Source: Pedococcus sp. 5OH_020 (GTDB lineage: Bacteria; Actinomycetota; Actinomycetes; Actinomycetales; Dermatophilaceae). Taken from it: 64,000 nt of DNA. The position numbers and the translations under genes were made by a program. Positions 1-64,000 of this stretch are shown here, piece after piece. Each line of letters opens with the position of its first letter. Position 1 is the first letter of the stretch. Below the pieces are notes generated by a model, which saw only the letters and a list, made by a program, of their open reading frames with translations, was not told the DNA's origin and ran no database searches. The stretch covers positions 186,001 to 250,000 of the forward strand of contig NZ_JAPYZV010000001.1 in assembly GCF_027812955.1 (NCBI RefSeq), read 5' to 3'.

Positions 1-54
1 CAGCGCGTCCTCGGCGGTGGGCAGGGTCGTCTTCGCACGCGCTCCGAATATCAC
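1..54 (-). CDS. msrA: Peptide-methionine (S)-S-oxide reductase MsrA, N-terminus only
   Basis: Only the first 18 codons are inside the window; the gene runs off the left edge. From a GTG at 54 the minus strand reads IFGARAKTTLPTAEDAL after the start. This resembles the usual N-terminus of actinobacterial MsrA (a short xFGxxKTxLPTxExAL block before the catalytic GCFWG region, which is outside the window). MsrA reduces methionine-S-sulfoxide in oxidised proteins. No strong Shine-Dalgarno is visible upstream. The 230 bp up to metB probably hold the divergent promoters; an open frame crosses them but resembles nothing I know. Confidence 0.55.
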   Translation of the reverse strand, partial: MIFGARAKTTLPTAEDAL

Positions 55-284
55 GCCCGTTCAACGCCGGCGCGCGCGGTGATGTTCCGAGCCGGGGGCG
101 CACTGGCGGCCCGGGACGGCGCATGGTCGGCGTCTGGCGGCCCCCTGGACGCGGAGCTGGGCTTCCTGCGGGACACCTACCTGCGCGAGTCGCAGAAGGT
201 GCTGTGCGCTGTGGCCGGTTCTGGACGCCGAGCGCCCCCGGAGGCGCACCGCCAGCCGACGTCCGCCGGGTTAGCCTTGCCGGC

Positions 285-1481
285 ATGAGCGAGCAGAGCG
301 GCAGCGTCGAGCCCACGGGTTTCTCCACCCGAGCGATCCACGCGGGGCAGGAGCCGGACGCGGCCACCGGCGCCGTGATCACCCCGATCTACCAGGTGTC
401 GACGTACAAGCAGGACGGCATCGGAGGCTTCCGCGGCGGCTATGAGTACAGCCGTTCCGCCAACCCCACGCGCACGGCGCTCGAGGGCTGCATCGCGGCT
501 CTCGAGGGAGGGGACCGGGGGTTCGCCTTCTCCTCCGGGCTCGCCGGGCAGGACACCGTGCTTCGGGCGCTGCTGAGGCCGGGGGACCACGTCGTCGTGC
601 CGAGCGACGCCTACGGAGGCACGTACCGCCTCTTCAACACGGTGCTGACCAGCTGGGGGGTCGAGCACACCATCGCCCCGATGGGCGATCTGGACGCGGT
701 GCGTACTGCCGTTCGGCCCGGGCGTACCCGCATGCTGTGGGTCGAGACACCCACCAACCCGCTGCTCGGCATCGCCGACATCGCGGCTCTCGCCGTGCTC
801 GCCCATGACGCGGGCGCTCTGCTGGTCGTGGACAACACCTTCGCATCGCCCTACCTCCAGCAGCCGCTGAGCGTGGGGGCGGACATCGTCACGCATTCGA
901 CGACCAAGTACTGCGGCGGCCACTCGGACGTCGTGGGTGGAGCCGTGGTCGTCGGCCGGGACATCGTCGTGCCCGGCTTCGAGGACGCCGCCGACCGGGT
1001 GGCCTTCCACCAGAACTCGATGGGCGCAGTTGCGGGCCCGTTCGACTCGTGGCTTGTGCTGCGAGGCCTCAAGACGCTGGCGCTGCGGATGGAGAAGCAC
1101 AGCGACAACGCCGAGCGCGTGGTCGAGCTGCTCGCGTCCCACCCGGCGGTGAGCGCGGTGCACTACCCCGGGCTCGAGACCCACCCCGGGCACGAGGTCG
1201 CCCGGCGCCAGATGAAGCGCTTCGGTGGGATGGTCTCGTTCCAGCTCAAGGCGGGGGAGGACGTCGCGGTCAAGGTGTGCGGCGAGACCGAGCTTTTCAC
1301 CCTCGGAGAGTCCCTGGGTGGCGTGGAGTCGCTCATCGAGCACCCCGCGAGGATGACACACGCGTCCGTCGCAGGCACGGAGCTCGAGGTCCCGGGCGAC
1401 CTGATCCGGCTGTCGGTCGGCATCGAGGACGCCGACGACCTCGTGGCAGACCTCAAGCAGGCGCTCGACCGGCTCGGCTGA
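285..1481 (+). CDS. metB: Cystathionine gamma-synthase / gamma-lyase family PLP enzyme
   Basis: 398-residue PLP-dependent trans-sulfuration enzyme. It is expected to condense an activated homoserine with cysteine to cystathionine; gamma-lyase activity cannot be excluded from sequence alone. The N-terminus has the family block FSTRAIHAGQEPDAATGA, followed by the YEYSRSANPTR segment. The Schiff-base lysine is K208 in HSTTKYCGGHSDVVGG, and the C-terminal half has the SLGGVESLIEHPARMTH block. The ATG at 285 is preferred over an upstream in-frame start at 123 because the family begins just before this Ser/Thr-rich stretch. The next gene starts 12 bp after the stop, so co-transcription is likely. 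There is no visible link to the betaine genes. Confidence 0.88.
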   Translation: MSEQSGSVEPTGFSTRAIHAGQEPDAATGAVITPIYQVSTYKQDGIGGFRGGYEYSRSANPTRTALEGCIAALEGGDRGFAFSSGLAGQDTVLRALLRPGDHVVVPSDAYGGTYRLFNTVLTSWGVEHTIAPMGDLDAVRTAVRPGRTRMLWVETPTNPLLGIADIAALAVLAHDAGALLVVDNTFASPYLQQPLSVGADIVTHSTTKYCGGHSDVVGGAVVVGRDIVVPGFEDAADRVAFHQNSMGAVAGPFDSWLVLRGLKTLALRMEKHSDNAERVVELLASHPAVSAVHYPGLETHPGHEVARRQMKRFGGMVSFQLKAGEDVAVKVCGETELFTLGESLGGVESLIEHPARMTHASVAGTELEVPGDLIRLSVGIEDADDLVADLKQALDRLG

Positions 1482-1493
1482 GGAGCCCCGGCC

Positions 1494-2813
1494 ATGGGGG
1501 GCGTTCTGTGCCTGGACTTCGGGTCGACGTTCACCAAGGCCGTGCTCGTGGACCACACCGGTGAGCTCCTCGCGACGCACGCGACCCCGACCACGAGCGG
1601 GAGCGACGTCCTGGTCGGCTACCGGGCTCTTCGCGGCGAGCTGTCGGCGCATGGCGCCGTCGACCGTGTGCTGGCCTGTTCCAGTGCGGGCGGCGGCCTG
1701 CGCCTCGCCGTGGTCGGCTACGAGCGTGAGGTCACCGCCGAGGCGGGACATCGTGTGGGGCTCAGCGCCGGTGCCCGCGTCTGCCACGTGGCTTCCGGGC
1801 CACTGGACGCGGAAGGCGTGACGGCCCTCGGTGCCGCCCGTCCCGACCTGGTCCTGCTGGTCGGCGGTACGGACGGAGGCAACGCGGACGTATTGCGGCA
1901 CAACGCCGCCCGCCTGGCCGGGGCACGCATCGCCGCACCCATCGTGGTGGCGGGGAACCGGGAGGCGCGTGCCGAGGTGGCGGGGCTGCTGGAGGATGCG
2001 GGGCGGCGGTTCGTCCTGGCCGACAACGTGCTTCCCTCGATCGGCGTGGTCACCCCGGGGTCGGCTCGTGCCGCCATCCGGCAGGTGTTCCTGGAGCATG
2101 TCATCGGCGGCAAGGGGCTCTCGCGCGACCCGGAGTTCGCCGCGATGGTCCGGGCGCCGACGCCGGACGCCGTCCTGGACGGTGTCGAGCTGCTCGCCGA
2201 GCAGCTCGACACGGACGTCCTCGTGGTCGACATCGGCGGCGCGACCACCGACGTCTACTCGGCGCTGCGCCCCCAGGGGGAGGACGCCGGCCGGGCCAGG
2301 GACGTCGTCGCCCCGCTGTGGCAGGCCCGGACAGTCGAGGCCGACCTCGGGATGCGGTGGAACGCCGAAGGCATCGTCGAGGCCTGCCACCGGGAGGGGC
2401 TCGCGCTACCCCAGGGAGCCGAGGCGTACGCCGCGAAGCTCGGAGGCGAGCCCGGCCACCTGCCCGCGATGACCGCCGAGCACGAGTGGGACGTCGAGCT
2501 CGCGCGCGCTGCGGCGCTCGTGGCCGTCCGGCGGCACGCCCGTCCGAGCGCGCCCGGAGCGAGCCCCCGACCGCTGGCGGACGTCGGGGTCCTCGTGGGA
2601 TCCGGTGGGGTGCTCCGGCACTTCTGTCCCGAGGCGCGCGACGGCATCCTGGTCTCGGTACTCCGCGACCACGCGGGAGGTTGGCGGGTGCCTCGTGACG
2701 CGAGCGTCGTGACGGACCTCTGCGGCGTGCTGTTCGCCGTCGGGCTGCTCGGGCGGGAGCATCCAGCCGCGGCCAGGCGGCTCGTGCAGGCGGTTGTCGG
2801 TGCGCCGTCGTAG
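1494..2813 (+). CDS. GlmL/MutL-family actin-fold ATPase-like protein
   Basis: 439 residues belonging to the MutL/GlmL family, named after the protein that accompanies B12-dependent glutamate mutase. The N-terminus has the phosphate-1 motif LDFGSTFTKAVLVD of the actin/Hsp70/hexokinase fold, and a second phosphate motif VLVVDIGGATTDVYSAL lies near residues 240-257. VLLVGGTDGGNADVL and the MRWNAEGIVEAC region are also family-like. A GGAG stands before the ATG, 12 bp after metB. In classic clusters this protein sits beside the mutase S and E subunits; none is in this window, so the partner here is unknown. It may act as a chaperone or reactivase for a B12 enzyme elsewhere. Confidence 0.75.
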   Translation: MGGVLCLDFGSTFTKAVLVDHTGELLATHATPTTSGSDVLVGYRALRGELSAHGAVDRVLACSSAGGGLRLAVVGYEREVTAEAGHRVGLSAGARVCHVASGPLDAEGVTALGAARPDLVLLVGGTDGGNADVLRHNAARLAGARIAAPIVVAGNREARAEVAGLLEDAGRRFVLADNVLPSIGVVTPGSARAAIRQVFLEHVIGGKGLSRDPEFAAMVRAPTPDAVLDGVELLAEQLDTDVLVVDIGGATTDVYSALRPQGEDAGRARDVVAPLWQARTVEADLGMRWNAEGIVEACHREGLALPQGAEAYAAKLGGEPGHLPAMTAEHEWDVELARAAALVAVRRHARPSAPGASPRPLADVGVLVGSGGVLRHFCPEARDGILVSVLRDHAGGWRVPRDASVVTDLCGVLFAVGLLGREHPAAARRLVQAVVGAPS

Positions 2814-2822
2814 CGTCGGGCC

Positions 2823-3233
2823 ATGACTCAGACACCCCAGATGAAGCCTCTGCTCGACCTGGTCGTCCTGGACTGTCCCCAGCCTCGGGAGCTCGCGGCG
2901 TTCTACTCGCAGATCCTCGGCTGGCCCATCGAGGAAGGCTCGTCCGACGACTTCGTCACCCTGACGCCCTCCCGTGACCCGGGTGACACGGACAGGCCGG
3001 CTGGCCGCATCAGCCTGGCGTTCCAGCAGGTGGAGGACTACCAGCCGCCGACCTGGCCGGAGGGGCCCAGACCACAGCACTTCCACCTCGACCTGGCCGT
3101 GTCGGACCTCGACGCTGCCGAGCCTGCTGTGCTCGGGGCCGGCGCCACCCGGCACGAGCACCAGCCCTCGGAGAACGGGTCCTTCCGGGTGTATCTGGAC
3201 CCGGCGGGACACCCCTTCTGCCTCGTCTCCTGA
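2823..3233 (+). CDS. VOC (glyoxalase/bleomycin resistance) family protein
   Basis: 136-residue single-chain VOC protein. It opens with LLDLVVLDCPQPRELAAFY and ends in the typical strand VYLDPAGHPFCLVS. The HFHLDLAVSDLDAAE block marks the second beta-alpha-beta-beta-beta half. It matches the glyoxalase-like subgroup common in actinobacteria, whose substrates are mostly unknown. It starts 9 bp after the GlmL-like gene and so probably shares its transcript. It ends 92 bp before the convergent MBL gene. Confidence 0.72.
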   Translation: MTQTPQMKPLLDLVVLDCPQPRELAAFYSQILGWPIEEGSSDDFVTLTPSRDPGDTDRPAGRISLAFQQVEDYQPPTWPEGPRPQHFHLDLAVSDLDAAEPAVLGAGATRHEHQPSENGSFRVYLDPAGHPFCLVS

Positions 3234-3325
3234 GACCACCCCTGCTGCGTCGTCTCGGCTGGGACCTGTCCTTCGGCGCCAGCTCGGCTGACACGACCCC
3301 TCAGCGGCAGCGGCTCCTGCCAGGG

Positions 3326-3958
3326 TCAGTGGCCGCGGTCGACCCACTCCTGCAGCTGCGGGGCCTCCGCGCCGATCGTGGTGTCCGCGCCATGGCCGGT
3401 GTGGACGACGGTCTCCTCCGGCAGTGTCAGCAGCCGGCTCGAGATCGACTCGATGATGGTCGGGAAGTCGCTGAAGGAGCGGCCAGTAGCACCGGGTCCT
3501 CCCTGAAACAGCGTGTCGCCGGTGAAGACCACACCGAGCGCAGGCACGTGGAAGCTGCACGCGCCGGGTGTGTGTCCAGGTGTGTGCAGGACACGCACCG
3601 ATGTGCCGGCCACCTCCAGGTCCTGTGCGTCGGCCAGCTCACGGTCTGGCGGGAACGAGTGGACGCGGTCCCACAGCATCCGATCGGCCGGATGCAGCCA
3701 GGACGCTGCCGAAGTGTGCGTGCGTACGTCGCCCACGACGCCGATGTGGTCGTCATGGGCGTGGGTGAGCAGGATCGCCTGGACCCGGCGCTGGTCCACC
3801 GACTCGATGATGGGGACCGCGTCGTGAGCCGCGTCGATGATCACGCACTCGTCGTCGTCACCCACGACCCAGACGTTGTTCTCGACCTCCCAGCTGCCGC
3901 CGTCAAGGTTGAACGTGCCGGAGGTGACGACCCGCTCGACGCGCAGGGAACCGCTCAC
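3326..3958 (-). CDS. MBL-fold hydrolase, probable mycothiol-dependent formaldehyde pathway partner
   Basis: 210-residue metallo-beta-lactamase-fold hydrolase. The zinc motif [11 protein letters not shown] (HxHxDH) lies near residue 60, and later ligands are in [15 protein letters not shown] and the C-terminal HTGHG. The chosen GTG overlaps the stop of the upstream dehydrogenase gene as GTGA (3955-3958), so translation is coupled. In actinobacteria a gene of this type regularly follows S-(hydroxymethyl)mycothiol dehydrogenase. It is thought to act on the mycothiol thioester made by that enzyme, releasing formate and mycothiol. That substrate is inferred from context; the fold itself is clear. 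Confidence 0.82.
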
Positions 3959-5040
3959 AGCGTGACCACCGAACGCAGAACCTCGCCGCGGTGCATCTTC
4001 TCGAACGCTGTCTCCACCTCGTCCAGGCTGATGGTCTCCGAGACGAAGGCGCCCAGATCGAACCGGCCCTGGCGGAAGAGGTCCACGAGCATCGGGAAGT
4101 CCCGGCTCGGGAGGCAGTCGCCGTACCAGGACGACTTCAGCGAGCCACCCCGGCCGAAGACGTCGATCAGCGGCAGCGTCACCTGCATCTGCGGGTTCGG
4201 TACCCCGACCAGCACGACCGTGCCGGCGAGGTCCCTGGCGTAGAAGGCCTGGAGGTAGGTCTCCGGCCGTCCCACCGCGTCCACCACGACGTCTGCCCCG
4301 AAGCCGCCGGTGATCTTCCGGATGGCCTCCACAGGGTCCTGAGCGCTGCTGTCGACCGTATGGGTCGCCCCGAAGCCCGATGCCCAGCCGAGCTTCCGGT
4401 CGTCGATGTCGACCGCGATGATCGTCGTCGCGCCAGCCACCCTGGCGCCCGCGATGGCTGCATTTCCGACGCCTCCGCAGCCGATCACGGCGACGGAGTC
4501 GCCGCGGCTGACGGCGCCGGTGTTGACTGCGGCGCCGAACCCCGCCATGACCCCGCAGCCGAGAAGCCCGACCGCCGTCGCGTCCGCCTCCGGGTCGACC
4601 TTGGTGCACTGCCCCGCAGCAACGAGGGTCTTCTCGATGAAGGCTCCGATGCCCAGTGCGGGTGACAGCTCCGTGCCGTCGACCAGGGTCATCTTCTGGG
4701 TCGCGTTGTGCGTGTTGAAGCAGTACTGCGGCTTGCCCTTCGCGCAGGCCCTGCACTGCCCGCATACGGCGCGCCAGTTCAGCACCACGAAGTCGCCCGG
4801 GGCTACCTCGGTGACGCCTTCGCCCACCGACTCCACCACTCCGGCAGCCTCGTGTCCGAGAAGGAAGGGGAACTCGTCGTTGATGCCTCCCTCTCGGTAG
4901 TGCAGGTCGGTGTGGCAGACGCCGCAGCTGTGGATCTTCACCACGGCCTCGCCGGGCCCAGGGTCCGGCACGACGATGTCGACGACCTCGACGGGCGCCC
5001 CCTTGGCGCGGGCGATGACTCCCTTGACGGTGGCTGACAT
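3955..5040 (-). CDS. mscR: S-(hydroxymethyl)mycothiol dehydrogenase
   Basis: 361-residue class III-type zinc alcohol dehydrogenase. It oxidises the adduct of formaldehyde and mycothiol with NAD+. Visible motifs are the catalytic zinc region [15 protein letters not shown] with [15 protein letters not shown], the structural zinc cysteines [15 protein letters not shown], and the nucleotide-binding loop [21 protein letters not shown] precedes the ATG. It is the second gene of purU-mscR-MBL, with 59 bp after purU. The operon faces away from the transporter operon and is preceded by one of the shared betaine operators. This fits a role in removing formaldehyde made during N-demethylation of betaine and its derivatives. 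Confidence 0.9.
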
Positions 5041-5099
5041 GAGCTGGCTCCTTCGGGACGTGGACAGGTTGGGAAAGGGCTCGGGCGCGAGGTGCGCCC

Positions 5100-5966
5100 T
5101 CAGCGGAACACGACGGTACGGCTCTGCCCGAGCAGGACGCGGTGCTCACTGTGCCAGGTGAGTGCCCTCGCGAGGACCTGGACCTCGACGTCGCGGCCGG
5201 CGGCAACGAGCTCGTCGGGCTCGAGGGAGTGCTCCACCCGCGCGACGTCCTGCTCGATGATCGGCCCCTCGTCGAGATCGGGGGTGACGTAGTGAGCCGT
5301 CGCGCCGATGAGCTTGACGCCCCGAGCGTGTGCCTGGTGGTACGGCTTGGCACCCTTGAAGCTCGGCAGGAAGGAGTGATGGATGTTGATCACCCGACCT
5401 TCGAGCTTCGTGCAGAGGTCGTTGGACAGCACCTGCATGTACCGCGCCAGGACGACCAGGTCGATCTCCAGCTCGTCCACCAGCTGCAGGAGGCGCGTCT
5501 CGGCCTCCTCCTTGTTCTGCGGCGTGACGGGGATGTAGTGGAACGGCACCCCGTGTGCCGCTGCGAGGTCCTCGAAGTCTCGGTGGTTGGAGACGACCGC
5601 CGGAATCTCGACGTTGAGAGCACCGATGCGCGCCCGGAACAGCAGGTCGTTGAGGCAGTGCCCGAACCGCGAGACGAGAAGGAGGGTCCGGATGGGGGTC
5701 GCCGCGTCGTTGATCTGCCAGGACATCTGGAACGCCTGGGCCACTCTGGCGAACCCGTCCCGGAGATCCGTGAGGGAGCCGTTCTCGACGCCGAACTGCA
5801 CGCGCATGAAGAACTGGTCCGTCAGCCGGTCGTCGAACTGTTGGCTCTGGCTGATGTTGCCGCCGTGCTGGACCAGGAAGCTGCTCACGGCGTAGACGAT
5901 TCCCGGAGTGTCCGGGCACCGCAGCGTGAGGACGTACTCGCGGCCAGCTGCAGGACGAGGTGCCAT
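5100..5966 (-). CDS. purU: Formyltetrahydrofolate deformylase
   Basis: 288 residues. It hydrolyses 10-formyl-THF to formate and THF. The N-terminal ACT domain is [18 protein letters not shown], with [13 protein letters not shown] after it. The formyltransferase-fold catalytic half carries [19 protein letters not shown] and [16 protein letters not shown] with the expected His and Asp. The ATG at 5966 has a GGAG eight bases upstream; in-frame codons upstream look non-coding. It leads the operon with the mycothiol dehydrogenase. With FolD at 33.4 kb it gives an exit for C1 units loaded on THF by dimethylglycine oxidase and sarcosine oxidase, and it regenerates free THF. Confidence 0.93.
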
Positions 5967-5982
5967 CCGATTCTCCAAACGG

Positions 5983-6046
5983 TGCGTAATACACAACACG
6001 ATGAGCGATACGCAACAGTGTGCCGGGTTGGCGCAGCAGGGGTCAA
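5983..6046 (-). promoter_or_regulatory. Promoter and double-box operator of the purU operon (site A1)
   Basis: Read on the minus strand, TTGACC (6046-6041) is followed 18 bp later by a weak -10 CACACT (6022-6017). One base later comes box 1, TTGCGTATCGCTCA (6015-6002), then box 2, TTGTGTATTACGCA (5996-5983), starting 19 bp after box 1. The boxes cover the expected transcription start and early transcript, a position suited to repression. The same arrangement recurs at 6129, 12359, 30311 and 31987. Confidence 0.75.
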
Positions 6047-6128
6047 GGGGCGGCGTCGGCGGCCACACAGGCTTCCGCGTACCCTCCTCGGCGGGCGCGC
6101 CACGGACCGGACGATGTCGGTCCGAGTC

Positions 6129-6193
6129 TTGACAGGTCGCATTCTGCGGGACCACTCTGTTGCACAACAAGCATTCAGGTGCGCGATGTGCAA
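6129..6193 (+). promoter_or_regulatory. Promoter and double-box operator of the aldehyde dehydrogenase-transporter operon (site A2)
   Basis: TTGACA at 6129-6134 is followed after 18 bp by a poor -10 CACTCT (6153-6158). Box 1, TTGCACAACAAGCA (6160-6173), starts 31 bp after the -35 start. Box 2 begins with GTGCGCGATGTGCA at 6179, again 19 bp after box 1. The aldehyde dehydrogenase start codon is 43 bp further downstream. Confidence 0.75.
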
Positions 6194-6235
6194 CAACATC
6201 ACTGCCGCGCCTCCCCCCTGCGGAAGGGTCCCCGA

Positions 6236-7705
6236 GTGCCAGAGCTCTACGTGGACGGCGAGTGGGTAGAACCTGTCGCCGCAGACCATCGAGACATTCG
6301 ATGTCCGGCCGACGGACGGCACGTCGCGACCGTCTCGGAAGCGAGCGCAGCCGACACCGTCAAAGCCATCGCCGCCGCCCGCCGGGCCTTCGACGAGGGC
6401 CCGTGGCCCCGCACCGCAGAGCTCGAACGAGGTGCGTTGCTGCTGCGCACCGCGGACCTCCTGCTGCGGGACAAGGCGGAGTTCGCGCGGGCCGAGAGCC
6501 TCGACACCGGCAAGCGGCTGGTGGAGGCCGAGTACGACATCGACGACGTCGTCAGCTGCCTGCGCTACTACGGCGGCATCGCGGGCACCGACGCGGGGCG
6601 GGTCATCGATACCGGCCGCGACGACGCCATCAGCCGGGTGGTGCACGAGCCGGTCGGCGTCTGCGGCCTCATCACCCCCTGGAACTACCCGCTGCTCCAG
6701 ACCTCCTGGAAGGTCGCTCCGGCACTCCTGGCCGGCAACACCTTCGTCCTCAAACCCAGTGAGCTGACGCCGTCAACCGCCATCCTGTTGATGCGCAGCC
6801 TCGAGGAGGCGGGGCTTCCCCGCGGCGTCGGCAACCTCGTGCTGGGTGCCGGCGACCGCGTCGGGGCGCCGCTTGCGGAGCACGCTGACGTGGACCTCGT
6901 CTCCTTCACCGGCGGCGTCGACACCGGCCGGTGGATCATGGCCGCGGCGGCACAGACGGTGAAGAAGGTCGCCCTGGAGCTCGGCGGCAAGAACCCCAAC
7001 ATCATCTTCGCGGACGCCGACCTGGAGACCGCCGTGGACTTCGCGCTCACGGCGGTGTTCCTGCACTCCGGCCAGGTGTGCTCCGCCGGGTCACGCCTCA
7101 TCGTGCAGGACGAGGTGCACGACGCCGTCGTGGACGAGGTGGTCAGGCGCGCTGACTCCATCCGGCTCGGTGGACCGTTCGACAGCCGAGCCGAGACCGG
7201 CGCGCTGATCTCCGCAGCACACCTCGAGAAGGTGGCCAGCTACGTCAAGGCCGGCATCGCCGAAGGCGCCGTACTGCGGTGTGGCGGCTTCCGTCCTGAG
7301 ACCGGGGCGTTGAAGGACGGCTACTTCTACCGGCCGACAGTGCTCGACGAGTGCAGTACGGGTATGCGGGTCGTCCAGGAGGAGTCCTTCGGTCCGGTGC
7401 TCACTGTGGAGCGCTTCACGGACGAGGCCGACGCCGTACGGATCGCGAACGACACGATGTACGGCTTGGCCGGCGCGGTGTGGACCCAGGACGGCGGCAA
7501 GGCGCAGCGGGTCGCACAGGGGCTGCGGCACGGGACGGTGTGGATCAACGACTACCACCCCTACGTCCCCCAGGCGGAGTGGGGTGGCTTCAAGCACTCC
7601 GGCATCGGGCGGGAGCTGGGCCACGCCGGCCTGGCCGAGTATCGCGAGACCAAGCACATCTGGCAGAACATCCGCCCCTCGGTCCAGAGGTGGTTCAGCG
7701 GATGA
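6236..7705 (+). CDS. betB: Betaine-aldehyde dehydrogenase family protein
   Basis: 489-residue NAD(P)+-dependent aldehyde dehydrogenase. It starts [17 protein letters not shown] after a GTG preceded by GGAAGG. Family motifs are [21 protein letters not shown], the glutamate loop [14 protein letters not shown], and the catalytic cysteine segment [23 protein letters not shown] and the C-terminal [20 protein letters not shown] are also present. The last motif is typical of betaine-aldehyde dehydrogenases. It probably oxidises the product of BetA to glycine betaine. The stop overlaps the ABC ATPase start (ATGA at 7702-7705), so oxidation and uptake are one transcription unit under site A2. Confidence 0.88.
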
Positions 7706-8853
7706 CGATCCCGTCGCAGTTCACCGAGCCGGCCCAGTCCAGTGAGCCCAGTGCAGGAGAGACCATGACCACGGCGATCCCGGAAGAGCTCGTCCAGTCC
7801 CCATCCCTCGAGGCCAAGGCCACGGCCGGCGCTCCGGCACCCGTGATCTCGGTGCAGAACCTGTGGAAGGTCTTCGGCGCCAACGCCGACGGGGTGCCAC
7901 GGTCCGAGGAGCTGCGGGCCTTGCCGCGCAAGGAGCTGAAGCAGCGCACTGGGTGTGTCGCCGCAGTCTGCGACCTCAGCTTCGACGTGGCGCCGGGGGA
8001 GGTGTTCGTCGTCATGGGCCTGTCCGGGTCGGGCAAGTCCACCCTCGTCCGCTGCCTGACCCGGCTCATCGAGCCCACTGCCGGACGGGTGCTCTTCAAG
8101 GGCGACGACATCCTGCAGGCCAACGAGCGGTCGCTGCGTGAGCTACGCCGGCACAACATCGCCATGGTCTTCCAGCACTTCGGGCTGCTGCCGCACCGCC
8201 GGGTCGCCGACAACGTGTCCTACGGGCTGGAGATCCGGGGGGCGGGCAAGAAGGAGCGCTCCCAGCGGGCGGCGGAGGTCATCGACCTCGTGGGACTGTC
8301 CGGGTACGAGAGCTCCTTCCCCGACCAGCTCTCCGGGGGTATGCAGCAACGCGTCGGTCTCGCACGGGCGCTGGCTGGCGACCCCGAGGTGCTCCTCTTC
8401 GACGAGCCGTTCTCGGCGCTCGACCCCCTGATCCGGCGTGACATGCAGAACGAGGTCATCCGGCTGCACCACGAGGTCGGCAAGACGATGGTGTTCATCA
8501 CGCACGACCTGTCCGAGGCGCTCAAGCTGGGCGACCGGATCCTCATCATGCGGGATGGAAGGCTGGTGCAGGTGGGGACCGGCGCCGAGCTGGTCGGCGC
8601 GCCGGCCGACGACTACGTCCGCGACTTCGTCCGCGAGGTGCCGCGATCCCACGTCCTGACTCTGCGCTGGATCATGCGGCCGGTACAACCGGACGACCAG
8701 CTGGACGGCCCCGAGTTCGGTCCGGAGGTCGTGGTGCGTGAGGCGGTCCGAGCTGTGCTGGAGTCGGAGCGACCCATCAAGGTCGTCGAGGACGGCCGGC
8801 TGCTCGGCGTCGTGGGGAACGCCGAGATCCTGGCCGTGGTGGCCGAGTCATGA
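7702..8853 (+). CDS. proV: Glycine betaine/proline ABC transporter ATP-binding protein (ProV/OpuAA type)
   Basis: 383-residue ATPase of a quaternary-amine uptake system. Walker [10 protein letters not shown] is near residues 106-114, the signature is [14 protein letters not shown], Walker B is [13 protein letters not shown] and the switch histidine is in FITHD. The insertion between the first strands ([18 protein letters not shown]) is characteristic of ProV-type ATPases. The C-terminal extension after residue 300 looks like a single remnant CBS-like region. The first ATG overlaps the aldehyde dehydrogenase stop. A second ATG at 7765 has a good GGAGAG site and would give 362 residues; either start is possible. 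The stop at 8851-8853 begins the ATGA relay described next. Confidence 0.9.
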
Positions 8854-9048
8854 CCAGTCGCTCGTGTCCTCAGGCGGTCGTCGCATGACCATGCTGAACC
8901 GGCCCTGCTCCTCGGCCTTGCGGGCCTCGCTCCTTCGTCGCTCGTGTCCTCAGGCGGTCGTCGCATGACCATGCTGAATTGGCCCTGCTCCTCGGCCTTG
9001 CGGGCCTCGCTCCTTCGTCGCTCGTGTCCTCAGGCGGTCGTCGCATGA
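8850..9048 (+). other. Relay of three ATGA-overlapping mini-ORFs between proV and the permease
   Basis: The proV stop overlaps an ATG at 8850 that opens a 12-codon ORF ending at 8888. That stop overlaps ATG 8885, which opens a 27-codon ORF ending at 8968. That overlaps ATG 8965, another 27-codon ORF ending at 9048, which overlaps the permease ATG at 9045. Every junction is ATGA. The 80-bp period shifts frame at each copy, yet the stop-start overlap is restored each time. The peptides (MTMLN...CPQAVVA) probably have no function themselves. Their translation could keep ribosomes coupled to the permease start. Confidence 0.6.
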
Positions 9049-9050
9049 CC
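8857..9050 (+). repeat. 80-bp tandem direct repeat, about 2.4 copies
   Basis: The block beginning CTCGTGTCCTCAGGCGGTCG occurs at 8861, 8941 and 9021, exactly 80 bp apart. The two full copies differ visibly only at a CC/TT pair (8899-8900 versus 8979-8980). The third copy breaks off just after the permease start codon. Each copy contains the ATGACC that serves as the permease start in the last one, so the repeat is a duplication of the gene junction. Confidence 0.95.
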
Positions 9051-11030
9051 AGCATCGCGCTGGTCCGGACGGGGATCCGCCCCTTCCGTGGAGCCATCGT
9101 CACCGCGCTGCTGCTGGTGTGGCTCGTCGGCTTCACCGTCCTGCACGGCCAGGACACCCTTGCCCTCGGCGCGGCCGACACCACCCCACTGCATGGCCGG
9201 CTCAACGACCTCAACGACGCGGTCGGCGCGAACCGCAACAGCAACCCGCTGTTCCTGTACTTCTTCAACGAGATCCGGCTCGTGGTCGACCAGCTCACCA
9301 CGTTCATCTCCTCCCTGGTCTCCCAGCCGGCATTCGGACGACCCGTCCCCCTCATCGGGTGGCTCGGCGTGGTGGCCCTGGTCGGCTTCGGGTCCTGGGC
9401 GCTGGGCAACCTCAAGGTTGGGCTGCTCGCCGCCGCTGGGTTCACCTTCATGGGGCTGCAGGGGCTCTGGCAGCAGAGCATGGACACCTTCGCGCTCACG
9501 CTGTCGGCGGTGCTCGTGGCGCTGCTCGTCGGCATACCGCTAGGGATCTGGGCGGGAGTCTCGGACAGGGTGAACCGGATCGTCACCCCCGTACTCGACT
9601 TCATGCAGACGATGCCGACCTTCGTCTACCTGGCGCCACTCACGCTCGTCTTTCTGATCGGCCCGGCGTCCGCTGTCATCGCGACGCTGATCTACGCCGC
9701 CCCGCCGGTCATCCGCATCGCGGCACACGGCATCCGGCAGTCGCCCAAGGAGACGCTCGAGGCTGCGCAGTCGCTCGGCGCCACCCGGTCGCAGACGCTG
9801 CGCCAGGTGATGCTGCCACTGGCCAAGCGCACCATCGTCATCGGTGTGAACCAGACCATCATGGCCGCCCTCTCGATGGTCACCATCGCCGCGCTCATCG
9901 ACGCGCCGGGCCTCGGCAGGGTCGTCCTGCGCTCCCTGCAGTCGCTGGACGTCGGGACCGCGTTCAACGCAGGCCTGTCCATCGTCATCATGGCCATCGT
10001 CTTCGACAGGGTCACGACGGCGGCCAGTGTCCGTGTCGAGCGAGCCCGGCGGACGACGAGCAGGATCCCAGCCAGGGTGCGCAAGGTGGCGCTGCTCGTG
10101 GGTGGAGCGGTCACGGCCGTCTGCCTCTACCTGTCCTACACCTTCGTCTGGGCCGCCGAGTTCCCCACCGATTTCGACGTCGGCAGCCCGATCAGTCGTG
10201 CCGCCTCGGCCGTCACGGACTGGGCCCAGCTGCACCTGAGCGCGCTGACGAGCGACTTCAAGGAGCTGGTCACCAACAGCCTCCTCAACCCGTTCCAGAG
10301 CCTCCTGACCGACTCGCCATGGTGGCTGTTGTTCGCCGTGCTGGTCGGCATCGCCGCCGTCGCAGGCAGCGTCCGGACCGCCGTGACGACGGCCCTATGT
10401 CTGGCACTCATCGTCGGCACCGGCTTGTGGTTCGACGCCATGACCACCCTTGCCGCGACGCTCGTCGCGACGGTCGCCGTCATGGCACTGGGCCTCGTCC
10501 TCGGCGTGTGGATGGGCCGGAGCGTCAGGGTCGACCGGGTCATCAGGCCCGTACTGGATGCGGCGCAGACCATGCCGTCCTTCGTCTACCTCGTCCCCTT
10601 CGTCGCGCTGTTCGCGGCCAGCCGGTTCACCGGTATCGCGGCCGCGGTGGTGTATGCGGCGCCCGTGGCGATCAAGATCATCGCCGACGGGATTGCCGCC
10701 GTGTCGCCCACGACGATGGAGGCGGCCACCGCGGCCGGTTCGAGCAGCTGGCAGGTCATCACCAAGGTCCAGCTGCCGATGTCGCTCGGCACCCTCGCGC
10801 TCGCCATGAACCAGGGCCTCATCTACGTGCTGTCCATGGTCGTCGTCGGCGGCCTCGTCGGCGGTGGCGCCCTCGGGTACGACGTCGTGGCCGGCTTCCG
10901 TCAGAACGCGCTCTTCGGCAAGGGCCTGGCTGCCGGTCTGGCGATCGTGCTGCTCGGCATCATGCTCGACCGGATCACGCAGTCGGTCGCCAGCCGCGCC
11001 CAGGCGACCACCGACCACGTTCGTCACTAG
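9045..11030 (+). CDS. proW: Glycine betaine ABC transporter permease, fused double ProW domain
   Basis: 661-residue integral membrane protein with two complete BPD-transporter permease domains. Domain 1 carries MQTMPTFVYLAPLTLVFLIG and the EAA-like loop EAAQSLGATRSQTLRQVMLP near residues 240-260. Domain 2 carries AAQTMPSFVYLVPFVALFAA and EAATAAGSSSWQVITKVQLP near residues 565-585. Each is preceded by several hydrophobic helices, and a soluble, variable segment joins them. Most systems use a homodimer of a single-domain ProW; here one chain supplies both halves. The ATG at 9045 is the third copy of the duplicated start region. The lipoprotein gene follows after 233 bp. Confidence 0.9.
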   Translation: MTSIALVRTGIRPFRGAIVTALLLVWLVGFTVLHGQDTLALGAADTTPLHGRLNDLNDAVGANRNSNPLFLYFFNEIRLVVDQLTTFISSLVSQPAFGRPVPLIGWLGVVALVGFGSWALGNLKVGLLAAAGFTFMGLQGLWQQSMDTFALTLSAVLVALLVGIPLGIWAGVSDRVNRIVTPVLDFMQTMPTFVYLAPLTLVFLIGPASAVIATLIYAAPPVIRIAAHGIRQSPKETLEAAQSLGATRSQTLRQVMLPLAKRTIVIGVNQTIMAALSMVTIAALIDAPGLGRVVLRSLQSLDVGTAFNAGLSIVIMAIVFDRVTTAASVRVERARRTTSRIPARVRKVALLVGGAVTAVCLYLSYTFVWAAEFPTDFDVGSPISRAASAVTDWAQLHLSALTSDFKELVTNSLLNPFQSLLTDSPWWLLFAVLVGIAAVAGSVRTAVTTALCLALIVGTGLWFDAMTTLAATLVATVAVMALGLVLGVWMGRSVRVDRVIRPVLDAAQTMPSFVYLVPFVALFAASRFTGIAAAVVYAAPVAIKIIADGIAAVSPTTMEAATAAGSSSWQVITKVQLPMSLGTLALAMNQGLIYVLSMVVVGGLVGGGALGYDVVAGFRQNALFGKGLAAGLAIVLLGIMLDRITQSVASRAQATTDHVRH

Positions 11031-11106
11031 CCGGCGCTGCAGGCACGCCACCTCAAGCAAGGCATCCCTCCAGGCAGGCCACAGACCACGCAAGCCGACA
11101 GATCAA

Positions 11107-11145
11107 CCCCACCGCTCCACCCCACCGCTCCACCCCACCGCTCCA
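11107..11145 (+). repeat. Three 13-bp tandem repeats upstream of the binding-protein gene
   Basis: CCCCACCGCTCCA occurs three times in direct succession in the permease-binding protein gap. The gap also holds C-rich sequence and a short inverted repeat around GGCCAGGTGCCCAGCTGGGC. No operator box of the betaine type is seen here, so the binding protein is probably read from the upstream promoter, perhaps with extra mRNA processing in the gap. Confidence 0.85.
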
Positions 11146-11263
11146 CCTGGCCAGGTGCCCAGCTGGGCCTGACCGGCAGCCCGGCACCCGCCGTCCGCCG
11201 CGTCGTCCGTCCGGCACCAGCCAGCCATAGCACCAGCCCACGCGTCGACCGAAAGGCACCATC

Positions 11264-12259
11264 ATGTTCCGAACCACCGGCATCACCCCCCGGCCTCGAG
11301 CGGTCGCGGGTCTCGCCGCCGCTGGGCTCGCCCTCTCGCTGAGCGCCTGCGGTGGCGCCAAGGTGGGCGACACAGCGGCCGGCGCGCAGAGTGGGGGAGG
11401 AGCCAGCGGCAAGTGCGGCACCTTCAACCTGGCAGTGAACGCCTGGGTCGGCTACGAGGCCGACGCGGCGGTCGTGGCGTATGTGGCGAAGCACAAGCTC
11501 GGCTGCAAGGTCGTGCCCAAGAACCTCGACGAACAGGTGTCCTGGCAGGGTTTCGGGACCGGCGAGGTGGACGCGATCCTGGAGAACTGGGGCCACGACG
11601 ACCTTGCGAAGAAGTACATCACCGAGCAGAAGGTCGCCCAGGACGCCGGTCCCACGGGGAACATCGGCGTGATCGGCTGGTATGTGCCCCCCTTCCTGGC
11701 GAAGCAGCATCCCGACATCCTCGACTGGCACAACCTCAACAAGTACGCCAACCTCTTCGCGACGTCGGAGTCTGGTGGCAAGGGCCAGGTCCTCGACGGC
11801 GACCCCGGGTTCGTGACCAACGACGCGGCGCTGGTCAAGAACCTCGGTCTCGACTACAAGGTCGTCTATGCGGGCTCCGAGGCAGCCCTCATCACGAGCT
11901 TCCGGCAGGCGGAGCAGAGCAAGAAGCCCATGATCGGCTACTTCTACTCACCCCAGTGGTTCCTGGCCGAGGTTCCGCTGGTGAAGGTGAACCTGCCGAA
12001 GTACACGAAGAACTGCGACGCGGTGCCGGCCAAGGTCGCCTGCGACTACCCGGAGTACAACCTCAACAAGGTGGTGAGCACGAAGTTCGCCCAGTCGGGC
12101 AGCCCGGCCTACCAGCTGGTGAAGAACTTCAAGTGGACCAACGAGGACCAGAACGTCGTCGCCCGGTCCATCGCCCAGGACAAGCTGTCCGACGAGGCTG
12201 CCGCAAAGAAGTGGGTGGACGCCAACCCGGACAAGGTGAACGCCTGGCTGGCCGACTGA
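11264..12259 (+). CDS. proX: Glycine betaine-binding lipoprotein of the ABC transporter
   Basis: 331 residues. It has a positively charged start, a hydrophobic stretch and the lipobox LSAC with the lipidated cysteine at C29, so it is an exported, membrane-anchored receptor. The mature part begins CGTFNLAVNAWVGYEADAAVVAY and continues as an OpuAC-type quaternary-ammonium-binding fold. Aromatic residues usable for a cation-binding cage include those in NAWVGYE, IGWYVP and SPQWF. GAAAGG precedes the ATG. It closes the aldehyde dehydrogenase-transporter operon and is followed by a hairpin. The ligand is taken from context; choline or another betaine is not excluded. Confidence 0.9.
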   Translation: MFRTTGITPRPRAVAGLAAAGLALSLSACGGAKVGDTAAGAQSGGGASGKCGTFNLAVNAWVGYEADAAVVAYVAKHKLGCKVVPKNLDEQVSWQGFGTGEVDAILENWGHDDLAKKYITEQKVAQDAGPTGNIGVIGWYVPPFLAKQHPDILDWHNLNKYANLFATSESGGKGQVLDGDPGFVTNDAALVKNLGLDYKVVYAGSEAALITSFRQAEQSKKPMIGYFYSPQWFLAEVPLVKVNLPKYTKNCDAVPAKVACDYPEYNLNKVVSTKFAQSGSPAYQLVKNFKWTNEDQNVVARSIAQDKLSDEAAAKKWVDANPDKVNAWLAD

Positions 12260-12303
12260 CGCCTGCCTGACCGACGCCTGTCAGGACCCGCCTGTCAGCA
12301 CCG

Positions 12304-12337
12304 TGCCCGGCCCCGGACGACCGTCCTGGGCCGGGCA
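12304..12337 (+). terminator. Hairpin terminator after the transporter operon
   Basis: TGCCCGGCCC and GGGCCGGGCA form a 10-bp outer stem. After one mismatch, GGAC/GTCC extends it around a four-base loop. There is no U-tract. It lies 45 bp after the binding-protein stop and 22 bp before the next promoter. Confidence 0.7.
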
Positions 12338-12358
12338 TGGTCATGACCGCTGGGACTC

Positions 12359-12422
12359 TTGACAGCGGTCCGGCGGTCCGCGACGATTGTTGCGGAGCGC
12401 GCATTCTGTTGCGGAAGACGCA
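12359..12422 (+). promoter_or_regulatory. Promoter and double-box operator of the dimethylglycine-sarcosine operon (site B)
   Basis: TTGACA at 12359-12364 is followed 31 bp from its start by box 1, TTGCGGAGCGCGCA (12390-12403). Box 2, TTGCGGAAGACGCA (12409-12422), starts 19 bp after box 1. These two boxes are the most alike of any pair and each is a near-perfect TTGCG-N5-CGCA inverted repeat. The dimethylglycine oxidase ATG is at 12438, so the boxes end within 16 bp of it and could also block the GGAGG site. Confidence 0.78.
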
Positions 12423-12437
12423 TCAACGGAGGTTGGT

Positions 12438-14876
12438 ATGACGGGTCCTCAGGTGGTCATCATCGGTGCCGGTGTCGTCGGCGCTGCACTGGTCGACGAG
12501 CTCACAGCTCGCGGGTGGGACGACGTCACCATCGTCGACCAGGGTGACCTGCCGGCCCCCGGCGGCTCCACGTCGCACGCCCCCGGACTCGTCTTCCAGG
12601 CCAGCGGCTCGAAGACCATGACCGAGCTCGCGCGGTACACCGTCGAGAAGCTCTGCTCGCTCGAGGCGGAGGCCGGTCCCTGCTTCCTGCAGGTGGGTGG
12701 GCTCGAGGTGGCCACCACGCCGGAGCGCGTGGCCGAGCTGCACCGCCGGCATGGCTGGCTGACGGCGTGGGGCGTGGAGTCCCGCCTGCTGGACGCTCGC
12801 GAGACCGCTGCGCTCTACCCCCTCCTGGACCCCGAGGTGGTGCTCGCGGGGCTGCACACGCCGACCGACGGGCTCGCCAAGGCGGTCAACGCGGTGGACG
12901 CGCAGACCCGACGGGCCGCCTCCCGTGGTGCGCGGCTGCTGCCCCGCCACGAGGTCCTCGACATCACGGTGGCGGACGGCAGGGTGACCGGCGTCGTCAC
13001 CGACCATGGCGAGCTGCCCGCTGACATCGTGGTGTGCTGCGCCGGGATCTGGGGACCCGTCATCGCCGCGAAGGTCGGGCTGCGGCTCCCCTTGACGCCT
13101 CTGGCGCACCAGCTGGCGTGGACCTCGCAGGTACCCGACCTGGCCGGTGCGGCGCAGGAGGCGACCCTGCCCATCCTGCGTCACCAGGACCAGGACCTCT
13201 ACTACCGCGAGCGGTTCGACACCATCGGCATCGGCTACTACGGTCACCGCCCCATGCCCATCCGGGCGGAGGACATCGCGCGCCTGGACGAGTCGCAGGA
13301 GATGCCCTCTGTGCTCGAGTTCACCGCCGAGGACTTCGAGGAGGCCTGGAAGCAGACGCAGGTCCTGCTGCCCTCGACGCGCGACGCCAAGATCGAGGAG
13401 GGAATCAACGGCCTCTTCTCCTTCACGACCGACAACATGCCCCTCATCGGCGAGTCGCCGGACGTCAGCGGCTTCTGGGTCGCGGAGGCGGTCTGGGTGA
13501 CCCACTCGGCCGGTGTCGGCCGCGCAGTGGCCGAGCTGCTCGTCGACGGCTACTGCTCCAGCTTCGACCTGCACGAGTGCGACCTCGGCCGGTTCGAGGA
13601 GCACCAGCTGTCGCCGGAGTACGTCCTCACCAGGGACTGCCAGAACTTCGTCGAGGTGTACGACATCCTCCACCCGCTGCAGCCGACGGGCAGCCCACGG
13701 CCCATCCGGACCAGCCCGTTCTACGGGCGCCAACAGGCGCTCGGCGCCGAGTTCCTCGAGGCGTCGGGGTGGGAGCGGCCGCAGTGGTACGCCGCCAACG
13801 CGGCGCTCGTCCAGGGCCGCGACATCCCGACCCCGAACGACTGGGCCGCCAAGTACTGGTCGCCCATCGTGGCGGCCGAGGCCCAGGCGACCAGGGAGCG
13901 CGTCGCGATGTACGACATGACCGCGCTCAAGCGCCTGGAGGTCACGGGGCCGGGGGCCGCGACGTTCCTCAACGGGCTCGTCACCGGCAACGTCGACAAG
14001 TCGGTCGGCTCGGTGACGTACTGCCTGTTGCTCGACGTAGACGGCGGCATCCGCAGCGACATCACGGTGGCTCGCCTGGCAGCGGACCGCTTCCAGGTCG
14101 GCGCCAACGGCAATGCCGACCTCGACTGGCTGACCCGCCACCTTCCGGCCGACGGCAGTGCCCAGGTCCGCGACATCACCGCGGGGACGTGCTGCATCGG
14201 ACTGTGGGGGCCACGGGCCCGCGACCTCATCCAGCCCCTCACCGACACGGACTTCAGCCACGGGGCGCTCAAGTACTTCCGCGCCACGTCCGCTTTCCTC
14301 GGCACGGTGCCCGTGACGGCGATGCGCCTGTCCTACGTCGGTGAGCTGGGATGGGAGCTCTACACGACTGCCGACCACGGCCAGCGACTGTGGGACCTGC
14401 TGTGGGAGGCGGGGCAGCAGTACGGAGTCATCGCGGCCGGGCGGGGCGCCTTCGCCAGTCTGCGGCTGGAGAAGGGCTACCGCTCTTATGGCGCCGACAT
14501 GACCGCCGAGCACGACCCCTACGAGGCGGGCCTGGGCTTCGCCGTCAAGCTCGACAAGGGCGACTTCGTCGGTCGCGAGGCCCTGGTGGCGCGCCAGGAC
14601 TCCAGCACCCGCCGGCTCAGCTGCCTGACCCTCCCCGAACGCGGCAGCGTCGTGGTCGGCAAGGAGCCGGTGTATTCGGGTGACCGTTGCGTCGGCTACG
14701 TGACCAGCGCCGCGTACGGCTACACCATCGGCAAGGGAGTGGCCTATGCGTGGCTCCCCACGGAGCTCGCAGAGGTCGGGACCAAGGTCGAGATCGGGTA
14801 CTTCGACCGACGGGTGGATGCCGTCGTCACGGCCGAGCCACTCTTCGACCCCGCGATGGAGCGGCTGCGCAGCTAG
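12438..14876 (+). CDS. dmg: Dimethylglycine oxidase (FAD and folate domains)
   Basis: 812 residues, very similar throughout to my recollection of Arthrobacter globiformis dimethylglycine oxidase. The N-terminal FAD-dependent amine oxidase half starts [21 protein letters not shown], then [13 protein letters not shown], and later [15 protein letters not shown]. The C-terminal half (about 420-812) is a GCV_T-like folate domain with [32 protein letters not shown] and [19 protein letters not shown]. It oxidises N,N-dimethylglycine to sarcosine and passes the C1 unit to THF as 5,10-methylene-THF. GGAGG precedes the ATG. It is the first gene of the operon that continues with glyA, soxBDAG and sdaA. 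Confidence 0.93.
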
Positions 14877-14994
14877 CGCCAGGGAACCCGTGGCAGACAG
14901 CCACCAGCCCCGCGGCGGCGCCTGGCTGAGTGCGTCCGCCGCCCAGATGACCTCCAGAACCAGTCCCAGACACACAAGACGAAGGTGGCGCACC

Positions 14995-16308
14995 GTGACG
15001 ACCAGCACTCCGCTCCTCGACCAGAGCCGGCTCCTGTCCGCGGGTCTGGCAGAGGTGGACCCCGAAGTGGCCTCAGCCATCGGCGACGAGCTGCGGCGTC
15101 AGCAGCTCACCCTGGAGATGATCGCGTCGGAGAACTTCGCCCCGACTGCCGTGATGCAGGCCCAGGGCTCGGTTCTCACCAACAAGTACGCCGAGGGGTA
15201 CCCGGGCCGTCGCTACTACGGCGGCTGCGAGCACGTGGACGTCATCGAGCAGCTGGCGATCGACCGTGTGACCGCCCTCTTCGGGTCGACGTTCGCGAAC
15301 GTCCAGCCGCACTCTGGCGCCCAGGCCAACACCGCAGTGTTCTTCGCGCTGCTACAACCCGGAGACACCATCCTGGGTCTGAGCCTCGCCCACGGGGGCC
15401 ATCTCACCCACGGGATGAAGCTCAACTACTCCGGCAAGATGTTCGACGTCGTGCCGTACCACGTCCGCGAGTCCGACGGCTTGGTCGACATGGACGAGGT
15501 CGAGCGGCTGGCAGTCGAGCACCGGCCCAAGCTCATCGTTGCCGGCTGGTCCGCGTACCCCCGGCAGCTGGACTTCGTACGGTTCCGCGCCATCGCGGAC
15601 TCCGTCGGCGCGTACCTCATGGTCGACATGGCGCACTTCGCCGGGCTGGTGGCAGCGGGGCTGCACCCTTCTCCGGTCCCGTACGCCGACGTCACGACGA
15701 CGACGACGCACAAGACCCTGGGTGGCCCACGCGGCGGGGTCATCCTGACCAACGACGCGGCGATCGCCAAGAGGGTGAGCTCCGCGGTCTTTCCCGGCAT
15801 GCAGGGTGGTCCGCTTGAGCACGTCATCGCGGCAAAGGCCGTGGCGTTCAAGCTCGCCGCCGAGCCGGAGTTCAAGGAGCGGCAGCGGCGGACCCTCGAG
15901 GGGGCGCGGATCCTCGCCGAGCGGCTGAGTGGACCCGATACCGCCGCCGCCGGCGTCAAAGTCCTCACGGGCGGCACGGACGTGCACCTCGTGCTGGTCG
16001 ACCTACGCGAGTCCGAGCTGGACGGGAAGCAGGCCGAGGACCGCCTGCACGAGATCGGGATCACGGTGAACCGCAACGCCGTCCCATCGGACCCGCGACC
16101 GCCGATGGTCACCTCAGGACTGCGGATCGGGACGCCGGCGCTGGCGACTCGGGGTTTCGACGCGGAGGACTTCGCCGAGGTGGCGGACGTCATCGCACTG
16201 GCCCTGGCTCCGGTCATCGACGAGGAGACGAAGGCGCGGCTGCGTGGCCGGGTCGAGGCGCTCGCGACGCGGCGACCGCTCTACGCCAACCTCGAGGAGG
16301 AGGGCTGA
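14995..16308 (+). CDS. glyA: Serine hydroxymethyltransferase, catabolic operon copy
   Basis: 437-residue PLP enzyme that interconverts glycine plus 5,10-methylene-THF with serine plus THF. The signature [14 protein letters not shown] holds the PLP lysine, K240. Other family blocks are [24 protein letters not shown] and SGAQANTAV. The GTG at 14995 has AAGGTGG upstream. The gene lies 118 bp after dimethylglycine oxidase and its stop shares one base with the soxB start. Position between the two demethylating enzymes suggests it consumes their products (glycine and methylene-THF) to make serine for SdaA. A separate housekeeping copy elsewhere is expected but is not in this window. Confidence 0.93.
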
Positions 16309-17558
16309 TGAGGATCAGCTCGGTCGGCAGCTCGACGACCCCCGGAGCCGACCTGCCCGACCACCCGTCCTTCCTCTGGCGCAACCCGGAGCCGAAGAAG
16401 CACTACGACGTCGTCGTCATCGGTGGCGGCGGGCACGGCTTGGCCACGGCGTACTACCTGGCCAAGAACCACGGCATCACCAACGTCGCTGTGCTGGAGA
16501 AGGGTTGGCTGGCGGGCGGCAACATGGCCCGCAACACCACCATCATCAGGTCCAACTACCTGTGGGACGAGAGCGCCGGGATCTACGAGCACTCCCTGAA
16601 ACTGTGGGAGACGCTCGAGCAGGAGCTGGACTACCCGATCCTCTTCAGCCAGCGAGGCGTCCTGAACCTCGCGCACACCTTGCAGGACGTCCGCGACAGT
16701 GTCAGGCGGGTCAACGCCAACAAGCTGAACGGCATCGACGCCGAGTGGGTGGACGCCCAGCAGGTCAAGGAGCTCTGCCCGATCGTCAACATCTCGCCGG
16801 ACGTGCGTTACCCCGTGCTGGGCGCCACGTACCAGCCGAGAGCGGGCATCGCGAAGCACGACTACGTCGCCTGGGGATTCGCACGCGCCGCGAACGCGAT
16901 GGGGGTCGACCTCATCCAGGACTGTGAGGTCACCGGTCTGGACGTCGTCGACGGTCGGGTAACCGCCGTGGGGACGACCCGCGGAACCATAGGAGCAGGA
17001 AGGGTCGCCCTGTGCGCGGCGGGGCACTCCTCGGTCCTGGCGAAGATGGTGGACCTGGAGCTGCCGCTGCAGTCCCATCCCCTGCAGGCCCTGGTCTCCG
17101 AGCTCCTGGAGCCGGTGCACCCGACCGTCGTCATGTCGAACGCGGTGCACGTCTACGTGTCCCAGGCGCACAAGGGTGAGCTGGTGATGGGTGCCGGGGT
17201 GGACAGCTACAACGGGTATGGCCAGCGGGGCGCCTTCCACATCATCGAGCGCCAGATGGCGGCAGCCCTGGAGCTGTTCCCGGTGTTCGCCCGCGCGCAC
17301 CTGCTGCGCACGTGGGCGGGCATCGTCGACACCACTCCGGACGCCTCGCCGATCGTCGGGCTGACGCCCGTCGAGGACCTGTACCTCAACTGCGGATGGG
17401 GCACCGGCGGGTTCAAGGCGACGCCGGGAGTCGGGTGGTGCTTCGCCGACACGGTGGCCGAGGGCCGGCCGCATCCGCTCATCTCCGCCTTCACGCTCGA
17501 CCGCTTCACGACCGGCGCACTCGTCGACGAGCACGGCGCCGCCGCCGTCGCCCACTGA
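16308..17558 (+). CDS. soxB: Sarcosine oxidase subunit beta
   Basis: 416 residues, catalytic FAD/FMN subunit of heterotetrameric sarcosine oxidase. It shows the dinucleotide motif [22 protein letters not shown] near residue 33 and [22 protein letters not shown], the segment that carries the family's covalent FMN histidine region and substrate site. The C-terminus has [17 protein letters not shown]. The start codon overlaps the glyA stop by one base (TGATG). Length matches the family. The complex oxidises sarcosine to glycine and passes the methyl group to THF or releases formaldehyde. Confidence 0.94.
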
Positions 17559-17622
17559 GTGCGTCGGACCCCACGCAACGAGCGTCACAGCTCATCCAAC
17601 GCCCGACCCAGGAGCAGGAACG

Positions 17623-17901
17623 ATGCAGCTCATCCCATGCCCGTGGTGTGGGCCTCGCGACGAGGTGGAGTTCCACTACGGCGGCGCGGCTCATGTCGCC
17701 TACCCCGAGGACCCGCAGTCGCTCACGGACGAGGACTGGGCGCGGTACGTCTTCTTCAGGGACAACCCGAAGGGGCCGTTCGCCGAGCGCTGGTGCCATA
17801 CGGCCTCCTGCCGGCGGTGGTTCAACGCCATCCGTGACACCGCGACGCACCAGGTGCTCGCCGTCTACCGGATGGACGAGGCGAAGCCGGTGACCTCATG
17901 A
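17623..17901 (+). CDS. soxD: Sarcosine oxidase subunit delta
   Basis: 92 residues, small zinc-binding subunit of sarcosine oxidase. It begins MQLIPCPWCGPRDEVEF; C6, C9, H59 and C63 are all present and correspond to the zinc ligands known for this subunit. The family phrases GGAAHVAYP, YVFFRDNPKGPFAERW and CRRWFNAIRDT are intact. A GGAGCAGG site precedes the ATG, 64 bp after soxB. Its stop overlaps the soxA start as ATGA. Confidence 0.95.
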   Translation: MQLIPCPWCGPRDEVEFHYGGAAHVAYPEDPQSLTDEDWARYVFFRDNPKGPFAERWCHTASCRRWFNAIRDTATHQVLAVYRMDEAKPVTS

Positions 17902-20759
17902 GCCTTTACCGCCTGCCCGACCGCGGCCGGGTCGACCGCAGCACGCCGGTCACCTTCACGTACAACGGCTCGCCCTACACCGGGTATGCCGGGGACACCC
18001 TCGCATCGGCGCTGCTCGCCAACGGCGTCCACCAGGTCACGACGAGCATCAAGTACGGCCGGCCTCGGGGGATCATGGCGGCAGGCCCCGAGGACCCCAA
18101 CGCACTCGTCCAGGTCGAGACTCCTTTCCCCGAGCCGATGCTCACCGCCACGACGGTCGAGCTGTACGACGGGCTGGTCGCCTCGGGGCTGTCCGGACAG
18201 GGCCGGCTGGCCACCGAGCCGGACCCGGCGCGGTACGACGCGATGCACCAGCACTGCGACGTACTCGTCGTGGGTGCGGGACCGGCGGGGCTGACCGCGG
18301 CCTTGACCGCCGCGCGGTCCGGCGCGCGGGTCGTCCTCCTCGACGACCAGCCCGAGGCCGGCGGATCCCTTCTCGGGACGACCGAGCTGATCGACGACCG
18401 CCCGGCGCTGGAATGGGTCGAGGCAGCGGTCGCCGAGCTGGACAGCCTGCCGGAGGTGCGGGTCCTGTCACGGACCACCGCATTCGGCTTCTACGACGAC
18501 GGTTTCGTACTCGCGCTGGAGCGACGCACCGACCATCTCGGCTTCGCCGCGCCCGAGCACCTGTCCAGGCAGCGGGTCTGGCGTCTGCGGGCCAAGCACG
18601 TCGTCCTCGCCACGGGGGCCCACGAGCGGCCGGTCGTGTTCGCCGACAACGACCGGCCCGGAACCATGCTCGCCGCGAGCGCGCGCACCTACCTGCACCG
18701 CTACGGCGTCCGCTGCGGGCAGAGGGCGGTCGTGTTCACCACCAACGACTCCGCCTACCAGGCCGCGGTGGACCTGGCCGATGCCGGACTCGAGGTGGCC
18801 GCGGTCATCGATGCTCGACCCCAGTCGCCGGCTGGCTGGGCCGCCGAGTGCGCCGAGCGCGGCATCGAGGTGAGAAGCGGCCACGTGGTCACGGGGACCA
18901 CAGGGCACGAGCGCGTCATCCGGGCGCATGTAGCCCAGCTCACCGACGGGCGGCCGCAGCTGAGGTCAGGCATCGGCTGTGACCTGCTGCTGGTGTCCGG
19001 TGGGTGGAACCCAGCCGTACACCTGTTCAGCCAGGCCGGCGGCCGGCTGTCCTACGACGATGCGCTGGGGGCCTTCGTGCCCAGCAGCAGCCTCGAGGCA
19101 GTCACCGTCGCCGGCGCAGCTCGAGGGACGTTCCAGCTCGACGGCTGCCTCGCCGACGGTGGCGAAGCGGCGCAGCGGGCTCTTGCGGGCCTCGGTCGCC
19201 CGACCGCGGGTGGGACGCCACCCCGCCCTTCCGCCGCGCACGAGTCCGCGGAGCGCCCGTTGACCCTCTGGACCGTGCCCGACCCTGACGAGCAGCACGC
19301 GGGAGCCACGCAGTTCGTGGACCTCCAGCGTGACGCGACGGTCGCCGATGTGCTGCGCGCCACCGGTGCCGGCCTGCGCTCGGTGGAGCATGTCAAGCGG
19401 TACACGACCATCGGAACGGCCCATGACCAGGGCAAGACGTCGGGGATCATCTCCTCCGGGCTGGTGGCGCAGTCCGTGCGTGCTGGCATCGCCGACCTCG
19501 GTACGACGACGTTCCGTCCGCCCTACACGCCGGTGTCCTTCGCCGCGCTGGCGGGACGGGACCGGGGGCACCTGCACGACCCGGAGCGCGTCACCCCCCT
19601 GCACCTGCTCCATGTCGCGGCGGGGGCGGACTTCGAGGATGTGGGGCAGTGGAAGCGACCGCGGTACTTCCCGCGGGCTGGCGAGGACATGGACACGGCG
19701 GTGCTCCGCGAGTGTCGTGCGGCGCGCGAGTCGGTGGCGATGATGGACGCCTCGACCCTGGGCAAGATCGAGGTGGAAGGGCCGGACGCCGCCGAGCTGC
19801 TGGACCGGCTCTACACCAACCTCATGAGCTCGCTGAAGGTCGGCTTCATCCGCTATGGGGTCATGTGCGGCGTGGATGGCATGGCGATCGACGACGGCAC
19901 GGTGATGCGGCTCGCGGACGACCGCTTCCTGCTGACCACCACCACCGGGAACGCCGCCAAGATCCTCGACTGGATGGAGGAGTGGCTCCAGACCGAGTGG
20001 CCGGACCTCGCGGTTCGGCTGACGTCCGTGACGGAACAGTGGGCCACAGTCGCTCTGGTGGGGCCACGGTCGCGGGACGTGCTCGCCCTCGTGGCGCCGG
20101 AGCTGGCGGTCGACAACGACTCCTTCCCCTTCATGACCTGGCGGGAGGCAATGGTCGCCGGCGTGCCGGCAAGGGTCTGTCGGATCAGCTTCTCCGGCGA
20201 GCTGGCCTTCGAGGTCAACGTCAGTGGCTGGGACGCCGTGACTCTGTGGGAGGCGCTGCTCGCGGCGGGCGAGTCCTACGGCATCACGGCGTACGGCACG
20301 GAGACGATGCACGTCCTGCGCGCCGAGAAGGGCTACCCCATCATCGGGCAGGACACCGACGGGACTGTCACGCCGCAGGACCTCGGGATGTCCTGGGTCG
20401 TCTCCAAGAAGAAGCCCGACTTCATCGGCAAGCGCTCGTTCGCGCGTGCGGAGAACCAGCGGGCGGACCGCAAGCACCTCGTGGGACTCCTGCCGGTGCA
20501 GCGCGACATCCTGCTTCCCGAGGGCGCGCAGCTCGTCGCCGACCCGCAGATCGGGCCGCCACCGGTACGGATGCTGGGGCACGTCACGTCCAGCTACCGC
20601 AGCGCCGCGCTGGAGGCGACGTTCGCCCTGGCGCTGGTGAAGGGCGGCCGGGACCGTATCGGCCAGACGCTGTACTCCACGGTGGGTGACGAGCTGGTGC
20701 CCGTGACCGTGGCCGAACCCGTGCTCTACGACCCCGAAGGAGCCCGTCGTGACGGTTGA
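17898..20759 (+). CDS. soxA: Sarcosine oxidase subunit alpha
   Basis: 953 residues. The N-terminal ~100 residues are the 2Fe-2S-ferredoxin-like domain (DTLASALLANGVHQV, KYGRPRGIMAAGPEDPNALV) that lacks cluster cysteines, as usual in SoxA. The NAD-binding disulfide-oxidoreductase domain follows with VLVVGAGPAGLTAALTAA near residue 120 and VLATGAHERP. The C-terminal ~380 residues are a GCV_T folate domain (LDRLYTNLMSSLKVGFIRYG, AEKGYPIIGQDTDG). Together these fit the subunit that channels the methyl group to THF. It overlaps soxD by 4 bp and soxG by 11 bp. Confidence 0.95.
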   Translation: MSLYRLPDRGRVDRSTPVTFTYNGSPYTGYAGDTLASALLANGVHQVTTSIKYGRPRGIMAAGPEDPNALVQVETPFPEPMLTATTVELYDGLVASGLSGQGRLATEPDPARYDAMHQHCDVLVVGAGPAGLTAALTAARSGARVVLLDDQPEAGGSLLGTTELIDDRPALEWVEAAVAELDSLPEVRVLSRTTAFGFYDDGFVLALERRTDHLGFAAPEHLSRQRVWRLRAKHVVLATGAHERPVVFADNDRPGTMLAASARTYLHRYGVRCGQRAVVFTTNDSAYQAAVDLADAGLEVAAVIDARPQSPAGWAAECAERGIEVRSGHVVTGTTGHERVIRAHVAQLTDGRPQLRSGIGCDLLLVSGGWNPAVHLFSQAGGRLSYDDALGAFVPSSSLEAVTVAGAARGTFQLDGCLADGGEAAQRALAGLGRPTAGGTPPRPSAAHESAERPLTLWTVPDPDEQHAGATQFVDLQRDATVADVLRATGAGLRSVEHVKRYTTIGTAHDQGKTSGIISSGLVAQSVRAGIADLGTTTFRPPYTPVSFAALAGRDRGHLHDPERVTPLHLLHVAAGADFEDVGQWKRPRYFPRAGEDMDTAVLRECRAARESVAMMDASTLGKIEVEGPDAAELLDRLYTNLMSSLKVGFIRYGVMCGVDGMAIDDGTVMRLADDRFLLTTTTGNAAKILDWMEEWLQTEWPDLAVRLTSVTEQWATVALVGPRSRDVLALVAPELAVDNDSFPFMTWREAMVAGVPARVCRISFSGELAFEVNVSGWDAVTLWEALLAAGESYGITAYGTETMHVLRAEKGYPIIGQDTDGTVTPQDLGMSWVVSKKKPDFIGKRSFARAENQRADRKHLVGLLPVQRDILLPEGAQLVADPQIGPPPVRMLGHVTSSYRSAALEATFALALVKGGRDRIGQTLYSTVGDELVPVTVAEPVLYDPEGARRDG

Positions 20760-21345
20760 TCACCCTCAGAGGCGCAGCCCCCTGGCACACCTGACGGCCG
20801 AGCTGGCCGCCACACCTGTCGGAGTGAGCCTGTCCGAGGTTCCCTTCCTCACCCAGCTCAACCTTCGCGTGGACCCGCTGGGCCGGGCCGCCCGCGCGGT
20901 CGAGGAGGCGCTCGGCGCCACGCTGCCGACCGCCGCCAACACGGCGGTCGCGGCCGGCGACCTCGACGTGCTGTGGCTCGGGCCCGATGAGTGGCTGCTC
21001 GTCGCGCCGGAAGGCCGTCAGGAGAGCCTCGAGAAGTCCCTGCGTCAGGCGATCGGTACGGAGCACGGGGCGGTCGTCGACCTGTCCGCTCATCGCACGA
21101 CCGTCGAGCTGTCTGGCGCTCTGGCCCGCGACCTGCTGGCCAAGGGTTGTTCGCTCGACCTCCATCCTGCCGTTTTCACCACCGGCAGCTGCGCGCAGCT
21201 GCCGCTTGCCCAGGCGCCCGTGCTGCTCCTCGCCCGTGACAGTGAGATGCCCAGGTACTGGCTCCTGGTCCGCACCTCCTTCGCTCCCTATGTCGCAGCC
21301 TGGCTCCTGGACGCCTGCGTCGAGTACGCGGCCAGCGGCCCATGA
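20749..21345 (+). CDS. soxG: Sarcosine oxidase subunit gamma
   Basis: 198 residues. Features typical of the gamma subunit are [31 protein letters not shown], the [15 protein letters not shown] core and a C-terminal [20 protein letters not shown]. It is a short GCV_T-like subunit at the interface of the complex. The GTG start lies inside the 3' end of soxA and the stop overlaps the sdaA start (ATGA), so the five genes soxB to sdaA are tightly coupled. Confidence 0.92.
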
Positions 21346-22712
21346 CCATCAGCGTCTTCGACCTGTTCTCCATCGGAATAGGGCCGTCCAGCTCGCACAC
21401 GGTGGGACCGATGCGAGCTGCGTGCACCTTCGCCGAGGCATTGGCCGCCGAGGGCGTGCTGCCACAGGTCGCGAGGGTGCGCGTCGAGCTCTTCGGCTCC
21501 CTGGGGGCGACCGGGCACGGCCATGGCAGCGTCAAAGCGGTGATTCTCGGCCTGGAGGGGGAGCGGCCGGAGCTCGTGGATCCCACGGCGGCGCAGCCCC
21601 GGGCCGACAGGGTCGCCTCCGAGAACCGGCTGCTCCTCGCGGGCCGGCAGCAGATCCGCTTCAGCGTCGAGGATGTCGTCCTCCACCGACGGCGTACGCT
21701 CCCGTTCCATCCCAACGGCATGACGTTCCTGGCGGCTGACTCGCGAGGCACCGTTCTGGCCGAACGGACGTACTACTCGGTTGGCGGTGGCTTCGTCGTC
21801 ACGGAGTCGGAGACCGGTGACCGACGGCTCGAGCCGGATCAGACCCCGGTGCGATACCCGTTCCGAACGGGGGGACAGCTCCTCGAGCACTGCGCACGCG
21901 AGCGGCTGCCGATCAGCGGGGTCATGCTGGCGAACGAGCTGGCCTGGCGGTCCGAGGAGGACGTGCGTGCGGGCCTCCTGCACATCTGGTCCGTGATGCA
22001 GGAGTGCGTGACCCGCGGTTCCAGTACCGACGGCGTGCTGCCCGGCGGGCTGAAGGTACGCCGTCGTGCCACGGCCCTGCGGGCCACGCTCGAGGCGGTC
22101 GTTGACGGGACCGACCCGCTGCGCGGCCTGGAGTGGGTCAGCCTTTTCGCGCTGGCAGTCAACGAGGAGAACGCGGCCGGTGGCCGGGTGGTGACGGCGC
22201 CTACCAACGGAGCAGCCGGCATCATCCCTGCCGTGCTGCACTACTACGACCGGTTCGTTCCCGGGGCGGATGACGACGGCGTCGTCCGGTTCCTGCTGAC
22301 CGCCGCGGCGATCGGGGTGCTGTTCAAGGAGAACGCCTCGATCTCCGGTGCCGAGGTGGGGTGCCAGGGCGAGGTCGGCTCCGCATGCGCCATGGCGGCA
22401 GCCGCACTCGCGGAGGTCATCGGAGGCACCCCCGAGCAGGTCGAGAACGCCGCCGAGATCGGCATCGAGCACAACCTCGGCCTCACCTGCGACCCGGTCG
22501 GCGGGCTGGTGCAGATCCCGTGCATCGAGCGGAACGCGGTGGCCTCGGTCAAGGCGATCACCGCGGCCCGGATGGCGCTGTACGGCGACGGGCACCACCA
22601 CGTCTCGCTTGACAAGGCCATCAAGACCATGCGCGAGACCGGCGCCGACATGTCCGTGAAGTACAAGGAGACCTCGCGAGGAGGCTTGGCAGTCAACGTC
22701 GTGGAGTGCTGA
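21342..22712 (+). CDS. sdaA: L-serine ammonia-lyase, iron-sulfur type
   Basis: 456-residue fused-domain L-serine dehydratase that converts serine to pyruvate and ammonia. The N-terminal domain has [16 protein letters not shown]. Cysteines in [19 protein letters not shown] and [19 protein letters not shown] are in the places used by the family's 4Fe-4S cluster. The substrate loop [15 protein letters not shown] is intact. As last gene of the dimethylglycine-sarcosine operon it links betaine-derived serine to central metabolism. A palindrome lies 82 bp after its stop. Confidence 0.95.
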
Positions 22713-22794
22713 CCGCCACCAGGCGTTCGGGGCGCGCTTCAGCAACCCGCGCGGCAACCGGTGGGGTCTGGAGCGCGTCACGCTGGCTCCTGGG

Positions 22795-22813
22795 CTGCTC
22801 GCTGAGCGAGCAG
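22795..22813 (+). terminator. Palindrome, likely terminator after sdaA
   Basis: CTGCTCGCTGAGCGAGCAG can form a 7-bp stem with a 5-base loop. It lacks a T-run. It is the only clear hairpin in the non-coding stretch after sdaA. Confidence 0.5.
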
Positions 22814-22825
22814 AGCGTCGTATGA

Positions 22826-23009
22826 CCCAAGCACGAGATCCCATTCGACGTGCTCTACGTCGGGGGCGCTGACCAGGTGCCCGGCCAGGCGCCGCTCATG
22901 CGTAAGGGATGTTCAAGGACTTCTTCTACGCCGCGGTGCTCGGCCAGTGCTCCCAGACGGTTGCCTAACGGCTGCGAGAGAGCGTGCGCCAGCTGGCTGC
23001 GACGCCGCG
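22826..23009 (+). pseudogene. Possible decayed coding fragment of unknown origin
   Basis: After a stop, one frame reads KHEIPFDVLYVGGADQVPG and on to LMRKG with strongly GC-biased third positions. It then loses coding character. A frame change at about 22909 continues as MFKDFFYAAVLGQCSQTVA to TAA at 22966-22968, and then RLRESVRQLAA. The protein-like text across two frames plus a stop suggests a remnant. I do not recognise the family. The stretch 22713-23013 otherwise holds only the palindrome above. Confidence 0.3.
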
Positions 23010-23013
23010 GGAG

Positions 23014-24198
23014 TCAGGGATTGGCAGCGTGCACCACTGCGTGCGCCAAGCGTTCCAGGTCGTCCTGGCCCAACACGGGTTCACCGGTGCGCAGGTCGAC
23101 GTAGCTGGAGACGACCATGACGAGGTTGCGGTCGGGCACCACCTGGACGAGCTGGCCGCCCAATCCCCACGCGAAGTAGGACGGCGTGCCATCAACGGTC
23201 GTTACCCACCAGAGGTAGCCGTAGTTCGTCGGCGCGAAGCGCCCGTCCGTCGACGGCTGGAACGCCGCGCCGGCCTGGGCAGAGGTTGCCTGTCGTACCC
23301 ATGCCGCCGGCACAACCTGCCTGCCCTGCCATTGGCCGCCCTGCAGGAACAGCTGCCCTAGGCGGGTCATGTCCTGAGGGCGGATCTTCAGGTGCGCCGC
23401 GCCCAAAGCGTGCCCCTGCGGGTCCACCGGCCACGCGAACCCCGCACGCTCGTACTGGCCTAGGTGGGCGTCATCGATAAGGGGCTGGGCTGCTGGCCTC
23501 GTCGGGATGCCCAGCGGGTCGAAAAGGTGCGAGCGGGCGTAGGACAGGACGGGCTGACCTGTTGCCTGCTCCAGGATCGGTGACAACAGGTGCGCCCCGT
23601 AGTCGGAGTACGCAAAGAGCTTCCCGGGGGCGTCGTCCTGGTGGCGGATGATGAAGCGGACCCAGTCCGGTGAATTGAGCAGCTCGGAACTGCCAAAGCC
23701 CGAGGACGTGTCGGTGAACCCGGCCGTCATCGTCAGCAGTTGGCGCAGCGTCACCGCAGCCACGCGCGGGCTCATCTCCGCGGCGTACCGCGGCAGCATC
23801 TTGGACAGCCGGTCATCCAGGCGGAGCTCTCCTTCGCTGATGGCCAGCCCGACCAGGGTCGACACGACACTCTTGGTCACCGAGAACGCACTTCTGTACT
23901 CCTCCGCGGACGAGCCGTAGTAGCGCTCGAACCGGGTGCGGCCGCTCGTCGTGACGATGATCGCCCGGATCTGGTCGTCGGTGGTGTGCGCGTTGAAGTC
24001 CGCCGCTACGGCCGCCGCAACCGGGTCCGGCGCCGACGTCGAAGAGCGCGTGCCGGGCACCGGCGCAGCGGGTGGCCGTTGGTCGCATGCCGCGCTGGGC
24101 AACGCAACCGCGGCCAACACCACCATCACGAGGAAGTGGCGACGCGGGTTCGCCGCGCGCCGTCGGCCGAAGGGGTCCCGCTGCGCTGCAGCATCCAC
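23014..24198 (-). CDS. Serine hydrolase lipoprotein, class C beta-lactamase/esterase family
   Basis: 394 residues. From the GTG at 24198 there is a basic start, a hydrophobic helix HFLVMVVLAAVALPSAAC and a lipobox cysteine, so the protein is an exported lipoprotein. The nucleophile motif is SVTK in AFSVTKSVVSTLVGLAI, and YSDYGAHLL occupies the place of the YxN motif. GGYGYLWW-like text appears as NYGYLWWVTT, and GLGGQLVQVVPDRNLVMVV closes the domain. Such proteins are usually esterases, D-amino-acid peptidases or 6-aminohexanoate-dimer-hydrolase-like enzymes rather than drug-resistance enzymes. AAGGAGG lies upstream. It is not part of an operon. Confidence 0.82.
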   Translation of the reverse strand: MDAAAQRDPFGRRRAANPRRHFLVMVVLAAVALPSAACDQRPPAAPVPGTRSSTSAPDPVAAAVAADFNAHTTDDQIRAIIVTTSGRTRFERYYGSSAEEYRSAFSVTKSVVSTLVGLAISEGELRLDDRLSKMLPRYAAEMSPRVAAVTLRQLLTMTAGFTDTSSGFGSSELLNSPDWVRFIIRHQDDAPGKLFAYSDYGAHLLSPILEQATGQPVLSYARSHLFDPLGIPTRPAAQPLIDDAHLGQYERAGFAWPVDPQGHALGAAHLKIRPQDMTRLGQLFLQGGQWQGRQVVPAAWVRQATSAQAGAAFQPSTDGRFAPTNYGYLWWVTTVDGTPSYFAWGLGGQLVQVVPDRNLVMVVSSYVDLRTGEPVLGQDDLERLAHAVVHAANP

Positions 24199-24557
24199 GG
24201 ACCCACTGTCCTCCTTGGCCCGTTCAAGGCACCAGCAGCCGACGGGAGTCACGGAAACTGCCGCGAAACGCAATCCGTGCCTCACACGAGGATCGCCGTG
24301 AAACGGTGAGCGTGGTGCGGCGGCAGGAGCGGGCTGTCGATGACGTCTCCTGCCGAGCTGAGGACTGAGTACGCGGCCTCGCGCCGACGAGTGCGCATCG
24401 TCGTCCACGTGGGTCGGTGGGAAACGGGCATTGCAGAGGTTGCGCCGCGGACCGTCGGGGTAACAGAGGGCATCGCCGTTCCTGGCGTGGAAGGTGGTCG
24501 TGCGTTGGGCGGTGTGTCTTCCGTTGCCCCGCACGGTCCTGACCGGACGGAGATGAC
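24199..24557 (+). other. Divergent intergenic region before the HU-type gene
   Basis: 359 bp between the lipoprotein gene and the HU gene. CGGCAGGAG (24321-24329) and CTCCTGCCG (24347-24355) form an inverted repeat that may act in the HU leader. An open frame from 24340 ends over the HU start codon, but its composition is not convincing and there is no ribosome site. No betaine-type operator is present. Confidence 0.45.
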
Positions 24558-25805
24558 GTGAACAAGCATGAGCTGGTCCAAGCCACGGCGGCCGACCTCG
24601 ACATAGACCGAGCAGCAGCCGAGCGGGCTGTCAACACAGTTCTGGGCACCATCATCAAGACCGTCGCCCGTGGGGACAAGGTATCCCTCACAGGGTTCGG
24701 CACGTTCGAGCGCAAAGAGCGGGCGGCCCGCACGGCGCGCAACCCTCGCACCGGCGAGAGCGTGCGGGTCAAGAAGACCCGGGTGCCGGCCTTCCGGCCA
24801 GGCACGTCGTTCAAGGAGGTGACCGCGGCCGGTCGCGTACCGCGGGGCGTGCCCACTGAGGACCTGTCGAAGAGGGTCCATCCGCTGGGCGCGGCTGAGA
24901 CCGCGTCCCCAGCGAAAAGGACGACCCCGAAGGCGACGAGCGGAAAGAAGGCATCGGCGAAGCGCAACGAAGGAAGCCCTAAGAGCACCGACAGCTCAGG
25001 CTCCGCGAAGAAGTCCGCACCGGCGAAGAAGTCGGCACCGGCGAAGAAGTCGGCACCGGCGAAGAGGTCCGCGCCGGCGAAGAAGTCGGCACCGGCGAAG
25101 AGGTCCGCGCCGACGGCGAAGAAGACGGCACCGGCGAAGAAGTCCGCGCCGACGGCGAAGAAGTCCACGCGGGCGAAGAGCTCGGCACCGACGGCCACGA
25201 CTGCTCAGGGCCCGAGCACCACGAGGACGGGGACAGCCAAGCGGTCGACGCCTCGCAAGACCGCCCCGGCCCCCGCGGAGATGACGAACGCGGCCACCCA
25301 GGCCGCCATCGACACCGCCGCCGCAAAGACGGCTGCGGCAGCTGAGGCGACAAGGCCGAGACGGGGCCGGAAGGCGGCGACACCTGCACCCGCCACCACG
25401 AGTGCCGGACGCGAACTGGCGGTGAAGACAGCAGCCGCGAGCACTGCCACTGCGGCCAAGCGGGCGACCCGGTCACGGACCCAGACAGCGCCGGCCGCCG
25501 CTGAAACGGCGGGGGGTGCGCGGGACGCTGGAGCCGTTGGGAAGCGGGCGGAGCCTCGTGCGGCGGTGGGCGCGGCCACACTGGCAGAGGCAGCGACCAG
25601 TGGCGTCGCGAACCGGGCGGCGCGGTCGGCCCGCCAACGGGGAACCAGCACGCAGACCCCCGCCGTACCGGCCGTCCCGGCGAAGCGGGCGACGGCCCGG
25701 CAGCGTGCGGCTTCTGCGCAGCAGCCCACCCCGGCCACGTCCGCCGTCGAGACCGTCGTCGCGAAGACGATGGCCGCCGCACGCCGCGCAGTGAAGGGCA
25801 CCTGA
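24558..25805 (+). CDS. HU-family histone-like DNA-binding protein with very long basic tail
   Basis: 415 residues. Residues 1-90 are a full HU domain: MNKHELVQATAADL, the VSLTGFGTFERKERAARTARNPRTGE arm region and VPAFRPGTSFKEV. From about 110 the tail is Lys/Ala/Pro/Ser rich, with roughly ten KKSAPA-type repeats at about 150-215. A further ~190 residues are rich in Ala, Thr and Arg (KAATPA, RAARSARQRG, KRATARQR). Usual actinobacterial HupB-like proteins with such tails are near 200-220 residues, so this one is about twice as long. It should bind DNA non-specifically and may compact DNA or bind RNA through the tail. GGAG precedes the GTG. It has no operon partners. Confidence 0.85.
   Translation: MNKHELVQATAADLDIDRAAAERAVNTVLGTIIKTVARGDKVSLTGFGTFERKERAARTARNPRTGESVRVKKTRVPAFRPGTSFKEVTAAGRVPRGVPTEDLSKRVHPLGAAETASPAKRTTPKATSGKKASAKRNEGSPKSTDSSGSAKKSAPAKKSAPAKKSAPAKRSAPAKKSAPAKRSAPTAKKTAPAKKSAPTAKKSTRAKSSAPTATTAQGPSTTRTGTAKRSTPRKTAPAPAEMTNAATQAAIDTAAAKTAAAAEATRPRRGRKAATPAPATTSAGRELAVKTAAASTATAAKRATRSRTQTAPAAAETAGGARDAGAVGKRAEPRAAVGAATLAEAATSGVANRAARSARQRGTSTQTPAVPAVPAKRATARQRAASAQQPTPATSAVETVVAKTMAAARRAVKGT
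25008..25197 (+). repeat. 15-bp coding repeats encoding KKSAPA motifs
   Basis: Variants of GCACCGGCGAAGAAGTC repeat about ten times, mostly in 15-bp steps with some 18-bp units carrying an extra codon. Reading frame is kept throughout. The low complexity makes long open shadow frames on the other strand, which should be ignored. Confidence 0.9.
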
Positions 25806-26029
25806 CCCGAGGAGGAGGCAGCTGTCAGGAACCGCAGCATCGCTGGAGGTCTGCGTACGCGATGGTGCCCTCGAGGAAGCCGAGCGTTCTGGAGTCGAGC
25901 AGCTGCCCGGTGACCCGCCCAGCGACCTGCGCGCCACCTCGTTAACCCGTCAAGGCTGCCCGTGACCCTTCACCCATCCCTCGAGCCGCGGATCAGCGAA
26001 CAGACCGCTGCGGCCGCCCTGGCCATGGG

Positions 26030-26977
26030 TCATTCGCCAACGGGACCAGTGGCGTCGGACCCCTGTTCGGCGCGGACGCGGCTCAGGGCGGTGGCGGCCA
26101 CGGCCAAGACCACCAGGGCCACCACCTGCCCAGTCACGGCCCAGGTGCCGGTACGCAGATGCTCGTCGTACACGGCGACGCCCAGCGCGACGCTGGCGAG
26201 CGGGTCCACGGTCGCGATGGCGGGAAGGCTTGCGTTGAGCGGTCCCGCGCGAAACGCGAGCTGCGCCAAGGCCATCCCAGCAGCACCAGACAGAATGAGC
26301 GCCGGCAGCTGCCAGCTGCTCAGGGCGCCGCCGACCCCGTGGTCGGCCGCGACGTTCGTCACGGCCTTGAGCAGCACCGCAGTGCAGGCATAGCTCGTCC
26401 CCACTGCCACGCCTATGGTCGCCGCGCGGCCACCGCGACGGAGATGACGCGCGAGCACGATGCTGCCAGCGGCGATACCCACCGCCAAGAGGCCGGCCAT
26501 GGCGGCCACCCCGTGGTCCGCCTCCTGGGACACCGCCTTGGGGGCGCCCGAGGCGACGAGGAAGGCGGCAATGGCAACAACGAGCAGCACGCCCCAACCG
26601 AGCTCACGCCGGCTGATGCGGGTCCTCGCGGTCAGGTGGCCGAGCACCAGGGACGTCACAATCGCGCTCACCAGCACAGGTTGGACCACCGACACTGCGC
26701 CAAGGTGCAGGGCCGCCGCCTGCAACCCCAGCCCAGCGGCGTCGGCGAGCAGGCCAGCCAACCACCAAGGGTGGCGCACGGTGTGGCGCAGGAAGTGCAC
26801 GACGCGGACCGTCCCACGACGACCCCGGGCAGGAGTGATCAGCGTTGCACTGCGGTGCTTCAGGGCGGTCGAGAGTGCGAAGAACACCGTGGCGCCCACG
26901 CTCAGCTCGATGACCGCGGCATAGCTCACGATGGGACTCGTGGTCTCACGCCGGCGATGCGCATCGGTGCCTCTCAT
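26030..26977 (-). CDS. DMT-superfamily transporter (EamA/NIPA-like)
   Basis: 315 residues with about nine or ten predicted membrane helices in two EamA-like halves. The first helix reads YAAVIELSVGATVFFALSTAL; others are GLGLQAAALHLGAVSVVQPVL, LGWGVLLVVAIAAFLVAS and AGMALAQLAFRAGPLNASLPAIA. Substrate is unknown; family members export small metabolites or handle magnesium. Start choice is uncertain: ATG 26977 is used, GTG 26998 and GTG 26929 are alternatives, and none has a clear ribosome site. It stands alone. The 224 bp between it and the HU gene show no convincing gene. Confidence 0.75.
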   Translation of the reverse strand: MRGTDAHRRRETTSPIVSYAAVIELSVGATVFFALSTALKHRSATLITPARGRRGTVRVVHFLRHTVRHPWWLAGLLADAAGLGLQAAALHLGAVSVVQPVLVSAIVTSLVLGHLTARTRISRRELGWGVLLVVAIAAFLVASGAPKAVSQEADHGVAAMAGLLAVGIAAGSIVLARHLRRGGRAATIGVAVGTSYACTAVLLKAVTNVAADHGVGGALSSWQLPALILSGAAGMALAQLAFRAGPLNASLPAIATVDPLASVALGVAVYDEHLRTGTWAVTGQVVALVVLAVAATALSRVRAEQGSDATGPVGE

Positions 26978-27235
26978 CTGGGTCCAACGGGCCACCACGG
27001 CGATGGGCCCTCCCTTCGGGCAACGCTATAGGCCGGACCGCGCAGCCGGGGCACGCTGGCTGGCTACCTGCCCGTCGCTGCTGATGCAGAGGTGCGGTGC
27101 GCCGTGGTCTCTCACCTGCCACCCTCGGACCTTCACAGGTGCCGGGTAGTTCATTCGGTTGACTTCAGCGCCGCCCTGGTCAAGAGCGGGTAAAGCGGGC
27201 GAATCGGCAGGCGACATCGGTCATACGGTCGTGCC

Positions 27236-27391
27236 ATGGGAACTTCATCGCATCGCGAGGTCAGCGACGAGGAGCTGCGCGTTGAGATCGAGCTGCTCGC
27301 CGACCTCATCGACGCCGCAACCTGGTCGCAGTGTCCGCTCAGCGAGGCACGGATCGACCAGGTGCTGGGCCTCTACGAGAGCGCAGCATGA
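27236..27391 (+). CDS. Small acidic protein of unknown function, 51 residues
   Basis: The frame reads MGTSSHREVSDEELRVEIEL, then LLADLIDAATWSQCPLSEA and ends LGLYESAA. It has coding-like third positions and resembles short conserved actinobacterial proteins with a DEELRxEIxLLxDLI helix and a C-terminal helix. It has no known function. Its stop overlaps an ATG opening a 22-codon frame to 27456 (ATGA), which may or may not be translated. The region around it (26978-27544) holds no other supported gene. Confidence 0.5.
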   Translation: MGTSSHREVSDEELRVEIELLADLIDAATWSQCPLSEARIDQVLGLYESAA

Positions 27392-27544
27392 CCATGGTGC
27401 GCTGCACCATCACCACCAACCGCCGCCGTGACGTACCCCGGGCAGTCAGTGACTGAGCCTGAGAAGGCGCGCGTGAAACCTCTGGCAGGCAGCCAGGTGC
27501 GACGGACAGTCCGAGCCGCCGCAGGGCCCGCCGGGACGGGCGCC

Positions 27545-28357
27545 TCAGCTGCCGATGTACCCCATGCGCTGGCTGATCTGGCTGCCCGCTGACCGGAGCG
27601 CGCCGGCGAGGCCCTCGATGCGGTCAGGGACCAGGCGGAAGGCTGGGCCGGAGGCACTCACGGCCGCGACGACCGCACCGGTGTGGTCCCGCACCGGGAC
27701 CGCCACCGCGTTGAGCCCGACCTCGTACTCCTCGAAGGTCGTCGCATACCCGTCGGTCCGAGCCTGCACCAGCTGCTTCTGGAGGGCGGCCCGAGAGGTG
27801 ATCGTGCGCTCGGTCAGCTGCGGCAGCCCAGAGGTCTCGAGGATCTCGTCACGCTGGGCGTCGTCCAGGTGGGCGAGAAGGATCTTCCCGCTCGACGTCG
27901 CGTGCAAGGGCGTGAGCTGCCCCATCCAGGTCTGCGCCGAGATGGCCGCGGGGCCCATGGCCTCGGCGACGTTGACTGCGTAGTGCTGGCGGACCACGGC
28001 AAGGTTCACCGTCTCGCGGACCTGGGCAGCCAGCTCGTCGAGCACCGGCCTTGCCTGGTGGACGAGGTCGAGACGCACGGGGATCGCGCTGGCCAGCCGC
28101 AGGATCCCGAACCCCAGCTGGTACTTGCCGCGGTCCGAGTTCTGCTCGACGAGCCCTCGTTCCTCCAGGGCGGCCAGCAGTCGGAACGCCGTCGACTTGT
28201 GCACCTGGAGGTCGGCGGCTACCTCGCTCACCCCGGCGCCGCCCGTGCGAGCCAGAATCTCCAGCACCCGCACGGCGCGGTCGACAGACTGGACTCCGGC
28301 GGTGCCTTCACCGTTCGTGCGGCTGTTCTCGCGCCTAGTGGTGCCTTCACCGCTCAC
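27545..28357 (-). CDS. IclR-family transcriptional regulator, candidate betaine-regulon regulator
   Basis: 270 residues. The winged helix-turn-helix spans about 22-80: VQSVDRAVRVLEILARTGG, GVSEVAADLQVHKSTAFRLLAALEERGLV. The C-terminal effector domain has the family blocks LHATSSGKILLAHL and GYATTFEEYEVGLNAVAVPVRD. The GTG at 28357 follows an in-frame TAG, which bounds the start. The gene is divergent from betA, and a double-box operator lies between them. It is the only regulator encoded among the catabolic genes. IclR proteins often bind paired elements as tetramers, which suits the paired boxes. The effector is likely choline, betaine or a downstream amine, by inference. Confidence 0.9.
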   Translation of the reverse strand: MSGEGTTRRENSRTNGEGTAGVQSVDRAVRVLEILARTGGAGVSEVAADLQVHKSTAFRLLAALEERGLVEQNSDRGKYQLGFGILRLASAIPVRLDLVHQARPVLDELAAQVRETVNLAVVRQHYAVNVAEAMGPAAISAQTWMGQLTPLHATSSGKILLAHLDDAQRDEILETSGLPQLTERTITSRAALQKQLVQARTDGYATTFEEYEVGLNAVAVPVRDHTGAVVAAVSASGPAFRLVPDRIEGLAGALRSAGSQISQRMGYIGS

Positions 28358-28422
28358 GGGGTGTCCTCGTGCCTACTGTCCAGCGCGGCGGCGCTGTCGG
28401 TCCGCTGCTTGCTGTTGCTCAT
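28354..28422 (-). CDS. Putative 22-residue leader peptide coupled to the IclR gene
   Basis: An ATG at 28422 opens a 22-codon frame beginning MSNSKQRTDSAAALD, whose TGA overlaps the IclR GTG as GTGA. A -10-like TAGAGT lies at 28434-28429, six bases before the ATG, so the transcript could be leaderless and start at this codon. This would give a leader peptide translationally coupled to the regulator. The peptide has no recognisable function. Confidence 0.35.
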   Translation of the reverse strand: MSNSKQRTDSAAALDSRHEDTP

Positions 28423-28448
28423 GACGCAACTCTATCGCACGTGGGATG

Positions 28449-28481
28449 TTGCGCATGGTGAACCCTGGTGCGTCATACGCG
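28449..28481 (+). promoter_or_regulatory. Double-box operator between iclR and betA (site E)
   Basis: TTGCGCATGGTGAA (28449-28462) and GTGCGTCATACGCG (28468-28481) are again 19 bp apart start to start. The upstream TTGACA found at the other sites is missing. A possible betA -10, TAGAGT, lies at 28489-28494. Overlapping TGACGCAAC sequence nearby may give a further box facing iclR. The site could serve autoregulation and betA control together. Confidence 0.65.
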
Positions 28482-28596
28482 ACTAGCGGTAGAGTCGTGC
28501 CTGCCGATCGGCGAACCGTGCCATGTCCTGGCCGGCGACTGTCGCCCACCCTTTGCGCACCGCAGTCTTGCAGCGGTCCACAGTTCGGAGGAAACC

Positions 28597-30258
28597 ATGG
28601 CGTCCGCGCAGTACGACTTCGTCATCGTGGGAGGCGGCTCTGCCGGTTCCGCGCTGGCCAACCGACTCTCGGCCGACCCGGCCAACAAGGTCCTCGTCCT
28701 CGAGGCGGGTCGCAACGACTCCCTCTGGGACGTTTTCATCCACATGCCCGCCGCCCTGCCGTTCCCTATCGGCAGCCGCTTCTACGACTGGAAGTACGAG
28801 TCCGAACCCGAGCCGCACATGAACGGGCGCAAGATCTACCACGCGCGCGGCAAGGTACTCGGCGGCTCCAGCAGCATCAACGGCATGATCTTCCAGCGCG
28901 GGAACCCCATGGACTACGAGCGTTGGGGAGGGGAGCCGGGCATGGGGACGTGGGACTACGCCCACTGCCTGCCCTACTTCAACCGGATGGAGAACTGCCT
29001 GGCGGCCGACCCCGACGACCCGTTCCGTGGCCATGACGGGCCGCTCGCCCTCGAGCGCGGGCCTGCCGAGAGCCCCCTGTTCGAAGCGTTCTTCAGGGCA
29101 GCGGAGCAGGCCGGGTATGCCCGTACGAGCGACGTCAACGGCTACCGCCAGGAGGGGTTCGCCCGGTTCGACCGCAACATCCGCGCGGGGAGGCGGCTCT
29201 CGGCGGCGCGGGCGTACCTGCACCCGGTCATGAACCGCCCCAACCTGGACGTCATCACCAGGGCGTTCGTGACGCGGGTGCTCTTCGAGGGCAAGACCGC
29301 GGTGGGGGTCGAGTACCAGCATGGCCGCAGCGCCCCGACCACGGCCCGCGGCAAGACGGTGGTCCTGTGCGGGGGCGCCATCAACTCTCCACAGCTGCTC
29401 CAGCTGTCGGGCGTCGGTAACGCCGAGGAGCTGTCCGCGCTGGGCATCGACGTGGTGCACCACCTGCCCGGCGTCGGGGAGAACCTGCAGGACCATCTCG
29501 AGGTGTACATCCAGTACGCCTGTACCCAGAAGGTCACCATGCAGCGGTACCTCAAGCACCGCTACAAGCCCTGGATCGGCGCGAACTGGCTGTTCCGGCG
29601 CAAGGGGCCGGGGGCGACCAACCACTTCGAGGGCGGCGGGTTCGTGCGGGGCAACGACGAGGTGGCCTACCCGAACCTGATGTTCCACTTCCTGCCCATC
29701 GCGGTGCGGTACGACGGGTCGTCGCCGGAGGGCGGTGAGGGGTACCAGGTCCATGTCGGGCCGATGTACTCGGACGCGCTCGGGTCGGTGAAGATCAAGA
29801 GCAAGGACCCGCGGGAGCACCCCGCGCTGCGGTTCAACTACCTGTCCACGGAGCAGGACCGCCGAGAGTGGGTCGAAGCCGTCCGGGTCGCCAGGTCCAT
29901 CCTGACCCAACCGGCTCTGGACGAGTTCAACGGCGGGGAGATCTCGCCCGGACCGTCCGTGTCCACCGACGAGGAGATCCTGGAGTGGGTGGCCAAGGAT
30001 GCCGAGACCGCGCTGCACCCGTCGTGTTCGCTACGGATGGGTGTCGACGAGATGTCGGTGGTCGACCCGCTCACGATGGGGGTGCACGGTCTGGAGGGCC
30101 TCAAGGTCGTGGACGCGTCGGTGATGCCGTTCGTCACGAACGGGAACATCTACGCCCCCGTGATGATGGTCGCGGAGAAGGCGGCCGACCTGATCCTGGG
30201 GAACACGCCGCTCCCGCCGTCGCCGGTCGAGTTCTACCGCTACCAGCCGGTGCACTGA
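28597..30258 (+). CDS. betA: Choline dehydrogenase, GMC oxidoreductase
   Basis: 553 residues. It oxidises choline to betaine aldehyde, and possibly further, using FAD. The ADP-binding motif is [17 protein letters not shown] (G12-G17), followed by LEAGR. GMC signature 1 is [20 protein letters not shown] and signature 2 is [16 protein letters not shown]. The catalytic histidine is H474 in [12 protein letters not shown], and [23 protein letters not shown] closes the fold. A GGAGG site precedes the ATG. The gene is divergent from iclR and followed by a strong hairpin, so it is probably monocistronic. Length and motifs fit bacterial BetA well. Confidence 0.92.
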
Positions 30259-30274
30259 CACCTGCCGGTCACCA

Positions 30275-30308
30275 CCTCGCCCGCGAAGCCTCCGCCTCGC
30301 GGGCGAGG
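30275..30308 (+). terminator. Hairpin terminator after betA
   Basis: CCTCGCCCGCGA (30275-30286) and TCGCGGGCGAGG (30297-30308) are perfect complements around a 10-base loop. No T-run follows. The next -35 element begins two bases later, so the hairpin insulates betA from the Rieske ferredoxin promoter. Confidence 0.8.
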
Positions 30309-30310
30309 TC

Positions 30311-30373
30311 TTGACAGCGGTTGGACGGCCCCGCAGACTGTTGCGTATCGTGCTCTAAGTTGTGCTATCCGCA
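30311..30373 (+). promoter_or_regulatory. Promoter and double-box operator of the ferredoxin-reductase operon (site C)
   Basis: TTGACA (30311-30316), 17 bp, weak -10 CAGACT (30334-30339), one base, then box 1 TTGCGTATCGTGCT (30341-30354). Box 2, TTGTGCTATCCGCA (30360-30373), starts 19 bp later. The Rieske ferredoxin ATG at 30386 is 13 bp after box 2. Confidence 0.77.
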
Positions 30374-30385
30374 TTGAGGTGTCCT

Positions 30386-30754
30386 ATGTTGCCCGTCTGT
30401 CCTCTGTCATCGCTGGCACCCGGCGAAGCCCTGCGCGTGGAGGCGGACCCGCCCATAGCGGTGTTCCACACGGAGGACGGCGAGGTCTTCGCAGTGGACG
30501 ACACCTGCACACACCAGGACGCCTCCCTTGCGGACGGCTGGCTGGAGGGGTGCGAGATCGAGTGTCCGTTGCACGCCTCGCGCTTCGACCTCCGCACGGG
30601 ACAGGTCGACGCGCCACCCGCCAAGAAGCCCGTGCGCACCCACCGGGTCCTGGTCGAGGACGGCCACATCTTCGTCGAGCTGTCGGCCGACGAGCCGAAC
30701 CTGCCGCCCGGTGTCTCGGTGGCAGGCCAGGCGGCCACCGGTGGCCCGCTATGA
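30386..30754 (+). CDS. Rieske 2Fe-2S ferredoxin of the betaine oxygenase system
   Basis: 122 residues. Ligands are C41-x-H43 in DTCTHQDASLADGW and C60-x2-H63 in ECPLHASRFDLRTG, so a complete Rieske cluster site is present. It is a soluble electron carrier of the NirD/BphF-like type. The ATG at 30386 has TTGAGGTG before it. The stop overlaps the reductase start (ATGA). With the reductase next door and the oxygenase 1.3 kb away it would make a three-component Rieske system. Confidence 0.88.
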   Translation: MLPVCPLSSLAPGEALRVEADPPIAVFHTEDGEVFAVDDTCTHQDASLADGWLEGCEIECPLHASRFDLRTGQVDAPPAKKPVRTHRVLVEDGHIFVELSADEPNLPPGVSVAGQAATGGPL

Positions 30755-31971
30755 GGACGGTCGCGGTCGTCGGCGCGTCGCTGGCGGGCCTCTCCTCTGC
30801 CAGGGCTCTGCGGAGCCAGGGGTTCGACGGCCGGCTCGTAGTGATCGGGGACGAGGCCCATCGGCCGTACGACCGGCCCCCTCTGTCCAAGGAGTTCCTG
30901 GCCGGAAAGGTGAGCCTGCCGGACATCGCCCTCGAGGCCGACGACGAGGAGCTGGAGGCCGAGTGGCTGCTCGGTGTCCGCGCCGAGAGGCTGGACCAGC
31001 AGGGGCAGCAAGTCGTCCTGGGCGACGGAAGGCGCATCCGTGCAGACGGCGTCGTCCTTGCCACGGGAGCCAGCGCAAGGAGCCTTCCAGGCCTGAGCGC
31101 CCTGTCAGGTGTCCATGTGCTGCGCACCCTCGATGACGCGCTCGCACTCAGGGCGGAGCTGGAGTCCGGGCGACGTCTCGTGGTCATCGGCGCTGGGTTC
31201 ATCGGGGCCGAGGTGGCATCGACGGCTCATCAGCTGGGCCTCGACGTGACGGTCGTGGAAGCCATGCCGACTCCTCTCGCCGGACCACTGGGAACTGAGA
31301 TGGGAGCCGTGGTGGGCGGCCTGCACGCCGACCACGGCGTACGGCTGTTGTGCGGCACCGGGGTCCGTCGCGTCGTGGGCGCCGAGCGCGCCCAAGGCGT
31401 CGAGCTCCTCGACGGCACGCTGCTGCAGGCGGACGTCGTACTCGTCGGGGTGGGTGCCCAGCCGAACGTCGACTGGCTCCGCGGATCGGCGCTGGAGCTG
31501 GCCGACGGCGTGCAGTGCGACTCGGGTGGCCGCACCGCCGTTCCACACGTCGTGGCGGTCGGTGACTGCGCCGCCTGGTACGACGGGCGGCTGGGCGGCC
31601 ATCACCGGGTCGAGCACTGGACCGGAGCACTGGACCGCCCCAAGCGCGCCGTGGCGACCCTGCTGTCCGGTGACAGCTCCGGACCCGAACCGGCACCCGC
31701 TTACTTCTGGTCCGACCAGTACGACGTGCGGATCCAGTTCGCCGGCAACGCCCAGCTCGCGGACTCTGTCAGGATTGAGGACGGCGACCCCGACGAGCGC
31801 TCGTTCCTGGCGGTCTACCGGCGTGACGACGACGCGGTCGCGGTACTGGCAATGAACCAGCCGCGGCTGTTCACCCGCTGGCGTCGGAGCCTCGCCGCCG
31901 CACCGGTCACGGCACCGGTCACGACATCGGCCACAGCATCACTCACGGCACCGGTCACAGCAACGCGCTGA
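30751..31971 (+). CDS. FAD-dependent ferredoxin reductase of the betaine oxygenase system
   Basis: 406-residue BphA4-like reductase. The FAD motif is VAVVGASLAGLSSARALRSQG at the start, then YDRPPLSKEFLAG. The NAD motif is LVVIGAGFIGAEVASTAHQLG near 145-165, and VVAVGDCAAW is the second FAD contact. The C-terminal reductase domain has the expected VEHWTGALDRPKRAV. The last ~20 residues are a Thr/Pro/Ala tail encoded by short degenerate repeats (CACCGGTCACGG-like), which is unusual and probably disordered. It should move electrons from NAD(P)H to the Rieske ferredoxin encoded upstream. Confidence 0.88.
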   Translation: MRTVAVVGASLAGLSSARALRSQGFDGRLVVIGDEAHRPYDRPPLSKEFLAGKVSLPDIALEADDEELEAEWLLGVRAERLDQQGQQVVLGDGRRIRADGVVLATGASARSLPGLSALSGVHVLRTLDDALALRAELESGRRLVVIGAGFIGAEVASTAHQLGLDVTVVEAMPTPLAGPLGTEMGAVVGGLHADHGVRLLCGTGVRRVVGAERAQGVELLDGTLLQADVVLVGVGAQPNVDWLRGSALELADGVQCDSGGRTAVPHVVAVGDCAAWYDGRLGGHHRVEHWTGALDRPKRAVATLLSGDSSGPEPAPAYFWSDQYDVRIQFAGNAQLADSVRIEDGDPDERSFLAVYRRDDDAVAVLAMNQPRLFTRWRRSLAAAPVTAPVTTSATASLTAPVTATR

Positions 31972-31986
31972 TCCGGGTTTCCGCCC

Positions 31987-32049
31987 TTGACAGCGCGGGC
32001 TCAGGCCAGCATGCTGTTGCGTATAACACATTGTGTTGCGTCATCTAGA
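31987..32049 (+). promoter_or_regulatory. Promoter and double-box operator of the betaine oxygenase gene (site D)
   Basis: TTGACA (31987-31992), 17 bp, weak -10 CATGCT (32010-32015), one base, then box 1 TTGCGTATAACACA (32017-32030). Box 2, TTGCGTCATCTAGA (32036-32049), starts 19 bp later and keeps only the left half of the motif. The oxygenase ATG is at 32087. Confidence 0.75.
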
Positions 32050-32086
32050 ACGCCGTCGGTTCTGCAGTCGTCGTCCAGGAGCCCCC

Positions 32087-33232
32087 ATGACCGTCACCGA
32101 GACGTCCCCCAGCCTGATCGCCACCCTGCCTGGCACCGCGTATACGGACGAAGCCGTCTTCGCCGCGGAGCAGGAGCGGATCTTCGAGGCCCAGTGGTTC
32201 TGTGCCGCTCGCTCAAGTGACCTCACCGGGCCCGGCTCCTTCCGCACCGTCCAGGTCGGGCGCGAGAGCGTGCTGTTGACCCGAAACCGCAAGGGCGAGG
32301 CGCGCGCCTTCTTCAACGTCTGCCGGCACCGGGGTGCCCGGCTGTGCACCGAGGAGTCGGGCGAGGCCAAGCGCTCCTTCCAGTGTCCGTACCACGCATG
32401 GACGTACGACTTCGACGGCAAGCTGGTCGCTGCCCCGAACCTGACGAAGATGCCCGACATCGACCGTGTCGAGTACGGGCTTGCCACGATCTCGGTCCAG
32501 GAGTGGCTGGGCTACATCTGGGTGTGTCTGGCACCGGAGCCGCCCTCGTTCGACGAGACCGTACGCAGCGCAGTCGTCGAGCGTCTGGGGGACCTCGAGT
32601 CCATCGAGGCGTACGACGTCGAGCACCTCGCCGTCGGACGCCGCATCGTCTACGACGTCAAGGCGAACTGGAAGCTCATCGTGGAGAACTTCATGGAGTG
32701 CTACCACTGCGCGACCATCCACCCGGAGCTGACGGAGGTCCTGCCGGAGTTCGCGGACGGGTATGCAGCGCAGTACTTCGTCGGTCACGGCGCCGAGTTC
32801 GGCGACGGCGTCAAGGGCTTCACGGTCGACGGGTCGGAGGGCCTGGAGCGCATCCCGGGAGTCTCCGAGGACCAGGACCGGCGGTACTACGCCATCACGG
32901 TCAAGCCGCAGGTGTTCATCAACCTCGTGCCCGACCACGTGATCTTCCACCGGATGTACCCGATGGCGGCCGACCGCACCGTCGTCGAGTGTGACTGGCT
33001 CTACCTGCCCGGCGTGGTGGAGAGCGGCAAGGACGTGGCCGCGTCCGTGGAGCTGTTCCACCGGGTGAACCAGCAGGACTTCGACGCCTGCGAGCGCTGC
33101 CAACCGGCAATGAGCTCCCGCGTGTACGCCCGGGGCGGCGTACTCGTGCCGAGCGAGCACCACATCGGCGAGTTCCACGAGTGGGTCCAGGACAAGATCG
33201 CCGGCGCCGTCCCCAGCGCCCCCACGGCCTGA
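32087..33232 (+). CDS. gbcA: Rieske non-haem iron oxygenase, probable glycine betaine monooxygenase
   Basis: 381 residues. The Rieske ligands are C79-x-H81 (CRHRGARLC) and C100-x2-H103 (CPYHAWTYDFDG). The mononuclear iron site has H207-x4-H212 in ENFMECYHCATIHPEL. This is the catalytic alpha-subunit type that acts as an N-demethylase on quaternary amines (glycine betaine monooxygenase GbcA, stachydrine or carnitine oxygenases). Context (choline oxidation, betaine uptake, dimethylglycine oxidase) makes glycine betaine the best substrate. Products would be dimethylglycine and formaldehyde. GGAG precedes the ATG. In the Pseudomonas system GbcB is one reductase chain; here separate ferredoxin and reductase genes replace it. 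Confidence 0.83.
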   Translation: MTVTETSPSLIATLPGTAYTDEAVFAAEQERIFEAQWFCAARSSDLTGPGSFRTVQVGRESVLLTRNRKGEARAFFNVCRHRGARLCTEESGEAKRSFQCPYHAWTYDFDGKLVAAPNLTKMPDIDRVEYGLATISVQEWLGYIWVCLAPEPPSFDETVRSAVVERLGDLESIEAYDVEHLAVGRRIVYDVKANWKLIVENFMECYHCATIHPELTEVLPEFADGYAAQYFVGHGAEFGDGVKGFTVDGSEGLERIPGVSEDQDRRYYAITVKPQVFINLVPDHVIFHRMYPMAADRTVVECDWLYLPGVVESGKDVAASVELFHRVNQQDFDACERCQPAMSSRVYARGGVLVPSEHHIGEFHEWVQDKIAGAVPSAPTA

Positions 33233-33363
33233 AGTCCCGTGTCCGAGGCGGCGGTCCCCCCACAGCCTGAGCCGGTGTCCGAGGGGCCGCTGCTGGCCGC
33301 TCCGGTGCTTGCCGCTCCGGTACTTGCGGGTCTGCTGGCTCTACGTCGAGGAAGCGAGCTCAC

Positions 33364-34218
33364 ATGGCCACCGCCACACTGATCGACGGCAAGCGCGTCG
33401 CCGAGCAGGTCAAGCTTGACCTGGCCGACCGGATCGCCATGCTTCAGGTGCAGGGGATCAGGCCGGGTCTGGGAACCATCCTCGTGGGCGACGACCCCGG
33501 TAGCCGGTCGTACGTCGCCGGAAAGCACCGCGACTGCCGTCAGGTCGGCATGCACTCGATCCGGGTGGACCTGCCCGCCACCGCGTCGCAGGAGCAGATT
33601 GAGGAGGCGGTGCTACGGCTCAACGCCGACCCGGCCTGCACCGGGTTCATCGTCCAGCTGCCGCTGCCGGCACACGTGGACACCCACCGGGTGCTGGACC
33701 TCGTGGACCCGGCCAAGGATGCGGACGGTCTCCATCCGGTGAACCTCGGGCGCCTGGTGCTCGGCATGCCGGGGCCGCTGCCCTGCACGCCCCGCGGCAT
33801 CATCGAGCTGCTGCGCCACCATGACATCCCGATCACCGGAGCGCAGTTCTGTGTCATCGGGTGTGGGTTGACCGTCGGCCGCCCGCTCGGTCTGATGCTG
33901 ACGCGCCGCAGCGAGCACGCTACGGTCACGCTCTGCCATGAGGCCACGGTGGACGTCGCGGCTCACACCCGCATCGCCGATGTGGTGATCGCAGCCGCGG
34001 GGGTGGCTCACCTCGTCCAGTCGGACTGGGTCAGCCCGGGCGCGACAGTGCTGTCGGTAGGCATCACCCGCACCATCGAAGGCATCCTGGGCGACGTGCA
34101 CCCGTCGGTCCACACCGTCGCCGGCAAGGTCACAGGCGCGACGGGGGGAGTGGGCCCCATGACGCGGGCCATGCTGCTCACCAACGTCGTGGAGATGGCC
34201 GAGCAGGCTGCGGCGTAG
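33364..34218 (+). CDS. folD: Bifunctional methylenetetrahydrofolate dehydrogenase/cyclohydrolase, operon copy
   Basis: 284 residues. FolD oxidises 5,10-methylene-THF to methenyl-THF and hydrolyses it to 10-formyl-THF. The catalytic Tyr and Lys are in [12 protein letters not shown]; other blocks are [37 protein letters not shown] and [11 protein letters not shown] near the C-terminus. The dinucleotide loop reads [13 protein letters not shown], with Cys where many actinobacterial enzymes have Arg. It follows the oxygenase gene after 131 bp without a new operator, so it is probably co-expressed. It feeds PurU with formyl-THF. It looks like a catabolic copy beside an expected housekeeping folD. 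Confidence 0.92.
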
Positions 34219-34333
34219 CGTCCGGACGCCGGTGAGGCGCCCTGGTGCGCCGCCCTGTACGGATGCGACGACCGGACATCGAGCAGCACCGAGGTTCGTC
34301 TCGGCGCCCTTCGACGGGCGATAGCCTGCGCCC

Positions 34334-35557
34334 ATGGCATCACCGACGCTGTCTGTCTCCCGCGACGACATCCTTGCTGCACAGGACCTGCTCAGCGGGG
34401 TCGTCCGGCCCACCCCCCTGGAGTACAGCCGCGCCCTCGCCGACCGAGTGGGCACGGAGGTGTACCTCAAGTGCGAGAACCTCCAGCGCGCCGGGTCCTT
34501 CAAGATCCGGGGCGCCTACACCCGCATGGCGAGGCTGTCGGACGCCGAGAAGGCACGTGGCGTGGTCGCGGCCAGCGCGGGCAACCACGCGCAGGGCGTG
34601 GCCCTGGCGGGCCAGCTCCTCGGCATCGACGTCAAGGTCTTCATGCCGCACGGGGCTCCGATGCCCAAGCTGGTGGCGACGAAGGCGTATGGGGCCACCG
34701 TCGAGCTGGTGGGAACGACGATCGACGAGTGCCTCGTCAAGGCACGGGAGTGGGAGGCCGAGACGGGGGCGGTCCTGATCCACCCGTTCGACCACCGCGA
34801 CATCGTGGCGGGGCAGGGCACCGCGGGGCTGGAGATCCTCGACCAGTGCCCGGACGTGCGGACGATCGTCGTCAGCACCGGCGGCGGCGGCCTGCTGGCC
34901 GGCATCTCCGTCGCCGTGAAGTCCGTTCGCCCCGACGTGCGGATCGTGGGCGTCCAGGCAGAGCAGGCCGCGGCATACCCGTTGTCGCTGGCCGCCGGCA
35001 AGCCGGTGTCCTTCGAGAACATGCAGACCATGGCTGACGGCATCGCCGTAGGGCTACCGGGCGACGTCCCCTATGCGCTGGTCCGCCACCTATGCGACGG
35101 CGTCGAGACGGTGAGCGAGGAGGAGCTGTCCCGCGCGCTCCTCTTCCTGCTCGAGCGGGCCAAGCTGGTCGTCGAGCCCGCCGGCGCCGCGGCTGTGGCC
35201 CACCTTCTCCAGCACGCTGGGGAGCCCGTCGACGGGCCTGTGGTGGCGGTGCTCTCCGGGGGCAACATCGACCCGTTGTTGTTGCTGCGGATCATCCGTC
35301 ACGGCATGGCCGCCGCCGGGCGCTACCTCCAGTTCCGGGTCCGCGTATCGGACCGGCCGGGGCATCTGGCGAAGCTGCTCGCGGACTGCGCGGCCGTCGA
35401 CGCGAACGTCCTGGAGGTCGAGCACATCCGCACCGGGACCACGATCACCGTCGACGAGGTGGAGATCGGTCTCCAGCTCGAGACCCAGGGCCGCCAGCAC
35501 TGCGAGGAGGTCCTGCGCTCCCTTCGCAGCAAGGGGTACCAGCTCAAGTTCGGCTGA
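34334..35557 (+). CDS. ilvA: Threonine ammonia-lyase, catabolic type with ACT domain
   Basis: 407-residue PLP enzyme that converts threonine (and often serine) to a 2-oxoacid and ammonia. The PLP lysine is in RAGSFKIRGAY; SAGNHAQGVALA and the glycine-rich phosphate loop STGGGGLLAGI follow. The C-terminal ~80 residues (YLQFRVRVSDRPGHLAKLL...) form a single ACT domain, as in short regulatory threonine dehydratases rather than the longer biosynthetic form. It is 115 bp after folD with its own spacer. Serine activity would suit the neighbouring pathway but is not shown. A hairpin follows. Confidence 0.9.
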   Translation: MASPTLSVSRDDILAAQDLLSGVVRPTPLEYSRALADRVGTEVYLKCENLQRAGSFKIRGAYTRMARLSDAEKARGVVAASAGNHAQGVALAGQLLGIDVKVFMPHGAPMPKLVATKAYGATVELVGTTIDECLVKAREWEAETGAVLIHPFDHRDIVAGQGTAGLEILDQCPDVRTIVVSTGGGGLLAGISVAVKSVRPDVRIVGVQAEQAAAYPLSLAAGKPVSFENMQTMADGIAVGLPGDVPYALVRHLCDGVETVSEEELSRALLFLLERAKLVVEPAGAAAVAHLLQHAGEPVDGPVVAVLSGGNIDPLLLLRIIRHGMAAAGRYLQFRVRVSDRPGHLAKLLADCAAVDANVLEVEHIRTGTTITVDEVEIGLQLETQGRQHCEEVLRSLRSKGYQLKFG

Positions 35558-35582
35558 CAGACAGGTTCGGCTGACAGGCGGA

Positions 35583-35613
35583 CCCGGCCGCACCCTGGTG
35601 GGTGCGACCCGGC
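35583..35613. terminator. Bidirectional hairpin between ilvA and greA
   Basis: GCACCC (35590-35595) and GGGTGC (35600-35605) form a stem with a TGGT loop, and flanking CCGG blocks can extend it beyond a small bulge. It separates the convergent ilvA and greA genes. There is no clear T-run on either side. Confidence 0.6.
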
Positions 35614-35660
35614 TGGTGGGCTTGAGTCAGCCCCTGGCTCGCGTAAGCCTGTCGCTCACC

Positions 35661-36155
35661 TCAGCCCGCGTAGGGCGTCGCCGCCTTGACGGTGACCTCG
35701 ATCTTCTTGCCGTTCGGCGCCTCGTACGAGGCGGTGTCGCCGATCTTCTTGCCGTTGATCGCGGCGCCGAGAGGCGACTTCTCGCTGTAGACCTCGACGT
35801 CGGAGCCCTCGGCGATCTCGCGTGATCCGAGCAGGAAGGTGAGGTCGTCGCCGAACATGTCGACGGTCACGACCATGCCGGGCTCGACGATGCCGTCGTC
35901 GGCGGGCCGGGCTCCGACCTTCGCGTTCTCCAGGAGCTGGGTCAGCTGCCGGATGCGAGCCTCCATCTTGCCCTGCTCCTCCTTGGCCGCGTGGTAACCG
36001 CCGTTCTCCTTGAGGTCGCCCTCCTCGCGGGCTGCCTCGATCTTCTTGGCGATCTCCGTGCGGCCTTGGCCGGAGAGCTGGTCCAGCTCGGTCTTCAGAC
36101 GGTCGAAGGCCTCCTGGGTCAGGTAGCTCGCGGTCGGGGTCACGGTCTCGCTCAC
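35661..36155 (-). CDS. greA: Transcription elongation factor GreA
   Basis: 164 residues. The N-terminal coiled coil runs over YLTQEAFDRLKTELDQLSGQ to QGKMEARIRQLTQLLENAKV, with the acidic tip region REEGDLKENGGYHAAKEEQG. The C-terminal FKBP-like domain has SREIAEGSDVEVYSEKSPLG and IGDTASYEAPNGKKIEVTV. GreA stimulates RNA cleavage by backtracked RNA polymerase. GTG at 36155 has AAGGAG in front. It is transcribed alone, against ilvA. Confidence 0.95.
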   Translation of the reverse strand: MSETVTPTASYLTQEAFDRLKTELDQLSGQGRTEIAKKIEAAREEGDLKENGGYHAAKEEQGKMEARIRQLTQLLENAKVGARPADDGIVEPGMVVTVDMFGDDLTFLLGSREIAEGSDVEVYSEKSPLGAAINGKKIGDTASYEAPNGKKIEVTVKAATPYAG

Positions 36156-36275
36156 GGTGTACTCCTTGCTCGGGTCCCCTACGGACGCGGACGCGCCCTG
36201 GGGAGGTGTTACGCGTAGCGGCCCGGACCCGGCCACGTTCGCAGTGGCAGGTCCAGACCGCTCGGTGAAAGGACA

Positions 36276-36305
36276 AGAATAGCGGTCCGCCGCCTGAACG
36301 GTCCA
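36276..36305 (-). promoter_or_regulatory. Probable greA promoter
   Basis: On the minus strand TGGACC (36305-36300), an 18-bp spacer and TATTCT (36281-36276) lie about 120 bp before the greA start. The match to a housekeeping actinobacterial promoter is fair. The rest of the greA upstream gap holds no other clear signal. Confidence 0.45.
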
Positions 36306-36397
36306 TTTCCTCGCGGTCGTGACGGCTGCGGCCACCCACGTCGACGGCGTTCCCGGGGCACAGGTGCCAGAACGGTAGACCGCCACAGAACCGCAGG

Positions 36398-36763
36398 TCA
36401 GGCGGGGGAGCAACCCCTCACGCTGCCGCCCACGGATCGCGCCGCGGTTCGCACGACGACCTCCTGATGGACCGACCGCTGGGCGGACGCCGGGACCCGG
36501 ACCTGCACCTGCCCGACTACGCCATGAGCCGTGTCCTGCGCCTGCACGGTGCAGGTCACCTCCTGCCCCGGGGAGCGGTGCACGTCGAACTCCACCCGGA
36601 CGCTCCGGTCGTCGAGCACCTTGTACCCCGTGTCCTCCCACGTGACGGCGCCGAGGCGGTTGGCCAGACCGAGCCAGACCGCCAGTGCCACCCCGATGGC
36701 ACAGCCGACGGAGCCGATCAGCCACCAGCGGCCGGTGCCCGGGGCTGGGCGGGGGAACTGCAT
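36398..36763 (-). CDS. Small membrane protein, DUF4307-like
   Basis: 121 residues. A basic N-terminus is followed by one membrane helix, [22 protein letters not shown], then an extracytoplasmic beta-rich domain with [20 protein letters not shown]. This layout and its position divergent from mca match the actinobacterial DUF4307 family. Function is unknown. ATG 36763 has GGAAGG upstream; an in-frame ATG at 36826 would add 21 residues. Divergent from mca with about 90 bp between. Confidence 0.72.
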
Positions 36764-36856
36764 GATCGGCCTTCCGGTGGTGAGAGGATGTCGCGAGGTC
36801 CTCGTCTCGGCGATGGACCTGACCATTGTCGGCGATGGACGAGCGAGGACTTACAG

Positions 36857-37792
36857 GTGGCTGACCGGTTGCGGCTCATGGCGGTGCACGCGCACCCGGA
36901 CGACGAGTCGAGCAAGGGTGCGGCGACCATGGCGAAGTACGCCGCGAACGGCGTGGACGTGCTGGTGGTCTCGTGCACGGGGGGAGAGCGTGGTGACGTG
37001 CTCAACCCCAACCTCAAGGACGACGTGCACATCGCCCGGGACCTGCCGAGGGTGCGTCGCGTGGAGATGAAGCGAGCGCAGGAGATCCTCGGCGTCCAGC
37101 ACACCTGGCTCGGGTTCGTGGACTCGGGGCTGCCGGAGGGTGACCCCCTGCCGCCACTGCCCGACGGCTGCTTCGCCCTCGAGCCGCTGGACGTCACCAC
37201 CGAGGCGCTCGTGCGTGAGATCCGGCGCTTCCGGCCGCACGTCATGACGACGTACGACGAGAACGGTGGGTACCCCCACCCCGACCACATCATGACGCAC
37301 ACCGTCTCGATGTCCGCCTTCGCGGCGGCCGGGGACCTGACGGCGTTTCCGCACGCGGGGTCCCCCTGGCAGCCCCTGAAGATCTACTACAACTCGCACA
37401 ACCGCGCGAAGTACGCCGCCTTCCACGAGGCGCTGCTGGCGATGGGCGAGGAGAGCCCGTACGAGGAGTGGCTCAAGGACTGGGACCCGGCCAAGGCGAG
37501 GACGGTCACGACCCGCGTCCACTGCGCCGACTACTTCGACCGGCGCGACCAGGCTCTCCTGGCTCATGCGACCCAGATCGACCCCGACGGGTCGTGGTTC
37601 CGCATTCCCAAGGACGTCCAGGCTCAGGTGTGGCCGACCGAGGACTTCGAGGCTGCCATCTCTTACGTGCCGGTGGAGCCGATCGAGGACGACCTCTTCG
37701 CCGGGATCGGTGACGCCGCGACTGGCGACGAGCTGGCGACCCGGCCCGGGCTCGAGGTGGTCTACGACGGCCGCGTGGGGGCGAACGCATGA
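36857..37792 (+). CDS. mca: Mycothiol S-conjugate amidase
   Basis: 311-residue LmbE-family zinc amidase that cleaves mycothiol conjugates so that the mercapturic acid part can be exported. Zinc motif AHPDDE (H13, D16) is at the start and the second ligand region is [21 protein letters not shown] and the long C-terminal [16 protein letters not shown] are typical of Mca rather than MshB. The GTG at 36857 follows GAGGAC. Together with the mycothiol dehydrogenase it shows that the host makes mycothiol. Its stop overlaps the next small gene (ATGA). Confidence 0.93.
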
Positions 37793-38112
37793 ACGGCGCG
37801 CCCTCCGCGATGGTCTCTCCGGGACTCTGGGGGTTCGTCGCGTTCTTCGCGCTGGCGGTGGCGCTCTACCTGTTGATGCGCAACATGAACGCCCGGATGC
37901 GCCGGATGTCCTACCGCGCGGAGCTGGAGCGCGACGCTGAGCGGGAGAAGGATGGTGAGCGGGAGAAGGATGCCGGGCGCGACAAGGACGCCGGCCGGCA
38001 GAAGGACGGTGGTCGAGCCGCTTCCGACGACGTCGACGGGTCTGCGGGATCACCTGACGAGAACGGTTCCGGCGGGCAGACTGGGAAGCCCGGCACAGGA
38101 GCCGGAGGCTAG
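37789..38112 (+). CDS. Small single-pass membrane protein with charged repeat tail
   Basis: 107 residues. One helix ([17 protein letters not shown]) follows a short extracellular start. It is followed by [16 protein letters not shown] and then six-residue repeats of the type [18 protein letters not shown]. An acidic, glycine-rich end completes it. Small proteins with this helix plus MRRM segment commonly follow mca in actinobacteria; function is unknown. It overlaps mca by 4 bp, so co-translation is likely. Confidence 0.75.
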
Positions 38113-38128
38113 CTTCAGGAGGTCGTCC

Positions 38129-38515
38129 ATGAGCGGTCGGATCGTGCACTTCGAGCTTCCGTACGACGACGGCGAGCGTGCCCGTTCGTTCTACGGCAAG
38201 CTGTTCGGCTGGGACATCCAGTCCTATCCCGGCATGGAGTACTCGATGGTGTCGACCGGTCCGTCGGGGGACCAGGGGCCCACGGAGCCCGGCTACATCA
38301 ACGGCGGGATGGGGCCCCGGGGTGAGAGCCTCACCGGTCCTACGGTGGTCGTGGACGTCGGGGACATCGAGGCGACCCTGCGACAGGTGGAGGAGGAGGG
38401 CGGGACCGTCCTGGCAGCCAAGCGGCCGGTCGGTCAGATGGGGTGGACCGCGTACTTCAGGGACACGGAGGGCAACGTCGTGGGCCTGTGGGAGACCAGC
38501 CACGAGGGCTCGTGA
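38129..38515 (+). CDS. VOC family protein, second copy in window
   Basis: 128 residues. It starts GRIVHFELPYDDGERARSFY, the typical first strand-helix of VOC proteins, with FGWDIQSYPGMEYSMV next. The second half ends AYFRDTEGNVVGLWET. This subtype (lactoylglutathione-lyase-like, often YP_-type FGW motif) has no defined substrate. It has a GGAGG site and lies 16 bp after the membrane protein gene, so it may belong to the mca unit. It converges on the haemolysin III gene. Confidence 0.8.
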   Translation: MSGRIVHFELPYDDGERARSFYGKLFGWDIQSYPGMEYSMVSTGPSGDQGPTEPGYINGGMGPRGESLTGPTVVVDVGDIEATLRQVEEEGGTVLAAKRPVGQMGWTAYFRDTEGNVVGLWETSHEGS

Positions 38516-38524
38516 GACGGTTCC

Positions 38525-39223
38525 TCAGCTGACGGGCCGTGCGCCGTAGACCGTCATCGACGCCGCGATGTAGTGCACGGTGAACGCCGCCACGGTCAGG
38601 GTGTGGAAGATCTCGTGGAACCCGAACCACCGCGGAGACGGGTTCGGTCGCTTGATCCCGTACACGAGGGCGCCGAGGGTGTAGAGCAGGCCGCCCACGG
38701 CGATCAGCGTCACGACCGTGGGGCCGCCGAAATGGAGCAGCGGTCGCAGGTAGAACACCGCGACCCAGCCGAGCGCGACATACACCGGGGTGTACAGCCA
38801 GCGGGGGGCTCCGACCCACAGCACCCTGAAGAGGACGCCCGCGACAGCCCCTGTCCAGACGATCAGCAGCATCGTGCGCGCCTCGGCCCGGGGCAGGAGC
38901 AGGGAGAACGGCGTGTAGGTCCCCGCGATGATCAGGAAGATGTTGGAGTGGTCCATCCGCTTCAGCACCCCGGCCACCTTGGGCGACCAGTTGCCCCGGT
39001 GGTAGACCGCAGACGTGCCGAAGAGCAGCCAGGCCGTAACGGAGAAGACGGCGGCGGCCACGCGGCCGGCAGTGGTGGGCGCGAAGGCGATCAGGACCAG
39101 GCCCGCGACCACCGCGAGCGGGACCATGCCCGCGTGCAGCCACCCCCGCAGCCGGGGCTTGACGGCCGCGACGACGGACTCCATGGGACCCTGCTCCATA
39201 CGGGCGTCGGGTGTCATCGTCAT
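38525..39223 (-). CDS. Haemolysin III / PAQR-like seven-helix membrane protein
   Basis: 232 residues with seven predicted helices. Conserved PAQR/HlyIII residues are seen in SAVYHRGNWS, MDHSNIFLIIAGTYTPF and the C-terminal HEIFHTLTVAAFTVHY, which suggest a metal-dependent hydrolase core. Despite the name, haemolysis is not implied. The ATG is six bases from a -10 TAGGAT, so the message may be leaderless. A palindrome overlaps the promoter. Confidence 0.88.
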   Translation of the reverse strand: MTMTPDARMEQGPMESVVAAVKPRLRGWLHAGMVPLAVVAGLVLIAFAPTTAGRVAAAVFSVTAWLLFGTSAVYHRGNWSPKVAGVLKRMDHSNIFLIIAGTYTPFSLLLPRAEARTMLLIVWTGAVAGVLFRVLWVGAPRWLYTPVYVALGWVAVFYLRPLLHFGGPTVVTLIAVGGLLYTLGALVYGIKRPNPSPRWFGFHEIFHTLTVAAFTVHYIAASMTVYGARPVS

Positions 39224-39229
39224 GAGCCC

Positions 39230-39258
39230 ATCCTAACCTACGGTTCCGTAAGTTACCA
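39230..39258 (-). promoter_or_regulatory. Promoter with TetR-like palindrome upstream of the haemolysin III gene
   Basis: On the minus strand a -35 TGGTAA (39258-39253), 17 bp and -10 TAGGAT (39235-39230) precede the gene. The spacer is filled by a 22-bp inverted repeat (39234-39255) with half-sites TAACCTACGG and CCGTAAGTTA, nine of ten bases complementary. Its size and position suit a TetR-family repressor. No such regulator is encoded nearby. Confidence 0.55.
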
Positions 39259-39323
39259 TTGCGTAACCTTTACCAACGTCCCCCGCAGGCGTGAGCTTGC
39301 GCCGGCGCCGGCGCGGCCGCCCG

Positions 39324-40157
39324 TCACGGACGGCGCCAGTCGTCCTGCTGGAGGTGGGATCCCGCCATGGGGCCCATCTGCAGCATGCCGCCGTCCACCG
39401 GCCAGGATGCGCCCGTCACGTACCCCGCCTCGGGCGAGCACAGGAACGCCACCACGGCGGCCACCTCGCGCGCGTCGCCCGGGCGCCGCAGCGGTACGCC
39501 CGGGCGGTGGTGCTCCTCGTCCTGGTGCCGAGGCTCCTCGTCCGTCTGGCCCGTCATGGGGGTGGAGATCTCGCCCGGAGCCACGGAGTTGACGGTGATG
39601 CCGTGCTCGGCGAGCTCGATGGCGGCGGTCCGCGTCAGGAGCCCGAGGCCGCCCTTGGCCGCGCAGTACGCACCGGCACCCACGCGGGGTTGGTGCTCGT
39701 GGACGCTGGTGATGTTCACGATCCGGCCACCTCGACCGGCCTGGACCATGTGTCGGGCGGCCCGCTGAAGGCAGACGAAGGCGCCGTCGAGGTCGGTGGC
39801 TACCGTCTGTCGCCAGTCCTCATAGCTCAGGTCGAGCAACAGCGTGCCGGTGCCAGTGCCCGAGCACTGGACGAGGGCGTCGATCCCCCCGAGACGGCCG
39901 ACAAGGTCGTCGAAGTCGTCGCCGGCGTCCGGCAGCCGGGTCAGGTCAAGGTGAGCCACCTCGGCGGTGCCCCCGACTCGCTCGACCTCGGCTGCGGTCT
40001 CCTTGGCGCCTGCCTCGTCCTCGTGCCAGGTGACCCCCACGCGGCAGCCGGTCCTCGCGAGCGCCACGGCGACCGCGCGGCCGATCCCCGAGTCGGAGCC
40101 GGTCACGACGGCTCGCTCCACGGAGGTGAGCTGCGGCACGGTCCCGATCTGCGTCAT
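39324..40157 (-). CDS. SDR family oxidoreductase
   Basis: 277-residue classical short-chain dehydrogenase/reductase. The cofactor motif is VVTGSDSGIGRAVAVALA, followed by NITSVHEHQPRVG with the catalytic serine and AYCAAKGG with the Tyr-x3-Lys pair. PGEISTPMTG and VTGASWPVDGGM are C-terminal family marks. A strong GAGGAGG site fixes the ATG at 40157. Such enzymes reduce or oxidise sugars, steroids or polyols; the substrate here is unknown. It has no operon partners. Confidence 0.87.
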   Translation of the reverse strand: MTQIGTVPQLTSVERAVVTGSDSGIGRAVAVALARTGCRVGVTWHEDEAGAKETAAEVERVGGTAEVAHLDLTRLPDAGDDFDDLVGRLGGIDALVQCSGTGTGTLLLDLSYEDWRQTVATDLDGAFVCLQRAARHMVQAGRGGRIVNITSVHEHQPRVGAGAYCAAKGGLGLLTRTAAIELAEHGITVNSVAPGEISTPMTGQTDEEPRHQDEEHHRPGVPLRRPGDAREVAAVVAFLCSPEAGYVTGASWPVDGGMLQMGPMAGSHLQQDDWRRP

Positions 40158-40298
40158 GGTGTCCTCCTCGGTGGTCGGTCGAGGGCTGAGTGGCCCCTGG
40201 GACCGAGGCATGCCCGGCCGCGGCCTGCCCCAAACCCCGCTGCAGACCGCGCGGCGCGTTCCGCTGGTCAAGACCTCCTCGGACGGTCCCCCCGCTCT

Positions 40299-40439
40299 TC
40301 CGAAGTCTGGGACTTCGGGTGCTGGCGCGGCGTGTCCCTCCGAAGTCTGGGACTTCGGGTCCTAGCGCCCGTTGTCCCGCCGAGGTCTGGGACTTCGGGT
40401 CCTGGCGCGGCGTGTCCCGCGGAAGTCTGGGACTTCGGG
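40299..40439 (+). repeat. Four palindromic repeats at 40-bp spacing
   Basis: CCGAAGTCTGGGACTTCGG, a perfect 8-bp inverted repeat around TGG, is at 40300 and 40340. Copies with one changed base are at 40380 and 40420. The spacing is exactly 40 bp and the linkers (GGCGCGGCGTGTCCC-like) are also related. The same element occurs twice at 56393-56451. It resembles REP-type extragenic palindromes and could act as a transcript barrier or stabiliser. Confidence 0.9.
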
Positions 40440-40472
40440 TTGTCTCGGTGGGCGATGGGTATACGCCGATGC

Positions 40473-41684
40473 ATGGAGCTCACCGTGGACCTGACCCCGC
40501 AGTCAGCGGATCCCGCCGGTGCCACGCAGACCGCCGTGGACGACTCCGTCTTCTTCATCGGCAACGCCACGATGCTCGTACGCTTCGGCGGTTTCACCAT
40601 CCTCACCGACCCCACGTTCGTCCACCGACACGAGAAGGTGCCGCTCGGCTACGGCATGCACACGACGAGACTCACCGACCCCGCGGTCGACATCGCCGAC
40701 CTACCCCCGGTGGACCTCGTACTCCTCTCGCACTTCCACGGCGACCACTTCGACCAGGTGGCCCAGCGCGACCTCGACCGGTCGCTGCCGATCGTCACCA
40801 CCCACCAGGCCTGCAAGGAGCTCGACGAGCTCGGGTTCCACGAGGCCATCGGCCTGGACACGTGGGACAGGGTGACCCTCACCAAGGGGGGTCGCGAGCT
40901 GAGCGTCACAGCGTGTCCGGGCCGGCACGGACCCGGGGTCACCGACCTGGTGCTACCCGACGTGATGGGTAGCGTGCTCGAGTCGGACGGGCGCTCCGGT
41001 ACGAGCCGCAGGGTCTACATCAGTGGCGACACCCTCCTGTACGACGACCTCGAGGAGGTTCCGCGCAGGTATCCGGGCCTCGACCTCGCGGTGCTGCACC
41101 TGGGCGGCACCAAGGTCCTGGGGCTGCTCGTCACCATGGACGCCGAGCAGGGGGTCGGTGCGATGCGCCTCATCGACGCCGACCGGACGCTACCCGTCCA
41201 TTACGACGACTATGACGTGTTCACCTCCTCGATCCAGGAGTTCCTCGACGCGGCTCAGGCTGCTGGTCTGCGGGAGCGCGTCGTAGCCCTCGCCCGCGGC
41301 GAGACGTCCTCGCTGGACACCCCCCCGGGGCTGAGCGGCCAGCGGCGCCACGGGGGTAGCGTGGTGGGGCGGCCGGGCACCCGTCCCGGCGTTGGGCAAG
41401 CGTTCTGCAAGGAGGCTTTCGGTGGCGCTGTCGGACCTCCTGTACGCCGCATACGAGCGTCGCCTGAGCCGGCGCCTGTCCCGGGCCACCCTGCCCCGCC
41501 ACGTGGGCGTCATGCTGGACGGCAACCGTCGGTGGGCGAAGGCGCGCGGTCATGGCACGAAGGAAGGCCACCAGGCCGGAGCGGACAACATCGCCAACTT
41601 CCTCGACTGGTGCGAGGAGGCCCGGGTCGAGGTCGTGACGCTCTGGCTCCTCTCGACGGACAACCTCAGCAGGCCGGCGGCTGA
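40473..41684 (+). CDS. MBL-fold hydrolase with a probable 3' frameshift (run-on ORF)
   Basis: Residues 1-281 are an UlaG-like metallo-beta-lactamase-fold protein. They show [20 protein letters not shown], the zinc motif [23 protein letters not shown] and [11 protein letters not shown]. The frame then runs a further ~120 codons of Arg/Pro/Gly-rich text over the start of the prenyl transferase gene, giving 403 residues. A tract of seven C at 41320-41326 is the likely cause. With six C the frame would end at a TGA close to 41334, giving about 286 residues, a normal length. A -10-like TATACG shortly before the ATG suggests a leaderless transcript. Confidence 0.75.
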
Positions 41685-42183
41685 GGTGGTCCCCCTGCTG
41701 TCCATCATCGAGAACACCGTGGCGGATCTCGCCGAGACCAAGCGGTGGCGGATCAACCCCGTCGGCTCCCTGGACCTCCTGCCGGACGAGACGGCGCGCC
41801 GCCTCAAGGAGAGCGCGGACCACACCGAGGGCGTGCAGGGTATGACGGTGAACGTCGCGGTGGGCTACGGAGGGCGGCAGGAGATCACCGACGCGGTCCG
41901 CTCGATGCTCATCTCTCACGCGGCCAACGGCACGACGATCGAGGAGCTGGCGGAGAGTCTGCAGGTCGAGCACATCGCCGAGCACCTGTACACCAAGGGC
42001 CAGCCGGACCCCGACCTGGTCATCCGCACCTCGGGGGAGCAGCGGCTCAGCGGCTTCCTGCTCTGGCAGAGCGCGCACAGCGAGTTCTACTTCTGCGAGG
42101 CCTACTGGCCCGACTTCCGGCACGTCGACTTCCTGCGGGCGCTGCGCGCGTACTCCGAACGGAACCGGCGCTTCGGCGGCTAG
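41422..42183 (+). CDS. uppS: Short-chain Z-isoprenyl diphosphate synthase (UppS family)
   Basis: 253 residues. P-loop-like substrate motif [14 protein letters not shown] contains the catalytic Asp; [10 protein letters not shown] and the C-terminal RTSGEQRLSGFLLWQSAHSEFYF are hallmarks of cis-prenyl transferases. The start [16 protein letters not shown] and the overall text closely resemble mycobacterial Rv1086, a Z,E-farnesyl diphosphate synthase. So a C15 product in the polyprenyl-phosphate pathway is likely. A GTG with strong AAGGAGG fixes the start. The preceding MBL frame overlaps it by 263 bp, which supports the frameshift reading there. Confidence 0.92.
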   Translation: MALSDLLYAAYERRLSRRLSRATLPRHVGVMLDGNRRWAKARGHGTKEGHQAGADNIANFLDWCEEARVEVVTLWLLSTDNLSRPAAEVVPLLSIIENTVADLAETKRWRINPVGSLDLLPDETARRLKESADHTEGVQGMTVNVAVGYGGRQEITDAVRSMLISHAANGTTIEELAESLQVEHIAEHLYTKGQPDPDLVIRTSGEQRLSGFLLWQSAHSEFYFCEAYWPDFRHVDFLRALRAYSERNRRFGG

Positions 42184-42214
42184 GGGAGTCGGGCAGGGGC
42201 TCCGTGGCGCCGAA

Positions 42215-42236
42215 CGTCCGAGCCGGGGGTCGGACG
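42215..42236 (+). terminator. Hairpin after the prenyl transferase gene
   Basis: CGTCCGA (42215-42221) and TCGGACG (42230-42236) are perfect complements around an 8-base G-rich loop. It is 32 bp after the stop. The remaining ~240 bp to the PhoH gene show no gene. Confidence 0.55.
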
Positions 42237-42474
42237 CTCGGGTGAACTCTGAGCGACACACCGGGCCGCTGCGACCGGCTGACAGGGTCCAGTCGTACCG
42301 TCGTCAGTGATGCGGAGCACCCGCCCCGCATTCGGGAGGCCCGACACATGGAGCACACCTCGCTCCGCGCGGAGGGCCGGCACCGGCTCCACCGCGGTGG
42401 GCAGGCCAGGTCCCGGCACCTCGCTCGCGAGTAGGCGCATCGCGCCGAAGCGCGCGCTGTGCCGAGGAGAGACA

Positions 42475-43875
42475 TTGGCCTCGAACCACGACACCACTCC
42501 TGCCGCCTCCACCACTGCGGCGGCCGCGCCCCGGGGCTCCAGGGCGCCGGTCTCGACCGCGGCCCGAGGCGCGGGCACACGGCCCGCCCTGCGGACCTTC
42601 GTGCTGGACACCTCGGTGCTGCTCTCCGACCCGCGCGCCATGCTGCGCTTCAAGGAGCACGAGGTCGTGCTCCCCGTGGTGGTGGTCACCGAGCTGGAGG
42701 CGAAGCGCCATCATCCCGAGCTCGGCTACTTCGCCCGCCAGGCGCTGCGCCTGCTCGACGAGCTGAGGCTGCGCGAAGGCAGGCTCGACGCGCCGGTTCC
42801 GGTAGGTGACGACGGCGGGACGCTGCGGGTGGAGCTCAACCACACCGACCCCGGGGCCCTGCCCGCGGGCTTCAGGCTCGGGGACAACGACACGCGGATC
42901 CTCTCCGTGGCCAAGAACCTGTCCGACGAGGGCTTCGACGTCACGGTCGTCAGCAAGGACCTCCCCATGCGGGTCAAGGCCGCGGCAGTCGGTATGGCGG
43001 CCGAGGAGTACCGCGCGGAGCTTGCCGTCGACTCCGGCTGGACCGGGATGGCGGAGCTGGACGTCACTGTCGAGGAGATGGACGCCCTCTACGAGCACGG
43101 TCGGGTGGAGAACGCGGCCGCCGCCGAGCTGCCCTGCCACACCGGGCTCGTCCTGCTGTCGCCGCGGGGAAGCGGTCTGGGGCGGGTCGGCGCCGACAAG
43201 CAGATCCGGCTCGTGCGCGGTGACCGGGACGCCTTCGGGCTGCACGGCCGCAGCGCCGAGCAGCGCATCGCCCTCGACCTGCTGCTCGACCCCGACGTGG
43301 GCATCCTCAGCCTGGGCGGACGCGCGGGAACCGGGAAGTCGGCACTCGCGCTCTGCGCCGGGCTGGAGGCGGTGATGGAGCGGCGGCAGCAGCGCAAGGT
43401 GGTGGTCTTCCGGCCGCTGTACGCCGTGGGCGGTCAGGAGCTCGGCTATCTGCCCGGTAGCGAGTCGGAGAAGATGGGGCCGTGGGCGCAGGCCGTGTTC
43501 GACACGCTCGGCGCCCTGGTCTCCCATGAGGTGGTGGAGGAGGTGATGGATCGGGGGATGCTCGAGGTCCTGCCGTTGACGCACATCCGGGGCCGCTCCC
43601 TGCACGACGCGTTCGTCATCGTCGACGAGGCGCAGTCGCTGGAGCGCAACGTCCTGCTCACGGTCCTGTCCAGGGTCGGCCAGAACTCACGCGTGGTGTT
43701 GACCCATGACGTAGCCCAGCGCGACAACCTGCGGGTGGGCCGGCACGACGGTGTGGCCGCAGTCATCGAGGCGCTCAAGGGACACCCGCTCTTCGCACAC
43801 GTCACCCTCACCCGTAGCGAGCGGAGCCCCATCGCCGCGCTGGTGACAGACCTCTTGGAGGGCCTCGAGATCTGA
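42475..43875 (+). CDS. phoH2: PIN-PhoH protein (RNase and ATPase domains)
   Basis: 466 residues from TTG 42475, which follows GAGGAGA. After ~35 low-complexity residues comes a PIN nuclease domain: [33 protein letters not shown] and [13 protein letters not shown] with the acidic residues. The PhoH ATPase domain follows: [18 protein letters not shown] (Walker A), [22 protein letters not shown] (Walker B), [12 protein letters not shown]. PhoH2 proteins are thought to unwind and cleave RNA. No antitoxin-like gene is visible directly upstream, unlike some PhoAT arrangements. The start is uncertain because in-frame codons continue to 42307 but look non-coding. Confidence 0.88.
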
Positions 43876-43930
43876 GCAGGCGCTGCTCCGCCGACAGCTA
43901 GCTGGAAGCTCACCTAGCGAACGGTTCGCG

Positions 43931-43997
43931 ACGTTGCCCACGGACTGCCGTGGGCAACGTGGCGGCGCGTGGGCAACGTCGCGGCGCGTGGGCAACG
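43931..43997 (+). repeat. Long inverted repeat followed by 19-bp direct repeats
   Basis: ACGTTGCCCACGG (43931-43943) and CCGTGGGCAACGT (43948-43960) form a 13-bp perfect stem with a 4-base loop, a likely terminator for the PhoH gene. The right arm then repeats: GTGGGCAACG begins at 43950, 43969 and 43988, a 19-bp period with GGCGGCGC linkers. Confidence 0.85.
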
Positions 43998-44049
43998 CCA
44001 CGACGGGTGGCCCCGAGCACCCGAAGCCGTTGTCGCCCCTGCTCGCGAG

Positions 44050-44171
44050 TTGGGACCAGCGGTCATCCTCGGGTAAGGTCTCGGTTTCATAACGCGCCGG
44101 GCCGGGAGTTCAGGGTGGCTTGGGTGCGTCTCCCCAGCCCCGTCGAGGCCACCACGTCCGGTGGTTTTTTT
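44050..44171 (+). promoter_or_regulatory. Promoter and leader with intrinsic terminator before the transglycosylase-like gene
   Basis: TTGGGA (44050-44055), 18 bp and TAAGGT (44074-44079) make a plausible promoter. About 70 bases downstream, CCACC (44149-44153) pairs with GGTGG (44160-44164) and runs directly into seven T (44165-44171), a classic intrinsic terminator. This is rare in such GC-rich DNA. The ribosome site GGAGG follows at once and the ATG is at 44189. GGCTTGGG/CCCCAGCC upstream could form an alternative stem. Actinobacterial cell-wall hydrolase genes often carry c-di-AMP (ydaO-type) riboswitches in this place; I cannot match the consensus with certainty here. Confidence 0.65.
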
Positions 44172-44188
44172 CTTGGAGGAAGCCCCGC

Positions 44189-44938
44189 ATGCGCCAGCCC
44201 TACCAGGGCCGCCACCGCCACCTGGCGGCCCAAGGCAGGACACCCTCCCGATCCTCCGGCCTCACCCGGGCCATCCGGCGTCCCGCGGTGACGTCCTGCC
44301 TCCTACTCGCAGTGCTGGCCACGACGGCTGCCGGCTACCAGGCCGCGGACCGGCGTCAGACCGGGGCCGCGGCCTATACCGTCAGCACCGAGGCGATCGC
44401 CCAGGCGAACGAGCTGGCGGATGCCCAGATCGAGGACACGGCGAGGCTCGCTGCCGCGCGGAGCGAGACGAACGCGACCTCCGCTGCCGTCCAGGAGAGG
44501 GACCGCGTGGCAGCCCAGGCCGCCGCGAAGGCCGCTGCTTCGGCTCGCCGGGAAGCTGCTGCCAAGGTGGCCCGCGACAAGGCGCGCAAGGCGCTCGAGG
44601 CCAAGAAGCTGGCTCTGCTCGCGAACGCCCAGAAGGACCCCCGCGCCGCAGCCCGCGCGCTGCTCGGTGACTTCGGCTACGGCGCTGGGCAGTGGGGCTG
44701 CCTGGACAACCTGTGGAACGGCGAGAGCGGCTGGCGCTGGAAGGCCGAGAACTCCTCCTCCGGCGCCTACGGCATCCCGCAGGCGCTGCCCGGCTCCAAG
44801 ATGGGCACGGTGGGTCCGGACTGGCGCACCAACCCCGCGACGCAGATCACGTGGGGACTGCAGTACATCAAGTCGTCGTACGGCACCCCCTGTGGCGCCT
44901 GGGCAGCCTGGCAGAGCCGCTCCCCCCACTGGTACTGA
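44189..44938 (+). CDS. Secreted coiled-coil protein with transglycosylase-like C-terminal domain
   Basis: 249 residues. Basic start, membrane/signal helix VTSCLLLAVLATTAAGY at about 34-50, then an Ala/Arg/Glu-rich coiled coil from about 65 to 140. The C-terminal ~85 residues are an SLT/Rpf-like lysozyme-fold domain: QWGCLDNLWNGESGWRWKAEN with the catalytic-type Glu, SSSGAYGIPQALPGSKM, and ITWGLQYIKSSYGTPCGAWAAWQ. It probably cuts or remodels peptidoglycan outside the cell. GGAGG precedes the ATG, immediately after the terminator hairpin, so expression is likely set by read-through. Confidence 0.85.
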   Translation: MRQPYQGRHRHLAAQGRTPSRSSGLTRAIRRPAVTSCLLLAVLATTAAGYQAADRRQTGAAAYTVSTEAIAQANELADAQIEDTARLAAARSETNATSAAVQERDRVAAQAAAKAAASARREAAAKVARDKARKALEAKKLALLANAQKDPRAAARALLGDFGYGAGQWGCLDNLWNGESGWRWKAENSSSGAYGIPQALPGSKMGTVGPDWRTNPATQITWGLQYIKSSYGTPCGAWAAWQSRSPHWY

Positions 44939-44990
44939 GCCCCACTGGTACTGAGCCCCACTGGTACTGAGCCCTCACTGGTATTGGGCA
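44923..44990 (+). repeat. 16-bp tandem repeats copying the 3' end of the transglycosylase gene
   Basis: CACTGGTACTGAGCCC begins at 44927, 44943 and 44959, with a degenerate copy at 44976. The first copy encodes the last His-Trp-Tyr-stop of the gene. The others lie after the stop and each repeats the same codons in shifted phase. No terminator hairpin is obvious here. Confidence 0.9.
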
Positions 44991-45071
44991 CGCCAGGGCA
45001 CTGGGCATGCCAGTCGCTCCTCGTGAGCACGCCAGTCGCGGCAGTGGGGCCGGGCTGACCGAGCCTGCCGT

Positions 45072-46499
45072 CTACGCCGGCGGGCGGGTCATCGCCAGCA
45101 CGTCGAGGGCCTCGTCGAGCTGGGCCTCGGTGAGCTGCCCGTTCTCGACGTGGCCCCGCTCCAGGACGATCTCGCGGATCGGTCGCCGCTCCTTGATGGA
45201 CTGCTTCACGACGGCCGCCGCCGCCTCGTAGCCGATGTACCGGTTGAGCGGGGTGACGATCGACGGTGACCCTTCCGCGAGCTCCCTGGCCCGCTCGTGG
45301 TCCGCCTCGATCCCGTCGACGCAACGGTCGGCCAGCAGGCTCGCCGTCCTCGCGAGCAGCCCGGTCGACTCGAGGATGTTCCGTGCCATCACGGGCAGCA
45401 TGACGTTGAGCTCGAACGCCCCTGACGCCCCCGCCATGGCGATGGCGGCGTCGTTGCCCACCACCTGGACGCACGCCATGAGCGTCGCCTCGGGGATGAC
45501 CGGGTTGACCTTGCCGGGCATGATGCTCGACCCGGGTTGCAGGTCCGGCAGCCGGATCTCGCCCAGACCGCTGCGCGGCCCGGAGGACATCCAGCGCAGG
45601 TCGTTGCAGATCTTCGTCAGGCTAACTGCGACCACGCGCAGGGCCCCGCTCAGCTCGACGACCGCGTCCTGCGCCGACTGGGCCTCGAAGTGGTCCTGTG
45701 CCTCGCGGAACTCCACGCCGGTCCGCTCGCTCACGCGGTCGATGACCGCGGCGGCGAAGCCGGGCGCGGCGTTGAGGCCGGTGCCTGCTGCGGTTCCGCC
45801 CAGGGGCAGCTCGGCAGTCGCCCGGGCGGCCGCGAGGACCCGCTCGCGGCCCAGCTCGACCTGGCGGGCATAGCCCCCGAACTCCTGTCCCAGCGTGACG
45901 GGGACGGCGTCCATGAGGTGGGTGCGACCGGCCTTCACGACGTCCGCGAACTCGCGCTCCTTGGCGCGAAGAGCGGTGGCGAGGTGGAGGAGGCTGGGAG
46001 CGAGGTCGCGGTGCGCGGCCAGTGTCGCTGCGATACGCAGGGCGCTCGGGAAGGTGTCGTTGCTGGACTGGCCTGCGTTGACGTGGTCGTTCGGGTGGAC
46101 GGCCTGCTGTGTAGACAGGTGCGCCAGGCGGGCCAGTACCTCGTTGACGTTCATGTTGGTCGACGTCCCTGAGCCGGTCTGGAAGACGTCGATGGGGAAC
46201 TGGTCGTCGTGCCGGCCGTCCGCGACCTCGCGCGCGGCAGCGGCGATAGCCTCGGCGAGGCCCGCATCCAGTACCTGCAGCTCCGCGTTGACCTCGGCGG
46301 CGGCTCCCTTGACGAGCGCCAGGGCGTGGATGACCCCGGGCGGCACCGGAACGCCCGAGATGGGGAAGTTGTCGACCGCCCGGGCGGTCTGGGCACCCCA
46401 CAGCGCATCGGCAGGCACCTCCACCTCGCCCATCGAGTCGTGCTCCGTGCGGGTGCTGGGTCGCGTGGTGGTCTCTTCTGCGTCGGTCTGAGGCGGCAT
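45072..46499 (-). CDS. fumC: Class II fumarate hydratase
   Basis: 475 residues. It hydrates fumarate to malate in the TCA cycle as a soluble tetramer. Motifs are [53 protein letters not shown] and the signature [16 protein letters not shown]. The first ~18 residues are an unconserved polar extension. It may be transcribed alone; coaA lies 35 bp upstream on the same strand, so a two-gene unit is possible. Confidence 0.95.
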
Positions 46500-46534
46500 A
46501 GGTCCATGATGCCCAACGACGTCGCCGCTTGCGT

Positions 46535-47506
46535 TCAGAGCTTGCGCAAGCGGATCCGCCGGACGCCGTGGTCCTTGCCCTTGGACAGCACGAGCGTGGC
46601 CCGGCTGCGGGTCGGCAGCACGTTCTCGCGGAGGTTCACCTCGTTGATCCGGGCCCAGATGTCGGCGGCCGTGGCGCGCGCCTCCTCGTCCGTCAGCGCG
46701 GCATACCGGTGGAAGTACGAGTCCGGGTCGGCGAACGCGGTCTCACGAAGGCGCAGGAACCGCTCGACATACCAGTGGCGGATGTCGTCGAGGTGGGCGT
46801 CCACGTAGACGGAGAAGTCGAAGAAGTCGCTGACCGCCATCCCCACCCGCCCTCCCTCCTGGACCCGCGGGGCCTGCAGGACGTTGAGCCCTTCGACGAT
46901 GAGCACGTCCGGCTGACGCACCACGGCCTGCTCCCCGGGAACGATGTCGTAGGTGAGGTGCGAGTAGACGGGCGCACACACCTCGGCCCTGCCGGCCTTC
47001 ACCTCTGCGACGAAACGCAGCAGCGCACGCCGGTTGTACGACTCCGGAAAGCCCTTGCGCTGCAACAGGTCCCGTCGCTCCAGCTCCGAGTTGGGCCACA
47101 GGAAGCCATCCGTCGTGACGAGCTCCACCCGAGGTGTGCCCGGCCATCGTGAGAGCAGCTCCTTCAGGACGCGCGCCGTCGTCGACTTGCCGACCGCCAC
47201 GGACCCCGCCACCCCGATGACGAACGGTGTCTTCGCGGGCCGCTCGCCGAGGAAGTCCCCGGTGATCCGGTGCAGCCCGGCCGTGGCGCCGACGTAGAAG
47301 TTGAGCAGCCGCGACAGGGGGAGGTACACCTGTTCCACCTCGGCGAGGTCGATCCGCTCGCCGAGCCCGCGCAACCGCGCCAGGTCGGAGGCGTTCAGGC
47401 TGAGCGGCTGGTTCTCGCGCAGCCGTGCCCATGCCTCGCGGTCGAGCTCGACGTACGGGGACGGGAGCGGGGCCTGGCTGCCTGCGGGATGGCTCACGGT
47501 CGCCAT
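46535..47506 (-). CDS. coaA: Type I pantothenate kinase
   Basis: 323 residues. It phosphorylates pantothenate, the first committed step of CoA synthesis. Walker A is [46 protein letters not shown] and [11 protein letters not shown] are family blocks. The ATG at 47506 precedes [17 protein letters not shown]; a nearby in-frame GTG is possible. It is divergent from glmS with only 58 bp between start codons, so the promoters must be compact or overlap. Confidence 0.94.
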
Positions 47507-47564
47507 TGTCGCCCACGGCCCGGGCGACCCCGTGCGGGCGGACCTGGCCGTTAGGCTGCTCCGC

Positions 47565-49424
47565 ATGTGCGGAATCGTGGGGTATGTGGGTCCGAAGGCG
47601 GACGGCAAGGCGCTGGACGTCGTGATGGAGGGCCTGGCGAGGCTGGAGTACCGGGGGTACGACTCGGCCGGTGTCGCGCTCGTCACCTCCGAGGGCGTCG
47701 CCAGCGAGAAGCGGGCGGGCAAGCTCGTCAACCTCCAGGGCGCCCTCGACGCCGACAGCCTGCCCGGAGCGACGACGGGCATCGGGCACACCCGCTGGGC
47801 GACGCACGGCGGCCCCACGGACGAGAACGCCCACCCGCACCGCGGCGGGGACGACGGCAAGCTGGCCCTCATCCACAACGGCATCATCGAGAACTTCCAC
47901 GCGCTCAAGAAGGCTCTGCTGGCCGACGGGGTCGCCTTCGAGAGCGAGACCGACACCGAGGTCGCGGCCCACCTGGTGGCCCGGGCGTACGAAGAGACGG
48001 GCGACCTGACCCGCGCCATGCAGAACGTCGTCAACCGGCTGGAGGGCGCCTTCACCCTCCTCGCCGTTCACGCTGACAGCCCCGGGGTCGTGGTCGGCGC
48101 GCGGCGTAACTCGCCGCTCGTGGTGGGCCTGGGCGACGGGGAGAACTTCCTCGGTTCCGACGTCGCGGCCTTCATCGGCCATACCCGTCAGGCCCTCGAG
48201 CTCGGTCAGGACCAGATCGTCACCATCACCGCCGACTCCCACGAGGTCATCAACTTCGACGGCACCGTGGCCCAGGGCAAGCGCTACGAGGTGACCTGGG
48301 ACGCTGCGGCGGCCGAGAAGGGCGGCTACGCCACCTTCATGGAGAAGGAGATCCACGAGCAGCCGCACGCCGTCGGCGACACGCTGCTCGGCCGGACCGA
48401 CATCGAGGGGCGGCTCGTGCTCGACGACATGTCGATCAACGAGGACCAGCTGCGCGGGGTGGAGCGGATCATCATCGTGGCGTGCGGCACGGCGGCGTAC
48501 GCGGGGATGGTCGCGAAGTATGCGATCGAGCACTGGACCCGCATCCCGGTCGAGGTGGCCCTCGCGCACGAGTTCCGGTACTCCGACCCGATCGCGACGG
48601 ACGGCACGCTGGTGGTCAGCATCAGCCAGTCGGGCGAGACGATGGACACCCTCATGGCCGTCAAGCACGCCCACGAGCTGGGGGCCCTGACGCTGTCCAT
48701 CTGCAACACGCACGGCTCGACCATCCCGCGCGAGTCCGACGCGGTCCTGTACACCCACGCAGGCCCGGAGATCGCCGTCGCGTCCACCAAGGCGTTCCTG
48801 GCCCAGATCACCGCCTGCTACGTCCTCGGGCTCTACCTGGCCCAGCTGCGCGGCGGGACGTTCGCCGACGACGCACAGGCCGTCATGAAGGAGCTGCACG
48901 AGATCCCCGCCAAGCTCGAGGAGCTCCTCGGACGGATGGACCGGGTCAAGGAGGTCGCCCGCTTCATGGCGGACACCCGGTCCGTGCTCTTCCTCGGTCG
49001 CAACGTCGGCTACCCGGTGGCGATGGAGGGGGCGCTCAAGCTCAAGGAGCTGGCCTACATCCACGCCGAGGGTTTCGCGGCGGGTGAGCTGAAACACGGC
49101 CCGATCGCCCTGATCGAGGCCGGACAGCCGGTGTTCATCGTCGTCCCGGGTCCCGGCACCCCGCACGACCTGCACAAGAAGGTCGTCTCGAACATCCAGG
49201 AGATCCGCGCCCGTGGGGCGCGGACCCTGGTCGTCGCCGAGGAGGGCGACGAGGACGTCCTCCCGTTCGCCGACGAGGTCATCCGGGTGCCTTCGACCTC
49301 GCCGCTGCTCGCGCCGCTGCTGACGGTGGTCCCCCTCCAGATCTTCGCCCTGCACCTGTCCACCGCGAAGGGGCTGGACGTCGACCAGCCGAGGAACCTC
49401 GCCAAGTCGGTCACGGTCGAGTAG
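47565..49424 (+). CDS. glmS: Glutamine-fructose-6-phosphate aminotransferase (isomerizing)
   Basis: 619 residues. It makes glucosamine-6-phosphate for peptidoglycan. MCGIVGYVG gives the N-terminal nucleophile Cys2. The class II amidotransferase half has GHTRWATHG. The two SIS domains carry [21 protein letters not shown] and the end [17 protein letters not shown] -10-like TAGGCT lies about 7 bp before the ATG, so the mRNA may be nearly leaderless. acpS follows after 6 bp. No glmS ribozyme is visible and there is no room for one. Confidence 0.96.
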
Positions 49425-49430
49425 GCCGGT

Positions 49431-49781
49431 GTGATCGTCGGAGTGGGCATCGACGTCGTCGATGTCGAGCGGTTCGGGGAGACGCTTCAGCGCACCCCGG
49501 CGCTCCTCGACCGGCTGTTCACCGACGAGGAGCGCATCCTGCCGCTCAACTCCCTCGCCGCCCGCTTCGCCGCCAAGGAGGCGCTGGCCAAGGCGCTCGG
49601 CGCGCCGGTCGGGCTGCAGTGGCAGGACGCCACGGTCCGGCGCGGCGACGACGGTCGCCCACACCTGCACGTCATGGGCACGGTGCAGGCTCGTGCCGAA
49701 GCGCTGGGCGTCCGGGCCATGCACATCTCCCTCTCCCATGACGCCGGAATCGCGTCCGCCGTCGTCATCGCAGAGGGGTGA
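49431..49781 (+). CDS. acpS: Holo-[acyl-carrier-protein] synthase
   Basis: 116 residues. It transfers 4'-phosphopantetheine from CoA to acyl carrier protein. [12 protein letters not shown] holds the metal-binding Asp and [13 protein letters not shown] the second signature with the catalytic Glu; [14 protein letters not shown] closes it. GTG start six bases after glmS; the nnr gene follows within four bases. The order glmS-acpS-nnr-alr-tsaE is the usual one in actinobacteria. Confidence 0.95.
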
Positions 49782-49784
49782 GGG

Positions 49785-51242
49785 GTGCTCCGCGCCTACT
49801 CGGCCGAAAGGGTGCGGGCGGCCGAGGCGTCGCTCATGGCGACCCTGCCCGACGGTGAGCTGATGGCTCGGGCGGCGACCGGGCTGGCCGAGGTGTGCCG
49901 CGCCCGCCTCGCCGAGCGTGGCGGCGCACGAGTGGTCGCGCTGGTCGGCCCGGGCAACAACGGAGCCGACGCCTTGTATGCCGTGGCCGCGCTGGCCGGG
50001 TCGGGCTTCCACTGTGTCGCCGTGACGGGTGACTGGCCGGTCCACGACGGTGCGGTGCAGGCCGCCAGGACGGCCGGCGTGGTCCTCAGCGTGCCGGCGC
50101 ACGACCAGGCTGCGGCGATCGTGGACGCCGACCTCGTGGTCGACGGGGTGCTGGGGATCGGCGGCCGGCCGGGCCTGCCCGCCGAGGCGGTGGCATGGGT
50201 CGACGCCATCCCGGCCTCCGCGTACGTCGTCGCCGTGGACCTGCCCTCCGGCCACGACCCCGGCGGCGAACAGGCCTCCGGCTCGGGCGTCTTCGCCGAC
50301 GAGACGGTGACGTTCGGGGTCGCCAAGCCGGTCCACGTGCTTCCGGCCACCGAGGTCGCCGTGGGACGCCTGACGGTCGTGGACATCGGGCTCCGGCTCG
50401 AGGGACCTGCCGACGTGGAGCGGCTCAAGCACGACGACGTGGCGAGGTGGTGGCCCGTTCCCCGCTCGACGGACGACAAGTACTCCCGGGGGGTGCTCGG
50501 CATGGTGGCCGGGGGAGAGGCCTACACCGGGGCGCCGCTGCTGGCGTGCACCGCAGCGGTGGAGGCGGGCGTGGGGATGCTCCGGTATGTCGGCCCGCCG
50601 AGCCCCACCGCGCTCGTGCGCTCCAGCGTCCCCGAGGCCGTCATAGGGCCCGGCCGGGTCCAGGCCTGGGTCCTGGGACCGGGACTGGACACCGAGGCCG
50701 GCGCAGCGGGCGGCTCCGAGCAGCTCCAGGTGGCTCGCCAGGCGCTCGAGTCCGACCTTCCGGTGCTCGTGGACGCCGGTGGGCTCGACCTCGTCGACGG
50801 CTCCCGCCCCGGCGCGACCCTGCTCACGCCGCACGCAGGCGAGCTGGCCCGGCTGCTCACCCGTCTGACCGGTCGGCGGGTGGGCCGGGACGAGGTCGAG
50901 GGCTCGCCCCTGCGCCACGCCCGCCAGGCGGCGGAGCTGACCGGCGCCACGGTCCTCCTCAAGGGCGCGACGACCCTCGTCGTCCCTCCGTCCGCGTCGG
51001 AGCTGCCGGTGCGCTCGCAGAACGACGCGCCCCCCTGGCTGGCGACCGCCGGAGCCGGTGACGTCCTCGCCGGACTGTGCGGGGCCCTGCTGGCTGCGGG
51101 CCTGGCCCCCCTGGACGCCGGGAGCCTCGGCGCCCTGGTGCACGGGGTGGCGGCGGACCGCGCCAACCCCGGGGGTCCGGTGCGCGCGCTCGCCGTGGCA
51201 CACGCCATACCGAGCACTGTCGCCCAGCTGCTGACCAGGTGA
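49785..51242 (+). CDS. nnr: Bifunctional NAD(P)H-hydrate epimerase / ADP-dependent dehydratase
   Basis: 485 residues. The N-terminal YjeF_N epimerase domain (1-215) has LVGPGNNGADALYAVAALA and VDLPSGHDPG. The C-terminal ribokinase-like dehydratase (about 225-485) has DKYSRGVLGMVAGGEAYTGA, LTPHAGELARLL, LLKGATTLV and the ATP-site ATAGAGDVLAGLCGAL. Together they repair damaged hydrated NADH and NADPH. The GTG at 49785 is four bases after the acpS stop. Confidence 0.94.
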   Translation: MLRAYSAERVRAAEASLMATLPDGELMARAATGLAEVCRARLAERGGARVVALVGPGNNGADALYAVAALAGSGFHCVAVTGDWPVHDGAVQAARTAGVVLSVPAHDQAAAIVDADLVVDGVLGIGGRPGLPAEAVAWVDAIPASAYVVAVDLPSGHDPGGEQASGSGVFADETVTFGVAKPVHVLPATEVAVGRLTVVDIGLRLEGPADVERLKHDDVARWWPVPRSTDDKYSRGVLGMVAGGEAYTGAPLLACTAAVEAGVGMLRYVGPPSPTALVRSSVPEAVIGPGRVQAWVLGPGLDTEAGAAGGSEQLQVARQALESDLPVLVDAGGLDLVDGSRPGATLLTPHAGELARLLTRLTGRRVGRDEVEGSPLRHARQAAELTGATVLLKGATTLVVPPSASELPVRSQNDAPPWLATAGAGDVLAGLCGALLAAGLAPLDAGSLGALVHGVAADRANPGGPVRALAVAHAIPSTVAQLLTR

Positions 51243-51347
51243 CCGCGCCCAGCATCGGCATGCCGGCACGGTCGTCGGCACGGTCGTCGAGCCGGCGAGG
51301 ACGGGCCGACGTCCGCCTCGGGGCCCGTTCTGACAGACTGGACAGCG

Positions 51348-52529
51348 ATGAGCACACACCCTCTGACCACGGTATTCGCCCCGGCTCCGCCGGGGCTTCC
51401 CGCGTGTGCCCAGGTGGACCTGCAGGCAGTCAGCGACAACGTGCGAGCCTTGAAGGAGCGAGCCGGGGCCGCTGAGGTCATGGCCGTCGTGAAGGCGGAC
51501 GCGTACGGGCACGGCCTGCTGCCCAGTGCCCGCGCGGCGCTGCGGGGCGGCGCCACCTGGCTCGGCGTGGCCCAGCTCGCGGAGGCCCTCCAGCTGCGTG
51601 CGGCGGGCGTGACCGCGCCCGTGCTGAGCTGGCTCCACGTCCCCGGGCAGGACTTCACCGCCGCAGTGGAGGCGGACGTCGACGTCGGCGTGTCGACCCT
51701 CTGGTCGCTGGCCCAGGTGCGCGAGGCTGCATCGGCGACCGGACGGACCGCTCGCGTGCACCTCAAGGTCGACACCGGGCTCGGGCGGAACGGCGCCTGG
51801 GACCCGGAGCTGGACGAGATCCTCACGGAGTCCGCACGGTTGCAGGCCGAGCACGCCCTCGAGGTCGTGGGGATCTTCTCGCACTTCGCGTACGCCGACG
51901 CGCCGGGGCATCCCACCGTCGAGGCGCAGCAGCAGCGGTTCGAGGGGGTCGTGGCCCAGGCCCGCAAGGCGGGGCTGGACCCTGCCGTCCGTCACCTGGC
52001 CAACTCCGCGGCCACCCTCACGAACCCCTCCGCGCACTACGACCTCGTGCGCCCCGGGGTTTCGGTCTACGGGCTGTCGCCCGTCCCGGACCTCGGCGCC
52101 CCGGAGGACTTCGGACTCCGGGAGGCGATGCGGCTCGTGGCCCGGCTGTCCAGCGTCAAGGACTGTCCCGCAGGCCAGGGAGTGTCGTACGGGCACGCCT
52201 ACACGACGACCGCCCAGACCCGGCTCGGGCTGGTGCCGATGGGGTACTCCGACGGCGTGCCGCGGCATGCGTCCGGCGTCGGGCCGGTCCAGGTGGCCGG
52301 CCGCCGGTACGCCGTCGCGGGACGGGTCTGCATGGACCAGTTCGTCCTCGACCTCGGCGCGGACAGCAGCGCCACCGCGGGCGACGAGGCAGTGCTGTTC
52401 GGCGTCGGTGCGGCCGGGGAGCCGACCGCCCAGGACTGGGCCGAGGCCGTCGGCACCATCAACTACGAGATCGTGACCCGGGTGGGCGCCCGCGTGCCGC
52501 GGCAGTATCTCGGAGAGGACCTCGGGTGA
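51348..52529 (+). CDS. alr: Alanine racemase
   Basis: 393-residue PLP enzyme that makes D-alanine for peptidoglycan. The PLP lysine is K49 in VVKADAYGHG, and the second catalytic residue is Y281 in VSYGHAYTT. GYSDGVPRHASG and GRVCMDQFVLDLG are C-terminal family blocks. A spacer of 105 bp separates it from nnr. It ends in a GTGA overlap with the hydrolase gene. Confidence 0.95.
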   Translation: MSTHPLTTVFAPAPPGLPACAQVDLQAVSDNVRALKERAGAAEVMAVVKADAYGHGLLPSARAALRGGATWLGVAQLAEALQLRAAGVTAPVLSWLHVPGQDFTAAVEADVDVGVSTLWSLAQVREAASATGRTARVHLKVDTGLGRNGAWDPELDEILTESARLQAEHALEVVGIFSHFAYADAPGHPTVEAQQQRFEGVVAQARKAGLDPAVRHLANSAATLTNPSAHYDLVRPGVSVYGLSPVPDLGAPEDFGLREAMRLVARLSSVKDCPAGQGVSYGHAYTTTAQTRLGLVPMGYSDGVPRHASGVGPVQVAGRRYAVAGRVCMDQFVLDLGADSSATAGDEAVLFGVGAAGEPTAQDWAEAVGTINYEIVTRVGARVPRQYLGEDLG

Positions 52530-53701
52530 GGCCCACGGGACGCGGCCTGGCCGGGCTCGGGATCGGCCTCGCGGCCGCGGGGGCCGCCACCGCGGTCGGG
52601 GTGGCGGCCGACCGGGTCAACCGCGACCGCATCGCCCGGTACGCGGTCCTGGCGCCCGAGGGCGCGTACGCGCACAGCGCCGACAAGGAGCTCGCCGTCC
52701 TGGCGGACGACGGGATCCCGCTGCACGTCGAGATCGACGAGCCCGACCCGCAGCAGGCCGCGACAGGCAGGCCCACGGTGGTGTTCTCGCACGGCTACAC
52801 GTTGAGTCTCAAGAGCTGGGTCCTGCAGCGCAAGGCGCTAACCGCCGCGGGATACCGGGTCGTCCTCTGGGACCAGCGCAGCCACGGCCGGTCGGAGAAG
52901 GCGCCTGCGGAGTCCTGCACGCTCGACCAGCTGGGCCGAGACCTGCACCAGGTGCTTCAGGAGGCGGTCCCGGACGGACCGCTCGTGCTCGTCGGCCATT
53001 CCATGGGTGGTATGACGGTCATGGCCATGGCGCAGCAGTTCCCCGAGGTGGTGCGGGACCGCGTCGTCGCAGTGGCCTTCGTGGCGACCAGTGCCGGTGG
53101 CGAGAACATGGTCACGCTGGGCTTCGGCCAGTTCATCGGCCGGCTCCTGGGACGGATCGGCCCGCGGTTCCTCGCCAGACTCGGGGCCCGCCAGCAGCTG
53201 CTCGGCACCGTCCGGCGGTTCGGTCGGGACGTCGAGGACCTCATCGTCGACCACTACAGCTTCGCCTCGCCGGTCTCTCAGACGACGGTCCGGTACACCG
53301 GCGACATGATCTTCGGGACGCCGCTGCAGGTCATGGCTGACTTCCTCCCGTCGATCAACATGCATGACAAGAGGGCCGCGCTGGAGGCGTTCCACGGCGT
53401 GGAGACGTTGGTGCTCAACGGGATGCAGGACCTGTTGACGCCGCCCAGCCACTCCGAGGCGATCGTCCGGCTGGTCCCCGGTGCGGAGCACGTCGTCGTG
53501 GAGGACGCCGGACACATCATCATGCTGGAGCACCCTGACGTCGTGACCGAGCAGCTCGTCCAGCTCGTGGAGCGGGGGATGCGCGCCGCGGGCGAAGGGA
53601 TCGAGGTCGAGGCCAAGCCCCGGGTGCGCCGGACGGTCACCGACCTTGCCAAGCGCCGCCGCGTCGCCAGCGCTCGCCGGCAGGGCAGGCGTGGTGCCTG
53701 A
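52526..53701 (+). CDS. Alpha/beta hydrolase with N-terminal membrane-like segment
   Basis: 391 residues. The start LAGLGIGLAAAGAATAVGVAAD is a hydrophobic Gly/Ala segment, perhaps an anchor. The hydrolase fold follows: VVFSHGYTLSLKSWVLQ (oxyanion), LWDQRSHGRSE, the nucleophile elbow GHSMGG with S159, MQDLLTPPSH with the likely acid, and EDAGHIIMLEHP with the catalytic His. The C-terminus is strongly basic (KRRRVASARRQGRRG). Substrate unknown. Its genes sit between alr and tsaE in many actinobacteria. Start overlaps alr by four bases. Confidence 0.86.
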   Translation: MRPTGRGLAGLGIGLAAAGAATAVGVAADRVNRDRIARYAVLAPEGAYAHSADKELAVLADDGIPLHVEIDEPDPQQAATGRPTVVFSHGYTLSLKSWVLQRKALTAAGYRVVLWDQRSHGRSEKAPAESCTLDQLGRDLHQVLQEAVPDGPLVLVGHSMGGMTVMAMAQQFPEVVRDRVVAVAFVATSAGGENMVTLGFGQFIGRLLGRIGPRFLARLGARQQLLGTVRRFGRDVEDLIVDHYSFASPVSQTTVRYTGDMIFGTPLQVMADFLPSINMHDKRAALEAFHGVETLVLNGMQDLLTPPSHSEAIVRLVPGAEHVVVEDAGHIIMLEHPDVVTEQLVQLVERGMRAAGEGIEVEAKPRVRRTVTDLAKRRRVASARRQGRRGA

Positions 53702-54164
53702 GCTGCTCGGCCCGCCGCTGGCCACCCCTGAGGAGACGAGGGCCTGGGGCGCCAGGCTCGGCCGGCTGCTCCACGCCGGCGACCTGGTCCTGCTGACCGG
53801 GGGACTCGGCGCGGGCAAGACCACCTTGACGCAGGGCATCGCCGAGGGACTGCGGGTGCGCGGTCCGGTGACCTCCCCGACCTTCGTCATCGCCAGGATC
53901 CATCCGTCCCTGGTCGACGGGCCGCCGCTGGTCCACGTCGACGCGTACCGGCTCGGCGGGCTGGCCGAGCTCGACGACCTCGACCTCGACACCTCCCTGA
54001 CGGACTCGGTGACGGTGGTGGAGTGGGGGCACGGCCTGGTGGAGGACCTCACCGAGGACCGGGTGGAGGTCACGCTCACCGGCGAGGAGGTCCGGCAGGC
54101 CACCGTGGCGGCGTGGGGGGAGCGCTGGGACGGCGCCCCGCTCGACGGGCTGGGGGTGCCGTGA
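53691..54164 (+). CDS. tsaE: tRNA threonylcarbamoyladenosine synthesis ATPase TsaE
   Basis: 157 residues. It is a P-loop ATPase that works with TsaB and TsaD to make t6A37 in ANN-decoding tRNAs. Walker A is LTGGLGAGKTTLTQGIAEGL; TSPTFVIARIH and VHVDAYRLGGLAELDDLDLD are family blocks, and VTVVEWGHGL follows. Two in-frame GTG codons (53691, 53694) are possible starts inside the end of the hydrolase gene. The stop TGA shares a base with the tsaB ATG. Confidence 0.93.
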   Translation: MVPELLGPPLATPEETRAWGARLGRLLHAGDLVLLTGGLGAGKTTLTQGIAEGLRVRGPVTSPTFVIARIHPSLVDGPPLVHVDAYRLGGLAELDDLDLDTSLTDSVTVVEWGHGLVEDLTEDRVEVTLTGEEVRQATVAAWGERWDGAPLDGLGVP

Positions 54165-54820
54165 TGCTGGTGCTCGCCATCGACACCTCCACCAGTGCCA
54201 TCTCGGTGGCGCTGCGCGGGGACGACGTCCAGGAGAGCGCCACGGTCCTGGACGCCCGTGGCCATACCGAGCACCTCGCCCCACTGGTCCGCCGCTGCCT
54301 GGACTCCGCGGCCCGTGAGCCCGGCGACGTGACCGACGTCGTGGTGGGGACCGGGCCCGGGCCGTTCACCGGGCTGCGCGTCGGCATCGTCACCGGGCTC
54401 GTCTTCGCTCACGCCCGCGGTATCCCGGTCCACGGTGTATGCAGCCTGGACGCGCTGGCCGTCGACGCGGCGGCGGAGGTGGGGGACGAGGAGCTGGTCG
54501 TGGCCACTGACGCGCGGCGCAGGGAGGTCTACTGGGCGCGGTACGCGGCTCACGGCGGCCGAGTGCGGCGGCTCAGCGACCCCGCGGTCGACCGTCCGCG
54601 GGAGCTGCCTGAGCCCCTTCTGGGACTGCCCACCGCCGGACGCGGACCGTTGCTCTTCCCCGAGCTGTTCGCCCGACCTCTGCCGGTCCACGACGTCCGC
54701 GCGTCCACGCTCGCCGAGCTTGCAGTCGAGCGCCTGCGGGCGGGGGTCGCGATGCCGGTCGAGCCGCTGTACCTGCGACGGCCGGACGCGCTCACGACCG
54801 CAGAACGGGCTACGCCATGA
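54164..54820 (+). CDS. tsaB: tRNA threonylcarbamoyladenosine synthesis protein TsaB
   Basis: 218 residues of the ASKHA fold. [16 protein letters not shown] is the first strand motif, then [10 protein letters not shown] and [20 protein letters not shown], the TsaB signature. [13 protein letters not shown] follows. TsaB is the scaffold partner of TsaD. It overlaps tsaE by one base and rimI by four. Confidence 0.94.
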
Positions 54821-55266
54821 GGGACCTGCGCTGGACCGACATCGAGGCGCTGAGCGCGCTGGAGACCGAGCTCTTCCCCGCAGACGCCTGGCTAGCGAAG
54901 ACCTGGTGGTCCGAGCTGGCCGGCCGCCCGCGGCGCTGCTATCTGGTGGAGGAGGACGAGAGCGGGGCCCTTGCCGGGTACGCCGGCGTCGACCTGGCCG
55001 GCGAGGTGGCCGACATCATGACCCTGGCGGTGGCTCCGTCCGCCCAGGGGCGCGGCGTGGGACGACGGCTCCTCGAGGGGCTGGTCGAGCGGGCGGCGGC
55101 CGACCACGCGGCATACGTCATGCTCGAGGTGCGCGCCGACAACGAACCCGCGCGCAGGCTCTACGGCGCAAGGGGTTTCGGCGTGCTGAACGTACGCCGC
55201 CGCTACTACCAGCCGGGCGACGTGGACGCCCTCGTCATGCGGCTCGCGCTGGGCGGGGTGGCGTGA
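54817..55266 (+). CDS. rimI: Ribosomal protein alanine N-acetyltransferase RimI
   Basis: 149-residue GNAT acetyltransferase. The acetyl-CoA loop is [19 protein letters not shown], and [20 protein letters not shown] plus [17 protein letters not shown] are typical of RimI. It acetylates ribosomal protein S18 and perhaps others. It lies within the tsaB-rimI-tsaD block, with four-base and one-base overlaps to its neighbours. Confidence 0.92.
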
Positions 55267-56315
55267 TGACGGGCGACCAGCCCCTGGTGCTCGGCCTGGA
55301 GACGTCCTGCGACGAGACCGGCGTCGGCATCGTGCGCGGCGAGAAGCTGCTCGTGGACGCGATCGCCAGCAGCGTCGACGAGCACGCGCGGTTCGGCGGG
55401 GTCGTCCCCGAGGTGGCCAGCCGAGCGCACCTCGAGGCCATGGTGCCCACGCTCGAGCGGGCCACGCGTGAGGCGGGCGTCCGGCTGGCGGACATCGACG
55501 CCGTGGCGGTGACGTCGGGGCCCGGGCTGGCGGGAGCGCTCATGGTCGGGGTCGCTGCGGCGAAGTCGCTGGCCGTTGCGCTGGGCGTCCCGCTGTACGG
55601 CGTCAACCACCTCGCCTCGCACGTGGCTGTCGACATCGTGGAGCATGGACCGCTGCCCGAGCCGACGGTCGCCATGCTGGTCTCAGGAGGGCACTCCTCG
55701 CTGCTCCTGGTGCCGGACGTCACGCACGACGTGCGCTCGCTGGGGTCGACCATCGACGACGCGGCCGGTGAGGCCTTCGACAAGGTGGCCCGCGTGCTCG
55801 GACTCCCGTTCCCCGGAGGGCCCTACATCGACCGGGCCGCGCGTGAGGGGAGCCGGGTGGCGATCGACTTCCCTCGTGGCCTGACCCAGGGCCGTGACCT
55901 GGAGCGGCACCGGTTCGACTTCTCCTTCTCGGGGCTGAAGACGGCCGTGGCCCGGTGGGTGCACGCCAGGGAGGCGGCCGGCGAACCGGTGCCCGTGTCC
56001 GATGTGGCCGCGTCGTTCCAGGAGGCCGTGACCGACGTGCTGACGCGCAAGGCGGTCCTGGCCTGCCGGGAGAACGGGGTCGAGAACCTTCAGATCGGTG
56101 GCGGCGTGGCCGCGAACTCGCGACTGCGCGCGCTGGCCCAGGAACGGTGCGACGCCGCTGGGATCGCGCTGCGCGTGCCGAGGCCCGGGCTGTGCACGGA
56201 CAACGGGGCCATGGTGGCCGCGCTCGGGGCGCAGATGCTGCTCAAGGGACGGCCGGCGTCGGATCTGGCGCTCCCGGCGGACTCCTCCATGCCAGTGACC
56301 CAGGTGCAGGCCTAG
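55266..56315 (+). CDS. tsaD: tRNA N6-adenosine threonylcarbamoyltransferase TsaD
   Basis: 349 residues. [16 protein letters not shown] opens the ASKHA fold. Metal-binding histidines are in [41 protein letters not shown] and [10 protein letters not shown] are signature blocks, with [10 protein letters not shown] near the end. It transfers the threonylcarbamoyl group to A37 of tRNA. ATG 55266 overlaps the rimI stop; a GTG one codon earlier is possible. It ends the operon, and palindromic repeats follow. Confidence 0.96.
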
Positions 56316-56455
56316 TCCGCAGGCTCGCAGGCGCTCCGCCTCACTCGCCCGCGCTCCGCCCCACTCGCCCGCGCTCCGCCCCGCAGACTCCTCCGAAGTC
56401 TGGGACTTCGGCTCTGGCACCGGCGTGTCGCCCCGAAGTCCCAGACTTCGGAGGA
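56316..56455 (+). repeat. 20-bp direct repeats and two inverted copies of the 19-bp palindrome
   Basis: CACTCGCCCGCGCTCCGCC is repeated with a 20-bp period at about 56342-56381, with a degenerate copy just before. Then CCGAAGTCTGGGACTTCGG lies at 56393-56411, and the same element with centre CCA instead of TGG at 56433-56451. They again start 40 bp apart. It is the same element as at 40300-40438. It sits between the convergent tsaD and glycosidase genes and could end both transcripts. Confidence 0.9.
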
Positions 56456-56515
56456 GGAGGTATCGGGGGCTGGGGCGCTGACTCCTTCCGGGCACAGACA
56501 GGAAGAGAGGGCGTC

Positions 56516-56755
56516 ATGACCACCATGGCTCGTGGAAGACAGGCTGTCCTCGACGGTCTGTGGGACGGCTTCACGTACCTCGTGATGAACGGCGGGCGCG
56601 AGAGCACCGTGACGGGGGCCCTGGCTCAGCACCTCACCAGGCCGAGTGAGGCCTTGAGGTCCAGCACCCTGGCGGCTGCCCGGTCGACCTGGTCAGCGAA
56701 CACCGGACTCGCGGCCCGCTTCGCCGCGATCGCCCGGAGCATCACGGGCGCCTGA
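56516..56755 (+). CDS. Doubtful small ORF, 79 residues
   Basis: ATG with a GAGAGGG site upstream. The first 45 codons (MARGRQAVLDGLWDGFTYLVM...) look weakly protein-like. The remainder lies opposite the 3' end of the glycosidase gene, and its Ala/Ser-rich text there is probably antisense shadow. No family is recognised. Confidence 0.22.
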   Translation: MTTMARGRQAVLDGLWDGFTYLVMNGGRESTVTGALAQHLTRPSEALRSSTLAAARSTWSANTGLAARFAAIARSITGA

Positions 56756-57966
56756 TCCGGTCGGGCGGTCAGCACGATGTCGCCTCCGGCGGCGACGAAC
56801 CTCGTGGCCCGTGCCCCCACAGGCACGTCCGAGACGGCCCTGGCAGCGCCGACGTCGTCGGTGATGGCCACTCCGGTGAACCCCAGCTCGCCGCGAAGCA
56901 GGTCGGTGACGACCTTCGAGGAGAACATCGCCTGGTTGTCGCGGTCGAGCAGGGGATAACGGGCGGAGGACACCATGACGAGCGGCGCTCCTGCCTCGAT
57001 GCCGGCCCTGAACGGGGCGAGGTACGGGTCCCCGCTGGCGGTGCGCCTGTCCGTGATGCCGGTACTGGTCACGTCGGTGTTTCCTGTCACGCGCCCCAGC
57101 CCGGGAAAGTGCTTGACGGTGGGCGCCACGCCGCCGGCCAGCGTGCCCCGGACGAAGGCCGCGACATACCTCGCGTTCGTCTGGGGGCTGCCCGGGGAGA
57201 AGTCGCGGCGATAGCGGCCGATGGGCTGGTTCCCGGCCCCCAGCGACGTCGGAACGGTGTCCGCCACCGGTGCGAGGTTGACGTTGACCCCCGCGCGGGT
57301 CAGCTGTCGCGACCACGTCCGCACGGCGCGCTCCTCGCCTGCCGCCCCGAGGGTCGCCTGGGTGCGAGCGGACGGTATGGCGTCGAACCCGGGTCCGCGC
57401 AGCTGCTGGACCTGGCCGCCCTCCTGGTCGACAGCGACGAGTAGCGAGCCTTCAGTGGCGGACTGAAGCCGGCGCGCGACCGTAGCTGTGGACGCGGCGC
57501 CGCCGGACCAGCCACCGAGGAAGATGACGCCGCCCAGCCGTTGCGAGCGCACCTGCGCAGCGAGGGCCCGCGAGCTCCCGGTGGCTTGCAGGCCCACCAT
57601 GATGAGCTGTCCCGCCCTCTGCGGCGCCGACATCTCGCGCGCCAGCCGCTGGCCACACGTCGCCAGGGTGGTCGACGAGACTGTCGACGTCGTCGCCGCG
57701 ACGCCGGGGGTGGCGGACGTGGAGGGGTGGGCTGACGTGGAGCCGGACGTCGCTGACCTGGCGGCACCGGAGCCCGCGGACGACGGGCTTCCGGACGTGG
57801 TGCCGCCCGACGTCGTTGCGGCGGCCGTCGGCGCGGAGGACGCGCGACTCCCCGAGACCGACCCCTCGCAGCCCGCCGAGAGCAGGAGGCCCATCGCGGT
57901 CAGACCGACTGCCACGGCGCGCAGGCGGCGCACGGAAGCGGCGGTCACCGAGGCAACGTATCCCAT
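56626..57966 (-). CDS. Glycoside hydrolase family 3 lipoprotein
   Basis: 446 residues. Signal sequence LRAVAVGLTAMGLLLSAGC gives a lipobox cysteine, followed by ~70 Ser/Thr/Ala-rich residues as linker. The GH3 TIM barrel has AGQLIMVGLQATG, LLVAVDQEGGQVQQL, VNVNLAPVADT, VKHFPGLGRVTGNTD and the nucleophile region GFTGVAITDDVGAA. In NagZ-type N-acetylglucosaminidases the stretch after KHFPG carries an Asp-x-His dyad; here it reads TDVTSTGITD without that His. So the acid/base may differ. Start is uncertain between ATG 57966 and GTG 57948. It is divergent from the nucleoside hydrolase with only 21 bp between. Confidence 0.85.
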   Translation of the reverse strand: MGYVASVTAASVRRLRAVAVGLTAMGLLLSAGCEGSVSGSRASSAPTAAATTSGGTTSGSPSSAGSGAARSATSGSTSAHPSTSATPGVAATTSTVSSTTLATCGQRLAREMSAPQRAGQLIMVGLQATGSSRALAAQVRSQRLGGVIFLGGWSGGAASTATVARRLQSATEGSLLVAVDQEGGQVQQLRGPGFDAIPSARTQATLGAAGEERAVRTWSRQLTRAGVNVNLAPVADTVPTSLGAGNQPIGRYRRDFSPGSPQTNARYVAAFVRGTLAGGVAPTVKHFPGLGRVTGNTDVTSTGITDRRTASGDPYLAPFRAGIEAGAPLVMVSSARYPLLDRDNQAMFSSKVVTDLLRGELGFTGVAITDDVGAARAVSDVPVGARATRFVAAGGDIVLTARPDQAPVMLRAIAAKRAASPVFADQVDRAAARVLDLKASLGLVRC

Positions 57967-57987
57967 CCGCTCTGGCAGGATCGCTGC

Positions 57988-59028
57988 ATGGTGCACCCGG
58001 TGGTTCTCGACGTCGACACGGGCGTCGACGACGCTTGTGCCCTCCTGCTGGCGGCCCGGCATCCGGACCTTGAGCTGCGCGCCGTCACGTGCGTGGGGGG
58101 CAACGCGGCCGTCGACCAGGTCGTGGCGAATACCCTGACCGTGCTCGATGCGGCCGGGCGTCCTGACGTCGTCGTGGCCCGGGGCGCCGAGCGCCCGCTG
58201 CTCGAGGAGGCCGCGGACGCCAGACACGTGCACGGCCTCGACGGGATGGGAGACCTCGACTGGCCGAGGTCCACCAGGCGAGCCGACCCACGCCACGCCG
58301 TGGAGGTCCTGCGCGACGTTCTCCTGGAGGCAGCGCTGGGCAGGGCGGACGATCGCGTCACACTGGTTCCGCTGGCACCGCTGACGAACATCGCGCTGCT
58401 GCTGCGGACCTACCCCGAGGTGGCACGTGGCCTGCGACAGGTCGTCTTCATGGGTGGAGCGGTCGATGCCGGCAACGCCACCGCCTCGGCCGAGTTCAAC
58501 GTGTTCCACGACCCCGAGGCCGCGGCGATCGTGCTCGACGCCTGCGCCGACCTGGACCTCCCCGTGACGATGTACGGTCTCGACGTCTTCTACCAGCCGC
58601 GCGTGACCCGCGAGCAGGCGCAGACGCTCATAGACACCGGGAACCGCGGCCCCGCCGAGCTTGCCGGACGCCTCATCGCGTTCCAGTGCGAGCGCGTGGG
58701 CGCTGACTCCGCGACCATCGGCGACGCCGGCGCGGTCTGCGCGGTGCTGGAGCCCAGCGGGGTCGCGCGCCGACGGCTCCCCCTGCGGGTCGAGCTTGCC
58801 GGGACCTGGTCCCGCGGACGGACCATCGTGGACCGGCGTGATCAGGCGACGGACCTCTCGCACGACCCGCACGGCCAGAGCAGGGTGAGCGCCGACGTCT
58901 GTCTCGAGGTCGACGGTGACGCCTATGCGCGCCTGTGGCTGGACACCGTGCGGCCGGACAGCGTGATGCCGGACACCGTCGAACCCGGCACGCGCGCGCG
59001 GGACGCCGTCGATCAGGCGCAGCGATGA
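57988..59028 (+). CDS. Inosine-uridine preferring nucleoside hydrolase
   Basis: 346 residues. The N-terminal calcium site VVLDVDTGVDDACALLLAA is complete. Further blocks are VTCVGGNAAVDQ, LVPLAPLTNIALLLRTYP, VFMGGAV and AEFNVFHDPEAAAIVL with the second aspartate region. It splits ribonucleosides into base and ribose. The next gene is a ribokinase with a four-base overlap, so salvage of the released ribose is coupled. A -10-like AGGATC just before the start suggests a leaderless message. Confidence 0.9.
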   Translation: MVHPVVLDVDTGVDDACALLLAARHPDLELRAVTCVGGNAAVDQVVANTLTVLDAAGRPDVVVARGAERPLLEEAADARHVHGLDGMGDLDWPRSTRRADPRHAVEVLRDVLLEAALGRADDRVTLVPLAPLTNIALLLRTYPEVARGLRQVVFMGGAVDAGNATASAEFNVFHDPEAAAIVLDACADLDLPVTMYGLDVFYQPRVTREQAQTLIDTGNRGPAELAGRLIAFQCERVGADSATIGDAGAVCAVLEPSGVARRRLPLRVELAGTWSRGRTIVDRRDQATDLSHDPHGQSRVSADVCLEVDGDAYARLWLDTVRPDSVMPDTVEPGTRARDAVDQAQR

Positions 59029-59861
59029 CCGGCCGGGTGGTTGTCGTGGGGTCACTCAACGTCGACCTCGTCGCGCGGGTGGAGCGGCATCCGCACCCGG
59101 GGGAGACGGTGCTGGCCTCCGGCTCGGCGGAGCGGTTCGCCGGAGGCAAGGGGGGCAACCAGGCGATGGCAGCAGCCCTGGCGGGAGCGTCGGTGCAGCT
59201 CGTCGGTGCCGTGGGGGCGGACGAGCCCGGCGCGGCCTACCAGGCCAGGTTGGCCGCCCAGGGCGTCGACGTCGCGCTCGTGCAGACCGTGCCTGGGGAG
59301 GCGACGGGCCAGGCGTGGATCACGGTGGACGGCGCCGGCGAGAACGCGATCGTCGTCGTGCCGGGAGCGAACGGTGCGGTGACCACACCGGAGCTCCAAG
59401 GCCTCGGCTCCGGCGATGTCGTGCTCCTGCAGCTGGAGATCCCGCTCGGCGTCGTGGCGGCGGTGGCGCGGCAGGCCGCGGACCGCGGTTGCCGCGTCGT
59501 GCTCAACGCGGCACCGTTTGCCGCCCTGCCTCCCGACGTGGCGGCCCTCGCCGACCCCCTGGTCGTGAACGAGCACGAGGCCCTCCTGCTGGCCGACTCC
59601 GGCGTGGTGCCGGGGTCCCTGCTCGTCACCTTCGGGGCGGCCGGGTGCACGTGGGACGGCGTCCGATATGACGGCACGCCCGTCGCTCCCGCCGACGTGG
59701 TGGACACGACGGGAGCCGGTGACGCGTTCTGCGGGGCGCTGGCGGCCGCCCTCGCGGCGGGCGCCGGTCGAGCGGCGGCGGTGGCGCGCGCGGCCACAGC
59801 GGGGGCGGAGGCGGTCCGGCGCCGCGGCGCCCAGCCGGACCCCGTGCTTGCGCCGCTCTGA
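59025..59861 (+). CDS. rbsK: Ribokinase (PfkB family)
   Basis: 278 residues. VVVVGSLNVDLVARVERHPHPGET and the first PfkB signature GGKGGNQAMAAALAGA are at the N-terminus. VLNAAPFAALP and VNEHEA follow. The second signature DTTGAGDAFCGALAAAL holds the catalytic Asp and anion hole. It phosphorylates ribose to ribose-5-phosphate. Overlap with the nucleoside hydrolase supports one pathway. Confidence 0.92.
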   Translation: MTGRVVVVGSLNVDLVARVERHPHPGETVLASGSAERFAGGKGGNQAMAAALAGASVQLVGAVGADEPGAAYQARLAAQGVDVALVQTVPGEATGQAWITVDGAGENAIVVVPGANGAVTTPELQGLGSGDVVLLQLEIPLGVVAAVARQAADRGCRVVLNAAPFAALPPDVAALADPLVVNEHEALLLADSGVVPGSLLVTFGAAGCTWDGVRYDGTPVAPADVVDTTGAGDAFCGALAAALAAGAGRAAAVARAATAGAEAVRRRGAQPDPVLAPL

Positions 59862-60014
59862 CCGGAGGCTGCCCAGCCGACCTGCGGATGGGCTGTTCTC
59901 GGTGGACCTGTGGGGCGGCCCGACCGGTCCACGGGCCAGCGCCGGCGCCGGACGGCGTGGGCCAGTTCACCGCGCCATACGGCGTGGGCTGGTGCCGGCG
60001 CCTACGGCGTGCCC

Positions 60015-61247
60015 TCAGGTGGGGCGGACGATGAGCACCACCTGGTTGCTGCGCACCCGGGTGACGACCACGACCGCCTCGGTACTGCCCTTCGCCGGCA
60101 GACGAAGCTGCCGGCGTAAGAGGTCGGCGTCGACGCTGACCCCGCGCTTCTTGATGGTGAGCCGGTCCACGCCGTGGTCGCGGAGCCAGCCGCGCAGCGC
60201 CTTGACGTTGAAGGGCATCGCCTCGACGACGGCGTACCGGCGGGCATACGGCACGTCGACCGAGCGGCTCGACCCCACGTACCCCACCCCGGCATCGAGC
60301 TCGGCACCACCCGTGACGGCGGTGAGGGCGGACGTCAGACCTGCGCGGAGCACGGCCCGGTCGGGCTCGTAGAGCCACGCACCGAGCAGCGACAGGCTCG
60401 TGAGGGCGGGCGTGGAGCCGTCGGCGTCCTCCTCGGTCACCTGGACGGGTGGTGCGCCCGGGCGCAGCACGGCGGCCGAGCGGCCGCGGTGACGTGCCAG
60501 CGGACCGAACCAGACGGTGCACTCGACCACGTCTCCGTCGAACGAGGTCCACTGCGCCTCAGCGCCCGGCGGCAGGGCGCCGTGCGGGAAGGCCGGGCTC
60601 AGCTTGGCGCCGGTGGCGGGCAGCTCCTGGGCCAGGGAGAGCACCGTCTGCCAGGAGGGGGAGATGGAGGCGAGGTCGAAGATCCGGCGTGTGCGGCCGG
60701 TGACGTCCGCGACTCCGGGCGTACGTCGGGCGGGGTCGAGCCACGCCCCGACTCCGCGTCCCCCCTGGCCGGCCGGTGGCCGGAACTCCTCCACCCTTCC
60801 GTGGTCGGCGGTGGACTCGGGCCAGTGACGCAGGTTCACCGCGGCCACGCCTGCGGTGACCTCGTCCGCGTCGACGGCGCGGACCCGCAGGTCCAGGCCC
60901 GCCATCGCCATCGCATCGGCACCGATGCCACAGCCGAGGTCGTGGACCGTGTGGACGTCGGCCGCCCGGAACCGGTCGGCGTGCCGGGCGGCCACCGGGA
61001 GCCGGGTCGCCTGTTCCAGGCCGTCGGAGGTGAAGACCATGCCGCGGGCGAACTCCCCGAACTTCTCGACCGCTCTGGCGCGCAGCCGGGCCTGGTTGAG
61101 CGCAGCCGCCACCAGGTCGGGGTCGAAGCCGGCGCCGCGCAGACGCTGCTGCAGCGCCAGCGCGCTCTCCTCGTCGTACGGCGGCAGCGACTGGAGCAGC
61201 CCCCATCCCTCACCGGTCGTCAGGCGTCGCAGGAGGGCCAGGTCCAT
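60015..61247 (-). CDS. Class I SAM-dependent methyltransferase with THUMP-like domain
   Basis: 410 residues. The N-terminal helical part (LQQRLRGAGFDPDLVAAALNQARLR) is followed by a Rossmann methyltransferase with motif I VHDLGCGIGADAMAMAG and the acidic strand RAVDADEVTAG. WLDPARRTPG is in the place of the NPPY-like catalytic loop. A C-terminal THUMP-like domain (VEAMPFNVKALRGWLRDHGV, LTIKKRGVSVDADLLRRQL) ends it. The family is widespread in actinobacteria; an RNA substrate is likely but unproven. It is divergent from groES and ends 150 bp from the ribokinase. The short gap holds imperfect GGCGTGGGCTGGTGCCGGCG-type repeats only. Confidence 0.83.
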   Translation of the reverse strand: MDLALLRRLTTGEGWGLLQSLPPYDEESALALQQRLRGAGFDPDLVAAALNQARLRARAVEKFGEFARGMVFTSDGLEQATRLPVAARHADRFRAADVHTVHDLGCGIGADAMAMAGLDLRVRAVDADEVTAGVAAVNLRHWPESTADHGRVEEFRPPAGQGGRGVGAWLDPARRTPGVADVTGRTRRIFDLASISPSWQTVLSLAQELPATGAKLSPAFPHGALPPGAEAQWTSFDGDVVECTVWFGPLARHRGRSAAVLRPGAPPVQVTEEDADGSTPALTSLSLLGAWLYEPDRAVLRAGLTSALTAVTGGAELDAGVGYVGSSRSVDVPYARRYAVVEAMPFNVKALRGWLRDHGVDRLTIKKRGVSVDADLLRRQLRLPAKGSTEAVVVVTRVRSNQVVLIVRPT

Positions 61248-61340
61248 GCCGGCATTCTGTCAGCGCCCTGCTCTGCCCCGGCCAGGCCGCCCGCGGCTCA
61301 GTATGGAACTCTGTGCCGTGGGCGAACGCCACGCCGAGTT

Positions 61341-61414
61341 CTGGCACTCGAGTTGACCGAGTGCTAACCGCCCGCCTAGATTTGCCGTTGGCACTCCGGT
61401 TCGCCGAGTGCTAA
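61341..61414 (+). promoter_or_regulatory. groESL promoter with two CIRCE operators
   Basis: Two CIRCE elements (GGCACTC-N9-GAGTGCTAA) lie at 61341-61367 and 61388-61414. The -35 TTGACC (61353-61358) is inside the spacer of the first, and the -10 TAGATT (61377-61382) lies between the two elements after an 18-bp gap. HrcA bound to either would block initiation. The left arms have GGCACTC rather than the consensus TTAGCACTC, so binding may be a little weaker. The leader to groES is about 140 bp. Confidence 0.93.
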
Positions 61415-61529
61415 GCAGCCAGCCGGTCGACCCCCGCGACGGCGACCGTCAGGCCGTGAACTTGGCAGTACCGAAGTATCCGTTCCATCCACCTGTCCAC
61501 TCCGACATTCCCGAAGGGGAGGTCATACC

Positions 61530-61823
61530 GTGTCGGTTTCCATCAAGCCGCTCGAAGACCGCATCGTCGTCAAGTCCGTCGAGGCCGAGCAGACCACGGC
61601 GTCCGGGCTCGTCATCCCGGACACCGCGAAGGAGAAGCCCCAGGAGGGCGAGGTCCTCGCGATCGGTCCCGGCCGCATCGACGACAACGGCAACCGCGTC
61701 CCGCTCGACGTCAAGGTCGGCGACCGCGTGATCTACAGCAAGTACGGCGGCACCGAGGTGAAGCACAGCGGCGAGGAGTACCTCATCCTCTCCGCTCGCG
61801 ACGTCCTCGCCGTCGTCGGCTGA
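61530..61823 (+). CDS. groES: Co-chaperonin GroES
   Basis: 97 residues, normal length. [34 protein letters not shown] includes the mobile loop, and [51 protein letters not shown] follows the family closely. In short form the marks are [21 protein letters not shown] and [14 protein letters not shown] start with GGGGAGG upstream. It caps the GroEL ring during protein folding. groEL follows after 181 bp that contain a hairpin. Confidence 0.97.
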
Positions 61824-61847
61824 GCAGCCACATCATGTGAGTGACGT

Positions 61848-61879
61848 GCCCCGTACGCCGGCAACCCGGCATACGGGGC
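61848..61879 (+). terminator. Stem-loop between groES and groEL
   Basis: GCCCCGTACGCCGG (61848-61861) pairs with CCGGCATACGGGGC (61866-61879), 13 of 14 bases, around CAAC. No T-run follows. It may attenuate groEL, mark an mRNA processing point, or set the groES:groEL ratio. Confidence 0.7.
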
Positions 61880-61986
61880 GCGTCTGCTCCACCCGCACCA
61901 TCCCTCCGACCGGACCACAGTTCTTGTGCGTGTCTGCGCCGTAATGGCGGCGACACGCAGGGAAAGAAGAGTCCGGTCGCCAGTAA

Positions 61987-63624
<1,638 letters not shown>

Positions 63625-63650
63625 GGCCTGTCCGCACCTGAGCGCTTCCT

Positions 63651-63683
63651 GACGAAGGCCCGCCCACTGGGCGGGCCTTCGTC
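63651..63683 (+). terminator. Strong hairpin terminator after groEL
   Basis: GACGAAGGCCCGCCCA (63651-63666) and TGGGCGGGCCTTCGTC (63668-63683) are perfect complements, so a 14-15-bp stem can form with a small loop. It lies 27 bp after the groEL stop. A partial copy of the right arm (CGGGCCTTCGTC) recurs about 60 bp later. Confidence 0.88.
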
Positions 63684-63895
63684 ATGCCAGCTCCGCTCAC
63701 GTGGCGCGCGCCGCGCTGCCTCGACGCGTGTCGGGCCTTCGTCCTGACGGACCGGACCCTCGGCGCCTCAGTCAGTTCGGGCGTGCCCCGACACCGGAGG
63801 AGGCGCGCCGACCTCTTTGGTGACACGCTGGTGTGATCCCGCGCGCGCAGGCGCCGGGAGGTCGCAGGGTCGGCGTTCCGGGGCAGGTGGTCGTG

Positions 63896-64000
63896 ATGAC
63901 GCGCTCAGACGTGGTCCCGCGGTTCGAGGACTACGTGACCGCGCGAGGACCGGACCTCCTGCGCCTGGCGTGGTACCTGTGCGGCGACCCGAGCGCCGCG
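63896..64000 (+). CDS. SigE-family ECF RNA polymerase sigma factor, N-terminus only
   Basis: The last 35 codons of the window read MTRSDVVPRFEDYVTARGPD, then LLRLAWYLCGDPSAA, and run off the edge. This is the region-1/2.1 start of actinobacterial SigE-family ECF factors (xFxxFVxARGxxLLRxAYLLxGDxxxA). GTG codons at 63893 and further up could extend it by one or a few residues. The rest of the gene and any anti-sigma factor lie outside. Confidence 0.72.
   Translation, partial: MTRSDVVPRFEDYVTARGPDLLRLAWYLCGDPSAA

Follow-up and report, generated by a model that had tools for sequence, protein, structure and literature searches.

The window examined here, a stretch of 64,000 nucleotides from the Pedococcus sp. 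5OH_020 genome, contains six control regions with the same 36-bp operator, and these sites are most likely the operators of one regulon, bound by an IclR-family protein as a tetramer and thereby repressed. The initial annotation had proposed a shared operator governing a choline/betaine and C1 regulon, which is borne out by sequence scans, by conservation in relatives and by the identity of the target genes (Table 1). Each operator would hold one IclR dimer per 17-bp palindrome. In five promoters the operator starts directly after the predicted -10 region, so that the bound protein would cover the start site and the early transcribed region and block RNA polymerase until released by a pathway metabolite, probably a carboxylate.

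Paired boxes with starts 19 bp apart had been reported in all six control regions, and their letters, coordinates and spacing are correct in 6/6. They had been described as resembling TTGYG-N5-YGCA, which is the right wording, as the strict form is present in 4 of the 12 boxes and the other eight deviate by one or a few bases. The 36-bp consensus derived from relatives, GTTGCGYATNNCGCA-N4-GTTGCGYNATACGCAAC, consists of two 17-bp palindromes, the centres of which are 19 bp apart in all six sites of the window; box 2 thereby gains two bases to become CGCAAC, and AC occupies those bases in three of the six. Five sites have TTGACA or TTGACC 30-31 bp ahead of box 1, as annotated, the exception being the betA/iclR site, and the 36-bp operator begins 29-30 bases past the start of this hexamer. 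The -10 element had been called poor, and CAnnnT is found directly 5' of the operator in four of the five TTGAC-bearing sites (not dmgdh). The distance from TTGAC supports placement of the boxes just downstream of the promoter, consistent with the earlier proposal that they lie over start sites. An extra single perfect box near the iclR start, GTTGCTCATGACGCAAC, is also present at the iclR start in a relative (locus L002) and is a possible autoregulatory site.

Table 1. Operators, promoter elements and genes of the proposed regulon (window coordinates)
Feature	Coordinates	Strand	Remarks
purU operator	5981..6016	-	5983-6015 of the initial annotation plus flanks
Operator of betaine-aldehyde dehydrogenase/ABC transporter genes	6159..6194	+	weakest of six
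Operator of dimethylglycine/sarcosine genes	12389..12424	+	
Operator between divergent iclR and betA	28448..28483	+	no TTGAC at usual place
Operator of gbcB-like gene	30340..30375	+	
gbcA operator	32016..32051	+	folD downstream of gbcA
-35-like TTGACC, purU promoter	6041..6046	-	
-35-like TTGACA, badh promoter	6129..6134	+	
-35-like TTGACA, dmgdh promoter	12359..12364	+	
-35-like TTGACA, promoter of gbcB-like gene	30311..30316	+	
-35-like TTGACA, gbcA promoter	31987..31992	+	
Extra single perfect box	28414..28430		near iclR start
purU, formyltetrahydrofolate deformylase	5100..5966	-	NCBIfam TIGR00655 above cut-off
badh, betaine-aldehyde dehydrogenase-like aldehyde dehydrogenase	6236..7705 (ORF 6020-7705)	+	TIGR01804 599.9 bits, cut-off 668.6
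Betaine/choline ABC transporter, whole	7351..12259	+	
ABC transporter ATPase	ORF 7351-8853	+	
ABC transporter permease	ORF 8979-11030	+	
ABC transporter binding protein-like	11264-12259	+	weak match
Dimethylglycine/sarcosine gene group, whole	12438..22712	+	
dmgdh, DMG dehydrogenase-like	12438-14876	+	
Serine hydroxymethyltransferase	14746-16308	+	
Sarcosine oxidase subunits B, A, G	within 16308-21345	+	
Serine ammonia-lyase	21342-22712	+	
iclR, presumed binder of operators	27545..28357	-	PF09339 HTH and PF01614 effector domain (Pfam)
betA, choline dehydrogenase	28597..30258	+	TIGR01810 above cut-off
gbcB-like, ferredoxin reductase-type protein	30379..31971	+	named from place beside gbcA; no GbcB model match
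gbcA, Rieske oxygenase, glycine betaine monooxygenase-like	32087..33232	+	NF058607 223.7 bits, cut-off 670
folD, methylene-THF dehydrogenase/cyclohydrolase	33364..34218	+	NF010789 above cut-off

The operator is specific within the window and within the genome. In a leave-one-out test on both window strands, a scoring matrix made from five sites found the remaining one in all six cases; five ranked directly after the five training sites, and the sixth, 6160, was also outranked by three reverse-strand readings of other sites. A gap of at least 9 bits separated 6160 from the next position that is not a reading of any of the six sites, and for each of the other five this gap was at least 14 bits. 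A profile including the six sites matched only those six at E<=10 in the 4.43-Mb genome (150 of 744 first-look candidates scored). A second profile, R2, was built from 28 operators of relatives (33 were selected; 4 that were poor or out of register were dropped, and 1 more was omitted); it matched five of the six sites at E<=10 and nothing else (150 of 1098 candidates scored), missing 6160, and these profile tests are not fully independent because matrices of the Pedococcus sites had been used to find the training operators, whose source genomes may be among those scanned. A search of the genome with the strict consensus pattern gave zero matches and missed the six sites as well. The whole-genome scan suggested in the initial annotation thus found no paired boxes at unrelated genes among the candidates scored.

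Among 80 regulator loci, a spacing of 19 gave 386 matches above 14 bits, compared with 23 in the reversed-sequence control and 0-95 at the other spacings from 12 to 31; 7 of the 80 loci have no box pair above 14 bits. Of the 18 best homologue loci (that of Pedococcus included), 12 have such a pair no more than 1.5 kb from iclR, as does 1 of 12 weaker homologue loci, where the pair scores 14.1 bits. The sites of relatives precede genes of choline/betaine uptake and breakdown and of folate-dependent C1 metabolism: 218 of 243 sites (90%) face a choline, betaine or C1 gene, as do 22% of positions drawn at random from these loci, a count in which seven gene types were added after inspection of the neighbours of unassigned sites, and when only gene types of the window are counted the figures are 162/243 (67%) and 19%. 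The comparison of orthologous loci proposed earlier therefore finds the sites conserved upstream of orthologues. The promoter geometry recurs as well, with TTGAC 28-33 bases before the operator in 159 of 279 site-gene pairs and 19 TTGAC words at the other 54 positions together, and the betA and iclR pairs of relatives again lack it (0/17 and 0/27). The -10 element is also poor in relatives, its first base being C in 83 of the 159 and T in 16.

Operator matches co-occur with the IclR orthologue. Among 246 actinobacterial genomes they were found in 17 of the 48 with the orthologue and in none of the 198 without it (Fisher 6e-14, overstated because the genomes are related to one another); at the E<=0.01 used, with 28 candidates scored per genome and filtering steps in which weak matches are lost, no operator was detected in 31 of these 48. 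In 35 relatives the corresponding counts were 10 of 17 and 0 of 18, and the remaining 7 of the 17 had no match at 0.05. Of the genomes with a DMG dehydrogenase-like gene, 47 have the regulator, and 17 of these gave operator matches; 21 lack it, and none of them did (p=0.0007, likewise overstated). These 21 are an imperfect control, in which the gene has 58-63% identity in 3 genomes and about 36-41% in 18. The gbcA gene (E<=1e-90) was detected in 32 of the 246 genomes, all 32 of which carry the IclR orthologue, so that regulator and pathway are not separable by way of gbcA. The co-occurrence makes the IclR protein the likely binder, as the initial annotation supposed.

There is a negligible chance that the paired boxes are an accident of G+C-rich promoter DNA. 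The regions and the consensus were picked by eye, and few boxes have the strict consensus (4/12), but the genome scan with R2, a profile free of the Pedococcus sites, makes this very improbable, as do the leave-one-out recovery, the spacing control, the scan with the profile that includes those sites, the co-occurrence, and the placement of 90% versus 22% at target genes. The tight linkage to the pathway seen in the gbcA genomes (32/32) would also be expected if a different regulator bound the boxes and iclR merely travelled with the pathway; this is very unlikely, given the absence of matches from the 21 genomes with a DMG dehydrogenase-like gene and no IclR orthologue, the resemblance of the palindrome to IclR-family motifs such as that of TphR (PMC8222616, Table 1), and the sites that flank iclR itself.

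It is rather unlikely that the operator-bound IclR protein activates transcription, or plays a dual role, in the manner of BhcR of Paracoccus denitrificans, with the weak -10 depending on the ligand-bound protein. The poor -10 of the Pedococcus promoters and those of relatives would suit a promoter that needs help; activators exist within the IclR family, according to the relevant passages of PMC8222616; and BhcR acts in vivo as an activator, its deletion abolishing induction of its promoter in the experiments described in PMC11323563. However, the operator adjoins the -10 and extends downstream across the predicted start site, an unexpected position for an activator, and repression remains the preferred reading.

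TtgV is a regulator of drug efflux, and its operator overlaps the promoter. A DNA-bound structure exists for this IclR-family protein (PDB 2xrn; 2xro with operator), which has a TM-score of about 0.6 to the model of the Pedococcus protein; its tetramer on DNA is cited in PMC8222616. In the sections of that paper on tandem sites, Suvorova and Gelfand (2021) report IclR palindromes with centres 18-22 nt apart for 94 orthologous groups and link them to tetramer binding, so the initial annotation was wrong in kind to regard the operator form as undescribed. The centres found here, 19 bp apart, lie inside the published range (mainly 19-21); the length and the outer GTT...AAC are like those of the GTT-11-AAC subgroup; and the consensus GTTGCGYAT...ATRCGCAAC fits group 1, GKTYCRYW3-4RYGRAMC, except for G in place of Y at base 4 and C in place of R in the partner half. 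The motif tabulated for TphR of Comamonas (terephthalate), TTTTTGCGCATAGCGCAAAAA, is nearly identical to one box, although TphR belongs to another pathway and phylum and is listed with one palindrome. The words betaine, choline and sarcosine are absent from the main text of PMC8222616.

Choline and betaine catabolism in some other bacteria is under GbdR/BetI-type control, by regulators of the AraC and TetR families, not the IclR family. Searches of titles and abstract beginnings of open-licence PMC papers found none that describes control of choline, betaine, dimethylglycine or sarcosine breakdown by an IclR-family protein, although the supplementary tables of PMC8222616 may list the regulon. 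The glyA-soxBDAG-sdaA-purU sarcosine cluster of Arthrobacter and Corynebacterium has the same C1 and sarcosine gene set as the window, and such clustering has long been known (PMC3534580, citing Meskys 2001 and Suzuki 2005); the text of that paper does not contain the word IclR, and its passages on the sarcosine cluster name no regulator or operator. In PMC3141670, the sole mention of IclR concerns a sugar transport cluster. The novelty may lie in the regulon, not in the style of operator.

Choline and glycine betaine are widespread as osmolytes and as nutrients. Searches of the open-licence literature found no regulator assigned to their breakdown in Actinobacteria. One IclR repressor may well serve a class-wide actinobacterial programme that couples choline/betaine demethylation to one-carbon disposal by means of the same rigid 36-bp operator and one promoter geometry. 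If so, the operator would control uptake (ABC, BCCT, ProP), the oxidation steps, mycothiol-dependent formaldehyde dehydrogenase, PurU and FolD, and some species would add formate-THF ligase, MTHFR-family and dihydropteroate synthase genes; part of the targets would lie on contigs that do not carry the regulator gene. The target set points to folate one-carbon genes as part of one programme with choline/betaine breakdown. A candidate regulator, an operator and likely targets can thus be named for Streptomyces, Arthrobacter, Nocardioides and their relatives, the operator could mark betaine-pathway genes of unknown role, and ready predictions on binding and inducer follow.

The presumed regulator belongs to the IclR family (PF09339, 58.5 bits, cut-off 22; PF01614, 154.8 bits, cut-off 24), and its predicted structure (mean pLDDT 87.5) matches the fold of 1mkm, among others. 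Its best-scoring named NCBIfam subfamily is BhcR, the regulator of glyoxylate assimilation, at 202.4 bits versus the equivalog cut-off of 350 (NF045644); the equivalogs of E. coli IclR and AllR score 125.9 and 137.7 bits versus cut-offs of 380 and 406. The ligand residues of E. coli IclR/AllR-like glyoxylate/pyruvate sensors, taken from Table 1 of PMC11323563, were mapped by hand on an AllR alignment: serines 239 and 241 correspond to S234 and S236, Asp212 to T207, Gly160/Ala161 to S155/S156, and the patch 143/146/154/220 to A/A/T/L. The idea of a glyoxylate sensor, raised by the BhcR match, is weakened by the missed cut-off and by pocket residues that differ from those of BhcR. The position of W144 is Trp in 16 of 18 aligned homologues (A1) and Tyr in the other 2, and as a lead this residue was considered as part of a putative trimethylammonium cage.

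The initial annotation had placed six pairs of 14-bp boxes, with box starts 19 bp apart, between positions 5983 and 32049, had tied them to choline and betaine genes and had suggested the IclR protein (27545-28357) as their tetrameric binder and a repressor; all six pairs are present at that spacing, and the genes at these sites are of choline/betaine uptake, breakdown and C1 types. The target genes probably form operons, judging from gene order, and PMC3534580 already describes glyA, sox, sdaA and purU as clustered in Arthrobacter.

Operators, predicted target genes and neighbouring features in the window
Feature	Position	Strand	Remark
Paired-box operator	5983-6015		reversed
Paired-box operator	6160-6193		badh/ABC transporter operator
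Paired-box operator	12390-12422
Paired-box operator	28449-28481		betA/iclR operator, between divergent genes
Paired-box operator	30341-30373
Paired-box operator	32017-32049
Single box	28414-28430		perfect 17-bp box GTTGCTCATGACGCAAC; adjoins iclR; absent from the initial annotation
iclR (regulator)	27545-28357	minus	IclR family; presumed operator binder
purU	5100-5966	minus	target gene
Betaine-aldehyde dehydrogenase-like gene, betaine/choline ABC transporter			target genes
DMG dehydrogenase-like, glyA, sarcosine oxidase, serine ammonia-lyase genes			target genes
betA, ferredoxin reductase (gbcB-like), GbcA-like Rieske oxygenase, folD			target genes
415-aa ORF	24558-25805		HU-type DNA-binding domain at residues 1-88, then long extension; between sarcosine oxidase genes and iclR

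When each operator was held out in turn and both strands of the 64-kb window were scored with a matrix from the other five, the held-out site ranked directly behind the training sites in five cases; ahead of the 6160 site came the training sites and also three readings of other sites on the reverse strand. Positions other than readings of the six sites scored at least 9 bits lower than 6160 and at least 14 bits lower than the other five. The 4.43-Mb genome was scanned with a 34-column profile of 34 operators (six own and 28 from relatives) and with a profile of the 28 alone, only 150 first-look candidates being scored in each scan. The first gave six matches at E<=10, which are the six sites; the second gave five, every one an own site, in keeping with the regulon initially proposed, and missed 6160. 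The latter scan is a strong test whose independence is incomplete, because the relatives' operators were originally located with matrices built from the own sites.

The consensus of 97 non-redundant sites, from 169 distinct sites of at least 20 bits in relatives' loci (the best 80 of 564), is GTTGCGYATNNCGCA-N4-GTTGCGYNATACGCAAC. The operator consists of two 17-bp inverted repeats that together form a near-dyad of 36 bp. Its outer half-sites are strong, and the outermost bases were left out of the 14-bp boxes first described. The single box is located upstream of the iclR ORF's opening GTG, and the ATG inside it is in a different frame from that ORF; in relative locus L002 (regulator 78% identical), an identical single box covers the iclR start, as read by eye.

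Related stretches were found with an alignment of 18 regulators, and the best 80 of 564 were analysed; among the matches listed, sources include Terrabacter, Nocardioides, Arthrobacter, Pseudarthrobacter, Paenarthrobacter, Streptomyces, Streptosporangium, Sphaerisporangium, Planotetraspora, Gordonia, Hoyosella and others. When both strands of these loci were scored with matrices from the own sites, a spacing of 19 gave 386 positions above 14 bits versus 23 in reversed sequence, spacings of 12-18 and 20-31 gave 0-95, and 73 of the 80 loci hold at least one spacing-19 pair above 14 bits. The proposed conservation before orthologous genes was upheld: 218 of 243 distinct sites (90%) lie at a choline/betaine/C1 gene (no more than 400 bp before it or 120 bp into it), compared with 22% of random positions in the same loci. 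Gene types of the window alone account for 162 sites (67%, versus 19% at random); the remaining 56 assigned sites depend on types added post hoc, after the surroundings of sites still lacking an assignment had been inspected (split gbcB parts, BCCT and ProP transporters, mycothiol-dependent formaldehyde dehydrogenase, dihydropteroate synthase). Among the 25 sites outside the assignment, 23 were read as lying beside such genes just past the limits, and two are probably due to chance.

At five of the six own sites the first base of TTGAC is 29-30 bases ahead of the operator's first G, and in four of these five the six bases preceding the operator read CAnnnT, giving spacers of 17-18 bp; the betA/iclR site has no TTGAC at the usual distance. 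In relatives (the best 80 of 564 loci), TTGAC begins at -28 to -33 in 159 of 279 oriented site-gene pairs, the other 54 positions holding 19 further such words in total, and A at -5 and T at -1, just before the operator, each occur in 102 of the 159. Where TTGAC is at -32 or -33, the -10 element seems to finish a few bases ahead of the operator, and the geometry differs at betA (0/17) and iclR (0/27) pairs. A tetrameric IclR repressor seated on the paired palindromes would block initiation, a reading that fits the protein family, the palindromes, their spacing and their position over the predicted start site, while the weak -10 of these promoters leaves room for an IclR protein with a dual role. 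For the regulator, hand mapping of the pocket indicates that the two serines holding ligand oxygens in IclR/AllR are kept and Asp212 is not, so that the ligand may plausibly be a carboxylate different from glyoxylate and pyruvate.

The initial annotation was aware of no published operator like this, but such operators exist: according to PMC8222616, tandem IclR palindromes at 18-22 nt occur in 94 orthologous groups, with tetramer binding suggested as the reason, and the TphR motif given in that paper is nearly equal to one box of the operator. An IclR choline/betaine regulon was not found in the open-licence literature searched, and it may already figure in the supplementary regulon list of PMC8222616. 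We rate the operators as no new sort of switch and as a further case of published IclR tandem operators that is solid, broad and useful.

Operator and regulator occur together. Among 35 relatives chosen by hand from 98, operators at E<=0.05 were found in 10 of 17 with an IclR homologue (E<=8.6e-52) versus none of 18 without. The regulator is present at E<=1e-45 in 48 of 246 genomes drawn from the class, and operators at E<=0.01 were found in 17 of the 246, all among those 48 (Fisher 6e-14); no operator was found at that threshold in 31 of the 48. All 32 of the 246 genomes with gbcA have the regulator, and genomes with a DMG dehydrogenase-like gene have operators in 17/47 cases with the regulator versus 0/21 without.

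The scans yielded 55 matches other than the own sites, and 48 were retrieved as loci; a listed gene adjoins 40 of these, formate-THF ligase having been added to the list afterwards. Of the other eight, two are at gbcB and three at MTHFR-family genes; one adjoins a homocysteine S-methyltransferase-family ORF and, in divergent orientation, a ThrE-like ORF; one falls between NuoF-like and CMD-family genes, and for one no gene was identified. In other actinobacteria, the operator occurs at formate-tetrahydrofolate ligase (loci L131 and L135) and at MTHFR-family genes (L119, L122 and L189), only L119 sharing a contig with the regulator. Of the 40, the two formate-THF ligase sites of genomes G022 and G032 are on a different contig from the regulator, which is no proof of distance since the assemblies are fragmented.

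None of the ten same-genus genomes (G001-G010) has a close regulator orthologue (three carry matches of 36-38% identity, and the other seven lack any at E<=1e-30) or an operator match. We read this absence, against presence in distant genera, as a sign that the cluster has been retained patchily or transferred. Two or three regulator homologues (E<=1e-45) per genome were noted in G064, G111, G158, G200 and others, in many cases on one contig.
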